Part shown: positions 1-64,000 of the stretch, one piece after another | Numbering within the stretch: the first letter of the stretch is position 1 | Layout of the letters: each line of letters starts with the position of its first letter | Translations under genes and position numbers: made by a program | Source of the DNA: Amphibalanus amphitrite | Taxonomy: Eukaryota; Arthropoda; Thecostraca; Balanomorpha; Balanidae | Length of the DNA stretch: 64,000 nt | Direction of reading: 5' to 3' | Assembly (NCBI RefSeq): GCF_019059575.1 | Contig: NW_024883380.1 | Location: 1-64,000, forward strand | Notes under the pieces: model-generated | Databases searched by the model: none | The model's input: only the letters and a program-made list of their open reading frames with translations | What the model was told of the DNA's origin: nothing

Positions 1-683
1 TCGTCCCAGGCTCCACTTCTCTTGGGGAGGTTGTTTTCTCTGACGATGCCTCGCTCCTTGTTTGATTCGGGCGATTCGGCTCCATCAGGCCCACGCATAG
101 TACCACTTAATCAATTACAATTCATAAAACAATCGTTTACAGCGACCGCTACAATAATTAAAGCTTTTACGGATAATCCCGTTACAAGTATCCGGCCCGG
201 AGGACCATTAAATGTTGATGTCAATCAACACTTCTACTGTTTTGCCGGCCTTAACGAGAAAATCGAGCTTTACACATTAAAAGGGTCGTTGTATTTCGTG
301 ATAATAAATTATGGGCCAAAATTAAAACAAAGTTAGTTTTAGAATTCCCTCAGATCAATCACACATTCAGTAAAACAAAAATCGATTCTCGCGCATTTCT
401 TAACGCGCTGACAGCCAGGCAACACTTCTGATGTGCCAAGCAAATACATCATGGACGCCTCATCCGTAAATATTCGATTTGTTGTTTTGGAAACAACAGT
501 TCCGAACATAGTCCTCTTTCCTTAGCCGCGATCTGAGACGTACGATAACTTGACTAAGACCACGCTTGCTTTCAGCTTTTTTTTGCTTTGTGGATCAGGC
601 TGAGCAAGAGTCACGCAGGGACACTAATACTCCTTAGGGGTCCTCGGCTTGTTATCAACCCGCTCGATGCAAGAGTTACCACT
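1..683. other. Upstream sequence, probably PDS5 intron
   Basis: No exon is recognisable here. A 104-codon open frame at 22-336 has AT-rich codon use unlike the neighbouring exons and resembles no family I know. The N-terminal PDS5 exons must lie left of the window, so this stretch is most simply intronic. Confidence 0.5.
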
Positions 684-803
684 CTGTAAGACGGTTATAT
701 CCGTACGCTCCTCTCACCGCTCACCGTGTGTCTTTGCACCTCCAGCGTCCGTAAGACGGCTATATCTGCCCCCTACCCCTCACCGCCGTGTCTGCACCGG
801 CAG
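684..803 (+). repeat. Junction-copy minisatellite before PDS5 exon at 804
   Basis: The first bases of the exon (CGTCCGTAAGACGG from 804) recur upstream. One copy begins at 745, preceded by its own CAG acceptor at 742-744, and a more decayed one holds GTAAGACGG at 686. The spacing of the GTAAGACGG core is 65 then 58 bp, and the intervening text (CTCACCG, TGTCTNTGCACC) also repeats, so the unit spans the intron end plus the exon start. Confidence 0.7.
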
Positions 804-3800
804 CGTCCGTAAGACGGTGCAGGAGCTGCTGGAGCTGCACCGCACGCCCGTCTCGGAGGAGCGCGAGCGGGAGAAGGTGCTGCGCATCAACCACCTGTCC
901 AAGTTCCTGCCGGACCCGGTCAAGGCGCAGGAGTTTATCCGCAAGTTCTCACAGCACCTGGCGCAGGAGGAGTCGCTGCTGCAGCTCATGGAGACAGTCA
1001 TCAACCCGACCGTCTCCTGCCGGGAGAGCGTCGACAGCGTCAACATGGTGCTGAAGCGGCTGGGCCAGCCGGTGATGACCAACCTCTACTACAACACCAT
1101 CAAGCAGCTGCTGGAGCGCGTCTCGTCGGTGATGATCGACCACGACGCGCTGCTGGCGCTGGTCTCGATGGTGGAGGAGGCGGTGCGCGACCCGGCCTCG
1201 GCGCAGGAGCTCAACATCGAGCCGGGCGCGGCGGTGGGCCGCGGCCTGCGGCTGCTGTTCGTGCTGTCGTACGTGCAGGCGGCGCAGTTTCTGCACGCCG
1301 ACATTTTGGCCGTGCTGCTCGGCATGCTCCAGGTGAGCGACGAGGCGCGAACGAGGCTCTCCCGGGCAGGGAGAGTTGGGACGGGGAAGTCGGCCTGTAC
1401 GAGCATGTGATCGAGAGAGGCGTTAACAATGGGGTAGATCAGTTTTAAGTACTCACTACTCAGGCGATTTCCTTGTTATTGGCACACGTCCATGTCAATC
1501 TTATTTGCATGCCAATTAGTTACCAGTGGCTAGCTTCAAACATCCGCCTCACGTTCATGCCACATCCGGCTCTAAATGTTGTGCTTTATCAGAGCATTTT
1601 GTGTTCAGCCGCCCGTGATCTGACCCCTGTGAGCCGCCCGTGATCTGACCTCCACCGGCCCGTTTCTCCGCCCGCGGGGCAGACGGACGACGACACGGTG
1701 ACGCCCAAGGTGCTGGGCGTGCTGCACTTTGTGGGCAAGTACCGGCCGCTGGCGTCCGAGTTCCCCGATCTGATGGACAGCCTGGTGCCCGTCTGCCAGC
1801 AGCTGGCCACGGCCGGCTCGCCCAAGCAGGCCAAGCACGCCATCCGATGTCTGTTCGTCAACGTCACCGACAATCAGGAGGGCGTCTTCACCGAGATACT
1901 CGAGGTCAGTGACGAAGACTGGAGGCTGGAGGAGGAATGGAAGCTGTCGGAACGGGAACCAATTGTGGTGTTAGAATTGGCAATATAACATTTCCGCGTA
2001 TTCTGGTAGGAAGGCAGTGTGAACCTTTGTTCTACTAAACTCGTACTACCAACTACCGGCAGTGTGGTTCCGCGTGATTTCATGATCAGTGTGCTCGATG
2101 TTTCCTGTGATTTGCTGATTTTCTGTGCTACTCTCCGTCCGGGCCACCCATCTGACCACTCCGGTCTGGCCGCCGCAGCGTCTGAAGTCTGAGCTGGAGC
2201 TGGGCCACGAGCACTACCGCACGTCCATCGTGTCACTGGGTCACATCGCGCTCCACCTCTCCAACAAGTTCCCCATCCAGATCAAAAACATCGTCTCCAG
2301 GAAAATCGTCAAGGACCTCCTGATGCGGGTAAGTTGTCCACAGGTTCGAGGTAGTAGCGCGCTGAGTTTTGTGCCTTGTTGCTTCACTGTGCTTTAGGCA
2401 GCCATAGCCGTTTGTCTTTTCGGTGTGATGCATTTGCACGTTTTAGTGCGTTTCCTTGGGCTCAACCAACGCTGATTTGAACGCTTTTCTTTTACAATGC
2501 CTTAACTCTCGAGTTCCAACACGCTGCCCCATCTTGTTCCCTATCCCCCCCCCCCAACAAACAAACAATCTTGCTCACAAGCCTGGTATTACCGGACACC
2601 GAGCTGGACGGGATCTGGTGGGTGCTAGAATGGTGACGACTGACGAGCGGTGTGACCAGTCCCCTTGCCCCAGGGACCTGACCGGGCTGACAGACAGGGA
2701 GGTGTATGACAAGACCCCTTATCCCCCCCCCCCGCGACCTGGCTGCGAGTCCCCTCTGTCCCCTGCACCTAAGTACCCCTCTCCCCTCCAGGACCTGACG
2801 GACAGCGGGGAGGTGTGTGGCTAACCCCTTCCCCCTCCCTCCCTCCCCAGGACCTGACGGACTCCCCCCCCAGAACCTGAGGCCCCCCCCCCCAGGACCT
2901 GACGGACTCCCCCAGGACCTGACGGACCCCCCCCCCCCCCAGGACCTGACGGACCCCCCCCAGGACCTGACGGACAGTGACGAGTCCCCCCTCCCCCCTC
3001 TCTGTCCCCAGGACCTGACGGACAGTTGGGAGTCCCCTCCCCCTCTCTGTCCCCAGGACCTGACGGACAGCGGGGAGGTGTGTGATAAGACCCCCATTAC
3101 CCCTCTCCTCCCCCCTCTGTCCCCCACAGGACCTGACGGACAGCGGGGAGAGCGAGGAGGAGTGGTGTGACGAGGACGCTCTGCCCGAGGGCATCCGCTG
3201 CAAGATCGAGGGCATGAAGCTGATGGCGCGCTGGCTGATTGGCCTCAAGGACGACGTCATCTCGGCGCAGAAGACGTTCCGCATGCTGATCGCCTTCATC
3301 ATCCACCGCGGCGACCTTCTCGAGGAGGGCAAGGTCAAGTGAGTACAGCCGCGCTCCCCGAGGGAGGCAGTGCCTATCGCGATAAATTGTGATGTTTGTA
3401 CGAGTACCTACAGCAATCACTATCATGTGATTACGAGCGAGCGAGCGAGTTCATACTGAATTAAGGGTAAATCCTGAGTATGAGCGGCCGGCCGGCCGGC
3501 CGTGGGGACGCTCTTCAAAAGTTAATATCTTAGGAACGGGACATCCGATTGACAAGCGGTCTTCTTTACTGAATGTCACTTGGACGTAAAAGTTCTGTGG
3601 TGTGATGGCCACCATGCGTTCTTGCCAACCACCGCACGTGGCGTGTGGTAAAGTTGGACATTTTTTAAGAACCCCCAATTGTAACCTCAATAACGGCACA
3701 ACGGTTGGGCCGATTGAATTGAAACTCGGTACACAGTTAGATCTCCATCAGGTAGTTCATCTGCATGTGTTAAGGTTGGGGTACTACAGCACGTGCGCAC

Positions 3801-6800
3801 GTGCAGGGGGCGCTTCCAGATCTCGAGAACGGCTGGGCCGATTGCGCTCAAATTTGGTACACGGTTGGGGACCGGTTAGTAGGGTGCCGTGCAAAAGTCA
3901 GTTTGGACCCCGTTTGCACGTGCGCACGTGCAGAATGCCGCTTCCAGATCTCAGGAACGGCTGGGCCGATTGCGTTGAAATTTGGCACACCGCTAGCGAC
4001 CGGTTAGAAGGGTGCTTTGCGCAAGCCCGTTGGAAGTACCCTCACGTCCTTCCGCACGTGCAGGGCTCACTATCTCGCTCGCTCGTTCTTCGCCCAAAAG
4101 GCGTTTTACTGGTTGTTATGCTCTGTTTTGAATACTGCTGTCTTATGTCCAAACGTCCTAGCTCTCTCCGTTAGCCGTTACTGACCGGGGCCTCCGTTGC
4201 CTGTCGCCCATACCGACCCTGTGTCGGCCTGCCCGCCTCCGTCCTGGGAGTGAGCTGACGCCGCCCCGCCCCCGCCTACCGACAGTAAGCCGGAGGCGGC
4301 CTGGCTGCGCTACGCGGCCGGCGCCGCCATGCTGAAGATCTGCGAGCAGAAGGGCGTCGGCGACCAGTTCACTGCCGACCAGTTCTACAGTCTCTCCCTG
4401 CTGATGGCCGTGAGCTCCTTAAAACTTCACTAATTTATCTGTCGAGAAGTATTAAAATCACCACGGTAGCACGAAATAGGAACACCAAGAATGGGTGACT
4501 TTGCTTTTATACATTCTTTTCCTCGTTTTTGTTTTTCTCTTTCGCTTGTCATTTCTTGGGCATTGCAGTTACTACTGGGCTGCCTTTATAACGTGAAAAG
4601 GTATGAACGTTCGAGCAGTAATTCGCATGGATTTCTGTGGGTACGAACGCCGGTGAGCTCCTAGTACCACTGACTTCTCCAAACTCCCTTCCCTCCCTGT
4701 CTCCGCTCTGCAGGACGAGTGTCTCCAGGTGCGGGAGCGGTTCGCCGCCAAGCTGCACAAGGGCCTGAGCCGCGGCATCCCGCACAAGTGTCTGCCGCTC
4801 GACTTTATGGGCATGTACGCGCTGGCCGGCCAGGAGCCCGACAAGCGGCTCAAGGCCACCGTGCGTGGGTACATGGCCGCCGACATCCTGAAGCGCCGCG
4901 ACGTCATCAAGAGCCTGCTGCTCAACGGAGGGTGTGAGTCCGAGCAGGGAGATGGGGGGGGGGGGGGAGTTGAACCGGGCAGGGGGAGGGCCGGCCGGAG
5001 CGCACGATAATATCGGTAAAGTAATTGACTTGATAGGTTTTCCACACTTGCCAACCTGGTCCATCACAATCAAGTGCAATGCTCCTGCCAAGTGGCGTAT
5101 CTTGGCATTGCTGAAAGTCTTCGTGTAGCCGCCGAGAGCAGCATTCTCTCATTGCGTGTTCGCTGTCGGCACCGGTGGGCGTCTACCGATGGCTGGTCGG
5201 TGACCGTGTGTATTCAACCAGCTGCCCCGCAGCTAATAACTTGTCTCTGCTCTGATCGTACATGTGTCTGTGCCCGGCAGCGGAGCGGGCGGCCGACCAG
5301 CTGCCGCACCGCTAACGGCTTGTCTGTCTGTGACTGTGTTTGTGTCTGTGTGACCAGCTGTCCCATTGCTATTGGCTCCTCTGTGACCGTGTCTGTGTGT
5401 CTGGCAGCGGAGCGGGCGGCCGACCAGCTGCCGCACTGCTAACGGCTGGCCTGTGACCGTGTGTGTGACCGTGTCTGTTTGTATGTTTGTGTCTGGCAGC
5501 GGAGCGGGCGGCCGACCAGCTGCCCCATCCTAAGGGTTGGTATGTGACCGTGTGTGTGTCTGTGTGTCTGGCAGCGGAGCGGGCGGCCGACCAGCTGCCC
5601 CCTCCTGAGGGTTGGTATGTGACCGTGTGTGTGTCTGTGTGTCTGGCAGCGGAGCGGGCGGCCGACCAGCTACCGCACATCATGCCCGACTACATGCTGG
5701 TGTTCGCCGTGCCCATCCTGGCGCACGACCCCGACTTTACCGAGTACGACGACGTCGAGTACCTGACCAAGATCCGCGCCTGCCTCTGGTCAGTAGTTCA
5801 GTACACCGACAAAACCGGCCGCCAGCCTCTTCAAACGTGTCAAACCGTATGGCCTAAGCAGCCTATTTCTTTAGGATGCTCACAGGCCGGACGTTAATAA
5901 ATTTGTTTTGCTCGGTTATTGCATATACTTGCGGACAACCTGCAATATCTATCGTACGTTGTATTCACTTCTTTTTAGTTTTTAGCTTGATTAGGGACCT
6001 GAGGTCAGTTAGTTCCAAATCAGGTATTATGCCCAACGAACCGCGATGTCTTTCCGTCGTTATTTACTGTCTGATGGCGCGGTCCCATTCCCAGGTTCAT
6101 TCTGGAGCCGCTGATCACCAAGAACGACAACTACTGTTTCGGCTTCTACAAGGCGCTGGTGGAGCGGATGAAGAACCACCTGGACGCAGTGCGCAGTGAG
6201 GAGGAGGCCGCCAACCACGTGAGTGAGGGCGCGGCGCGGCTGGTAGCACAGCGGGGGGGGGGGTGAGGTGAGTGGAAGGGTTAGAGGGGGCTGTGACCAC
6301 CAGCGCCCAGGTATTCGGGAACGATCAGAGCCGAGTGGTGAAACTGGACTGACATCACCTTCCGCAGTGAGCGGGTGGGCGAGCTGGTGCCATATGGGCG
6401 TCTGTGCTATGTTGTGATTCATCCCGCATTATGTTCCCGGCACAATGTCCCGATGGTCGGTCCGGCAGAAACCGTGGGCCGTCTGACCTGTCCTGTCCGT
6501 CAGCAGAAACTGTGGACCGTCTGACCTGTCCTCTCCGTCCGCAGAAACTGTGGGCCGTCTGTGACCTGGCCTGTCCGTCCACATTAACTGTGGGCCGTCT
6601 GTGACCTGTCCTGGCCTGTCCGTCCGCAGAAACTGTGGGCCGACTGACCTGCCCTGTCTGTCCAGTGTCCGCAGAAACTGTGGGCCGTCTGTGACCTGTC
6701 CTCTCCGTCCTCAGAAACTGTGGGCCGTCTGTGACCTGTCCTGTCTGTTCGCAGAAACTGTGGGCCGTCTGACCTGTCCTGTCCATCCACAGAAACTGTG

Positions 6801-9800
6801 GGCCGTCTGTGACCTATCTCCGTCCGGCCGAAACTGTGGGCCGTCTGTGACCTGTCCTCTCCGTCCGCAGAAACTGTGGACCGTCTGTGACCTGTCCTCT
6901 CCGTCCTCAGAAACTGTGGGCCGTCTGTGACCTGTCCTGTCTGTTCGCAGAAACTGTGGGTTGTCTGTGACCTGGCCTGTCCATCCACAGAAACTGTGGG
7001 CCGTCTGTGACCTGGCCATGGGCCTGCTGCTCACCAAGACAACCAACTTCGAGATGCGCGAGTTCCCCTCGGAGCCGCGCATCCCACCCATGTACTTCCG
7101 CAAGCCGGCCGACCCCAACTTCGTCAACGGTGAGCTTTAGTAGACCAGCGCGTGCCGCAGGTTGGGGCCGACGATACTTTTTTTTGTATTACTGGCCTTA
7201 ATAAAGTTGTAGTTGTTGACATACGTATCAATTGTGCGTTCCGAAAACTGCAACGATACGTGGGGCTAATGTCTGAGTTTTCTGGCCGAATGTTACAACT
7301 AACTTCCGTCGATAACTGCAATATCTCCGTGTTTTCTGATTCACCCAGCGCTGCAGTCTGTACCGGCCCTCACCTGACCCGCCCCGCCCCTCCGTCACCC
7401 TCAGGGAAGATCTACCTGCCGCCCGAGCTGCAGCACCTGGGAAAGCGGAACAACATGGTGTCGATGGCGCACAGCCACAGCATGATCAACAAGCGCATCC
7501 AGCTGGCGCAGCAGATCCGCGCCTCCAAGGCCGGCGCCGCGGCGGCCGCCGCCGCCGCCACCGGGGGCGAGAAGGAGCTGACCCTGATTGTGCAGGAGTC
7601 GCCCGCCGCAGAGGTGCGTGTGGGGAGGGGAAGCCTTCACTGCCGGTAATCAGAACGCGCGAAAAGATTTTCCGAAAAGGGGGAGTTGGAACTGGCTGTT
7701 GTGTTGTTTCCCTCACTAGTTTTGCTATTCTTACGTAAAGACTTGTCAATAATGCGTGATTTTCTGCCGGTGGGGGCCCTAGCCAATGTTATTTTTACTG
7801 TTCGAATTACTGTGTCCGGGGATGCCTTAATCTATCGAGTTTTATGAGCGGACGAGCAGTAAAAGCTTAATTGCCTCAATCATGTAATGATTCACGGCAA
7901 CTGCATATTACCTCAGCATTTTTTTTTCTTTTTGAAATAACGCCAATAAAACGTATCGAACCCTGCGAAAAATAGACAGGCAACAATAGTTATCCGAGCA
8001 CACCGTGCTTTCCCGCAGCGGCAGGCTTCAGATGGGATCTGGTGTGTGACTATTTCGTCTGAATTGCTGTGACCCCCCAGTGTGAGTTGTGACCCTGTAT
8101 AACCCCCACTGACCCGTCTCTGTCCTCTGTGACCCCCCTCTGACCCGTCTCTGTCCTCCGGCTCAGGCGGAAACCGAGGAGGATTCTGCCGGCTCGGGGG
8201 CGGCGGCGGCGGCGGCAGCGCGACTGATTCGGGACCCTCCGGCCACCTACAGCCGGCGCGCCGCCCACGAGCGGGACAGAAACGACGACTGTGAGTGGAC
8301 CGGGGACGGGAAGGGACGAGGGAAATGTATGGAGAATTGGAGAGGATGCCGCTTAGGCGCTGGGTGACGTGCTGAGGCGTACCAGTCAGACGTGACCTGA
8401 TAGGTTTGTGTAGCTCAATATTTTGGCACACGTCTGTGTCCGCCCGTGTTGAATATGTGTTGGGATGCCCGTCTGGTTTCTCAGTTCTTTCCTCCAGTTT
8501 TATCTCATGGTTTCATCTAGTAATTGATCGCACATGCTCTTTGATGTTGAGCCAAATAAACTAAGCTAAAATAAATTTAACGGTCGGGACCTGTCGGGAG
8601 GTCATTGACCGAGTGTGTCTATGGCCCGTCCGTCTGAGCTGTTGTAGGTTACAGTGTCCGATCCCCATCCGCCTTTTGTGTCTCCGTCTGTGTGTCCACG
8701 TGTCTCTGTCTGTGTCTGTCTCTTAGACCGTCTCTATCTGTATGTCTGACCCGTTATATCTGTCTCTGAGACCGTCTCTATCTGTATGTCTGACCCGTAT
8801 ATATTTGTTTGCCGCAGCGGTGGATAGCGCGGCCGGTGGTGACCTGTCGGAGCAGTCATCGACCTTCTCAGACAGTCCTTCCAAGGACAAACAGGACAAA
8901 ATCACCAAGTAAGTACACTTAGACAGTCCTTCCAAGGACAAACAGGACAAAATCACCAAGTAAGTACACTTAGACAGTCCTTCCAAGGACAAACAGGACA
9001 AAATCACCAAGTAAGTACTGTCACCCAGTAAGTACACCTCCCGCAATTATTCCTCCAAGGACAAACAGAACAAAATCACCATGCAAGTTCCGAGGACAAA
9101 CAAGATAGAATCCAATGCTCTGAATGTTCTCGCGTGGGGGATTTCTCTCGAGTTGACGGCAGGAGTTGTATGTGATGTTAAGACTGTCCCCGCGGCGCCC
9201 AGCGGCTCGGTGCACCAGTTCTGACCTGCGGCCCGCCCCGGTCACAGCTACTTCAAGAAGGCGCCGCGGACGGCGTCCCCGACCCCGAGCAGTCAGCGCT
9301 CGACACGCAGCGGCCGCAGCGGCGACTCGTCGGCTGCCGGCGAGGAGGCCGGTCAGCGCGCCGCGCCGCGCACCACCCGCACCAGGGCGGCGGCCACCGA
9401 GGAGGCCGCCGAGGCGTCTGGGTAGGTGGCCACACTGTCTCTCTGTCCGTCCCCCTGTCCCCTGTGCCACTCGTATCTGTCCCCCCTGTCCGTCATGTGA
9501 ACGTGATATATTGTCCATCGGTAATTATTATTCATCCGCACGCTGTCGCCACGCTGAGACTAGAGATGTCAATCGGATACCAACTTTTTGGTATACCGAT
9601 ACCAAACCGATACCAACTTGGTATTTGGTATTTCAATCCTAATGTGTTTGGTATTTTGTTGGTATCATAAACCCTCACTAATGTATAAGAGGCTAAGAAA
9701 TCGGTAAAAAGTTGGTATTTCCCTCATTTTTCCAAGTTGGTTTGGTTTCGGTATTTCCCCATGGGTTTGGTTGGTATTTGGTTTGGTATCGGTATTCAGA

Positions 9801-10946
9801 TTTACCGTAATTGGCATCACTAGCTGAGACCCATGTTTGCTGTAGCGTCAGTTCTGACTCATCCCCTCTCTGGGCCGCGCAGATCTCGTTCTGTGAACGG
9901 TAAGCGGCAGGCGGCTGAGCCGGAGCCGGAGTCTGAGCCGGAGCCGGAGTCGGCCCGGCCGGCGGCCGCCGCCAAGAGGAAGCCGGCGCCGGCCGCCAAG
10001 CCGGAGCCGGAGGAACCGAGCCGCAAGTCGGCGCGACACGCCGCGCCAGCTCAGGAGGACGCGGTGAGTCCGGGCCGGCTGGCGGACTGGCCAGTCCGGG
10101 GCGGTTGTGGGGCCACACAGTGGGGGCTGTGGGACCACACAGTGGGGTGAAGTAGGACTGTGGGGACGAAACAGTCCGGGGGAAGGGGGTCACCTGTTGG
10201 ATGTTTGTGTCGAGGTGGCCTCCAATGGCGGCTTGGGATTATTTTCAAGTTATACTGCGCACGCGACCATGGTGTGGTGTTATTCACCATCGCAAAGCTA
10301 AGTGTGCACTTCAAGTGCCTTGTAGACTGAAGTGTTGCATTTCCACATTACTGGCTGGAGTGTAAACAGCTGGTGGAATTGGCCATTGTCAGAAATGGTT
10401 ACGTGGCAGGAGAGTTCCTGCTAGTGGTTTCTGTTCTAGAAAATGCTTGTTCAGCGATTCCAGTCGTAATGTGATTCGGTTGACGGCTGCCCGTCTGAAA
10501 TGTGTCGGGTAGATCCGAGTTTGCTGTTGGCCCGGGGTTGTCGGACAACTGACCCATGTTTCATCGTCTCATAAATAATATTATCTGCGTTCGAATTGTA
10601 AATGTCAAGTATATTTACATTCAATCGTTTTTACCTCTTACCCATTGGTGTGAAGTAAGCCTCAGAAAGGCTAACGATCGGACTTTCATGATCTAATAGA
10701 TTTCATATATGTACATAGGTCTTTTGACCATTTCTTTACGAATTATAAGTAATCACTGTACTGGGCAGAACATTGGAAGATGCGAAATTCGGATGCTGGT
10801 TTTCGGACGAAGGTCTGTCGTTATGTGCCAGTAATCCTGCGTTTCTCGTGCGTATGACGCCGTACCGCTGCAGGGCTCTGACCCCTCCCCCCTCCTGCCC
10901 GCAGGCCGCCGGAAAGAACACACGACTGACGAGGTCGCGAAAATGA
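804..10946 (+). CDS. PDS5: PDS5 cohesin-associated protein, C-terminal two thirds (15 exons)
   Basis: PDS5 is a HEAT-repeat protein that binds the cohesin ring in the nucleus and regulates loading, release and acetylation of cohesin. Exons by GT-AG boundaries: 804-1332, 1683-1904, 2179-2328, 3130-3338, 4286-4409, 4714-4933, 5650-5788, 6095-6218, 6991-7129, 7405-7613, 8167-8290, 8818-8908, 9248-9421, 9883-10063 and 10905-10946 (TGA at 10944). The phases agree at every junction, giving 891 complete codons after a 1-nt partial codon. Family-like stretches include LPDPVKAQEFIRKF, VKDLLMR, LHKGL and ILAHDPDFTEYDDVEYL, all in the order expected of animal PDS5. The tail (about the last 220 residues) is low-complexity and charged: an alanine run near 7546, then PEPESEPEPES, then a basic end RLTRSRK. 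This matches the family's disordered C-terminus. The start codon and N-terminal HEAT repeats are outside the window. Several introns carry tandem copies of their own splice junctions, annotated separately. A close paralogue is not excluded, but the family call is firm. Confidence 0.93.
2668..3129 (+). repeat. Tandem copies of the acceptor of the PDS5 exon at 3130
   Basis: The exon begins GACCTGACGGACAGCGGGGA after CAG. The preceding intron holds eight further copies of AG followed by GACCTGACGGA, with exon-like starts at 2792, 2851, 2896, 2916, 2943, 2964, 3012 and 3057, plus a diverged one near 2673. The copies are separated by C-rich, polypyrimidine-like spacers. Several also carry the next exon bases (CAGCGGGGAG), so the copied unit crosses the junction. 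Confidence 0.85.
3339..4285 (+). repeat. PDS5 intron with a diverged three-copy repeat
   Basis: Within this 947-bp intron a unit of roughly 140 bp recurs near 3695, 3825 and 3950. It shares GGNTGGGCCGATTG, AAATTTGGNACAC and the palindromic GCACGTGCGCACGTGC-type text, and looks like a short tandem duplication. A (GAGC)n-like tract and a run of GGCC lie at 3430-3500. No coding signal was seen. Confidence 0.5.
5215..5649 (+). repeat. Tandem copies of the acceptor of the PDS5 exon at 5650
   Basis: CAG followed by CGGAGCGGGCGGCCGACCAG, the first 20 nt of the real exon at 5650, occurs also at 5281, 5408, 5500 and 5575. Each copy has a GT-rich, T-rich tract and GGCAG in front, as the real acceptor has. 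The spacing becomes exactly 75 nt for the last three. Copies at 5281 and 5408 run into an in-frame TAA soon after. Copies at 5500 and 5575 are open and in frame with the real exon, so they could act as alternative acceptors adding 50 or 25 residues. Confidence 0.88.
6465..6990 (+). repeat. Thirteen tandem copies of the acceptor of the PDS5 exon at 6991
   Basis: The real exon begins AAACTGTGGGCCGTCTGTGA after CAG at 6988-6990. Copies with exon-like starts at 6468, 6507, 6545, 6584, 6630, 6675, 6715, 6755, 6793, 6831, 6871, 6911 and 6951 fill the intron at a period of 38-46 bp, mostly 40. Eleven keep the AG; those at 6584 and 6831 have lost it. Each copy has its own pyrimidine tract (CTGTCCGTCC-like). 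The 40-bp period breaks frame, so most copies cannot be used without a frameshift. Confidence 0.9.
8700..8815 (+). repeat. Short intronic tandem repeat before PDS5 exon at 8818
   Basis: Two copies of a roughly 46-bp unit (GACCGTCTCTATCTGTATGT then CTGACCCGT) precede the acceptor. Unlike the arrays upstream, the unit contains pyrimidine tract only and no exon sequence. Confidence 0.5.
8858..9120 (+). repeat. Tandem copies of the donor of the PDS5 exon ending at 8908
   Basis: The exon end and donor (AAATCACCAA followed by gtaagtac) is repeated downstream at a 51-bp period, giving donor-like sites after 8908, 8959 and 9010. A further decayed remnant lies near 9050-9110, where GTAAGT has become GCAAGT. 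The copied unit includes about 40 nt of exon (GACAGTCCTTCCAAGGACAA onward). The 51-bp period keeps frame, but the donor supplies an in-frame TAA, so using a distal donor would truncate the protein. Confidence 0.88.
9561..9822. mobile_element. hAT-type MITE in a PDS5 intron
   Basis: A 262-bp element whose ends are TAGAGATGTCAAT and ATTGGCATCACTA (imperfect inverted repeats). It is flanked by an exact 8-bp duplication, GCTGAGAC, at 9553-9560 and 9823-9830. The interior is built of short palindromic ACCAAC/GTTGGT and GGTATCGG motifs. The 8-bp duplication places it with hAT elements. It has no coding capacity. A relative lies at 36869-37128. Confidence 0.85.
10064..10904 (+). other. Last PDS5 intron
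   Basis: An 841-bp intron. Its 5' part repeats a GGGG-CTGTGGGACCACACAGTG motif over 10100-10160. The rest is unique, moderately AT-rich sequence with no exon or element that I can recognise. Confidence 0.5.
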
Positions 10947-11545
10947 GAGCGGCCGCCGTGATGGGACCTGAGCTGACGAGCGGCGCCCGCCGCGCTGCGC
11001 CCGCCGCGCCACTGTATGCCGTGCTGCGCCACTGTATGCCGCGCCGCGCCTGTTCCGTGCAACTGAGCGAGTTATGTTAAAGCGTACAAACTTCAGAGTG
11101 TTTTTTAATGCGCGCGCCGCCCCGCCCGTACCGAATACACACTGTCTGGGGCCGCGACTGCTGTCTCTGTCCGGTGTGTGGGGACGGGGGGGGGGCTGTC
11201 GGTCTGACAGGGGGTGGGTGGATGGGGTAGGGGAGGGGTCGGCACTCATCTCGGCCGCCGGTGTGACAGCGCCGCGCTGACGGCCGACTCGTCCGTCACA
11301 CGCGGCCCGCTCTCGGCGCCGGACGGAGTGGTGCGATCGGTCCAGTCTCGGCGGCGGGCGGAGTGGGACGACCCGGCTGGTCAGCGCGGCCGGGCCGCAC
11401 AGACACCGTGGCCGACAGCAGGGAGCGCCTGGCGCCGCCCAAACGGTGAGCGCTGCGAGCACAGAGGTGTGACGCTGCCGGGAGCGCCGCCAGCCCGCCG
11501 TCACCACCGCCGCCGCCGCCGCCGCCGCCGCCGCGGTCAGTCGCG
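10947..11545 (+). promoter_or_regulatory. PDS5 3' flank and CpG-rich promoter/5' UTR of the BTBD gene
   Basis: Only 599 bp separate the PDS5 stop from the BTBD start. There is no clear AATAAA after the PDS5 stop. From about 11230 the sequence becomes very rich in CpG, as in a CpG-island-like promoter. It ends with a (CCG)n tract at 11505-11535, just upstream of the ATG. A possible noncoding donor is present at 11449 (AAACG followed by gtgagc). No TATA box is evident. The promoter assignment is inferred from position and composition. Confidence 0.4.
11505..11535 (+). repeat. (CCG)n microsatellite in the presumed 5' UTR
   Basis: About nine CCG/CGC triplets in a row, ending roughly 10 bp before the ATG at 11546. 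Triplet tracts of this kind in a 5' leader are prone to length change and may affect translation. Confidence 0.7.
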
Positions 11546-14500
11546 ATGGACAATGGTGGGGCGGAGGCGGCCGGCGGCGGCGGACCCGAGCTGCTGACGG
11601 TGGGCTACGAGCGGTGAGCTGTCTGGTCGGAGCCGGCCCCGAGGGACCCCGGTCCGGGGAGGGAGCGCGGAGCTGCGGGCGGCCGGTAGTTACCGTGGTC
11701 CGGGGGAGGGGAGGGACGGAACCGCGGGCGAACCGGCAGCCCGGGGCCGGGGCCGGTCAGGGGAATGTGTGGGTCGGCGTCGCTGCTGGTCTGGTCTCGG
11801 CAGGAGAGAAGGGGAGGACTGGGGGCAGTCTGCTCAGGTAGACCCTCTGCCTGTCTGCGGCGCGCTGCTCTGGTCTGCTCAGTCGCCGCCGGCGCGGTAT
11901 GCCGAGACTGACAGCAGTAAATCCCAGGCCAAAAGGGAGGCCCGGGACTGCCTGTGACAGCTAGACAACTGAAATACGAGCGGTTACGCCCGACTGCAAT
12001 GTCACGCGGGCTAATGATCCGACAAAAGGAATGAGTAGGAGCAGTGTTAGAGCTGGTTCGGATTGTGTTGTCAAAATGGGGGGGGGGGGCGGCACGGATG
12101 AGGCAATGGAACTGCAATTTTTATTGTATATCTCGGATTTGACCGGAAGTCTAGCATCTCAAACAGTTCGAATTGAGCTATGTGTGTGTATCTGCTACCT
12201 ACTTCAACTCAACATTTTGAGTCTTTCGATGTGCCATTGGTGACGTCATTTAGGTTATATAAGGTCATCTCAGTTTTTGCCACCTATCCAAGAACAAGTT
12301 CAACTCAAGAGTCTGGAAATGTAGGTGACGACCACCAATGCGCTCAGATTGAACCGCAAATTCGAGTAACGTGCTACACGATACGTACAAAACGTCCGGT
12401 AGGGTTAGCGACTGGGCTTCGGTCGAAAATAATCAAAACTGACGTCTTGTGAAAACGCTCTTTCTGCAGTGACTTGACAAAAAAAAATGTTTAATAATGA
12501 TTTTACCAGCACCGCGCTGTTCTCATCGAGACGCATCAATTGAACGATCTTTCAGAGATAGTGTGACTTTTCCGGGACTCGCGAAGCCTATGGCCCACAC
12601 TATGGCACCGGTTAAGGTCCCTGGCCTGACAACAGTCGACGGTTGAAATGTCGCATTTAAATCCGGCGCTCATGACGGCCAATTCGCTCTTGTATGCAAA
12701 TTTACGTCAGATCGTAACAGCGAGGCTGCTGCTGACGGTTCATACCCCGCCCCCAGCCTCAAGGTAGGTATCCTGAATGTCTGAATGGGCCGGGCGAGAA
12801 TGGAAGCACCCTTTGATCGCGGGAGACGTGAGACAGACGAAGACGGGAGACGTGAGACGGACGAAGACGGAAGACGTGAGACGGACGAAGACGGGAGACG
12901 CGCCGTGAGTGTGACGAACAGTCGTGAGTCGCAGCAGCCGATGGCGCAGAATCTGTGCCACGGCTAAAGAAACGAGGTAAATGTGTGAGCACAGTGGTAA
13001 ACAACTGGACTCGGCATAAGCTTCAATTATTTACGCACCGTCATACCAGTACCAGTTGCCACGCGCAGCTTGGCAATAACTGCCCACGGTTTCGAGCAGC
13101 AGCGGACAGTCACCGCACAGCTTCAGTGTCACCGAACCGATGGGACCTCCCAGACCGTCCGCCCCCTTCTCTCCTCCCCATGACTCCCACTGTCCACCCC
13201 TTCCCTCCTCCCCATGACTGGCGCCGTGATGGCCCCAGGGTGCGGACGCGGCACCTCTCCCCTCTCCTATGACCGGCGCCGTGCCTCTCGGTACAGGGTG
13301 CGGACGCGGCACCTCTCCCCTCTCCTATGACCGGCGCCGTGCCTCTCGGTACAGGGTGCGGACGCGGCACCTCTCCCCTCTCCTAGTGACAGGCTCCGTG
13401 CCTCCCGGTGCAGGGTGCGGACGCGGCACCTCTCCCCTTCCCTATGACCGGCGCCGTGCCTCCCGGCTCCTGGTGCAGGGTGCGGACGCGGCACCTCTCC
13501 CCTCTCCTATGACCATTGACCCATGACGTGGCCGTCCCCCACAGGGTGCGGACGCGGCACCTCTCCCCTCTCCTATGACCGGCACCGTGCCTCCCGGTGC
13601 AGGGTGCGGACGCGGTCGCGATGCAGCATCGGCGCGCCATCCCCGGTCATCGGCGACGACTGGCGGTCAGCGTCGGTTCCGTTTCGGGAGAAGCTGCGCT
13701 ACCTCTACGAGAACCAGATCATGGTCGACGTCACCTTCCACCTGTACGAGCCGGTGAGACGGGCATAAGAGCCAGTGAGACGGGGTATATACGAGCCGCC
13801 AGCCGGTGAGACGGTGTACGGGGTTAGTTATTGTTAGTTATTAGGGTTACTTAAAAGTTATCAAACGGGTTAGTGATTGTTAGTTATTAGAGGTTGTTTA
13901 TTAGTTAGGTATTAAAAGGGTTAGTTATTGCTAGTTATCAGGGGCTACCTACTTATTAGTTGTTAGACGGGTTAGTTATTGTTAGTTATTAAGGGTTACT
14001 TATCAGTTCTATAACAGGTTAGTCGTTAGTTATTAGGGGTTACTGATTAGTTATTAGACGGGTTAATTATTATTCGGTACATGAAGTTATTAGACGGGTT
14101 AATTATTATTCGGTTAAATAATTATTCGGTTATTCGGGTTAAAGGGTTCGATTATTTTTTTTTTCTACCCCCCACTCGCACTTCGATTATTCTTTTCATC
14201 CCTCCCAGTCATGAGTATCTCTGAAGTCTTGTCCGTCTATCTGTCCGTCTGTCTGTCCGTCTGTCCGTCTGTTTGTCCGTCTGTCCGTCTGTATCTCCGT
14301 ATGTATGCATGCACAAATGTATGCGTGTTGCTGTATGTTTCAACGTGTTCCGAATCCGATGTTCGTAGTTGTCTACAGAATCGGTGTCGCCAACCTACTT
14401 GGAGTCCGGCGGCGGCGTGCTCCCATTGTTGGCGCGGCGGCCGTCCCGTGCGGCATCTGTCTTGTCCGGACGGCACGGGCGAGTCGGTGGCGGCAGCGCG

Positions 14501-17363
14501 GCCGGCCGGCCGGCTGACAGGGCTCGGCAAAAACCCCCGCCGGCCGCCGCGCCGCGCGGTCCGCGCGCCAAAATAGCTGTGCCACTGACCGGCAGCCCAG
14601 CTATTTCCTTGGCCTCCCCCCCCCCCGCCCGGCTGAGGGAGGGGGAGTATTCCTCGGGCCTCCCTTGGGAGGGGCGGGGAGGGTGCTGGCGACGTTCAAC
14701 CCGTGTGTTGTCAATTGCGTCTGATTTGGTACGGGTTATTTTTGGTCGCAGTGGGTCTGGGTAGTGGGTAGTGGGTAGTGGGTACGGACTAAACAGCTCA
14801 GGAGTGCTACGTTGGCACTACCTAACCGTGATCAGTTCTGAGAAACGGCGCAAAATCGCCGACATACTGGGCGCTGAAGCCATAGAACTCGGCGCCGATC
14901 AATACCCGGGTGCTGGTAAGGAGCGTTTCTGCCTCGAGCTTCTGGAAAGTACGGTAGCGGACAGGTAAGTACGCTCTCGCCTGGCCGGCTCTGCGGGCAG
15001 CTCCCAGGGAGCCGGTCTCACGACTCACCCCGGCTGGTCCGGCGCCGGTGCCCCGAGTCCCGTCACCTCCACTGACGGTGCAGCGGAGCGGGAGGCAGCC
15101 GCTGGTCTCACGACCCACTCAGTGTGGGTCCGGCGCCGGTATAGGTATCTATCCGGGGTCCCGCCGCCTCCACTGACAGTACGAGCGGGGCGGGGCGGGG
15201 AGGGAGGAGAAGCAGCCGCCCGCGTCACCGGCCACCGTTCATCACGGTCGCTGATCGGTGAGGCGACGGTCCGACACCTCCCTCCTGCCCAGCTGACGGA
15301 CCGGCACGGCGGTCCGACACCGGATGTGGCGGTCTGACACCTCCCTCCTGCTCAGCTGACCGGCCAGGTGACGGCCCGACACCCCCCTCCCTCAGCTGAC
15401 CGGCCAGGTGACGGTCCGACACCTACTTCTCCTCAGCTGACCGGCCAGGTGACGGTCCGACACCTAGGTACCTCTCCTCAGCTGACCGGTGAGGATATAG
15501 TCCGACACCTCCTCTCAGCTAACCTACTGACCATCTAACGCTGTATAGCGGCCCATCTAGTGTCCCTGAGTAACAGCCCGCGGTCTGCCTCCCCCAGCAG
15601 GCGGCGGGGGACGAGGCGCCCCCGGAGCGGCGGTCAGCGGTCACCAACGGTCACGGCGGGCCGTCGGACTCGGACTCTGACTCGGACTCGGACTCTGAGT
15701 CGGCTGACGGGCCGGCGCTGGTGGTGGGCGCCCACCGGCTGGTGCTCGGCATGGCCAGCGCCGTGTTCCAGAGCACCCTGTACGGCGGCCAGCCACCCGA
15801 GCGGCCGGTGGTCGTCAGGGACTGCGATCCCGGCACGTTCAAACTCATGATCGAGTGAGTACGGACCCACCGCGCCTGCTCAGGCGCTGCAGGTTAGACG
15901 TGCCAAATGGAACTGATGCGTCGGGAGCTAAACGCCAGCACTGGGGACTGGAGGTGAAACGAAAACACACTCAGGTCTCTTTGTTTGCGCCGAAAGCCTG
16001 CACTCAAATATATAAGACGGCATTAACCGCATTATCTAACCACATAATCTTAACAGCATTGATATTTTTCCTTATCAACGCTTTACTCTTTTAGCAGCTT
16101 CGTTCCACGATAATGTAACGTATCGTGTACAATGCTGGTTGCGCCGAGCTCTCCGCAGCCCCAGTGAGAGCGCGATGTCCCGACTGACCGCGTGACCTCT
16201 CCTGTGGCAGGTTCATCTACTCAGGCGAGTGCATCATCGCGTCGGTGGAGAAGGCGCGCGACATATTCCACATCGGTCGCGCCTACCAGTGCGCCGACCT
16301 GGTGCGCTACATCTCGCAGTTCGTGGCGGACGCGGTGCGCAGCTACCGGTTCACGCCGCTCACCTGCGGAAACCTGTTCTTCTTCCTGGAGTTCTCGCGC
16401 GAGGTGGCGGACTCCGAGCTGACTCAGCTCTGCTGGGGCTACGTTGACCAGTACGCGGCGCGCATCATCGGCACGCCCGACTTCAGCGGCCTCTCCAAGG
16501 ACATGGTGGCCACCATCCTGGACCGCGAGACGTTCGACGTCGGCGACGAGCTGGTCGTCTTCCTGGCGGTGAAGCGGTGGGGCGAGCACCAGCTGCGCGC
16601 GGCCGGTCAGCGCGCCCAGCACGAGACGCTGCGCCAGACGTGCGCCGACCTGCTGCCCTTCGTGCACATGGACCGCATCGACGAGAGCGACTTCGTCAAG
16701 ACGGTGCTGCCGTCGGGCCTGGTGGGGCCGCAGGAGCTCATCAGCTTCTTCATGGTGCGCGGCATCGAGATCCCGCGCAACATCGACCTGGGCGACAACC
16801 AGTCGGCCTGCCGCATGCTGATGGAGCCGCACCGGCGCCGGCCGCCGCCGCACGAGCGCTGCCTCCGCTACCGCGCCGGCTACAAGCTGGCCAGGGACGA
16901 CATGGAGGCGCTGCACGAGCTGCGCTTCCGCGCCGACAAGGACCTCCAGCTGGTGGGCCTGCACCTGGGCTATATCTTCAGCCAGATGGAGCTGGGCCTG
17001 ACGGTGCGCGTGCAGGGCCCGTTCGAGCGCGTCCAGTGGACGGACGCGTTCTCTCAGTACCACCGTGTGAGCGGCGACTGTGTGGGCGCGGCGCCGGCCG
17101 ACATGCGCGTGCTGTTCCACCAGCCGGTGGCCGTCGAGGGCGGCTGCTGCTACAAGGTGACCGTCAAGGTGGACCGCTGGAAGTACACCCAGAGCGACTT
17201 CAACATCTGGGGCGGCCAGAGCGGGCCCAGCCGGGTGCGGACGGACGACGGCCGGCACTTCTACTTCCTGCAGGCGGCCATCGAGAAGGGCCGCGACATC
17301 CGGTTCGCCGACATGAAGCAGTGTCGCGGGCTCATCACTGAGCTGCTCTACAAACCCGTCTGA
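11546..17363 (+). CDS. BTB-BACK-PHR domain protein (BTBD1/2/3/6 type), complete
   Basis: Proteins of this family use the BTB and BACK domains to bind CUL3 and act as substrate adaptors of ubiquitin ligases; the C-terminal PHR domain is a beta-sandwich. Exons: 11546-11613, 13603-13753, 15601-15854 and 16211-17363 (TGA at 17361). Phases agree, giving 541 aa, slightly above the usual 480-525. The BTB domain runs from about residue 42 (FREKLRYLYENQIMVDVTFHL) to 165 and is split by an insertion (residues 74-112) that includes a Ser-Asp run, SDSDSDSDSDSES. The BACK domain is at about 175-290. The PHR domain is at about 330-541 (LVGLHLGYIF, VRVQGPFERVQW, CYKVTVKVDRWKY). The start at 11546 is chosen because the first exon ends in the phase needed by exon 2 and no in-frame upstream ATG is seen. 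Exon 2 is bordered on both sides by tandem copies of its splice sites. The paralogue cannot be told from sequence alone. Confidence 0.9.
12821..12904 (+). repeat. 24-bp minisatellite in BTBD intron 1
   Basis: About 3.5 copies of GGGAGACGTGAGACGGACGA followed by AGAC. It lies about 700 bp before the acceptor array of exon 2 and contains no splice junction. Confidence 0.75.
13230..13602 (+). repeat. Tandem copies of the acceptor of BTBD exon 2
   Basis: The real exon starts GGTGCGGACGCGG at 13603 after CAG. The same junction recurs with exon-like starts at 13239, 13297, 13355, 13414, 13479 and 13545, at periods of 58, 58, 59, 65, 66 and 58 bp. Every copy keeps the AG. The unit also holds CACCTCTCCCCTCTCCTATG, a pyrimidine tract for the next copy. 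The real exon diverges after 13 nt (GTCGCGATG), so each array copy supplies only the exon start. Confidence 0.9.
13754..13816 (+). repeat. Tandem copies of the donor of BTBD exon 2
   Basis: The exon end and donor (GAGCCG followed by gtgagacgg) is copied twice downstream, giving donor-like sites after 13774 (GAGCCA then gtgagacgg) and 13805 (CAGCCG then gtgagacgg). Spacing is about 21 and 31 bp. Exon 2 thus has junction copies on both sides. Confidence 0.7.
13816..14160 (+). repeat. Degenerate TTAGTTATT-type tandem repeat
   Basis: Intron 2 of the BTBD gene carries some 340 bp built from GTTAGTTATTGTTAGTTATT and ACGGGTTA units in varying order. It is a simple AT-rich minisatellite with no coding sense. 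Confidence 0.75.
14226..14305 (+). repeat. CTGT/CCGT microsatellite
   Basis: A run of GTCTGTCCGTCTGTCC-type tetranucleotides about 80 bp long in BTBD intron 2. Confidence 0.75.
14995..15215 (+). repeat. Two-copy GC-rich repeat in BTBD intron 2
   Basis: A roughly 110-bp segment (GGTCCGGCGCCGGT, then CACCTCCACTGAC) is present twice, near 15020-15100 and 15105-15190, with moderate divergence. Confidence 0.55.
15235..15530 (+). repeat. CAGCTGACCGGCCAGGTGAC minisatellite before BTBD exon 3
   Basis: About seven degenerate copies of a unit of about 45 bp holding CAGCTGACCGGCCAGGTGAC followed by GGTCCGACACCT. The unit offers CAG acceptor-like and AGGTGAC donor-like motifs but does not copy exon 3 (15601), so it differs from the junction-copy arrays. 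Confidence 0.75.
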
Positions 17364-17640
17364 CCAGGCCAGCGGCGGTGAGTGGGCAGGGGCGGCGGTG
17401 GTGGCCGGTGGGTGAGCAGGGGCTGCCCCTCAGGCCCGTCTGCCCAGCGCCGGGGGCGGTCGGTGGGTTGGAACGGGTCAGGTCTGCGGTCAAGACCGGC
17501 GAGCGGCCAATGGCTGCTCAGGGTTGGTGAGTGGTCAGGGGCGGGGTCAGGTCAGGTGTCTCCGCGCTGACCCAGAGGTGTGTGCGCTCATTTTACTGTC
17601 GTGTGGTGACCAGAGGTGGACAGTAGGACGACAGACTGTG
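17364..17640 (+). other. 3' flank of the BTBD gene
   Basis: GC-rich, G-tract-rich sequence with GGTGGGTGAGCAGGGGC-like repeats. No canonical AATAAA was seen directly after the stop, so the 3' end is not defined. Confidence 0.4.
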
Positions 17641-17790
17641 TCCTGCTGTCCGGGCATGTAACCATGTCTGGACATGTGACCGGGACATGTAACCGCGTCT
17701 GGACATATGACTGTGTCTGGACATGTGACTGTGTCCTGCTCATGATGTACGGACATATAACCACGTCCGGACATATGACCGTGTCCGGAC
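17640..17790 (+). repeat. GTCTGGACATRTGAC tandem repeat
   Basis: About six degenerate copies of a 20-26 bp unit with core GTCTGGACATGTGACYGTG. It abuts the TTAA of the next element. Confidence 0.7.
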
Positions 17791-18977
17791 TTAACCCGCG
17801 CCCCGCTGGGCTATTCAGCCATACGCGCCCTGCTGGGGGGGGGGGGGGGGGCAGATTCTGCCCCCCCTGTCTAACTTCCGAACCGATGGTCGTAGAAAGA
17901 CGGGGAAAACGGCAATCGAAAGTTCTCAACAAGGCGGATCTTAAGAGCCCAAATTTTTTTGCTTAAGTAGGTCAGAGGTCAGGTCAAGGTCAGGTCAAGG
18001 GTACAAAATGCAAGTTCCTACAGTATCGGCCTTGCACCGTAGTTGCCGAAGCATGGACTGAGACCGATTGCCCAAAACGTGTTCATAGACTACCAAAACA
18101 ATATTCGTTGCACACAATGTCATTCAAAGGTCAAGGTCAGGTCAGGTCAGGTCAGGTCACCAAAAACAAAATATAGAAAAGGGCATGTGCGACACATGTT
18201 TTATGGGTCATTTTACTCATGGAATTCAATAGTCACACTCAATAAGTGATATGGACCACCTCTGGATGAATTTCAGGTCGAGGTCAGATCAAGGTCAGGT
18301 CAAGTGAGGTCAAATTTTGAAGTTGGTTGTTAAGGCCTAAAAAGGTGTCTATCCGATGCAGTTTTTCACGGCAAATCGAATGGTGCTATTTTTGTTTCCG
18401 TACGAGGTCTAGAACTTCCAAAAAAATCATTTTTCAAAATTTTTGTGTGTCGTGACGTCATAAAATTTTGAATAACTCCCACATTTTTGAACCGATTCTT
18501 CTAAAAATTGGTATGTAGGTGCACATAGACCACTTCTTTGACATATATTCCGGTTTTTTCGATAAACTCAAAATTTTGGATTTTATAAATGTTTTCCCAA
18601 AAAAGTCAGTTTTTTGGAAAAATTTTGGCCAAAATCCAAAATTTTCAAAAAACCGAGATAGCCATTTGATAGACAAAGTAGAATCACGTATAACCTTTTT
18701 TGTTACGTCTTGATTCCTTTAAAAATGAAGATGTTAGCGGCGTTGGAAATTTTGCCGTTTTTGAGGCGAAAATGGCGAACATGACGTCACTAAAACGTTA
18801 ATTTCTCAAAAACTTTCCGACGGATTTCGCTCAAATTTTCAGGGAACGTGTCAAATTGATGTATGATAAGGTACTGAGAGTTTGACGTCGCTGGCGTAAC
18901 GCGTTTAGAAGTTATTGGCGAAAAACGGGAGGGGGGGGGCAGATTCTGCCCCCCCCCCCCAGCGGGGCGCGGGTTAA
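17791..18977. mobile_element. TTAA-flanked inverted-repeat element 1 (piggyBac-like MITE)
   Basis: The ends are TTAACCCGCGCCCCGCTGGG at 17791 and its exact reverse complement ending at 18977. The TTAA target and CCC-initial repeat resemble piggyBac-type insertion, though no transposase is present. Near both ends lies a G-tract/C-tract hairpin with the identical inner sequence GCAGATTCTGC (about 17838-17872 and 18931-18960). The interior is AT-rich with AGGTCA runs (18134-18156) and TGACGTCA. An inverted remnant of the left end occurs at 30008-30050. Confidence 0.75.
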
Positions 18978-19517
18978 CGCGGCTTCCTCAAGCCGTTCAT
19001 TAAAAGTTCAAACTAAATTAATGGAAATGGCAAAAATAAAAATCAGATCGAGGTCATATTACATAGGGGAACGAAAATATCTCCCTAGTTAGGCCCGGCT
19101 AGGAGGTGTTTACTAAAATTCATGGTTAGTTCGGACTTCAGACCATCTAACATAACTGCCCAACTCTGTTTTGTCAGGTCTGAAACGAATGCTGAAGATT
19201 CCAGGGCTCGCCGGAGGGCCGTCCGGCGGTGGCTGGCAGACGGACGGATATATCACGACATTGCCGCCGTGCCGAGCGGCGGTCCCAGCAGCGGCATGTG
19301 GTCGCCGCGCTCCCCTCGCACCGCCGCACCTGTCGGCGAGACGGCGGCCGACCAGCCGCGCGCGCTGGCAGTCCCCAGTGACATACCTCGCTCACAGTGT
19401 TCATACAAACATGCAGACATCCTAACGAATGTGCCGTGACCAGCTGCTGCTCCACAATGCACAGGAAATACACTACAAATCAAACCCGTCTCAATGGAAT
19501 GTTATGTAAAAGGCTCC
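18978..19517. other. Intergenic spacer between TTAA elements
   Basis: Contains a short GC-rich block (19190-19400) with coding-like composition but only 80-105-codon frames in several registers and no family resemblance. It may be a decayed exon or promoter fragment carried here; nothing firmer can be said. Confidence 0.35.
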
Positions 19518-20709
19518 GAACTGAGCGCCCCGTAGGGGGTGGGGCGAAACGGCCCCCCCTGTCCTTTTCCGTCAATATCTCCTAAACGGCTGGAGATATC
19601 GCCACCAAACTTTCAGGACTCCTCCGGGCATCAATTTTACACATTGGGACCAGATATTTTTTCCAGGGGTTCTCATAGGTTGGCCACAAATGACGTCAGA
19701 ATGACGTCATGTTCTGCCATTTTCGACCGAAAAAAGACCTTCGCGAGAAGAGCTGTCAGGCCTACAGCTTTGAAGATACAGAAAAATGATCAGACATAAA
19801 AGGTGTAGAATTAATAGGGCTACAAAACTGCTATCTCGGATTTTTGAAATTTTTGAGTTTTGACCCCCAAAAATAAAAAATGCGATGTTTTTTATATTTT
19901 AGCCAAAAATCCAAAATAGTTTTTTGAGTTTCGAAAAAACCGGAATATATGTGATAGTACCTACTTTCTTCTATCTACATACCAAATTTCAGATCGATAG
20001 CTTGTTTTTTGGCCAAGTTATAGCGAAAAAAACTGTTCAAAAAATGATGACGTCAAATTTCCTAACTCAATTTTTGGCAATTCTAGACCACGTAGGGCAA
20101 AACAAAGACCACCATTGGACTCCCCGTGACGAGATGCATCGAATCGATACCCATTTTATGCAAAAATATCAACTTTGAAATTTGACCTAATATGACCTGA
20201 CATTGACCTGAACTTCACCAAAACGTGACCTAAGCTGGCCCCAAAGGCTGCCTGGCCCACATAATCGCATTTGTCATGTAAAATGGACCATAAAACATGT
20301 ATCACACGACACTTTCATATTGTGGCCCCCAGGTGACCCCCAGTGACCTGACCTCTGTGACCTGACCTGGTATCAGTGACCTCAGATAGCGAAGTATGTG
20401 TTTGACGAACAATGTACCATCGATGGTTTTCAATTACTTACCAATTTACTCGATTTCACAACACATTTCTTGAAATGTCTGTGAACGGTGAAAATCCGAC
20501 CTTTGACCTGACCTGTGACGTCATCGGTTTGACCTAGGTCAATGAAATTCGGCCACAAGGTAGTTCCCGGGTGGGGCAATCGAACGCCGTTTGAATTTTG
20601 AAAATCGGCCGGTAAATTTCTGAGATCTTAGGGGGGGGGGGGCGAAACGCCCCCCCCCCTCCCCTACGGGTGGTAGGGTCCGCCGTTAGCCCTACGGGGC
20701 GCGGGTTAA
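19518..20709. mobile_element. TTAA-flanked inverted-repeat element 2
   Basis: The right end reads CCCTACGGGGCGCGGGTTAA (20690-20709). The left end has the matching GCGCCCCGTAGGG at 19525, but its TTAACCC has decayed. Hairpins GGGGCGAAACGGCCCC (left) and GGGGCGAAACGCCCC (right) share the same inner bases. The interior is closely similar to 56473-57742, including the AGACCACGTAGNGC and AAAGACCACCATT stretches and several TGACGTCA sites. No transposase. Confidence 0.65.
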
Positions 20710-21790
20710 CCCGCGCACCGACGGGGGTCTGCGCCAACTTAGAACCGACGAGGGGGGGGGGGGTTGGATGACCGATGACCGATGACCCCCTTGAGATCTC
20801 GAGAACGAAGCAAGAGACGGCGACAAGCGGTAAACGGCATGGGGTACGCACGGACAAGGTCTACAATTTTTACGAAGGTCATTTTCAGGTCAGGTCAAAG
20901 ATGACGTCACATGGGTCAAAAAAGTCATAATGGCGGCGCTAGATATGGAGAGTTTCTCTCGAATAACTTTCGAATTGGTCAAGCTAGGAACAAACTAAGG
21001 ACACCATCGTGATCCTCTCGTCAATCCGCATCGAACAATAGGTATGTTGACCTCGAAAGGTCAAATTCAAAGGTTGACCTCAGGTCACGTGACCTCGAGG
21101 TCATCATGTAGGTATATCATTCGATGCGCCTTGACGAGCTAAACACAATGAGACCATCCGCGCGGCTGTAGGTATCTTGTTCCCGTAAGGAGTTATTGGC
21201 AAACAACCTTTGGTGACCTTTGATGACGTCACATGACCTTACTGACGTCACCATGCCCCATGCATGTTGGAGCTATTTTTTACAATTTGGGGGTCAAAAA
21301 TCAAGATAGAACGTTGAAATTTGGGACATCTAATGTTCTAATAGAGCTCTATAACATATATTCCGTTTTTTTTTAAATTCTCAAAATTTTGGATTTATTA
21401 GCTGTTTTCCAAGAAATTGTTTTTTGAATTTTTAGGGGTAAAAAACGAATTTTATGGAAATTCCGAGATAGCCATTTTTAAAGAACTTGTTGAGCTGCGT
21501 CTATTCATAGGTAGGTATCCTTAATTTGCAATTTGCTTTAAACCTTGATTTTTGGCGATTTTTCAAAACATTTACCACTTTTTGACTGAAAACGACATGT
21601 AGTTAAATCACTAAAATCGACATATCAAAACGTTTTTAGATTTTTTTCTTAAATATTACACAGAAGACGTCAAATTGATGGGGGAGAATTAGGTATGCCA
21701 AGTTTCAAGTTGATAGCGTAAGCGGTTCATGAGTTATTCAAGAAAAATGGAGGGGGGTCGGATCCGACCCCCCAGGCGGTCGCGGGTTAA
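20706..21790. mobile_element. TTAA-flanked inverted-repeat element 3
   Basis: Begins TTAACCCGCGCACCGACGGG and ends GGCGGTCGCGGGTTAA at 21790. It shares its first TTAA with the right end of the previous element, so the two lie back to back. The subterminal right hairpin is GGGGTCGGATCCGACCCC. Its left terminal sequence is the reverse complement of the right end of the element at 56473-57742. AT-rich interior, with TGACGTCA at about 20900, 21222 and 21243. Confidence 0.6.
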
Positions 21791-21889
21791 GGCCAGGTTG
21801 GGTCAGGTCAGGTCAGGTCAACCAGTAGGCGTGACCTTACCATTATAAGTCAATGGAGAAAAATGAAAATGCCTCTAGATCCGTGTGTA

Positions 21890-23063
21890 GGGGAGAGTGG
21901 GGTAAGATGCCCAGGGTGGGAAAGACGCCCCACCCCCTCTAGCGGCGAAACAAAGAATCGGACCTGGATTTTAATGTTCTTAGCGTAAAGCGGAAGCCTG
22001 CCTTGTTAACTGCACAAAAAATTGCGAAGCTCAGTTGGGCAACGGCTGGCTGATGATTGCATGTTTTTTATTTGCTGCTTTCAAAAAATATTTTGGTGTC
22101 AAAACATTGTAAAAATCAAAGAAGGTACCTAAATAATTTTTGCGTCCCTTGCTATAGTCGTGATACATTACCATGCGTGTACTGTGTCCCAAACAGTTTG
22201 TTTCAGGGTGCAGTTTTATGGCTAACAAATTGTACTGATTTAATGTTACTTCGGTACCTTGGGGTAAGATGCCCCCTGTCCTGATGGGGAAAGACGCCCC
22301 CCTAAATCCGTAGGCTGTCCTTGAAACAGCCCGTCAAATCATTTATTACATAACTTGTGATGTAGACAAAAGCCGATCTGGGACTATTGAGAGTCCAGTA
22401 CGGTCGGGTGCTCCCCATGCCGGTCTCTCGGCCCACATAGCGAATTTTTGGGCGGCATCTGACTCTGAGAGTCCTCACGACGGCCTCTGTGGGCCCCATT
22501 ATTGGCTCCAGGGCCCCTAACGACATCCTTTGAGGGCTCCCACGTTGGCCCCACGGGCCACGCTGGCATCGGAGGTCCCCACGATGGGCTCGAGGGCCCT
22601 CAAGCATCATGAAGACCTATAAGAGCCCCACAGTGGTCTCCGAACGCCACCATGGAGGCTTGTTTGGCCGCGCTGGACTATGATGGCCCTAACGATGACC
22701 TCTGAAGCCCCTTACGACTACTTTTGCGGGCCCTTATGATGACGTTTGGTGTCTACTGCAGGTTCGAAGGGACTACTGATTCGTTCAGGCGATTCACGTG
22801 CCCATTTATGTCATTTATAGTGCAGGGGGCATCTTCCCCAACGTCAGGGGGCGTCTTTCCCACCCTGTGGGGTACCCCTTTCACTTCTTCAGGAAAATGC
22901 TTAATATCAAAAAAAGTTATAATATTTCAGGCATGAAAGTGTGATATTTTTGGAGAAAAATGATGTCGGCTTCCGTTGAAACTCGAACTTTTTGCTTTCC
23001 CATCGTCATTTTCGAATAATATATGACATAGCAAAACCCTGGGCATCTTTCCCCATTCTCCCC
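21890..23063. mobile_element. TA-flanked Tc1/mariner-like MITE
   Basis: The ends are GGGGAGAGTGGGGTAAGATG (21890) and CATCTTTCCCCATTCTCCCC (ending 23063), each bordered by TA (21888-21889 and 23064-23065). A near-duplicate of the terminal text recurs internally at 22260-22303. No transposase frame. The centre holds the GAGGCCCC-type minisatellite annotated next. Confidence 0.7.
22385..22765. repeat. Degenerate GGCCTCTGAGGGCCC minisatellite
   Basis: About fourteen decayed copies of a 24-30 bp unit with GGCCTCTGAGGGCCCCAC. The same unit occurs at 37370-37480 and 43530-44120, and a trace at 54450-54515. In all places it lies within or next to mobile elements, so it probably travels with them. 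Confidence 0.65.
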
Positions 23064-24060
23064 TACGCATATGAACAGTCCAAATATTTCAGAATCACAA
23101 GGATTTAGACCACCCGTGACGACCAAGGTGTCTTTTTTGCTGCGAGCCTCTAGAAAGGTCATCCGAGGTCATTTTAGGCTACAAACAGCTTTTTGCCAAT
23201 AACTCTCGATTGGAAAGAGATAGGATGCTGGGGATGGCCTCATTGTGTTTGTCTTGTTGAGACGCATCGAGTGATATGCAACATGACCTTTCCGGTCAGG
23301 TCATGACCTTGACCTGAGGTCAAATTTTCAAGTTGACCTTGACCTGAGGTCAAATTTTCAAGTTGACCTTTTAAGGTCAAATTATAGTTCATTCGACGCG
23401 TCTCGGCGAGAGGAACACGATTCTGGCAATAGAAATGTTGTGGTGTTTCTATGTCAAAAGTTATAGTCGAAAAACACATTTCGTAAAAACAGCTATTTTT
23501 GGAGTTTTTTTGCCCTCTGGAGGCTAAACCGTTGACCTGAGGTCAATTTTGATGATACCTTATCAAAACAAAAGTTCAAAAGCTATCGATTGCTTTTCCA
23601 TGCGTTTTTCTAGCTATCATAGTTCCTGAGATAAATGCATGTTTTCTGAGAAATATAGGTAATGACATTTGGCAAATTTTGACCTTTGATTACCTCCAAT
23701 GACCCAATATTGCTCTAAGATGAAAAATGACCTAAATACTTTCAAACGTACGCATTAAGAGCTATCGACTGCTTTTTACTGCGTCGTTCTAGCCCTCTTA
23801 GTTTTTGAGTTAGAGGTGGGTGGTAACATATGCCCCCTCCCCCCACTAGGGCGAAGTTGGCTGAGACCGCCACTGGGGCGCGGGCTAGTAGTTTCTGCAG
23901 GAGGGCGGCTCTGGAGAGCCCCCCGTCACTCGCGTTATGGAAAATACCCCAGTCATGCGCGGAAAAAATCATCACAAAACGTAATATCGTTTATTTTTCT
24001 AGAACTATATTACACAAAACCAGCAAACCTGCAAAAAACGCACTCAGAAAATGCATAGCA
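23064..24060. other. AGGTCA-rich AT-rich sequence, probably decayed element
   Basis: Holds a tandem duplicate of TTGACCTGAGGTCAAATTTT (23310-23360) and text of the same style as the TTAA elements, ending in a C-tract block (23830-23850) and GGGGCGCGGGCTAGTAG (23876-23892), which looks like a decayed TTAA-element terminus. No gene. Confidence 0.45.
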
Positions 24061-24071
24061 TAGCCAGACCT

Positions 24072-24467
24072 TTACACGACATCTGATAATTTTCTCTCTT
24101 TGCACGTGAAGCAATTTATCCCGCACCGTAGACAGTGTTTACAATTGCCTCACGTGCAAAGAGAGAAAATTATCAGATGTCGTGTAACCAATAAAGACCG
24201 TGTAACTGATTTGTTAAGCGTCTAGACGATTAACAAACTGTTAAGCGTCTAGTAGACATTTCGTCTAGTCTGAAATATGTCGTATTGTTATATAAAATGT
24301 ATTTTTTACCTCTAAGCGCCCGAAAGATATTTGCGGTAGGCGGGGTAAAATTATTTAACCGCTTGAAGGTAGAAAAATCTTATAAACGTCGCGCCTATCG
24401 GCCCGACGTTTAACATATTTGTTCTACCTTCTCGCGGTTTATTATACTAAACACTATCTACGGTGCG
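24072..24467. repeat. Two overlapping long palindromes (fold-back element)
   Basis: Arms 24072-24108 and 24148-24187 are almost perfect inverted copies (TTACACGACATCTGATAATT and onward). A second pair, CCGCACCGTAGACAGTG near 24121 and CACTATCTACGGTGCGG near 24451, starts in the loop of the first and closes 330 bp later. It encloses a third imperfect pair (GAAGGTAGAA near 24364, TTCTACCTTC near 24422). No coding frame. Confidence 0.75.
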
Positions 24468-24962
24468 GTATAATGACTCTTTTCGGGTATTTTTTCGGAT
24501 TCAATATGGGTGGAATATGTTAAAACCAATTATCATAGTGATTTAAAGGCTCAACTTCTGTTGTTGACGACGCAATTTGGCCTTAGTACGATACCTAGCC
24601 GAAAAATAATAGAACTTAAAAATGTACAAGCAAAAATACCACGGACGCATAAGGAAGTGTGAAATCAATCGTATATGCATTATCAAGCCAATAATACCCA
24701 CAATCTTAATTCATGTGCAATCTGCAAGCATAGTACCTAATATAAAACGGATGAGACCCCCGTAATGTGTTCATAATGCAGTTTGACGTTTACATTTTAG
24801 CCACCCTTCTGTTCTTGGCGAAATCGGGATTTGATGTTGCGACAGAATCACGGCACTGCTGACGAACTCGATGAGCCAGCACAATGGATGCTTTTTCAAA
24901 ATATACGACGAGCACGCATAAATGCAACAACAAACAGTCATGTCAGTTTGAATGTCGGTATT
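24468..24962. other. Intergenic, nothing recognised
   Basis: AT-rich sequence without clear repeats or coding signal. Confidence 0.4.
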
Positions 24963-26204
24963 GGGGCATTCCATGTCAACCGGGACAGCCAAAATCGGCC
25001 ACCTCTGCGATTTTGTTCAAACTTGGTATACTTATTGGCTATTGGGTGAAACCTCTGAGGGTGAAAGGATTTTGTCATATGCCCTCGGGCTACAGAGATA
25101 CAAGTCGCTAAACTTCTGCTTTTTGAGCAGAATTGGACGTGTATTGCAATCTTGAAAGATCTATAGCCTCAACATTTTTGAAGCTATTAATGTCAAACAA
25201 ACTGAAACGTGTACATAAGGAGTTATGCTAGTAAAATTTGACAATTTTTACATTTTTTGGTGATTTTGAATTTATTTTATTTTGAATAAATTTCTTAAAA
25301 TGTAATTAGTGAAAAATGGGTACCCTTCGATTTTGCTCAAATTTAGATATTGTCTTCCACTAGACGTAAGGCACACGTGCTGAGAAAATTAGAGTGGGCC
25401 AACGATAACTTTGGATGATATAGCAACAAGTAGTGCAACGTAGCACGGGCGGTGGAAGGGGCCGATTTCGCTAACTCCACCTGTTTATCGCCAATAACTC
25501 ACGCCATAATTATCATATTAACGTCAAACTTTAAGTATCTGTCCAGAATCGAATTGCAAATCCTCCCGTGCAAAAAATAGGTAAATCGGTCCACAATTTT
25601 TCTAGTAATAGCGGTGTGAAGTCAAACATTCCTGCCGGAGCGGCTCGGCGGCCGGCGCCGGCCGTTGCCGCCTGAATGGTAGACTGTGCCGGCGCGGGAC
25701 GGTTCAATCTTTGCACCGCGCTTCTTACCGCTGATTATGATCGATTCGTGTCAAATTTTGTGTGAAGACTTAAAAATGTACAGGCAATCTAATGTTCAAA
25801 TAAATACGATAATCAACTGGTAGAATTAAATTTTTAGGGTGCAAACACAATATGTGACTATGACGTTTCCCGCGTCGGCCGATCCCCGCCTCTGCAGGCG
25901 ACATCTTACTCTTAGCAAGCCACTAACTGCCAAATTTATGGTAAGATTATCTAGAGATTCTCATAACACTACAAATGTCGTATAAAGGAAGAAATAGGAA
26001 AATCGGCCAGTATCTCTTAGAGCTATGGGCGTATAAACGCAAGATAGTCACTATAGCAAATTTGATCACGTTTAACCTCATTTGATCTTGAATATATTGA
26101 TCTAGGGCCATGAAATTGGCACACGATAAAGTTCCCCACCGCCCCAATTACAATTCAAATTCCGTTTTTTATACCTTTTTTGGCTAAACCGGGCTTTTCT
26201 CCTC

Positions 26205-26645
26205 TAGCGCTGGGAGAGTCAGGCGTATTTTCTTTTTGCAACCAAAGAGAGGCGCTGCCCGGAGAATGTCCTATTTCATAATTAAAAAACTGGCTTACGA
26301 TGACCAGCTATCTTCGTGGCTTAGTAGTAAGTGTGCCGAGTGTATCCACCTCGAAATCTAAAGGTCGCTGGCTCGCAGCGGGTCAGCCTGAAGTGTTTAA
26401 TACGCATTTGTTTTTTTTTTCAAGTAGCATCTGGCCAGCAGGCAACTGTCGTGAGGGCTAATGTTCGTATCTAGGTAGCATTTGGCCAGTCGGCAACTGC
26501 TGTGAGGGCTGTATGTACATATTTACGCATGTTAGATTAGGTCAGGTCACGTCAGGTCAGGTTAGGTTTGCTTTGTTTTGGGGTAGAAAGAAGCATCTCC
26601 GGGTAGCGCCTCTCCTTGGTTGCTAAAACGAAACACGCGAGTGCC
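26205..26645. mobile_element. Nested fold-back inside copy A
   Basis: GCAACCAAAGAGAGGCGCTG near 26238 and its inverted counterpart CGCCTCTCCTTGGTTGC near 26606 bracket about 400 bp that holds a tRNA-like stretch and a repeated GCATCTGGCCAGCAGGCAAC-type pair (26427 and 26480). Confidence 0.55.
26310..26396 (+). other. Degenerate tRNA-derived (SINE-like) segment
   Basis: GTGGCTTAGTAGTAAGTG resembles an internal A box. GGTCGCTGGCTCGCAGCGGG, about 45 bp later, sits where a B box (GGTTCGA) would be, but it has decayed. The layout is that of the tRNA-like head of a SINE, not of a working tRNA gene. Confidence 0.35.
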
Positions 26646-27121
26646 AGACATTACGAAGTCCAAAAGACAGTTACGTAGTCGTCGGCCCATTCTGGATTTT
26701 TTATATGATGTAGCTAATGTATAGGAGAATAAAATGTGTAAAAATGAGCAAAATCGAAGGGTACCCATTTTTCAGAAAATCAAAATTTATTTTTTGAATT
26801 TTAATTAAGTTCACTAATTAGTTAATTACGTCAATATTGTTATCCTCAAATTAAAGCCTGACCTATTCCCTCCATTTCACACTTTGTCTCGTGGTGATAT
26901 GTCTAAAACTTCTATGGTTATGACGCTTTAAAGATGATAATGTGCCTTGCCTAAGTCAATGTTTGATGACGTGTATCTCGGAAACGTGACGTCATATCTT
27001 GACAAAAATATGTCTCCTTTCTTTTCACATATAGATGAGCAGGTTCACAAAGTTTCGCAAAAATCGGAGGAAGTGAGGTTCAAAATGATCATTTTTTGTC
27101 CCACTTGACGTGGAATGCCCC

Positions 27122-27791
27122 ATTTAGGTACATACCAGCACTTCTAAGCTGGCCTACTTGTGTAAGAAATCACAATTTTTCTTTACGGGCTCATACCAAA
27201 CTGTCTCAGGGCATTTGAATGGAAGACGAGTCTTATTTTGTTGAAATGCATGCAATAGGTACAATTGTTTACGTGTATACCTACTTCCAAATTCCCATTC
27301 CATTCCAGTCTTATTTACCTACTCAAGAAGAGTTGGGTCGCAAATCGGGAAGGGTCGCTAATAGGATAACTTAACCTACACATTTATTGGTGCAGAAACG
27401 TGCTTATAAATGTGCACTGTGAAATGACATGCGCAAATAAATAAATATTAAAAATCACGTGAACGATATATCGTAATCAATGGTAACCGATACAACTCCT
27501 TTGAGATGTGGGGCTCTCCACATCAACATCAGGCAAAGTTACACCCGTCGGCGCGTCACACGATGACAGGTCGGCTGGCACGGATACACACGATGTTAGG
27601 TCGGCTGACACGGACAAAATACCAATTATAACGCGAATATTGCTGCTCTTGCCAGGGCGTTTACGTCAACTGGGGAGAGTGACCCGCATCCAGGAATGTC
27701 GCACAAGGCAGCGGCCATAAGTCAACACCCACCTCAAGCGCTCACCACTTAGCTCGCCTGCACCACTAGTATAAGCATAATTGCTACCTAC
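27122..27791. other. Intergenic, nothing recognised
   Basis: Moderately AT-rich sequence with a short duplication (GATGACAGGTCGGCTGGCAC against GATGTTAGGTCGGCTGACAC, 27561-27612). No gene signal. Confidence 0.4.
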
Positions 27792-27793
27792 TA

Positions 27794-29086
27794 CAGGGTT
27801 GGGCAGATAAATTGGGACAAATTTCAACTTCCTCTAAAACGACTATTTTTTTTTTTTAGTGATAAAGATAATTTTTGAACATAAATATAGGCTAATGAAT
27901 ATTTTTCCATGTTATGCAGGTTGCGTTGTAATTTTGAGTCGGCTGGTCACAGAACGTGGGCTTAGGCAAGCCACTATCAACTTGGTCCGCGCGCACATGC
28001 ATGCCAATATTCTGATTATGCTCCATCAAATGGCTGAAAGTAGTGTGTATCGAACAGTCGTAAACGTTGGAGGAAGAGATGATATTGACTCATCCTTACA
28101 TACCTATTGCATTGACACCGGCCGCTCCCCCGGTTTTCCAGGGGGGCTAATAAGTGCAAAATTCAGTTAAATCAGAGGATCCTCGCGAAAACAGTGGCGC
28201 GAGCTTACAACGAAGGTAGCCGCGCCATGAGAAAGCGATATACCAGCACCTCAAACATGTACTCTTATGCGCTGATGATGCATATCAACCTGTTAACATA
28301 GATGTTGAAGCAGCTGTGACGTTAAAAAGATTGTTTCCTCTTGAAGGGCTTGGAGAAGCGAGCAAGCACGTGCAGGTCATTTCTGACGATGGTATCCCCA
28401 TAGCCGAACATATGAACAACCGCAAACACCATGTAACATCGCAACCAGCCCAGAAGACGTGATCTTAGTTCCAAAAAACATGCAGCAGACATCGGTGATG
28501 GCGTTCCACTCGGTGACCTCTGACGGTCACGTGGGGCCCCCTTATTTTACGGAATCGGGAGGGGGTTCGCCATTACAGGGTACCTAACCATTATTCCGGC
28601 AGTTCGAACCAACAAGATGGAAGAAGGCAACATCCTGCATGGGGTGATGCTCTTCGAGGAGTCAGCTCCCCGGCATACAGTAATTTAAATACAAAATCTC
28701 CTGAAACGGAGGATCCCGCAAACTGTACCCAAGGGAAAATGCCCCCTTCCTCATTAAACCTCAGCTCACACAAGTTCTGGTTGCTGGGGCGTTTTTGCGG
28801 GTGAGTCTAACGAACGTCCACATGTGACTGTGGCGAGCCTCAGCAGTGCCAGTCGGCTACAATTACGAGCCATTTCCGACGGGAGATCTCGCCGCGCCTG
28901 CGGCCAGTTCAGGCACCGACAAGGACTGATGCAGGTGGACCACGGTGACCATATTTGGTGATAAATGTGTAAAATTGGTGTGACAATATGTGATCCAAAT
29001 TTGAAATGCCTATGTTTACAAATTTCTAAGCTACGGCGTTTTAAATGCAAATACGTATTTTGTCCCAATTTATCTGCCCAACCCTG
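27794..29086 (+). mobile_element. Degenerate mariner-like transposon with dead transposase
   Basis: The 28-bp ends CAGGGTTGGGCAGATAAATT (27794) and AATTTATCTGCCCAACCCTG (ending 29086) are exact inverted copies, bordered by TA on both sides; 1293 bp is the usual mariner length. The interior encodes fragments in several frames that fit a mariner transposase, including SDDGIPIAEHMNNRKHHV, matching the family's SDE...NNQND region around the first catalytic Asp, and VMAFHSVTSDGHVGPPYF, matching the VMVWGVTSDG region. Frameshifts and stops separate them, so no active enzyme is encoded. Confidence 0.75.
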
Positions 29087-29088
29087 TA

Positions 29089-29389
29089 TATATAATCTAT
29101 TTCACAGTCTGTATTACTCTGAAATACTTCATAGCGTCCATCATCCATAAGCACAAACACACGAACTTTAGCATGAATGAACTTAACTCGTCACTATTCA
29201 GATACCTACATCGGTCCAACGGTCGTCTGTAGGTGGTGGTACTTGGCAGACTACTACCGCTGAGTGCCTAATGAACCGCTAGAGCGTTATGTTGAGCGTT
29301 ACGCTAGTAATGACTGCCGTTACATTAAGCCGAAGTGGTTCACGGCGTCGCTGGGCTTATCCTGTGACGTTGAGCTGCACTGAGAGCTG
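29089..29389. other. Intergenic, nothing recognised
   Basis: Unremarkable AT-rich spacer between the mariner-like element and the fold-back element. Confidence 0.4.
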
Positions 29390-30330
29390 TTTTGATTCCT
29401 TTTAAGCATATTAGGGGAATTGGTCTAAAACAACACCCTGATCATTTCTCCGAATATACCCCAAATACACTTTCTTTGAATATCACTCTGAAATTCTTCT
29501 AATATACCCTACACTGAGAACCTTTTTGATTCCTTTTGAGCATATTAGGGGTTTTGGTCTAAAACAACACCCTGATCATTTCTTCGAATATACCCAAACT
29601 ATACCCTTGTTCTTTAAATAGCTCCCTTGAATTCTTCTAATATACCCTAGTAAGTACCGAAGAGGAAAGGAATATGATTCCTGTTCTATTCCCTGCGATA
29701 CCCACATTACACATACCCTTACATCGAAACCTCTAGTATTCCTTCTAAGCGTATAAGGGGAATATTTTGCAAACTATACTCGCATTATACCACGTAACAC
29801 TCCCGTATTATTCTGTGATTTCTATCACTGATCTCAATGTATTCTTGCATTAGACCCCACATAGACCCAGAAGGGAAAATAATAATGCCCTAGGTATATT
29901 CGTCGTAGAACTTGCTCAGAAACTGTCTCATTACTCTCAGCTCCCTCGTCCGATTTCCCTTTATATATCGTAACACATCCAAAACGAGGGTTAAGGTTCT
30001 ATCTCCAGCAGGGCGCGTATGGCTGAATAGCCCAGCGGGGCGCGGGTTAGTGGTCAGCAACACGTCCAGGGAGCGACTGCCCGTCCTCCTCGCCCGCCCG
30101 GCCGGCCAGTCCCGGCCCGCCGACCGGTCACCGCCGGAGGCGCCGAGCGGCACAGGTACGGTATCTGACAGTAGCGGCAGAGACTGTACACTAGGGTATA
30201 TTAGAAGAATTCAAGGGAGGTATTTAAAGAATGAGGGTATAGTTTGGGTATGTTCGAAGAAAATGATCAGGGTGTTGTTTTAGACCAAAACCCCTGATAT
30301 GCTTAAAAGGAATCATTTGAGGAATCATTT
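29390..30330. mobile_element. Fold-back element with three arm copies
   Basis: A unit of about 130 bp (GATTCCTTTTNAGCATATTA through CTTCTAATATACCCTA) occurs at 29397-29512 and again at 29524-29655, both direct, and once inverted at 30191-30322. Between them, 30008-30050 is an inverted copy of the left end of the TTAA element at 17791, followed by a GC-rich block (30055-30155) of unknown origin. No transposase. Confidence 0.65.
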
Positions 30331-30682
30331 GAGTATCTTAAGGGCATTTCGCCAGGAAAACGGCAGAGTTATAGGAGCATGACACACCATGATCAAAGGG
30401 AATAGAGAATCGTTTTGGTTGTCAGTGTGGAATTTAAATGGCTAAACTTTGACCATAGTCCCGGCTGTTGGGCTGTTTCAATCGGGCGACCTGTCAGGGC
30501 TGACGCGCCGGCAGCGCGCGCGATACTGTTTGACAGTGGGGCGGCATGCGCGCTCAGCAATACCCGGCTGCGATCAATTAGGCCCCGCGCGCGGCCGCGA
30601 CCGGTCCTATAACGGCGCGCGGCCGCGACCGGTGCGGACGAGGAGCGGCTGCAGTCGGCGCTCGGCGGCGCTCGTCCCGGCC
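30331..30682 (+). promoter_or_regulatory. GC-rich upstream region of the lectin-like gene
   Basis: The last 180 bp before the ATG are GC-rich and contain the 19-bp direct repeat GCGCGCGGCCGCGACCGGT twice (near 30588 and 30617), separated by a CCTATAACG that could serve as a weak TATA-like site. A promoter role is inferred from position only. Confidence 0.3.
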
Positions 30683-30795
30683 ATGGCCACGTCCCTGCTG
30701 CTGCTCTGGTGGGCCGCCGCGGCCGGCGCCACCTCCATCTATGTTCAGCGGACGCCGAGCCGCGGCTCGGGCGGCGAGCTGGGCCCGGTGGAGGT

Positions 30796-33242
30796 TGTTG
30801 TTGTTGTTGTTTCCCCGCGGGCCGGCCTACGGCCGGCCGTAGCCCGCAGGCTCTCGGTGGCGGAGGAAGCCGCGGGCCAGCGCCGCCACGGCCCCGCCGT
30901 CCCGCAGCCGAGTCGCATCAGGGTGTATGGTCCCGAACAGGCGTAGTCGCTTGCCCGCCAGGCAGGGGCAGTGCAGCAGCACGTGCTCCGGCGTGTCGGC
31001 CTCCTCTCGGCAGACCAGACACAGTGCCGCCGGGCACTTCAGGTCCTCGCACTGCTGGCAGGTCGGTGTTGGGCGACGGCCGATCCTGTGCAGGTAGCTC
31101 GTCGAGAGCCCCCAGTGGCCTGCTCGAAGCTGGTGCACATTCACCGCGTCTTCCCTCGTCTCGTTGACGACAGGTGTCGGGAACCTGTCTCTCATAATCC
31201 GCCTGAAGAAGCTGTCGGGCCAGGGGCATTCCACGTCAAATCAAACACCGAAATCCGTCATCCCCTTCGATTTTTCTGAAAATTTGTAGGCAGACTGGGC
31301 ATGGTTCAAAACTGAGTTACGTATAATATTTTCGAAATTTGATTAAGTATCGCTGAGATATAGGTCATCGAATATAGCCAAAAATGCCACACATCAATTT
31401 TTTAAATGTCTATAACTCTGGTTCCTTTTCTGGTATCAAAATGATATTAACAGGGTCTTGTAGGCAATTGATAAGGCTTTGATTTTTAATTATAAAATTA
31501 AATTGAAGTGACCTTGAAATGCATTTGACCTTGAATTAAAACAGAAAAATTTAAATAGCAAAAAACACGTCACCTTCGATTCGGGTAATTTTTACATATT
31601 ATGTCCGTCACAATGTTCCTAACCATCTGTGAAAAAATTGGAGTGGGCCATTCATAACTCTCGCGGCAAACGCCGTTTTCATGCATCAACATCACGCAAC
31701 CGCGCGTGACCTTGAAAGACAGAGTCAAGACATGCTTGCTTGTGTACACTTTCTGAAATGAATGATTGCTGATTAGTGATATCCCAAACTCTGCGAGAAT
31801 GGAAATACATAGTCATCGTAGTCAAGCATTCAAGTTCCATCGTAAAAGTGTCTCAAGCAAAGCAAACGGTATTTTGCGGTGAATTTTGAGCCGTGTGGAA
31901 ATGCATCATGAAGCCAAAAATTCAACGAAAACATTATTACGCAACGATATCTTCGTCTTTTTATCTTCACTATACGAAAGAATATACATTTTTGAGTATG
32001 TATGGGGAATTTCTAGTTAATCTAATAATAAATATGGCAGTTAGAGTCAGAGACCTGCTAAGAGTAACATGTCGCCGGCTGAGGCGGGATCGGCCGACGC
32101 GGGAAACGCAGCAATCACAATTTTGTGTTTACACGTTCATATTTCAATTGTTTACCAACCGATTTTCAAAATTCTTACACCATAAGATTGCCTGTACATT
32201 TCTTAGTCTTCTCACAAAATTTGACGCGAATCGAACGCAATCAGCGGTAAGGAGCGCGATGTAAAGACGGAACCGTTCCGTTGCGTCCCGGCACAGTCTA
32301 CAATTCAGGCGGCGGCTAGCGGTCGGCGCCGGCTGCCGAGTCGCCGCGTCGCCGCGGCGACAGGATGTTCACTTTACACCGCTATTACTAGACCAGTTGT
32401 GAACCGATTTTCTTCTTGCTTGCACGATGAGATGTGCAATTCAATTTTGGACAGGTACTATAATTAATTTCGCATTAATACTATGAGATATTGGCGAAAA
32501 ACAGGAGGGGTGAGGCGAAATTCACTCTTCCCCCTCCACTGCGCGTGCTAACATACGTTTGCATATGTGCCATATTCTTCAAAACTTATGAATGGCCCAC
32601 TCTAATTTTTTCACAGGTTGTTAAGAATATGGTAGGCAATAAAATATATGAAAATTAGCCAAATCGAACGTGACGTGTTTTTTGCTATTTCAATTTTTGT
32701 GCTTAAGAACAGAGTTGAGCAAATTTCAAGGTCATATATTTAAGTAGGTGCAATTCTAAACAAATGCTTAAGAAATTACCTAAACAGTGGGGTTTATTTC
32801 ATTCAAATCAAACAAGTACAACCAAAGTTATGGTCGTTCAAAAATATAAAGATGCAACATTTTGTAAAAATTCGATGCCCTATATTTAGAAGACCTCTGG
32901 TCAGAATGTGCAAAAAACATCAATGTAATGTTCGGGGCGACACAGGAACTCGCTCACAAATTTATAATGAAATCGCTGATGGTAAGGTGCAAAACAGCCG
33001 ATTTTTGTTCGATTTGACGTGGAATGCCCCGCCAGCGATCTCGCCAGGCCTTGGAGGCGGCGCGGCCGACTGCTTTAGTGAGGCTGCGGACGTCCACAGG
33101 CGCGGCTGCCTGTGGTAAGCTGGAGGCCTCCTTGGCCAGCTCGTCCGCCCGTTCGTTGCCTGGGAGGCCACAGTGGGCCGGGACCCACTGCAGCCATGTC
33201 GGTCTGTCCGGGGCCGCCAGGAGCAGGCGCCATATCTCGGCT
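30796..33242 (-). mobile_element. 5'-truncated non-LTR retrotransposon in the lectin exon
   Basis: The minus strand encodes the end of a reverse-transcriptase polyprotein. At 33242-33035 is the last part of an RNase H domain (WVPAHCGLPGNERADELAKE, the conserved His/Asp region). At 31218-30827 is the C-terminal tail with a zinc-finger-like CQQCEDLKC...CREE...HVLLHC motif. The 3' end is an (AAC)n tail (30796-30811) next to the target duplication, as in target-primed reverse transcription. The 5' end is truncated within RNase H, the usual outcome. It is itself split by the element at 31223-33030. Clade assignment (R1/Jockey/I-like, given the RNase H) is tentative. Confidence 0.8.
31223..33030. 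mobile_element. GGGGCATTCC inverted-repeat element, copy B
   Basis: 1808 bp, with ends GGGGCATTCCACGTCAAATC and the exact reverse complement, flanked by a 4-bp GCCA duplication (31219-31222 and 33031-33034). It sits in the non-LTR element and interrupts its frame. Further inverted pairs lie inside (AAAATTGGAGTGGGCCATTC near 31634 against GAATGGCCCACTCTAATTTT near 32591). A CpG-rich core (32270-32360) is shared in reverse with copy A. No transposase. Confidence 0.85.
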
Positions 33243-33754
33243 CCCGGTGGAGGTCGCCGGCAGCGTCGTCCTCTGCGCGCTGCACTGCGAGAGGGCCGGG
33301 CCCGCCTGCGTGGGGTTTCGCGCGGAGGGCGCCGCCGGGTGCGTGCTGCTCTCGGGCCTGACTGCCGGCCGCGGCGGCACGTTTGTGCGCGGCTGCGGCG
33401 GCCTGCGGCTGGCCTACCGGGCCGTGCCGCCCATGCCGCGGCCGGCGGCGGAGGCCGAGTGCGCTGCGGACGGCGGTCGGATGGCCGTGCCGCTGAGCAG
33501 CCAGCAGCGCGGCTGCGTGCAGCGCGTGGTGGACGCCGCCGGCGCCGTGCCCGGCTTCCTGCCGGCCGACGCCGAGCACACCGACGTGGCGTACGTGGGC
33601 CTGCTGGTGCACGAGCCGACCGAGTACCGCACCACGGACCTGCGCGGCGCGCCCGTCACCGTGCCCGACGACGCCTGGGAGCCGGGCCAGCCCAACGACG
33701 GCGCGGAGCTGTCCTACATGGCCATCGCCTCAGGGCTGCTGCTCGACTACTTTC

Positions 33755-35860
33755 TCATAGGTTTATTCGCATGCCGTTCGGCTGTCGGTCGGCGCCGTCT
33801 ACGTGCGCCAGATTGTTGGACGTTGTGTTGGGCGACCTGCGCCCGGCCACTTGTGTCAATTATTTTGATGACGTCATTGTGCACGGCTCCGATTTCGATG
33901 ATGTGTTAAAAAAGCTTGATGCCGTGCTTGGTCGTCTCTACCAGGCTGGTCTCACACTGAATCCGGAGAAGTGTGAGCTCTTCCGGACCCGAGTATCGTT
34001 CCTTGGCCATGTGCTGACACCTGAGGGGCTTTCGGCGGATCCAGCGAAGGTCCAGCAGGTGGCGCAGTGGCCTGTTCCAAGAACGCCAAAGGAGCTGAGC
34101 AGTTTCCTGGGCCTTGCGTCATTTTTCCGAAAATATGTCAGGTCGTTCGCAGAGATAGCGGCACCGCTATTCTCGCTGACTGCGAAGGATGTGCCTTTTC
34201 GCTGGTCGGACGAGGCCCAAACAGCATTCGACAGCTTGAAAGCGGCTCTTGTCAGTGCGCCCATTGTTGCACTACCCAGGTTTGGGTCGGGGGCTGGCAT
34301 CTTCACTCTCGATTGTAATTGCTCTGACCATGGAGCAGGAGCCGTTCTACTCCAGGAGCAGGACGGGGTGGAGAGAGTCATTGCATTTGCGAGCCGAAAG
34401 CTTTCAAAATCTCAGCGCAATTACAGTACGACACGCAAAGAGCTCCTCGCGTGCGTATTGTTTGTGCAACATTTTCGGTATTATCTGCTCGGCAGGAAGT
34501 TCCGTTTGAGGACGGATCACGCCAGCCTGCAATGGATCATGAACTTCAAACAGCCTACAGGCATGATCGCCCGATGGCTGGAAATTCTTGCAGAATTTGA
34601 CTTCGACATTATCTACCGTCCTGGGGCTCAGAACGCTGTGGCCGATTCCCTGAGCCGTCGGCCTTCAGACAGGATGGATGTGGCGACTCAGGTTCCTGAG
34701 AGTGCAGCCGATGTCGTCCACCGGGTCGTGACGAGTGTCTTTCCACCCGGTAGTAAGGATGCGGCCACCCAGACGGCAGGCGATGGAGCTGACGTTGCCG
34801 CCAGGATTGACCCACCCCGTGTTTCCTCTGAATTGTCTCGGCCTGATGTGCTGGTTGGTCCAACGGACGGATCCAGTGGTGGATCCAATCGTTCCTCTAA
34901 ATTGTCTCAGACTGACGTGCTGGTTGGTCCAGCTGACGGATCCCGTGGGGGGTCCAGACGCTCTTCTGTGCCTCAGACTGATGTGCTGGCTGGTCCGGCT
35001 GACTGGTCGAGTGGGGAGTCCAGTCGCTCCTCTAAAGTGGCTCAGACTGATGTGCCGGGCGGTCCAGCTGACGGATCGGACTCGCTCTTGCTGTCTCCGC
35101 GGTCCGCTGGAACCGCTCAGGCTGGTGATATCCTGGTCAATCAGGTGACCGCCGAGTCCTGGTCTATTGGTTACCTCCGTCAGGAGCAGGACAGGGACTC
35201 TGGTATCAGGGAGGTCGCTCAACACCTGTCGCTAGGCAAGAAGCCTCGCAGAGCGGAGGTGTCCGAGCTGGCCCGGGGTCTGTATCAGCAGTGGTCCCGG
35301 CTGCAACTTATTGACGGTGTGTTGTACCGCATGTACAAGCAGCGTGCCGGAGAACGAGAGAGATTGCAGCTTGTTGTACCACAACAACTCATTCCGGGCG
35401 TGCTCATGTCGCTGCATTCCGGACCGGCCGGAGGACACTTTGGTCCTGAAAAGTTACTCGAGCAGGCTCGAGTTCGGTTCTGGTGGCCTCAAATGGCGAC
35501 CGAGGTGGAAGTGTTCTGCAGAAAGTGCGAACGGTGTTGTTCGCACAGCGGACCTGCCCCGAAACCTCGCGCCCGAATGGGAGAGCTGTTCTCGGATGAG
35601 CCCTTTGACACAATATCCATAGACTTCTTGACGGGCCTCCCGGCCACCGAGCGTGGGAATAAACACTTACTTGTTGTTTGTGATCATTTTACCCGCTGGT
35701 GCGAGGTCTACCCACTTCCGAACATGAGGGCTTCTACAGTAGCGACTACTTTGGTAGACGAGTTTATTTCCCGATTTGGCTGCCCCAGGCGGCTGCATTC
35801 AGACTGTGCCGCAAACTTCGTGGGTTCCGTGCTCACGGAAACCTGCCGGCTTCTTGGTAT
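33755..35860 (+). pseudogene. Gypsy (Metaviridae-type) pol fragment: RT, RNase H, integrase start
   Basis: The frame opens in the middle of reverse transcriptase (FIRMPFG), continues through the catalytic motif YFDDVIV (the family norm is YVDD), and passes a full RNase H region. An unusual linker of four 24-26-residue repeats with core QTDVLVGPADGS (34835-35085) follows. Next comes the integrase HHCC finger (HSGPAGGHFG, CRKCERC) and the first two catalytic aspartates (SIDFLTG, LHSDC). Gag, protease and the first half of RT are absent. The frame is cut at 35860 by a large insertion and continues at 50672. This is a defective element; it also sits against the lectin fragment without an intervening LTR. 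Confidence 0.88.
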
Positions 35861-36149
35861 CAGACTTGTAAACGACTCAAAATTTTTTTGAGTCGATTGT
35901 TTGTTTGAGTCTGGAAATTTGAATCGATTCATCAAACGACTCATGATGTTAAATTTAATTGATTCGAATCAACTCATGACTCATCAAGTTCCTCGATAAA
36001 ATGATTCGAATCAACTCATGACTCGAGCAACTAGCCAACGGAATGATTCGAATCAACTCATGACTCACATTTTGATGAATCGATTCAAATCAACTCATGA
36101 CTCACACGACATTTTTATTGAACTTATTTCATTCAACCCATGACTCACT

Positions 36150-36868
36150 ATAGGCATTTGTTGATTATTTGACTCAAAGCTATGATAAAATGAATATGCC
36201 GCATACCACAATTGTATTAAGCAGCATAGTAGCCTTGACCAAAGATTCAAGCAGCTACCTAGTAGGACTAGGTACATAGGTACCTACCTTACACCTACCT
36301 ATCTTCAACACTCAACAGTCAACAGTGCAATATCAGATAAATTTGTAAGTAACTCTGAGAGACAATTATAATATAAGTGAGGACTAAGGAGTAGCATAGT
36401 AACCTATCTCTTATTATTACCTAGAAAGTCTTTTTGAAAATTCAAAAGCACAAGTTCCGAGAGGCATTCATGTTTTTTAATCAAACTTTTTCTACATGAT
36501 AATGAAACAAATGTTACTACTTCTTACTTATCACATAAAATTATTCAAACAGTACAACCTCAAAAATAGGATTAATCCCACCTGTGACACATTCAGCATC
36601 AGCAGGGACTCCATGGGCCCAGGGCCTCCTCTAAGGATCTTTCACTGGGTGGGCAAAATTTTTCGCCGCTCCCATGCCCAAGGGCAGATCCAGTCACTTG
36701 TTTTGGGGTGCAACCATTTTCACCTGCGACTGGGGGGGGGGGGGGGCGGGTTAAAGCCTATGTCACTTTCACAGTCAACCAACTGTGCCATTCATAGTTT
36801 AACGTTTGTCGTGTGTGATATGGTATTTCGTGTGTATTTCACCTTATAGGTATGCCTATTGTCTACAT
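36150..36868. other. Interior of the hAT-like insertion, nothing recognised
   Basis: AT-rich with a G-tract followed by CGGGTTAAAG (36732-36756), which resembles a decayed TTAA-element end. No gene. Confidence 0.4.
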
Positions 36869-37128
36869 TAGTGATGTCAATAACGGAAAATCAGGATACC
36901 GATACCAAACCAAATTCCAACCAAAACCATGAAAAATACCGAAACCAAACCAACTTGGGAACATGAGGGAAATACCAACTTATTACCGAATTCGTATCCT
37001 CTTATACATTAGCCGGATTCGTAATACCAACAAAATACCAACAACATTAGGATCAAAATACCAAATACCAAGTTGGTATCGGTTTGGTATCGGTATACCA
37101 AAAAGTTGGTATCCGATTGACATCTCTA
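36869..37128. mobile_element. hAT-type MITE, inverted relative of 9561-9822
   Basis: 260 bp with ends TAGTGATGTCAAT and ATTGACATCTCTA (imperfect inverted repeats). It is flanked by GTCTACAT and GTCTACAG (7 of 8 bases match). The internal ACCAAAC and GGTATCGGTTTGGTATC motifs match the PDS5-intron copy in reverse orientation. Confidence 0.8.
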
Positions 37129-37369
37129 GTCTACAGACTCTACATACATTTAAAATTTTAAGAAGACTGCAAATGTGCAGAGTTAAACTTACTATGATTG
37201 CTCCTTGTACCAGAAATCGAATAGGTAGGTGATGCTCGCTGCCTCTTTTTAGGAGGCATGGTCAGCTTACTCTTGGCGCGTCCTCTTGATCTAAATCCGG
37301 CTTTTATTGACCTTAATCTACTTGTAATACATACTTGGCCTTGTAGCGCGCTACCCTGCTGGCCCATGC

Positions 37370-37480
37370 CGGTCTTTGAGGGTCCCACACTGACCTCTGA
37401 GGCCCCATGCTGGCCTGTAAAGGCCCATATTAGCCTCTGAGGGCCCCGCACTGGATTCTGAAGACCCGATGCCGGCCTTT
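37370..37480. repeat. GGCCTCTGAGGGCCC minisatellite, short copy
   Basis: About four units of the same 24-30 bp repeat seen at 22385 and 43530. Confidence 0.55.
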
Positions 37481-37849
37481 AACCATCCCCTGTATTGGTG
37501 TTTTTCCAGCCGCGAACGTATAGGGGGGGGGGGGGGGCGTTGGACCTCCCTTGCCGTTTCGCCCCTGATCGAGCTAGAGCTTCACGGAAAAAAAACAAGC
37601 GTGTTGCCCGTGACGAGAGGAAGCCGATGATACCGAATTTTAAGGTCCTAGGTCATCGGGTGACCTTCCAGGTCAGGTCAATGACCCGAAAACCGGTAAA
37701 ATCGGGACCTGTTAGAAAGTCGTAAAGTGTGCGCACTTCTGCGCACGTGTCGTGACCGGGAAAAGGCGATGTGATCACATCTCGGGTGCCATATCAAGCC
37801 TCGGCTGGCTCACGGCCGAACAGTTGGTGGCTTACCATACCTTGTCGAG

Positions 37850-38266
37850 CGGACGATGAAGTCAGGTCATCCGGACTTTCTTCTTAACACCTTCGGACAG
37901 CGAGCCCACCAGCGGCATGATCATAACACCAGGCGAGCGGACTCGTTTACCCTTCCGGCCATCCGTGTGGAGGCCGGCAGGCGGCGACTCTGTTACCGCG
38001 GTGTGTCGCTGCTGAACGACAGCGGCATTGAGCCTGGCACTTTGTCTTTCCGGGCAGATGCCAGGCTGTTCGCTGGATCTCTCTGATTTAAGATATTGTT
38101 TCTGGTGCGAGTGTATGCATGGTATGCGAATGGTTGTAGTCATTTCCGTGTGTCTGTTCCAACTTCCCATTGTATTACCATTCAGACGCGAGTAAGTGAA
38201 AAGCCATGTAATCGTGGATCTTATTCAAATAAATCTGTTCCTTTCTGTTCTGTTCTGTGGCTGCTA
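37850..38266 (+). pseudogene. 3' remnant of a non-LTR retrotransposon
   Basis: Encodes a C-terminal fragment ending at 38086 with HNTRRADSFTLPAIRVEAG then RRRLCYRGVSLLN, the style of CR1/RTE-like ORF2 tails. It is followed by about 180 bp of 3' sequence with AATAAA near 38229 and short CTGTTC repeats at the end. It sits inside a TTAA-family repeat whose text is continuous on either side. Confidence 0.6.
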
Positions 38267-39290
38267 TGTGGTTTTCCGGGGTGCTGATCACGAATATCGT
38301 GTTAGTTTTGATCAGAGATGGTGTTTTAAGCATTTAGACCAGGTCGGGTCAGGTCAGGTCAGGTCAACCGGTAGGGGTTGTTACGGGTATTCGTATTACG
38401 TGTCAACCGCCTCTGACAGCTTCGTAACATGTTACGAAGGCACCAAAACTACTTCGTAAATGTTCAAATGGTTTATAAATTCGAATTCAGCTAAAAAACT
38501 AGCCTAGAACATGAAAAACTCGAAAAAGTGAACCGAGGTCACCCGAGGTCACCAAAGGTCAATGACCTGACCTGACCTTCAGGTGACCTTGACATCCACC
38601 CTTATGTATGGGAGCAACATCAAATCACATATGTGAACGTTTGAAACCACGAAAAGCTTGCAAACGCGCGGCTAATGCGAGCCGACATACGCCGAATTGC
38701 GATTTCGGCCAAACATGGTCACGGAAAAGAGGTCACAGGTCAAAGGTCATGGGGTCAGGGTGATGAAATTTTCAGGGTAGGTGTAAAATTGATCAATGCT
38801 AGGGTACTGAAAGTTTCGTCGCGATCGGCCGCTTTTTACGCGAGTTATTCGCGAAAAACCTTAGGGGGGTTGCATCAACCCCCCTGTGCCGGCGAGGGTT
38901 AAGGTCCTAGGTCATCGGCTGACCTTCCAGGTCAGGTCATGGACCCAAAAGTCGGGAAAATCGGGACGTTGGCTGTTAGAACGTCGTAAAGGGTGGCTAT
39001 GGTTTTTCGGGGTGCTGATCACGAATATCATGTTAGTTATGATCATGGATGATGTCTTCATGCATTTAGATCATGTCGGGTCAGGTCAGGTCAGGTCAAC
39101 CAGTAAGGGTTTTGCCGGGTATTCGTAGTAGGTGGCAACCTCCTCTGACAGCTTCGTAACATTTTACGAAGGCACCAAAACTACTTCGTAAATGTTCAAA
39201 TGGTTGCTAAATTCGAATTCAGCTAAAAAAAAAAAAAAACTAGCCTAAAAACGTGTAAAACTCGAAAAAGTGAACCGAGGTCATCAAAGG

Positions 39291-40598
39291 TACAGCCCTC
39301 TGCAAACTGCGTGGTAGGTATTCTTTTTTCGACAAAACCGAGAATAACGCGAATACTATGCCATCGGTCACTCGGAAATCGTAACAGTATGACGCGCGAT
39401 ACTTCGCACCTTAGATTGGCATTATCATCGTGTTCATTTTCTATCCAGTTTGGCAACAAAATCCAAAAGTTTATATTTGCCCCCAAAACAGACTTTTGCA
39501 TTTTGCTGCCACACAAGGCGTATACTTTGTCTAGTGATGGACCTAATCGAAGAAGTGGAGCATGGCGCATCTATTTGCAGTGAGTTCCGACCGACTGACA
39601 TAGCCTTTCAGTTATCACCGGTTTTGTCGAAAAAAGAATAGGGGAGACCCGGGAGGTATGGGCCGGTTTTGTGAAAACGCCATTTTCTTCCAGTGGGCAG
39701 TGGCTAGACCCGGTTTTTCACTCTGTGCACGTGAAATTGCCTTTCGCCTGCAAAGTGTACCTGATATTAGGCATCTGGGATCAACTATTTTGTCTCGAGA
39801 TAACTTTCAATAAATAATGTGCTTTTTCGATCCATCAAAATATACCGGGAGGTATGGGCCATGGCCCGGGAGGTATGGGCCGGTGCCATGTTTCATATTC
39901 TTTTCTCGACAATGAGAACAATACTCGTAGCTGGTATCTACCTTGATCTCTCTTAGAGCCCAGGAACCGCATTAGCGGCCAACAGCTTACTTCATGGAGG
40001 TTACTTGGGCACATATGTATTTTGGTAAACTGTATCATTCACCATGAAATAAAATAAATGATATTTTTTCTGTTCGAATGATATTTGAAGCTAAATTTTC
40101 AACCTTGCGCGACAAAAATAAAACTTATTAAAGATGACACTCAATGAAAGCATCTTTTTATTGATTTAGGATCAATGGGAGTGGATGGCCCGAACCTCCC
40201 GGTTAGGACGCCAGAATTTGCGTAGCATCTCAGCCCATAATCTTACAAGAAAGCTTCAAATTGTCTATCCAGTCTTAATTTGCATGCTTTAAACTTTATG
40301 TTAGCATTGGTCTGACATCATAAAACGAGCCTGGTTCAAATTTATCACGAATTTTCTGTATGCACAGTATTTTACTCGAAGAGGGCAAAAACGCTTTATC
40401 ACCGCTCATCGCCAAAGAAGACTGAGGAGGATTTTGAAAATCACGTGGGTTGTATAACGGAATAGCTGCTGCCAGTTTACGCGGTCAAATGTGTAAAAAT
40501 ACGCAACACTTCTTCAAAACTGCGATGGCCCATACCTCCAGGGGGCCCATACCCCCCGGGTCTCCCCTACCTACCACGCAGTCTGCTGAGGGCTGTAC
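39291..40598. mobile_element. TA-flanked inverted-repeat element (TACAGCCCTC ends)
   Basis: The left end TACAGCCCTCTGCAAACTGC and the right end GCAGTCTGCTGAGGGCTGTA are inverted copies. The inverted match continues inward through GTGGTAGGTATTCTTTTTTC to the pair near 39340 and 39620. The right arm is split by the element at 39641-40567. The remaining core is only about 380 bp, so this is a MITE. Confidence 0.75.
39641..40567. mobile_element. Nested TA-flanked MITE (GGGGAGACCCGGGAGG ends)
   Basis: 927 bp with ends GGGGAGACCCGGGAGGTATG and CATACCCCCCGGGTCTCCCC, bordered by TA at 39639-39640 and 40568-40569. Removing it and one TA restores an uninterrupted inverted repeat of the host element, which confirms the boundaries. 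GGGAGGTATGGGCC recurs four times near the ends. The GGGGAGA start is shared with the element at 21890, suggesting one superfamily. Confidence 0.85.
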
Positions 40599-42245
40599 AC
40601 TGGGTCTATTTAAGATCTCCAGAGCCATCACGTGGCGCTACGGTCGGGGTGGAGCGAGTCCAAATCGCGAGGGGAGTGAGGTCACCGGTCATTGTGGGGA
40701 AAGGAGGGAGGGGAGTGACGCGCTATCGCAAGGCGGAGCGTGCGTGCGCCGGGAGTGGGCCGCCCGCCACCTGCGCCGCGGCTGAGGGGAAGGGATGATG
40801 GTTGCGGGTGCCTTCACTCCGGTATGGTGGTATCCTTTTCATGTGCAGCCAGAAAAAAATGCACCTGAAGGGAATAATCGTCTCAAACAAACGGGCAAGC
40901 GAAAAACGCCATTCACTTCAGCAAAATCTTAAACAAATGATAATTGAAATCTAGGACCTAAACTTTTAGTCGACATTTGCATGCTGTCTTAGGCTTTTCT
41001 AAATTGTTCTTTGAGTTCCATGTTTATTCATTGTTTGGCACGCTCAGCATTGGTGGGTTTTATCGGGTCCAAAAGAATAAAAAAATAAGAGAGAAGAAAA
41101 GAAAAAGGGTTAATATGTGGTCAGAAAATGACCAAAAATATTTTCCTAAAGATTAACTTAGCAAAACCTTTAGGTGCGACAATTTTAACGTTGTTGAGAG
41201 GATACTGGGAAAAGCTAAATCACCGTGCTTGTCAGTGTTGCAGTAGAAGGAAATGTTTTGGTTCGTGTCTAGATAAAGCCAGAGCCGGGAGTGAGACTCG
41301 AACTCACTACATCGATTTCCGCTCACAGGTCACCCACCCTCTACGCTACGGGCATCTATCGCCCTGCGCAGCTTGCTGGACAGTGTTTCGGCCAAAGTTG
41401 TTGGTTGGATGTCTGACGTCTGTCAATGTTACGAGGCTAAGCCCGAAGGTAAATGAGGGAGCCGAACCAGATTGGACCGGGTTAAACCAGGTTGCACCGG
41501 GGTCCTACACGCAATCATGGTCAGACAAAACATAATTTCGGGTCAAATATTTTTATTAAATGATCTTATTGTTTTTAACTTATTAATTCAAGACTTAATG
41601 CAGAAAAATAGGATATTCGCCCACGCTTCCCCATCTTCTTTTTAACGACTAAATTTGACCGAGGCCCGTCATAAAAAAGGGCCTGCCGTTATAATTATTT
41701 ACCCAAGAGCGCTCTACACAAGAAACGCCAGCCAGTCAAAAACCGGCCAACGATACGATCTTTCTAGTGCTTTAATTATATCAATTGAAAATTTCAGGAG
41801 ATACGAATAACCTTAATCCTTAGAGCTACTGGACGCTCGCAGCATTCGCTAGCATTCCATTGTCAGCTGCATTGCCAACATCACATATGCATTTATTTGA
41901 GTGCATCATAGTTAGTTGTAGTTGACAATAGATAAACCGGCCTTAGTAAACCCACGCCTCATCATCCTTCCCAGTTCCCTTCCAAGCGGCCACGCTACCG
42001 GCCGCCGCGCCGGGCCCACCACCGCGATATGGAACAGGCCGGCTGGAGTGCGTCATTTGCCTGCGGCAGTGCCCAACCGCGCCGGGGCTGTTTGACAGGT
42101 CACCCGCACCGTGACCTCGCCACCCCCCCCCCTAGCCCACCTTCCAACCGGCCAGCTCGGTAGTGACCTCTCCTTGAATTTGACATGGACTCGACTAAGG
42201 CTCAACGCCATCTAGTTACGTCTGGAGATCCTTACTAGATCCACT
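40599..42245. other. Spacer inside the interrupted element
   Basis: Holds a GC-rich block at 40610-40800 and a tRNA-like segment (next entry). The remaining sequence shows no coding signal and no clear repeat. Confidence 0.4.
41281..41363 (-). other. tRNA-derived (SINE-like) segment
   Basis: Read on the minus strand, GCCCGTAGCGTAGAGGGTGG resembles an A box. GAGTTCGAGTCTC (41304-41292) is a good B box with a paired T-stem (GTGAG...CTCAC). The acceptor stem is poor and the anticodon arm is not convincing, so a tRNA-derived SINE head or tRNA pseudogene is more likely than a tRNA gene. Confidence 0.5.
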
Positions 42246-42592
42246 GTACATGACCTGACCTAAAATTCAAGTGACCTTGACACCCACCCTAATGCATGGG
42301 AGCAACATCATATCCCATGTTTGAACGTTTGAAACCACGAAAAGACTGCATACGCGTGGCTAATGCGAGCCGACACACCGAATCGCGATTCCGGCCAAAC
42401 ATGGTCTCAAAAAGTAGGTCACAGGTCAAAGGTCATTAAGGTCAGGGTCATGAAATTTGCAGGGTAGGTGTATAATTGATCAACGCGAGGGTACTGAATG
42501 TTTCGTCGCGATCGGCCGCTTTTTACGCGAGTTATTCGCAAAAAATCGAGGGGGGTCCGTTCGACTCCCCCCCTATACGGGCGAGGGTTACC

Positions 42593-43528
42593 CCCCGAGT
42601 TGCTGGGGGGGGGGGGCGTTAAACGCCCCCACTTTTTTCGCTGGGCCATAGCAAAAAAAAAAAAAAACGGCGCGCCGCAGGCGCGCCAAATTTTGGATAC
42701 CTGTATGGAATTGATTGACGGTTATTGTGACAAAATTTCAAAAAAAAAAAATCGGCCGGAAATTTTTTGAGATATCGAGGTTTCAGTGACGTCATGATTT
42801 CTTGGTTTTCGACCAAAAACTTTATATGTTCAAAAAATCATATAAAATCACAGAATAGACATACAGACATGCCGTAAACGCCATTAGACTGCTAATACCA
42901 TGAACAATCAAATGGTTATCTTCGATTATTGATTATCGTTCCGCATTTTCCAAAATCTTGAACTGAATCTTGGCAATTTCTCGTGACTACTTCACGACCA
43001 TGATACATGCATTTCTTAAATTGAACTTTTTTAGTCAAACACGTACACATATGATCAAATGAATGTCACCATCGTGTTCTACGCCCCAAATTACCCATAA
43101 AACATGCGTCACAGGCTGCGAATATCAGTTTTGATTTTCGGGGATATGTGCCCACCCGGTTGACCTGATCTTGACCCTGACCTATTCTTGACTGACCCCT
43201 ACATGGAGCTGTCACTCTTGTAGACCTTATATGATGGATTGTGCACCGTTTTGACAGAGTTTATGACGAGAGGCGCCCATTGTGAAGTCCTGAAGTCCAT
43301 GCTACTGAAAGTCCGATTTCAGGTGTTTGACCTGACCTTGACCCGACCTGTGACCTCAAAATTCAACTTAAAGTACTCATCTGAAGCGTCTCGTCGCGTG
43401 CTTTCGTTTGCCGCCTCGTGCGTTTCGCTGCGCCTATTGGTTCTCGAGTTATCGGCTGGGGGCGTTTAACGCCCCCCCCCCCCCAGCAAACGGTTTGTGG
43501 CGAAATACCCCAGCAACTGCCGGGTTAA
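42593..43528. mobile_element. TTAA-type element with matched GCGTTAAACGC hairpins
   Basis: The left end CCCGAGTTGCTGGGG (42596) and the right end CCCCAGCAACTGCCGGGTTAA (ending 43528) are inverted relatives. The hairpin GGGGCGTTAAACGCCCC near the left is mirrored by GGGGCGTTTAACGCCCC near the right. AT-rich interior with a TGACGTCA at 42787. No transposase. Confidence 0.6.
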
Positions 43529-43529
43529 G

Positions 43530-44120
43530 GACCTGCATCGGCTCTGAGGGCTCAACTTGGCCTTTTCTGGACTCTGGAGTCCAACACCAGCCCAAGCCTG
43601 TCTTTTAGGGTGCCACACTGACCCCTGAGGGTCCCATCCTTGCCTCAAGGACCCGCATTAGCCTTTGAGAGCCTAAGTCGGCCTCTGATGGCCTCAAACT
43701 GCCATTTTCAGGCCCTGTACTGGTCTCTGAGGGCCTTAAACTGGCCTTTGAGGGCACAAACCGACCTCTAAAGGTCCCACACCGGTTTCTGATGGCCCAT
43801 TTTCTGCCTCTGAGATCCAAGACTGACCCTTTTGTGCCTCTGAGGGCCCCGTACTGGCTTCTGAAGGATCGATGCCGGTCTCTGAGGCCCAATGCCAGTC
43901 TTATAAGGGCCTCACACTGACATCTGAGGCCCACATTAACCTCTGATGGCTCCAAATTGAGGCCCTATTTAGTCCCCAATCAGCCTATAAGGTCTCTGAT
44001 GGCCCTATTTTGTTGTGTGGCTGGGGACCCATGGCTTACACCTTTAGGCGTCACGCACTGGCCTCTGAGAGCCCACATCGGCCTCTGGGGTTCCATACGG
44101 GCCTTTGAGGCCGCTATGGC
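43530..44120. repeat. GGCCTCTGAGGGCCC minisatellite, long copy
   Basis: About 22 degenerate units of 24-30 bp. It is the longest of the three arrays of this repeat in the window. Open frames on the minus strand (for example 43605-43955) come only from the repeat's periodicity. Confidence 0.7.
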
Positions 44121-44529
44121 CATGGGCCCCTGTAAGCTAGCACCGCCCCCCCCCCTCCGAGGGTTGGCAAAGTTGCCAAGTTGCCCCCACCCCCAAACGC
44201 CAAGTCTGCTACCGCCCATGCATTCAGATGCATCCATTGTAAAAAAAAATAACTTGCACTGCAGTGATTGGGGGTTGGGGCACTGGCTGCTAGCAAGTTT
44301 TTTTCCCGGGAAACCGAAGTGGTAGTTCCTACCGGACGTCTGGCCGGACCTTTATTTTTGCATTTGCTTCTGGGTGGGCAAATCGACGCCACTGGGTGGG
44401 CAATTGTGGTGATTGGGTAGGCATTTGCCCACCCAGTGGGTATGTTAGAGGAGGCCCATGATGGGCCACGAGGAGCAAACGAGGAGGCCATGACCTTGCA
44501 TGGGTGGCTCAGGCCTCAGAATCAGATAT

Positions 44530-45031
44530 GGGGTCTGTTCCCGTCGCTCCTCCCAAAAAATCTCGGATGAGGTTGGATGAGCTTGGAGGAGAGCCGTTTC
44601 AGAGGAGCCACGGGAACATTTTCGCGAGGAAATCAGCTGTTTGCGGGCTGTAACGGTCGGCGATTTATGGCGCGCAAACATAAATCAAGAGATAATAATC
44701 GCTTTCTAATAAAATAACCTTAGATTAATATCAAACATTACTATTTTAAGATATCCAATCGTCATCAATCACTAAAATCATTTCCACTTCTCTCAAATCT
44801 CATTTATAAACAATTCACATTTGTATTACGTGCGCCAAATATGTCTACGCAAGAGCCTCCTCCAAAAAACCAACTTTCGTTTGGGATGAGGGAGGAGGCA
44901 AATAGTGGTGGTGAGATGTGAAATCAAGATGAGCTTGGAGGAGCTTGGAGGAGCGACGGGAACGATTTTTTTAAACGAGAGGAGGTTAGAGGAGCTTGGA
45001 GGAGGTTAGAGGAGCGACGGGAACAAACCCC
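44530..45031. mobile_element. MITE with GTTCCCGTCGCTCCTC ends
   Basis: GGGGTCTGTTCCCGTCGCTC at 44530 and GAGCGACGGGAACAAACCCC ending at 45031 are inverted copies. GGAGGAGCTTGGAGGAG-type motifs recur subterminally. Size about 500 bp, no frame, no clear target duplication. Confidence 0.65.
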
Positions 45032-45092
45032 ATGATCTTGAGTTGAGACTCATTGAAAGTGTTAAAGTATCGGTAAAGCTGGCGTCACCGTC

Positions 45093-48000
45093 GCGTATTT
45101 ACAAATTGCAACCGAGCTCCGCCGTGGGGTAAGGTGGGCAGGGGTTTTCGCACTACGGCTGCGGTTGAACTACCGTCTGTGGTAGAAACTTCAGGACGAT
45201 GGCGCGTTTCATACGAAATGTAGCGCAATGTTTGTTTGCTTCTGAACTTCTACTGTTATTGCTGTGAATTCTTGAAGTGGGAGTGTTTCAATAGCAATTT
45301 GTGGATTATTTGAGTTTATTTATATAAACATAGAATAGTATTATGAAACATTGTGTGGAAACTGCAAATACTGATATGATCAATTACTTAGTTTGGAAAT
45401 TGATACACATTTTGTAGAGATTTGTCTGGCAAATGGTGTAACAAACCTTACCTGGTTATCTTACCTGGTTCAAGCCTATCATGATCTGAAGCGGTTGTAA
45501 CAAATCAAAATTGCTTTGATGTTACATAGTACCTTGTTGGAAAGACTGGAGCATGGTTCAAGATGATGTGTAAAAATTCAAGATTTGTGGGAAAGCTTGT
45601 GACTGAAGAACGAAAACAGTTCTATATGATGGCTCAATCAAACATGGAAATGGACGACAAAAGTAGAGTTTCAACATTCCAGCATGTGAGAATAACTTCA
45701 GAAATTCATAATTCTTGTAGTATTGCATTCTTCTTATGTACAGTTATAGGTTTTGTTAGGGTATTTGAAATTCATTGTGTCAGTTGAGATATAGATGGAT
45801 TGCGGACAAATTTTAGAATCATTGCAGGGTAGCTAGGTATAAGGTACTTGTTCAGTAAAAGGGTATGTGATGAATGCCATGAGAAGGTTTTTATGATTTA
45901 ATATATGGCCGTTGTTGTACCTACAAAAATGCAAGCTTACTAGCAACTAGTTTCTGAATCAACTCGAAAGTATTTGCCATGGATGTAAATATGTTCCTGC
46001 AAAGTTTGTCAATAAATTTGTGTGATGTTGACCAGAGAGCTTTATCATCTGGGCATTTATGTCGCTTCTTACATAAGGTGTTAAGCATAGTAATTACGGA
46101 TGAACTTTGTGCCAATATCTTAAATGCACAATGTATGTAGCATGTCTACAACCCTCACTGATCTATATAGCTATAGGCATTTGGCACCAGCAAGACCAAG
46201 GGCATGAACTTCACAATTGCTCAACCTTTTGTCATGTACCACCAGTCACTTTTTTACTTAAGGTGCACATAGCAGTGCACACAACAATGTGCAGGGGGCC
46301 TACACAAAAACAACATGATTGTTGTGTTATGGTCCAACCCCCGCACGGCTGCTGGCCGCGCCTGCGCGCGCCCCTGCCGCCGCCACCGCTGGCCGCCCCG
46401 GCTCCGTGCCTGTGAGCGCCTCTGCCGCCGCCAGCTGACGGTGCGCGCCGAGCGGCGAGACTGGCGCGGGCGACGAGGCGCGGCGCTCGCCATACTTGTT
46501 TCTCTTTTGGACACTCTTTCGGCCTGAACGTATCGCAGTACAATAAATCGCGTTTTCCATTGATTGTGTGCTCTTTCACTCGAAACGAACCAAAACATAA
46601 CAATGATTAGTGTGCACTATGCACAGGATTGTACCCTGATTATTTGAATATTTTGATCACTCAACAGTCAATAGTCAGGAGATAATTATTAAATATCACA
46701 TTTATTATACATCACTTGTCAAACAAGAGCATGATGACACACATTTTGACAAGCAATTATGGTAGTATTCCAATAAGTTGGACAGTCATCTCCCTGGGCG
46801 TCATTTTTCCAGGAAGGTACCTCTGCAGGTGTTGTGGTAGGCTAGGTTGAATTGGGTCAAGTTAGGCGAAGTAAGGTCAGGTGGTTAGGACCCGGTCAGA
46901 CCGTAAGGGTTGGTCAGGTTGATTTTAATCTTTCATTCTAATTTGACATAGATATCTATTACCTATGTTTTTGCTCCAGCCTGAATTTCATTAGGTAATG
47001 AGTTAATTTTGCTTTGTTTTTATCTGTCTTGTTTTGTGTTTTTGTCCCTTATATTTTGCCCCATAGGCAAGGGTGGAGCTTTTCCAGGGAAGGTGGTGGA
47101 GCATGATTGGGGGCGCTCAACCAGCCGGCATAGGAGGGCATGGTTTCTGAACGCGCACTGATGCCTGATTCAAGCCACGCTGTCTTCATGCGTGGCGGCG
47201 CGCTATTTAAAGTCCCTAAAAGAACGGGAAGTGATGCCGATAGAACCTTCAATCATTCTGGGCTAACGCTTATGACTTGGAAAAAGTCGCGATCCCAATT
47301 CAATCGAAAACCTGTGGGCTCTTGTTTAGCAGGTGTATGAAGAGCCACCCGCCATGACCCGCCATAAGCACTGCTCAACCGCAGGCACAGGTTTAGACGG
47401 CATTGGTCCGCATCAAAGCCAGTGTGCTGGAGAATCCATTGGCTGAAATGCTCCAGAACATTCGCCACTGTGTGGTTTCCTCATTTCCTCTCTGACTGTC
47501 CTTTGAAACCACTCCAAAGATATGCAGAAACCAACGAGGTGAGTAAACGAGGTGAGTAAACTGTGTTTTTTATGAAAGGTGGCTACAATCTCAGTTCAAA
47601 GAAAAGGTACCAGATTGTTTTGTTTTTACAGCGGGAAGAAAGGTGTCCGGATAATTTCGTTACACCCCCTGTGATGTTCAAATGATTGCTAAATTCGAAC
47701 TCAGCTCCAAAAACTAGCCTAGAAACATGTAAAACTCGAAAAAGTGAACCGAGGTCATCAAAGGTCATTGAGCTGACCTGACCTTCAGGTGACCTTGACA
47801 CCCACCCTAATGCATGGGACCAGCATCATATCACATGTTTCAACGCTTGAAACCACGTGAAGACTGCAACCGCGCGGCTAATGCGAGCCGACATACGCCG
47901 AATCGCGATTCGGGCCAAACATGGTCTCGAGAAATAGGTCACAGATCAAAGGTCATTTGGGTCAGGGTCATGAAATCTTCAGGGTAGGTGTAAAATTGAT

Positions 48001-48271
48001 AAAATCGGGGTACTGAAAGTTTCGTCGCGATCGGACGGTTTTTACGCGAGTTACTCACGAAAAACCGATAAAGCGCACCCAAAAAGGCAGAAATATGCAC
48101 ATGCGATATCCTATACTGCGAAAAAAAGGTGCATCATTTTTGAACGTCGCCCACAAATTGTAATTACCCTAAGCTTAGGCAGATGTATGGTAGAAAACCC
48201 CCCAAGTGAAATACACTACGGCGGAAATAAAATACCCTACGGCGGAGCTCGGTTGCAATTTGTAAATACGC
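45093..48271. mobile_element. Mutator-like (MULE-type) non-autonomous element
   Basis: 3179 bp, with ends GCGTATTTACAAATTGCAAC continuing as a 33-bp perfect inverted repeat. It is flanked by an exact 9-bp duplication, GTCACCGTC (45084-45092 and 48272-48280). A 9-bp duplication with long inverted ends is the Mutator pattern. Removing it restores the arm of the palindromic element. The interior has a CpG-rich block (46320-46490) and a fragment of the AGGTCA family (about 47690-48060), but no recognisable transposase. Confidence 0.8.
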
Positions 48272-48555
48272 GTCACCGTCGCCTTCCCGCCAAGGTAGGC
48301 CATAATGACCAAGGTCACGTATGTCAAACTAGTGGCAGCTTCAGATCGCAGTTACCGTGCGATCGTACTAACTTACTGCAAATTTGTGCTAACCTGCTGC
48401 AGTGGAAAACAAGTAAGTATTATGTCCGTGAAGTTAGCGTCAGCAACAACAACGAATACAGCGTCGGATTCAGAATCGCTCAAAAAACTCATATTCGGTA
48501 AATTGGGGGACGGGGAGCAAGAATATGACCTTTATTTGGCCCTAGCTTTTACCCC

Positions 48556-49430
48556 TTACCCCTTAATCGGCCCTTAAAGGAAGGGGCGCGTCAAAAGTGC
48601 CTCAAGGGTTCGTCTGATCGCCAAAATAAGGGTCGCAATCGATTCCCCGGGTTAATATCTAGCCGCAGCCTTGGGTTCCAGATGTGTGCAACTTACCCCT
48701 TACCCCTTAATCGGCCCTTGAAGGAAGGGGCGCGTCAAAAGTGCCTTAAGGGTTCGTCTGATCGCCAAAATAAGGGTCGCAATCGATTCTTCGGGTCAAT
48801 ATCTAGCCGCAGCCTCGGGTTCAAGATGTGTGCAACTTACCCCTTACCCCTTAATCGGCCATTAAAGGAAGGGGCGCGTCAAAAGTGCCTCAAGGGTTCG
48901 TCTGATCGCAAAAATAAGGGTCGCAATCGATTCCTCGGGTCAATATCTAGCCGCAGCCTCGGGTTCCAGATGTGTGCAACTTACCCCTTACCCCTTAATC
49001 GGCCCTTAAAGGAAGGGGAGCGTCAAAAGGGCCTCAAGGGTTCGTCTGATCGCATAAATAAGGGTCGCAATCGATTCCTTGGGTTAATGTCTAGCCGCAG
49101 CCTCGGTTTCCAGATGTGAGCAACTTACCCCTTACCCCTTAATGGGCCCTTAAAGGAAGGGGCGCGTCAAAAGTGCCTCAAGGGTTCGTCTGATCGCCAA
49201 AATAAGGGTCGTAATCGATTCTTCGGGTCAATACCTAGCCGCAGTCTCGGGTTCCAGATGTGTGCAACTTACCCCTTACCCCTTAATCGGCCCTTAAAGG
49301 AAGGGGCGCGTCAAAAGTGCCTCAAGGGTTCCTCTGATCGCAAAAATAAGGGTCGCAATCGATTCCTCGGGTCAATATCTAGCCGCAGCCACGGGTTCCA
49401 GATGTGTGCAACTTACCCCTAACCCCTTGA
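48556..49430. repeat. 144-bp satellite, six direct copies
   Basis: The motif TTACCCCTTAATCGGCCCTT recurs with TAATCGG ending at 48570, 48714, 48858, 49002, 49146 (one base changed) and 49290, an exact 144-bp period. Since 144 is divisible by three, an open frame can run through several copies (48682-49119). This is a by-product of the period and there is no evidence that it is translated. Confidence 0.9.
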
Positions 49431-49770
49431 GGCACTTTTGACGCGCCCCTTCCTTTAAGGGCCGATTAAGGGGTAAGGGGTAAGTTGCACACATCTGGAA
49501 CCCGAGGCTGCGGCTAGATATTGACCCGAAGAATCGATTGCGACCCTTATTTTGGCGATCAGACGAACCCTTGAGGCACTTTTGACGCGCCCCTTCCTTT
49601 AAGGGCCGATTAAGGGGTAAGGGGTAAGTTGCACACATCTGAAACCCAAGGCTGCGGCTAGATATTAACCCGGGGAATCGATTGCGACCCTTATTTTGGC
49701 GATCAGACGAACCCTTGAGGCACTTTTGACGCGCCCCTTCCTTTAAGGGCCGATTAAGGGGTAAGGGATA
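49431..49770. repeat. 144-bp satellite, inverted copies
   Basis: The same unit in opposite orientation, with CCGATTAAGGGGTAAGGGGT at 49462, 49606 and 49750, again exactly 144 bp apart. It forms the right arm of the palindrome. Confidence 0.9.
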
Positions 49771-50062
49771 AAAGCTAGGGCCAAATAAAGGTCATATTCT
49801 TGCTCCCCGTCCCCCAATTGACCGAATATGAGTTTTTTGAGCGATTCTGAATCCGACGCTGTATTCGTTGTTGTTGCTGACGCTAACTTCATGGACATAA
49901 TACTTACTTGTTTTCCACTGCAGCAGGTTAGCACAAATTTGCAGTAAGTTAGTACGATCGCACGGTAACTGCGATCTGAAGCTGTCACTAGTTTGACATA
50001 CGTGACCTTGGTCATTACGGCCTACCTTGGCGGGAAGGCGACGGTGACGCCAGCTTTACCGA

Positions 50063-50439
50063 CCTAGGTGAGTTTATTTATATTATAGCATAGCCTATAG
50101 GTAGTTTATAGGCTATAGGTAGTTTGGGCGTATTTGACTCTATAGACGCCCAAATTCTTATGCTGTTGATTGTTTATTGGGACCAAATTGGGACTGGGAG
50201 AAGGGGAGGCAGCCGCAGGTGTCAATTCTGACTTCTGACATGTAAAATGTAGGTAGGCCTAGGTAGTGTAGCAGGCACTTGGCTTGGTAAGACTAAGTAC
50301 CTACCAACTGCCAAATGCTTTTGGCTCATTAGGCGCCTGTGCCTGAGCCTCTGAGGCTCTTGTAAGTCTGAAATATGGAGTTAAGTGATGGCTAAAGCTG
50401 AGGGAGTGATCTAGCATTGATTATTAGGGTGTTGATGGT
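50063..50439. other. Interior of the hAT-like insertion, nothing recognised
   Basis: AT-rich sequence with short CTATAGGTAGTTTATAGG-like duplications near 50090-50125. No gene. Confidence 0.4.
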
Positions 50440-50663
50440 GACTTGTAAACGACTCAAATTTTTTTTGAGTCGATTCTTTGTTTGAGTCGGAAATTTTGAA
50501 TCGATTCATCAAATGACTCATGATGCTAAATTTAATCGATTCGAATCAACTCATGACTCATCAAGTTCCTCGATGAAGTGATTCGAATCAACTCACGACT
50601 CATCGAAAAATGGTTTGATTCTGAGTCGATTCACGAATCAACTCAGAGTCGTTTACAAGTCTG
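50440..50663. mobile_element. 224-bp MITE-like unit at the right end of the hAT-like insertion
   Basis: Starts GACTTGTAAACGACTCAAAT, a direct near-copy of the left terminus at 35863, and ends with the inverted GAGTCGTTTACAAGTC. Both ends together make a compact inverted-repeat unit of GAATCAACTCA motifs. It lacks the first two bases (CA) on its left, and no CTTGGTAT lies there, so the duplication belongs to the outer borders. Confidence 0.7.
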
Positions 50664-50671
50664 CTTGGTAT

Positions 50672-51845
50672 AGAGAGATCGAAGATATCTCCTTACCATC
50701 CTGAGGGCAACGCAAAAGTGGAGAGATTGATGCGAACTATCATCTCCATGCTGGCGCGCTACTTGGATGAGAACCATGCAGAGTGGGACATCCATTTACC
50801 ACTGCTCATGCTGGGATACCGATCTCAAATTCACACTTCACTCGGGTATTCACCGTTTTTCCTTGTTTTCGGCCGGGAGCCACGCCTCCCCGCTGAGGTG
50901 AATGTAGAGCTCCCGCCCCATCGCAGAGCCGGGAATGTCGTTGAATACGTGGATTCACTGTGCGACAGTCTGCGTATTTCCCGGCAGTTTGGGATCGCGG
51001 CGTCCAACAGGCGTCATGAGCGGAACAAGAAGGCTTTCGAGAAAAAATTAAGCGAGTTTAACTTCCAGCCGGGCGACGGAGTTTATGTTTACAAGAATAT
51101 TGTGCCGAAGGGGCAATATTACAAATTTGTGCGCCCTTGGAAACCGGGCACAGTGCTGAAAAAGATCGGCGATGTCAATTACCGGGTTAAGATTCGTGGG
51201 ACAGGGAAGTCGATTTTGGTCCATCATAATCGGCTGAAACCCGATTCAGCGGCTTCATTCGGCGATTCAGGGAGCCCCCAGGTAGCTGACTATGCTGGAC
51301 AGCAGAGGGGCTCCACTCGCGATGCTGTCCCGGAGGGCACCGTGCCGACTCCTCAGATGACTCTGGGCGACGCTGCCAGGACTGATGACGTGCCGTTGGT
51401 CGGTGGCGCATCGGCGGTGGCGCCTTCCCTGGTCCGTGACGCTGCCGTTTCTGGTCCGTCCAACTCTGTTGAGATGGGGTCTGACCTGGCTGCTTCGCCG
51501 GTTGACGTTTTCGGCGGGCCCAACAGAGCGTCCCAGGGGACCAGAGTCGGGCTTGAGTTGGCTGAATCCAGTGTTGGGCGTGCTGGGCCATCTGTGGTAT
51601 CTGAGGACGGACCCAGAGAGCCCAGCGTGGGACCAGAGGATGATGACTCGGACGTGACCTCCGGGGTGGTTGCAGGGACTTCCTTAGGGGAGAGCGGTGA
51701 ACCGGGTCCCGTGGAAGGTGCCAGGGAGCGCGGTGAACCGGGTAACGGGGAGAGTCCCGGGGAGAGTGGGGAACCGGGTACCAGGGAGGGTCCCAGGAGA
51801 TCGGAGAGGAGACGAGCTCCCCCAGATTTCTTTGTTCCCGGTTAG
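50672..51845 (+). pseudogene. Gypsy integrase end and C-terminal tail
   Basis: Continues the integrase in the same phase after the insertion. The third catalytic residue lies in HPEGNAKVERL. It is followed by the GPY/F-like module (RPWKPGTVLKKIGDVNYRVK) and the HHNRLKP end. A 200-residue acidic, Gly/Pro-rich tail with GEPG repeats (51690-51790) ends at TAG 51843. No envelope gene follows. Confidence 0.85.
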
Positions 51846-52051
51846 TGATTTATCATATTATTTAGGGTGTAGCGCGCATTTTGTGTCTGATTGTTATGTG
51901 CGAGGTTACACTTGATTTTTGTACAGCACCCATTGCGTGTGTTCGATGTGCCGCATTGGTATCTTGTGGGTTTTGTTGTGATATGACTGTGGCGTGGCGT
52001 GTGGCTTGCCTTGTTTCACCGGTATATGCTGCCTTACTTTGCGGGGAGTGA

Positions 52052-52437
52052 TGTAGTCGGAGACTGTTGTCGGCTCGCGGAACGGTCCTGCCGCGCCGTC
52101 GTGCTGCCGGCCGCGTGATCATCGGCGCACAGAACGGGCCTTCACGGCGTGGGGTGACCGCTGAGTGTCTGGCGCGAGGTGATTGGTCGGCGTTGGGTCA
52201 CGTGACCGATCTGACCTCGGTCCGACCCATCGATGACTCGGGATTCTTGGACTGACGTTTGCCTGGTGCGGAGCCAATACAACGACGAGCGAATCGCCAT
52301 CTTTCTGAGAGAGGAGCACGACTACAGATCTAGCTCCTTGATATATCGAGAGATCCGTACAGATCATATGCAGGTCCAAGTCTAATTTTTGCTTGAGATC
52401 CATGAGATAATAAATCCTTATTTCTTTTTGGTCAACA
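52052..52437 (+). repeat. Probable 3' LTR of the Gypsy element
   Basis: Begins TGTAGTCGGAGACTG directly after a purine-rich GCGGGGAGTGA that could be the polypurine tract. It ends GGTCAACA, giving TG...CA borders and 386 bp. A polyadenylation-like AATAAA lies at 52409-52414. The 5' LTR is not in the window, so the borders cannot be checked by comparison. Confidence 0.5.
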
Positions 52438-52793
52438 CCTAAATCCCCCCAAACAAATCATTAGCTGCAGCTTACAGTCATTACGTTTTAGTGATGTGAT
52501 GTGATTGCACGTCATAATCCATAATTTAGTGGCACTTATTAACTTAGAAACACTTGGAAACCTGCTTCCAAATGTTGTGCATGGCGGGATCCACTCAGAT
52601 CATAGATCCACGTTCTGGGTTTATCGTCAGATCCAGGACAAAAGTTTTCACGCCGGATCCGGTGGGATCATGGATCCTAACCTGCAGTTTGCTCCAAGAT
52701 CCACTGAGATTATAAATCCACTACTCGGATCCATGCACAGGTCTGATTGGTACCTAATCAGTTATCCGCACGCAAAGGTAATATTTCATTCGT
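52438..52793. other. Intergenic, GATCC-rich stretch
   Basis: AGATCCACTNAGAT-type text recurs loosely five or six times over 52590-52735. No gene is visible. Confidence 0.4.
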
Positions 52794-53094
52794 TACACTG
52801 AAAACAATTTAACCCAAGGCCGGCAAGTAAACCGGTGTTTCGCGGGTACCCCTATCCGCAACCATTTTTAACCACCCTCCCAAGAGTACAGTAAGGTCCG
52901 ATTGCAGTGTAGTCGTCCCTGCTCTCAGCGGACATGTTCGCTGACAGCGGTTATATCCGCTCAGAGCAAGTACGACTACACCGCAATGGGACCTAGCCCT
53001 ACTCCTGGGAGGGTGGTTAAAAATGGTTGCGGATAGGGGTACCCGTGAAACACCGGTTTACTCGCCGAACTTGGGTTAAATTGTTTTCAGTGTA
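52794..53094. mobile_element. 301-bp near-perfect palindromic MITE (TA-flanked)
   Basis: Starts TACACTGAAAACAATTTAAC and ends with the reverse complement. The two arms of about 140 bp match almost throughout (for example GTAAACCGGTGTTTC, CTATCCGCAACCATTTTTAA), meeting near 52944. The TA at each border suits Tc1/mariner-type insertion. Confidence 0.85.
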
Positions 53095-53579
53095 CCGTAG
53101 GTTTAGCGTGGATACACATGTAGGGGTGATATGGGCTGTTTGGTGCTCTTTTAACCTAATTCATTGTCTCGAGTTGTCGTGCCTTGCTGTTCATCTCACT
53201 TCCACTGCTTCATCCATTAAACCATTGTTTAAAATGGATCCGCTTATAAACAGCAATAAATGAGACTCTTCAACGATACATGTATCTTTGAAAAGGCGAC
53301 AAGAGCGTTGAACGGCAAACGCTGTTTCCAGAGGAAGATGGGCATGCAACACAACAGATCTGTTGGCCCGATGGTTTTCTTTTCGCAACACTTCTGTTAT
53401 GAAAATCCACGCACATCTTCTGCAAAACAAGTCACGCAAAATTAGTCGCGTGTCACTGAAATCTCGCCCGTTTTGGTGTTTTAGCAGCGGTCCGTTGGAC
53501 CCACTTGCTGTTCGGCGCCTTATCAAACCAGCGGAAAAAAAAAACGGGCGTGTTGGCCGTAACGACAGGAAGCCGATGA
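53095..53579. other. Intergenic, nothing recognised
   Basis: Contains short inverted pieces (GCGTTGAACGGCAAACGCTG near 53307) but no gene or defined element. Confidence 0.4.
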
Positions 53580-54366
53580 TACCCAATTTTAAGGTTCTAG
53601 GTCAGTGGTTGACCTTCCAGGTCAGGTCAATGACCCTAAAGTCGGGAAAATCGGGATCTGCTAGAACTTCGTAAAGTGAGGCTTTTAAAGTTTTTTTTTT
53701 CGGGATCCTGATCACGAATTTCCTTAGTACCTAAGACTTAATCACAGATGATGTCGTCATGCATTTAGGCCTGGTCAGGTCAGGTCAGGTCAGGTCAGGA
53801 CAACCAGTAGGTAGGCGTCCTGCCGGCTATCCAAAAAATTACATTTGAAATCAGCTCCAAAACTCTATCCTATAGGGAGTAGGGACATAAAAACTCGAAA
53901 AATTAAATCAAGATCATCAAGGTCTTGACCTGACCTTTACGTGATGTTGACACCCACCATAATGCATGGGACCAAAATCATTTCACATGTTGGAACGCTT
54001 ACCTACAACCACAAAAAGAATAGGAACGCGTGGATAATGTGAGCCGAAAAGTCATTTACATAAGCGACAAGCGTTCCAAAATCATTTCACATGTTGGAAC
54101 GCTTACAACCACAAAAAGACTGGGAGTGCGCGGATAATGTGAGCCGAAATACACCGAATCGCGATTCCGACCAAACATGGTCCTCTCGAGAAACAGGTCA
54201 CAGGTCAAAGATCATTCGGGTCAGGGTCATGAAATTTTCTGGGTAGGTGTTAAAAGGTACCAACGCGAGGCTACAAAGTTTCGTCGCGATTGACCACTTT
54301 TTGCGCGAGTTATTCGCGAAAAAACGAGGGGGTCCGTTTGACCTCCCTTTAAGTGCGAGAGGTTAA
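53580..54366. mobile_element. TTAA-family repeat, further copy
   Basis: Opens with TTTTAAGGTTCTAGGTCAGT, holds GGTCAGGTCAGGTCAGGTCA at 53774, and closes with TTATTCGCGAAAAAACGAGG, a short G/C hairpin and GCGAGAGGTTAAAA. An internal block (CATTTCACATGTTGGAACGC) is tandemly duplicated at 53979 and 54081. Confidence 0.6.
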
Positions 54367-54384
54367 AATCAGGGCACTAAACAC

Positions 54385-54444
54385 GTGCAGTGGTGGCTCT
54401 CAGAGAATGGCATATATGTCATTCTCTGAGAGCCACCACTGCAC
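54385..54444. other. Perfect 25-bp-stem hairpin
   Basis: Arms 54385-54409 (GTGCAGTGGTGGCTCTCAGA and onward) and 54420-54444 are exact reverse complements separated by only 10 nt (GCATATATGT). It is followed by degenerate GGCCTCTGAGGGCCC-type text. It could be a tiny fold-back element or a small-RNA precursor; the sequence alone does not decide. Confidence 0.7.
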
Positions 54445-54890
54445 GGGCCCTGAATGGTCAGTGGGCCCTCAGAGACCGTCGTGAGACCTCAGAGGCCAGT
54501 CAGGTGGAGCCCCTCACAAAACCCACTTTGAATGTGGATTATGAGATCATTTCGATCCGGATATAAAGACGTGCGCAGTCACATGTTGGAGTCTCAGCCT
54601 AGGCAATAAGTGAAAGCTGTATTTGGACTTTAACAAACAATCTACAGCTTAACAACGCATTTTTCTACTTCCAGGGAGACCGGGCTTCACGCTTACAGAC
54701 GGGGATGAGTTTTACCCCTTTCATCCCCTAATGCTAATGTTAGGTGGTCGAAGCATGACATCAACGCTCCGCGTGATTCCGATACCTGCCTACGCCAACC
54801 CAATCCAGGTGCAGGTATCTGACCCACCCATCCAGGGTTGTTCTTGTTCCTCTACCTTGGCAATGCCCCCGCCGTCCCCATCCCCTAGCG
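54445..54890. other. Intergenic, nothing recognised
   Basis: A short trace of the GGCCTCTGAGGGCCC repeat at the start, then unique sequence. Confidence 0.35.
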
Positions 54891-55210
54891 AGGGGTGTTC
54901 CCCCACCTCGGGGTACCCCACCCTCCCCGACCAGGGGTGCTCCGCCACCCCGGCGCGGAGGTGACCCCGCCCTGCCCGCCCTCCCCGGCTGCAGCGGAGC
55001 GCGCTGCACCGTGTCGCGTCGGGCGCACAAGGTCGCGGGCGTCACGGAAGCCCCGCCGGGTCGGGCCGCGCGGCTTCCCGTCGAGCCGTCCCGGAGGAGG
55101 CCAGTCGCCCGGGCAGGGTGTCGGAGGAGCGACTGTCCCCTGCAGCGGCGCCAGACCGCCCAGCCCGCCGGACCGCCGGACCGCGCCGCCGCCGCCGAGT
55201 CACAGCTCAG
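54890..55210 (+). promoter_or_regulatory. CpG-rich segment, possible promoter and 5' UTR exon of the TRPC gene
   Basis: From about 54890 the sequence is strongly GC- and CpG-rich, as at the BTBD promoter. It ends with CACAGCTCAG followed by gtcagt at 55211, a plausible donor. The TRPC coding region begins with an acceptor at 58036, so an upstream noncoding exon is needed and this is the best candidate. No ORF of known type. Inferred only. Confidence 0.35.
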
Positions 55211-55790
55211 GTCAGTGCGTGGGGGAGAGGGCACCCGTCAGCACAGCTCAGGTCAGTCGGAGATCTGACTGTCAGCTCAGGTCAGACTCATCCAGGTCAG
55301 TCTAGTCAGGTCAGGGCAGATCAATTGCTATGCCTACAAGTCAGATCAGTCGATGGACAACAGGTCGCGTGCGAGCTAAGACTTTTCAAATGACCTCATC
55401 CGTATAGCTCAGATCAGCCGACCAGTGGAACTAGCAAGTTACAGCTCAGTCGGACTGACCAGTCACAGCTCAGTCGGACTGACCAGAGTCCCAGCTCAGT
55501 CGGACTGGCAGCCACAGCTCAGTCGGACTGGCAGTCACAGCTCAGTCGGACTGACCAGAGTCACAGCTCAGTCGGACTGACCAGAGTCACAGCTCAGTCG
55601 GACTGACCAGAGTCACAGCTCAGTCGGACTGACCAGTCACAGCTCAGTCGGACTGACCAGAGTCACAGCTCAGTCTGACTGACCAGTCACAGCTCAGTCG
55701 GACTGACCAGAGTCACAGCTCAGTCGGACTGACCAGTCACAGCTCAGTCGGACTGACCAGAGTCACAGTTCAGTCAGCAGACCGGTCAGG
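55201..55790 (+). repeat. CACAGCTCAGTCGGACTGAC minisatellite
   Basis: Roughly eighteen copies of a 22-26 bp unit, CACAGCTCAGTCGGACTGAC plus CAG(AG)T. The first looser copies (55201, 55242, 55274) read CAGCTCAG followed by gtcag, that is, the candidate exon end plus donor at 55210. The array may therefore have grown from that junction; later copies have TCGGACT in place of GTCAG. Confidence 0.85.
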
Positions 55791-56472
55791 TTGGGTAATT
55801 AATCAGAGCTAGGAGTAGTCACCCACGCTGGCAAAGCCGAGAGGGTCACCTGTGCGGTCAGCCTGAGTGGGTCACACTGTTCGGTTGCAGCCTGACCCGA
55901 CGGATTAATCCAGCAGCACCTTTAGGTGCACGCCGGTCAGTTGTATCGACCATATTGCCTGGGATAATAATTAGTGCTGGATCTGCTGTCAATGCGCTGT
56001 CAATTATTTATGTCAGTTCGACAGACTCCAGTCAGTCATAAGATGACATCCAGCATCGAACATTATTTGGCCCCCCAACTACATCAACAATGCTATAGTT
56101 ACAGGAATGCATGAACAGAACCCTTTTGAAGTGTGGGGAGGCTCAATCTGAAAAGTACCCAACAATCAAACTTCTAACGATCGACAATCTAACTCCTTGT
56201 CGATCAGGTTTCAGGCCAGACTTTCGAAACCAGCCATAATTTGAGAGCGATTTGAGCACAAGTGACAGCAGGTGATTGGTGGCTCGTGAAATCCGTCTCA
56301 CAATATTACGCCTTTGGTAGTGCATCGAAAGAAACGAGAGGCTCTATCCGTGAGGCCTACTGGGACGGGTGGAAATATCTCAAAGCAGCGGCGCTGACGC
56401 TGCTGTTTTGGTTAAATGTTATCATCATATGAGTATTTTGCACATATTGTACAAATTATAAACCCATGGTCA
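55791..56472. other. Intergenic, nothing recognised
   Basis: Unique sequence of mixed composition without coding or repeat signals that I can name. Confidence 0.4.
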
Positions 56473-57742
56473 TTAACCTTCCAGTCGGTGGGTGAGGGGG
56501 GCATTTTTTGCCCTCTTTAGTCTTTTTTCGATATATCCCCAGAACCGCGGCGCTGATCGTCACCAAACTTTCAGTACCCTCCCGTGAATAGCTTTTACAC
56601 ATTGTGACCAAAATTTTTCCAGAGGCTCTGATAGGTTGGCCGCTAATGACGTCGGAGTGTGGAGTGACTAGTGGTGTCAATCGGTTACCGAAAAATTCGG
56701 TTACCGAAAAGATGTGTTGACCGATTCGTTAATTGGTCGGTCAGGCCCCCCAAAATCGGACATTTTCGGTCACCCTGTCAGTGAAACCATATTCAACCAG
56801 AGAAAGCATTCCATTTTTACCTAGTTAAATGCAATGTACCCTTAGCCAATGTACCCTGCAATCTACCCTTAGCAATGTAACTTCTACCACAAAATGTATT
56901 TTGCAGTGGCTAAGAATTGGCTGAACTTGGACTGAAATGCTATTTCCCATTATTTTCCATCAGAATTTAACAAATAATTTAATTTGGGGGTAAAATAATA
57001 GCAACTAGAATTTCGGTCAAATTTCGGTCATATTTTGGCTTGGGATGTTGTCGGTCGGTATTCGGTCGGAAATGTTTCCCAAATTTCGGTTTCGTTCGGT
57101 ATCGGTCAGCGATTTTTTGGAAAATGACACCACTAGGAGTGACGTCATTTCTGCCATTTTCGACCCAAAAAAGGTTTCGCGGGAAGAGCTGTCAGGCCAA
57201 CAGCTTTAGAGATACAGAAAAAAATGTTTTAAAAATAAGAGGTGTAGAATAAACATGGATATAAAATTGCACTCTTGGATTTTTCAAATTTTTGACTTTG
57301 AACCCCAAAAATCAAAAACATATATTTTTTAATATTATAGCCTAAAATCCAAAAAAGCTTTTGAATGAAAAAAACGGAATACATGTGATATTTCCTACCA
57401 TCTTCTATACACATCAAAATTGAGATAAATACCTCTTTTCTGGATAAGGTATAGCGAAAAAACTGTTCAAAATTGATGACGTCAAATTCTTTTTTTTTGC
57501 AATTCTAGACCACGTAGCGCCAAACAAAGACCACCATTACACTCTCAGTGACGAGCTGCATCGACTCAATACCGATTTTATGCAAAAATATCAATTTTGA
57601 AATTTGACCTTTTTGACCTGAAGTTGACCTGACCTCCAAAAAAAAGATCAAATTTTACTACGCGCCGCGGTCTTTCCGCTATTCACGAAAAACCTCAGGG
57701 GGGGGGGGGCAGATAACCGCCCCCGTCGGTGCGCGGGTTAAA
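56473..57742. mobile_element. TTAA-flanked element, relative of 19518-20709
   Basis: TTAACCTTCCAGTCGGTGGG at 56473 and CCCGTCGGTGCGCGGGTTAA ending near 57740 form diverged ends. The interior aligns with the element at 19518 over several hundred bases (GAGCTGTCAGGCCAACAGCT, then the GCAATTCTAGACCACGTAGC region). A 467-bp hAT-type MITE interrupts it. The right end's G-tract/C-tract hairpin encloses GCAGATAACCGC. Confidence 0.65.
56669..57135. mobile_element. hAT-type MITE with exact 8-bp duplication
   Basis: 467 bp starting TAGTGGTGTCA and ending TGACACCACTA, flanked by GGAGTGAC at 56661-56668 and 57136-57143. The interior repeats TCGGTTACCGAAAA and ATTTCGGTCA motifs. The TAGTGRTGTCAAT end resembles those at 9561 and 36869, so the three may be one superfamily branch. 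Confidence 0.88.
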
Positions 57743-57939
57743 CATCAATATATATTATGTAATATATTATGTAATATACTATTACTGACATCATCAGAGC
57801 AAAACCCTAAAATAACTCATTGGATTCCTTTAATGGATGAGGATGGGCAAAGTACGTCTATATTCAGCAAAATATTTTTTTGTGTGTTCTTATCCTAAAA
57901 AGCCTTATTATGGATGTATAGGAACATCAAATAACTGCT

Positions 57940-58036
57940 TTTACAGGCCGTGCCGCCCTGGATGACCCGGTCGCAATAACTGTCGTTGCAGGCCGTGCTG
58001 CCATGGGTGACGCGGTCGCCGGTCATGTCTTTGCAG
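57940..58036 (+). repeat. Tandem copies of the acceptor of the first TRPC coding exon
   Basis: The exon starts GCCGTGCTGCCATGGGTGAC at 58037 after TTTGCAG. Copies with exon-like starts at 57947 (GCCGTGCCGCCCTGGATGAC) and 57992 (GCCGTGCTGCCATGGGTGAC) each keep their AG; the period is 45 bp. The 57992 copy also carries an ATG at 58003, in frame with the real one at 58048, so alternative acceptor use would add 15 residues. Confidence 0.85.
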
Positions 58037-58047
58037 GCCGTGCTGCC

Positions 58048-63857
<5,810 letters not shown>

Positions 63858-63940
63858 GTGAGTTCTGTCAGCGGCGGGCGCCGCGTGCTCTATATGAGTT
63901 CTGCCGGCAGTGAGCGCCGCGTGCTCTACACCAATGGTTT
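63858..63940 (+). repeat. Two-copy repeat just after the TRPC donor at 63857
   Basis: TGAGTTCTGTCAGCGGCGGG then CGCCGCGTGCTCTA is repeated once with small changes. The second copy starts TATGAGTT, where the first has the donor TGTGAGTT, so the GT of the copy has been lost or was never copied. Confidence 0.55.
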
Positions 63941-64000
63941 ACTAAAGTCTGCCCTAAGCGTCGCTTCGGTCAGCCGCTGTGCCGAACCTATAGATATATA

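Follow-up and report, generated by a model that had tools for sequence, protein, structure and literature searches.

The window analysed here is the whole of a 64,000-nt stretch (forward strand, contig NW_024883380.1) of the barnacle Amphibalanus amphitrite, whose assembly comprises 807.6 Mb in 2644 contigs. All or part of three unrelated genes is contained in it:

804–10950, forward strand: PDS5, a gene of sister chromatid cohesion, with 15 exons inside the window and the 5' part lying beyond its edge
11546–17363, forward strand: BTB/POZ-BACK domain gene, 4 exons, protein identical to A. amphitrite LOC122375651
58037–63857, forward strand: TRP-gamma-like ion channel gene, first 8 exons

The PDS5 product is 81% identical to PDS5 of Pollicipes pollicipes, and the alignment of the two proteins shows no insertion at any of the 14 internal junctions of the model, being poorly conserved around two of them (7613 and 10063). 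The BTB model comprises 542 residues and agrees letter for letter with the NCBI protein, itself also a prediction; junction 13603 matches that protein. Acceptor 58037 lies upstream of the TRP-gamma ATG and was assigned from sequence alone.

Copies of splice junctions were sought with one 30-nt probe per junction (15 nt from each side), matched within 600 bp, for all 51 annotated junctions, of which 26 are acceptors and 25 are donors. Seven acceptors (804, 3130, 5650, 6991, 13603, 58037 and 63623) and a single donor (8908) have a second match within 5 edits of 30, and the best second match of the remaining 43 junctions had at least 8 edits of 30. After dinucleotide shuffling of the first 18 kb, repeated five times, no position came within six edits. 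The original prediction had claimed junction copies at no fewer than eight splice sites, and eight of the nine it listed stand at this threshold; the ninth, donor 13753, proved weak, with 9 edits of 30. The arrays and related repeats are as follows:

684–817, forward strand: acceptor array at PDS5 exon 804, located with the junction probe, left end set by eye
2660–3150, forward strand: acceptor array at PDS5 exon 3130, 8 of 10 decoys with AG, 5–21 exon nt copied
5269–5671, forward strand: acceptor array at PDS5 exon 5650, 75-bp unit, 4 of 4 decoys with AG, 22–29 exon nt copied
6456–7014, forward strand: acceptor array at PDS5 exon 6991, 40-bp unit, 11 of 13 decoys with AG, 17–27 exon nt copied
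8870–9088, forward strand: donor array at PDS5 exon end 8908, 39 exon nt copied
13236–13615, forward strand: acceptor array at BTB-gene exon 13603, unit of about 58 bp, 6 of 6 decoys with AG, 13 exon nt copied
13742–13818, forward strand: weak donor copies after exon end 13753, extent set by eye
57930–58060, forward strand: acceptor array at 58037, the start of the first coding exon of TRP-gamma, 45-bp unit, 2 of 2 decoys with AG, 24 nt of exon copied
63525–63635, forward strand: decayed acceptor copy before TRP-gamma exon 63623, one copy, AG lost
63859–63928, forward strand: 36-bp repeat beginning right at the donor after exon end 63857, purely intronic

The extra copies, here called decoys, carry the end of the intron together with adjoining exon nucleotides, confirming the claim that the units span the boundary. 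Their number is 1 at 804, 10 at 3130, 4 at 5650, 13 at 6991, 6 at 13603, 2 at 58037 and 1, without AG, at 63623. Between 12 and 29 exon nucleotides are copied per acceptor decoy, the exceptions being two degraded decoys at 3130 (5 and 8 nt), and the unit measures 40–81 bp at the eight clear window sites. The 804 array, absent from the Tandem Repeats Finder (TRF) list, consists of one clear decoy 58 bp upstream, with 14 exon nt copied, and a partial older copy. At donor 8908, three 51-bp copies free of mismatches are accompanied by decayed ones; downstream of donor 13753 there are two more copies, with 4 and 5 edits in 22. Across 14 acceptors inside and outside the window, AG is retained in 59 of 69 decoys, a count that a junction-anchored probe can inflate, and the other dinucleotides of the decoys are retained in 71% of cases (1371/1932). 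Scored with a matrix built from these genes, true sites included, decoy acceptors come near the true site at 5650, 6991 and 13603, are mixed at 3130, and fall below it at 804, 58037 and 63623.

By eye, the eight clear window units have no sequence in common, as had been predicted, and an origin from one repeat family was rejected on this ground. The junction-spanning units are unalike and turn up in further genes elsewhere in the genome, which points to a process, not to a family of repeats, again in line with the original prediction.

Whether the junction itself is preferred was addressed with a scan blind to junctions, which returned 21 genic clusters; two outside introns (11006–11050 and 17377–17544) were excluded, leaving 19 intron arrays. 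Of the spanning clusters, the script marked five at acceptors and one at a donor, and two more (2783–3150 and 6465–7014), reaching 21 and 24 nt into exons, were added by hand; unit lengths and labels for the array-placement test were likewise entered by hand. Counted by array, 7 of 19 overlap an acceptor against 1.2 expected under random unit placement (P = 5e-5), and 1 of 19 overlaps a donor against 1.1 expected, all P values for the window being post hoc. Another six of the 19 lie wholly upstream of an acceptor, at a distance of 8–108 bp, and in 24 introns the share of sequence inside arrays is 30% for the last 50 bp versus 4% for the first 50 bp. Counted by position, such repeats take up 15% of the intron interior in the window, a background to which the spanning arrays themselves contribute, and about 1% of the exon interior. 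On this scale the acceptors (7/26) give P = 0.016 by rotation within gene blocks, 5 of 24 acceptors versus 2.8 for random points in the same introns give P = 0.11, and all junctions together (8/51, donors 1/25) versus 6.0 expected give P = 0.24. The C+T fraction is 0.60 at 20–60 nt before the 19 array-free acceptors versus 0.43 after donors. Short recurring words in array-free introns amount to 0.064 at 3' ends versus 0.054 at 5' ends, so small an excess that seeding by simple sequence is weakly supported.

A second sample was drawn from the same genome: protein-kinase matches with their surroundings, 16 stretches of 10 kb in all, picked from the match table blind to repeats, with exons predicted ab initio under stricter settings and only strong exons kept. 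Near copies were found at 5 of 93 acceptors, one of the five being a repeat inside an exon (L044; loci outside the window carry L numbers), and at 1 of 95 donors, and the feature is present in 4 of the 16 stretches. The array test covered stretches with at least two strong exons, so that L031 dropped out, and some long arrays (L035, L036 and L040) entered its count as two. Six of the 23 arrays extend over an acceptor versus 1.4 expected (P = 0.002), two of these overlaps, L038 at 2321 and L040 at 2788, being weak (10 edits of 32), and donors give 2 versus 1.4 expected. By position, the first ten stretches show no excess (4 of 60 acceptors versus 5.4% of intron bases). With L044 excluded, the kinase stretches alone show no significant difference between acceptors and donors (4/93 versus 1/95, P = 0.18); pooled with the window under the same exclusion, acceptors exceed donors (11/119 versus 2/120, P = 0.009), as they do once small loci are added (12/143 versus 3/141, P = 0.016, the L007 donor match included). 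The window is accordingly richer than average.

At five loci outside the window the unit length is 41–88 bp. In L036 the acceptor at 6848 lies inside a 73-bp array of ten copies, and the 45-bp array of L038, with nine copies, repeats what looks by eye like a conserved kinase motif. L034 and L035, being paralogues, do not count as independent cases. The only near-copy donor among the 95 in the kinase stretches lies near 9075 in L040, at the end of a predicted exon, where a unit of about 46 bp is present in nine copies; L048, tried as the counterpart of this array, gave no match. Separately, L014 (reverse strand) and L015 each carry, at 1388, two acceptor copies 45 bp apart, alike on both contigs and, by reading, just 5' of the start codon of a CDK9-like gene. 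In L018 and L019 the junction probe of these two loci missed even the true junction.

The units thus span the acceptor, recur in unrelated genes and lie mostly towards the 3' ends of introns. The further claim that arrays are seeded at the boundary itself is partly supported, the answer varying with the yardstick: array counts favour it in both the window and the kinase stretches, and position counts set against the intron background do not clearly do so. An effect on splice junctions in general, as originally proposed, did not survive, because it is seen at acceptors only, donors being near or below expectation.

Many kinase loci sit on two contigs, and 11 such pairs are 93–99% alike in their flanks, as would be expected if both haplotypes were kept in the assembly. 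The PDS5 exons of the window match contig C801 at 98–100%, and the PDS5 arrays vary in copy number and composition between the two haplotype contigs. At acceptor 5650 the other haplotype has nine copies versus five in the window (intron of 1023 versus 716 bp), and at 3130 it has 13 versus 12 (948 versus 801 bp); the other three of the five PDS5 arrays (804, 6991 and donor 8908) have equal counts. Two decoys at 3130 on the other haplotype copy 57 exon nt and those in the window at most 21, which indicates that this junction was reworked differently on the two haplotypes. The decayed 63623 copy and the 804 decoy are present on both. The original prediction had named assembly error as one of two findings that could overturn it; an assembly artefact is unlikely where a second contig of the same assembly carries the repeats too, as it does the PDS5 arrays and the decayed 63623 copy. 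For the BTB array the comparison is partial, the second contig entering other DNA before the exon. In the comparison with L110, the PDS5 intron 3339–4285, which has no splice-site array, measures 256 bp on the other haplotype versus 947 bp in the window, a difference of 691 bp.

Copy number also differs elsewhere. L032 has seven acceptor copies versus one in its counterpart L047, with near-identical exon protein; L038 has nine versus three in L049; and L035 has four where its paralogue L034 has none at the matching acceptor. By substitutions, L032/L047 and L038/L049 are 88–94% alike, mostly below the flanks of the kinase pairs (93–99%), and may be divergent alleles or recent paralogues.

We favour, with a probability of about 70%, the explanation that these arrays arise by ordinary tandem duplication at pyrimidine-rich intron ends and are tolerated because the exon-side acceptor stays intact, the acceptor being a bystander. 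An array would start as a tandem duplication that includes the last part of an intron and the opening bases of the exon that follows, and pyrimidine-rich intron ends may be prone to such duplication, be it by slippage, by unequal exchange or by end joining. If it crosses an acceptor, a duplication would be harmless because the copy beside the exon retains the complete exon, so that normal mRNA could still be made and the upstream copies would become intronic decoys. Acceptor-spanning duplications would accordingly survive, and duplications inside exons would mostly be removed by selection; the array would afterwards grow, shrink and decay as any minisatellite does, the copied acceptor being a bystander of the duplication and not its target. 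As the logic of tolerance would be symmetrical for donors, the C+T-rich intron end is our preferred, modestly supported, reason for the acceptor bias. The exon-side acceptor probably outcompetes strong decoys, judging by the protein models. Exonic enhancers matter in splice-site competition, and decoys without most of the exon may lack them, which might let the last acceptor win. The fit of the exon-side junctions to Pollicipes PDS5 and to the NCBI BTB model, and the copy differences at 5650, 3130, L032/L047, L038/L049 and L035/L034, count in favour of the bystander explanation. So do the junction copies at 7 of 26 acceptors and 1 of 25 donors with none in shuffles, the array-level acceptor excess in both samples, the crowding of arrays at 3' intron ends and the higher C+T content there. 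Against it count the scant excess of short recurring words at 3' ends, the AG kept in 59 of 69 decoys, the scores near the true site at 5650, 6991 and 13603, positions not clearly above the intron background, and equal copy numbers in three of five PDS5 arrays.

A rival explanation is a process aimed at the acceptor, in which the 3' splice site would be a duplication hotspot, through transcription- or splicing-coupled breaks or triplex-forming polypyrimidine tracts, and the other intron-end repeats would be remains of junction-seeded arrays. We consider such targeting unlikely: arrays exceed expectation over acceptors about 6-fold in the window and about 4-fold in the kinase stretches with no excess over donors, and the unequal exon lengths copied at 3130 on the two haplotypes suggest repeated events, but position counts fail to separate the junction from nearby intron, and 6 of the 19 window arrays stop short of the acceptor. 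That the same counts reflect chance alone, intron minisatellites being common enough to hit splice sites without bias, appears decidedly improbable. The repeat content of window introns (15% of interior positions) and the 8 of 51 junctions agree with it; the acceptor–donor contrast (11/119 versus 2/120, L044 excluded), the array-level acceptor excess in two samples and the crowding at intron ends do not, and the spanning arrays make up part of the very background to which it appeals. That decoys are retained because they serve a function, for example in regulated alternative splicing or in slowing splicing down, is very improbable indeed. It could account for AG being kept more often than other dinucleotides (59/69 versus 71%, 1371/1932) and for the decoys that score near the true site, but the junction-anchored probe may inflate the former, haplotypes differ in copy number at 5650, the paralogue L034 manages without decoys, and several units (40, 58 and 73 bp) are not multiples of three, so that those decoys would shift the frame.

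A broader conjecture, possible but less likely than not, is that the 3' splice site itself is a recurrent duplication hotspot in A. amphitrite, with long decoy arrays ignored by the spliceosome and intron ends restructured on the time scale of haplotype divergence; other marine animals of high polymorphism would perhaps share it.

The class had been thought undescribed, which does not hold: amphioxus "mirages" are of the same kind, according to two reports (PMC3087553; PMC3902484), through which the original description (10.1093/nar/gkf386) is also known to us. These reports list mirages in Adh3, the globins BflGb6 and BflGb9, troponin C and PGBD5, the last added by PMC3902484, which also mentions troponin C; they report RT-PCR and somatic instability (the latter at Adh3), with regular mRNA splicing undisturbed. 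As described there, mirages resemble the barnacle arrays in being minisatellite-like tandem duplications across an intron/exon boundary, in keeping splice signals in many copies and in differing in copy number between haplotypes; they differ in host (a lancelet, whereas the barnacle arrays are crustacean and mainly at acceptors) and in unit length (150–160 bp in the amphioxus globins, 40–88 bp here). Four mirage features recur in the barnacle: tandem units of tens to about 160 bp (40–81 bp in the window, 41–88 bp elsewhere), a unit across the exon–intron boundary (7/26 acceptors, 1/25 donors and further loci), a splice signal in many but not all copies (AG in 59/69), and length variation between haplotypes (5 versus 9 copies at 5650, 12 versus 13 at 3130). 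On regular splicing the barnacle evidence is indirect, the exon-side junctions yielding the proteins expected for PDS5 and the BTB gene. Judged on the four sequence features, the barnacle arrays are placed with mirages as their counterpart.

Two other systems are also among the closest known. Human segmentally duplicated genes contain variable internal tandem repeats, some at exon–intron boundaries, with units averaging 30 bp and variation between gene copies (PMC2812944). Half of that set lies in coding exons, and its boundary repeats can form new introns or stay in transcripts, whereas the barnacle copies appear confined to existing introns. Introns can also be gained when exon segments bearing AGGT undergo tandem genomic duplication (PMC3443670; PMC4974935). 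Splice signals are likewise part of that duplication (PMC3443670), but there a new intron arises; in the barnacle existing acceptors are duplicated, no new intron was seen between duplicated motifs, and the junctions fit related proteins without added sequence. A literature search by titles and abstract openings, with most subscription literature outside its coverage, recognised no report of this feature from an arthropod, barnacles included. New here are the lineage (a crustacean), the acceptor bias and the allelic data.

A lancelet curiosity is thereby extended to an arthropod in which haplotype contigs differ in the number of near-identical acceptors. The arrays are natural experiments in the choice that the spliceosome makes among up to ten (L036) or fourteen (6991) similar 3' splice sites, and in how introns lengthen. 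They also trip gene finders: on the window genes an ab initio finder placed 34 of 54 exon edges correctly and predicted 58 exons versus 27, and decoys misled it into exon starts at 5500 and 6951, the true ones being 5650 and 6991.

The window holds several other repeats. An intronic 41-bp array at 15250–15489 has a unit with an acceptor-like CTCAG and a donor-like CAGGTGACGG, each unit resembling a tiny decoy exon. At 48549–49771, two tandem arrays with 144-bp units, one of 6.1 and one of 2.4 copies, adjoin, their units apparently reverse-complementary. By eye, a long open frame at 33018–35891 resembles a Ty3/Gypsy-type retrotransposon polyprotein, and another at 50625–51845 a second, integrase-end fragment. 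Positions 9590–9800 and 36896–37094 are rich in ACCGATACCAA / TTGGTATCGGT and have the look of a dispersed palindromic repeat, and many short runs of AGGTC/GACCT repeats are scattered through the intergenic DNA between 17900 and 58000.
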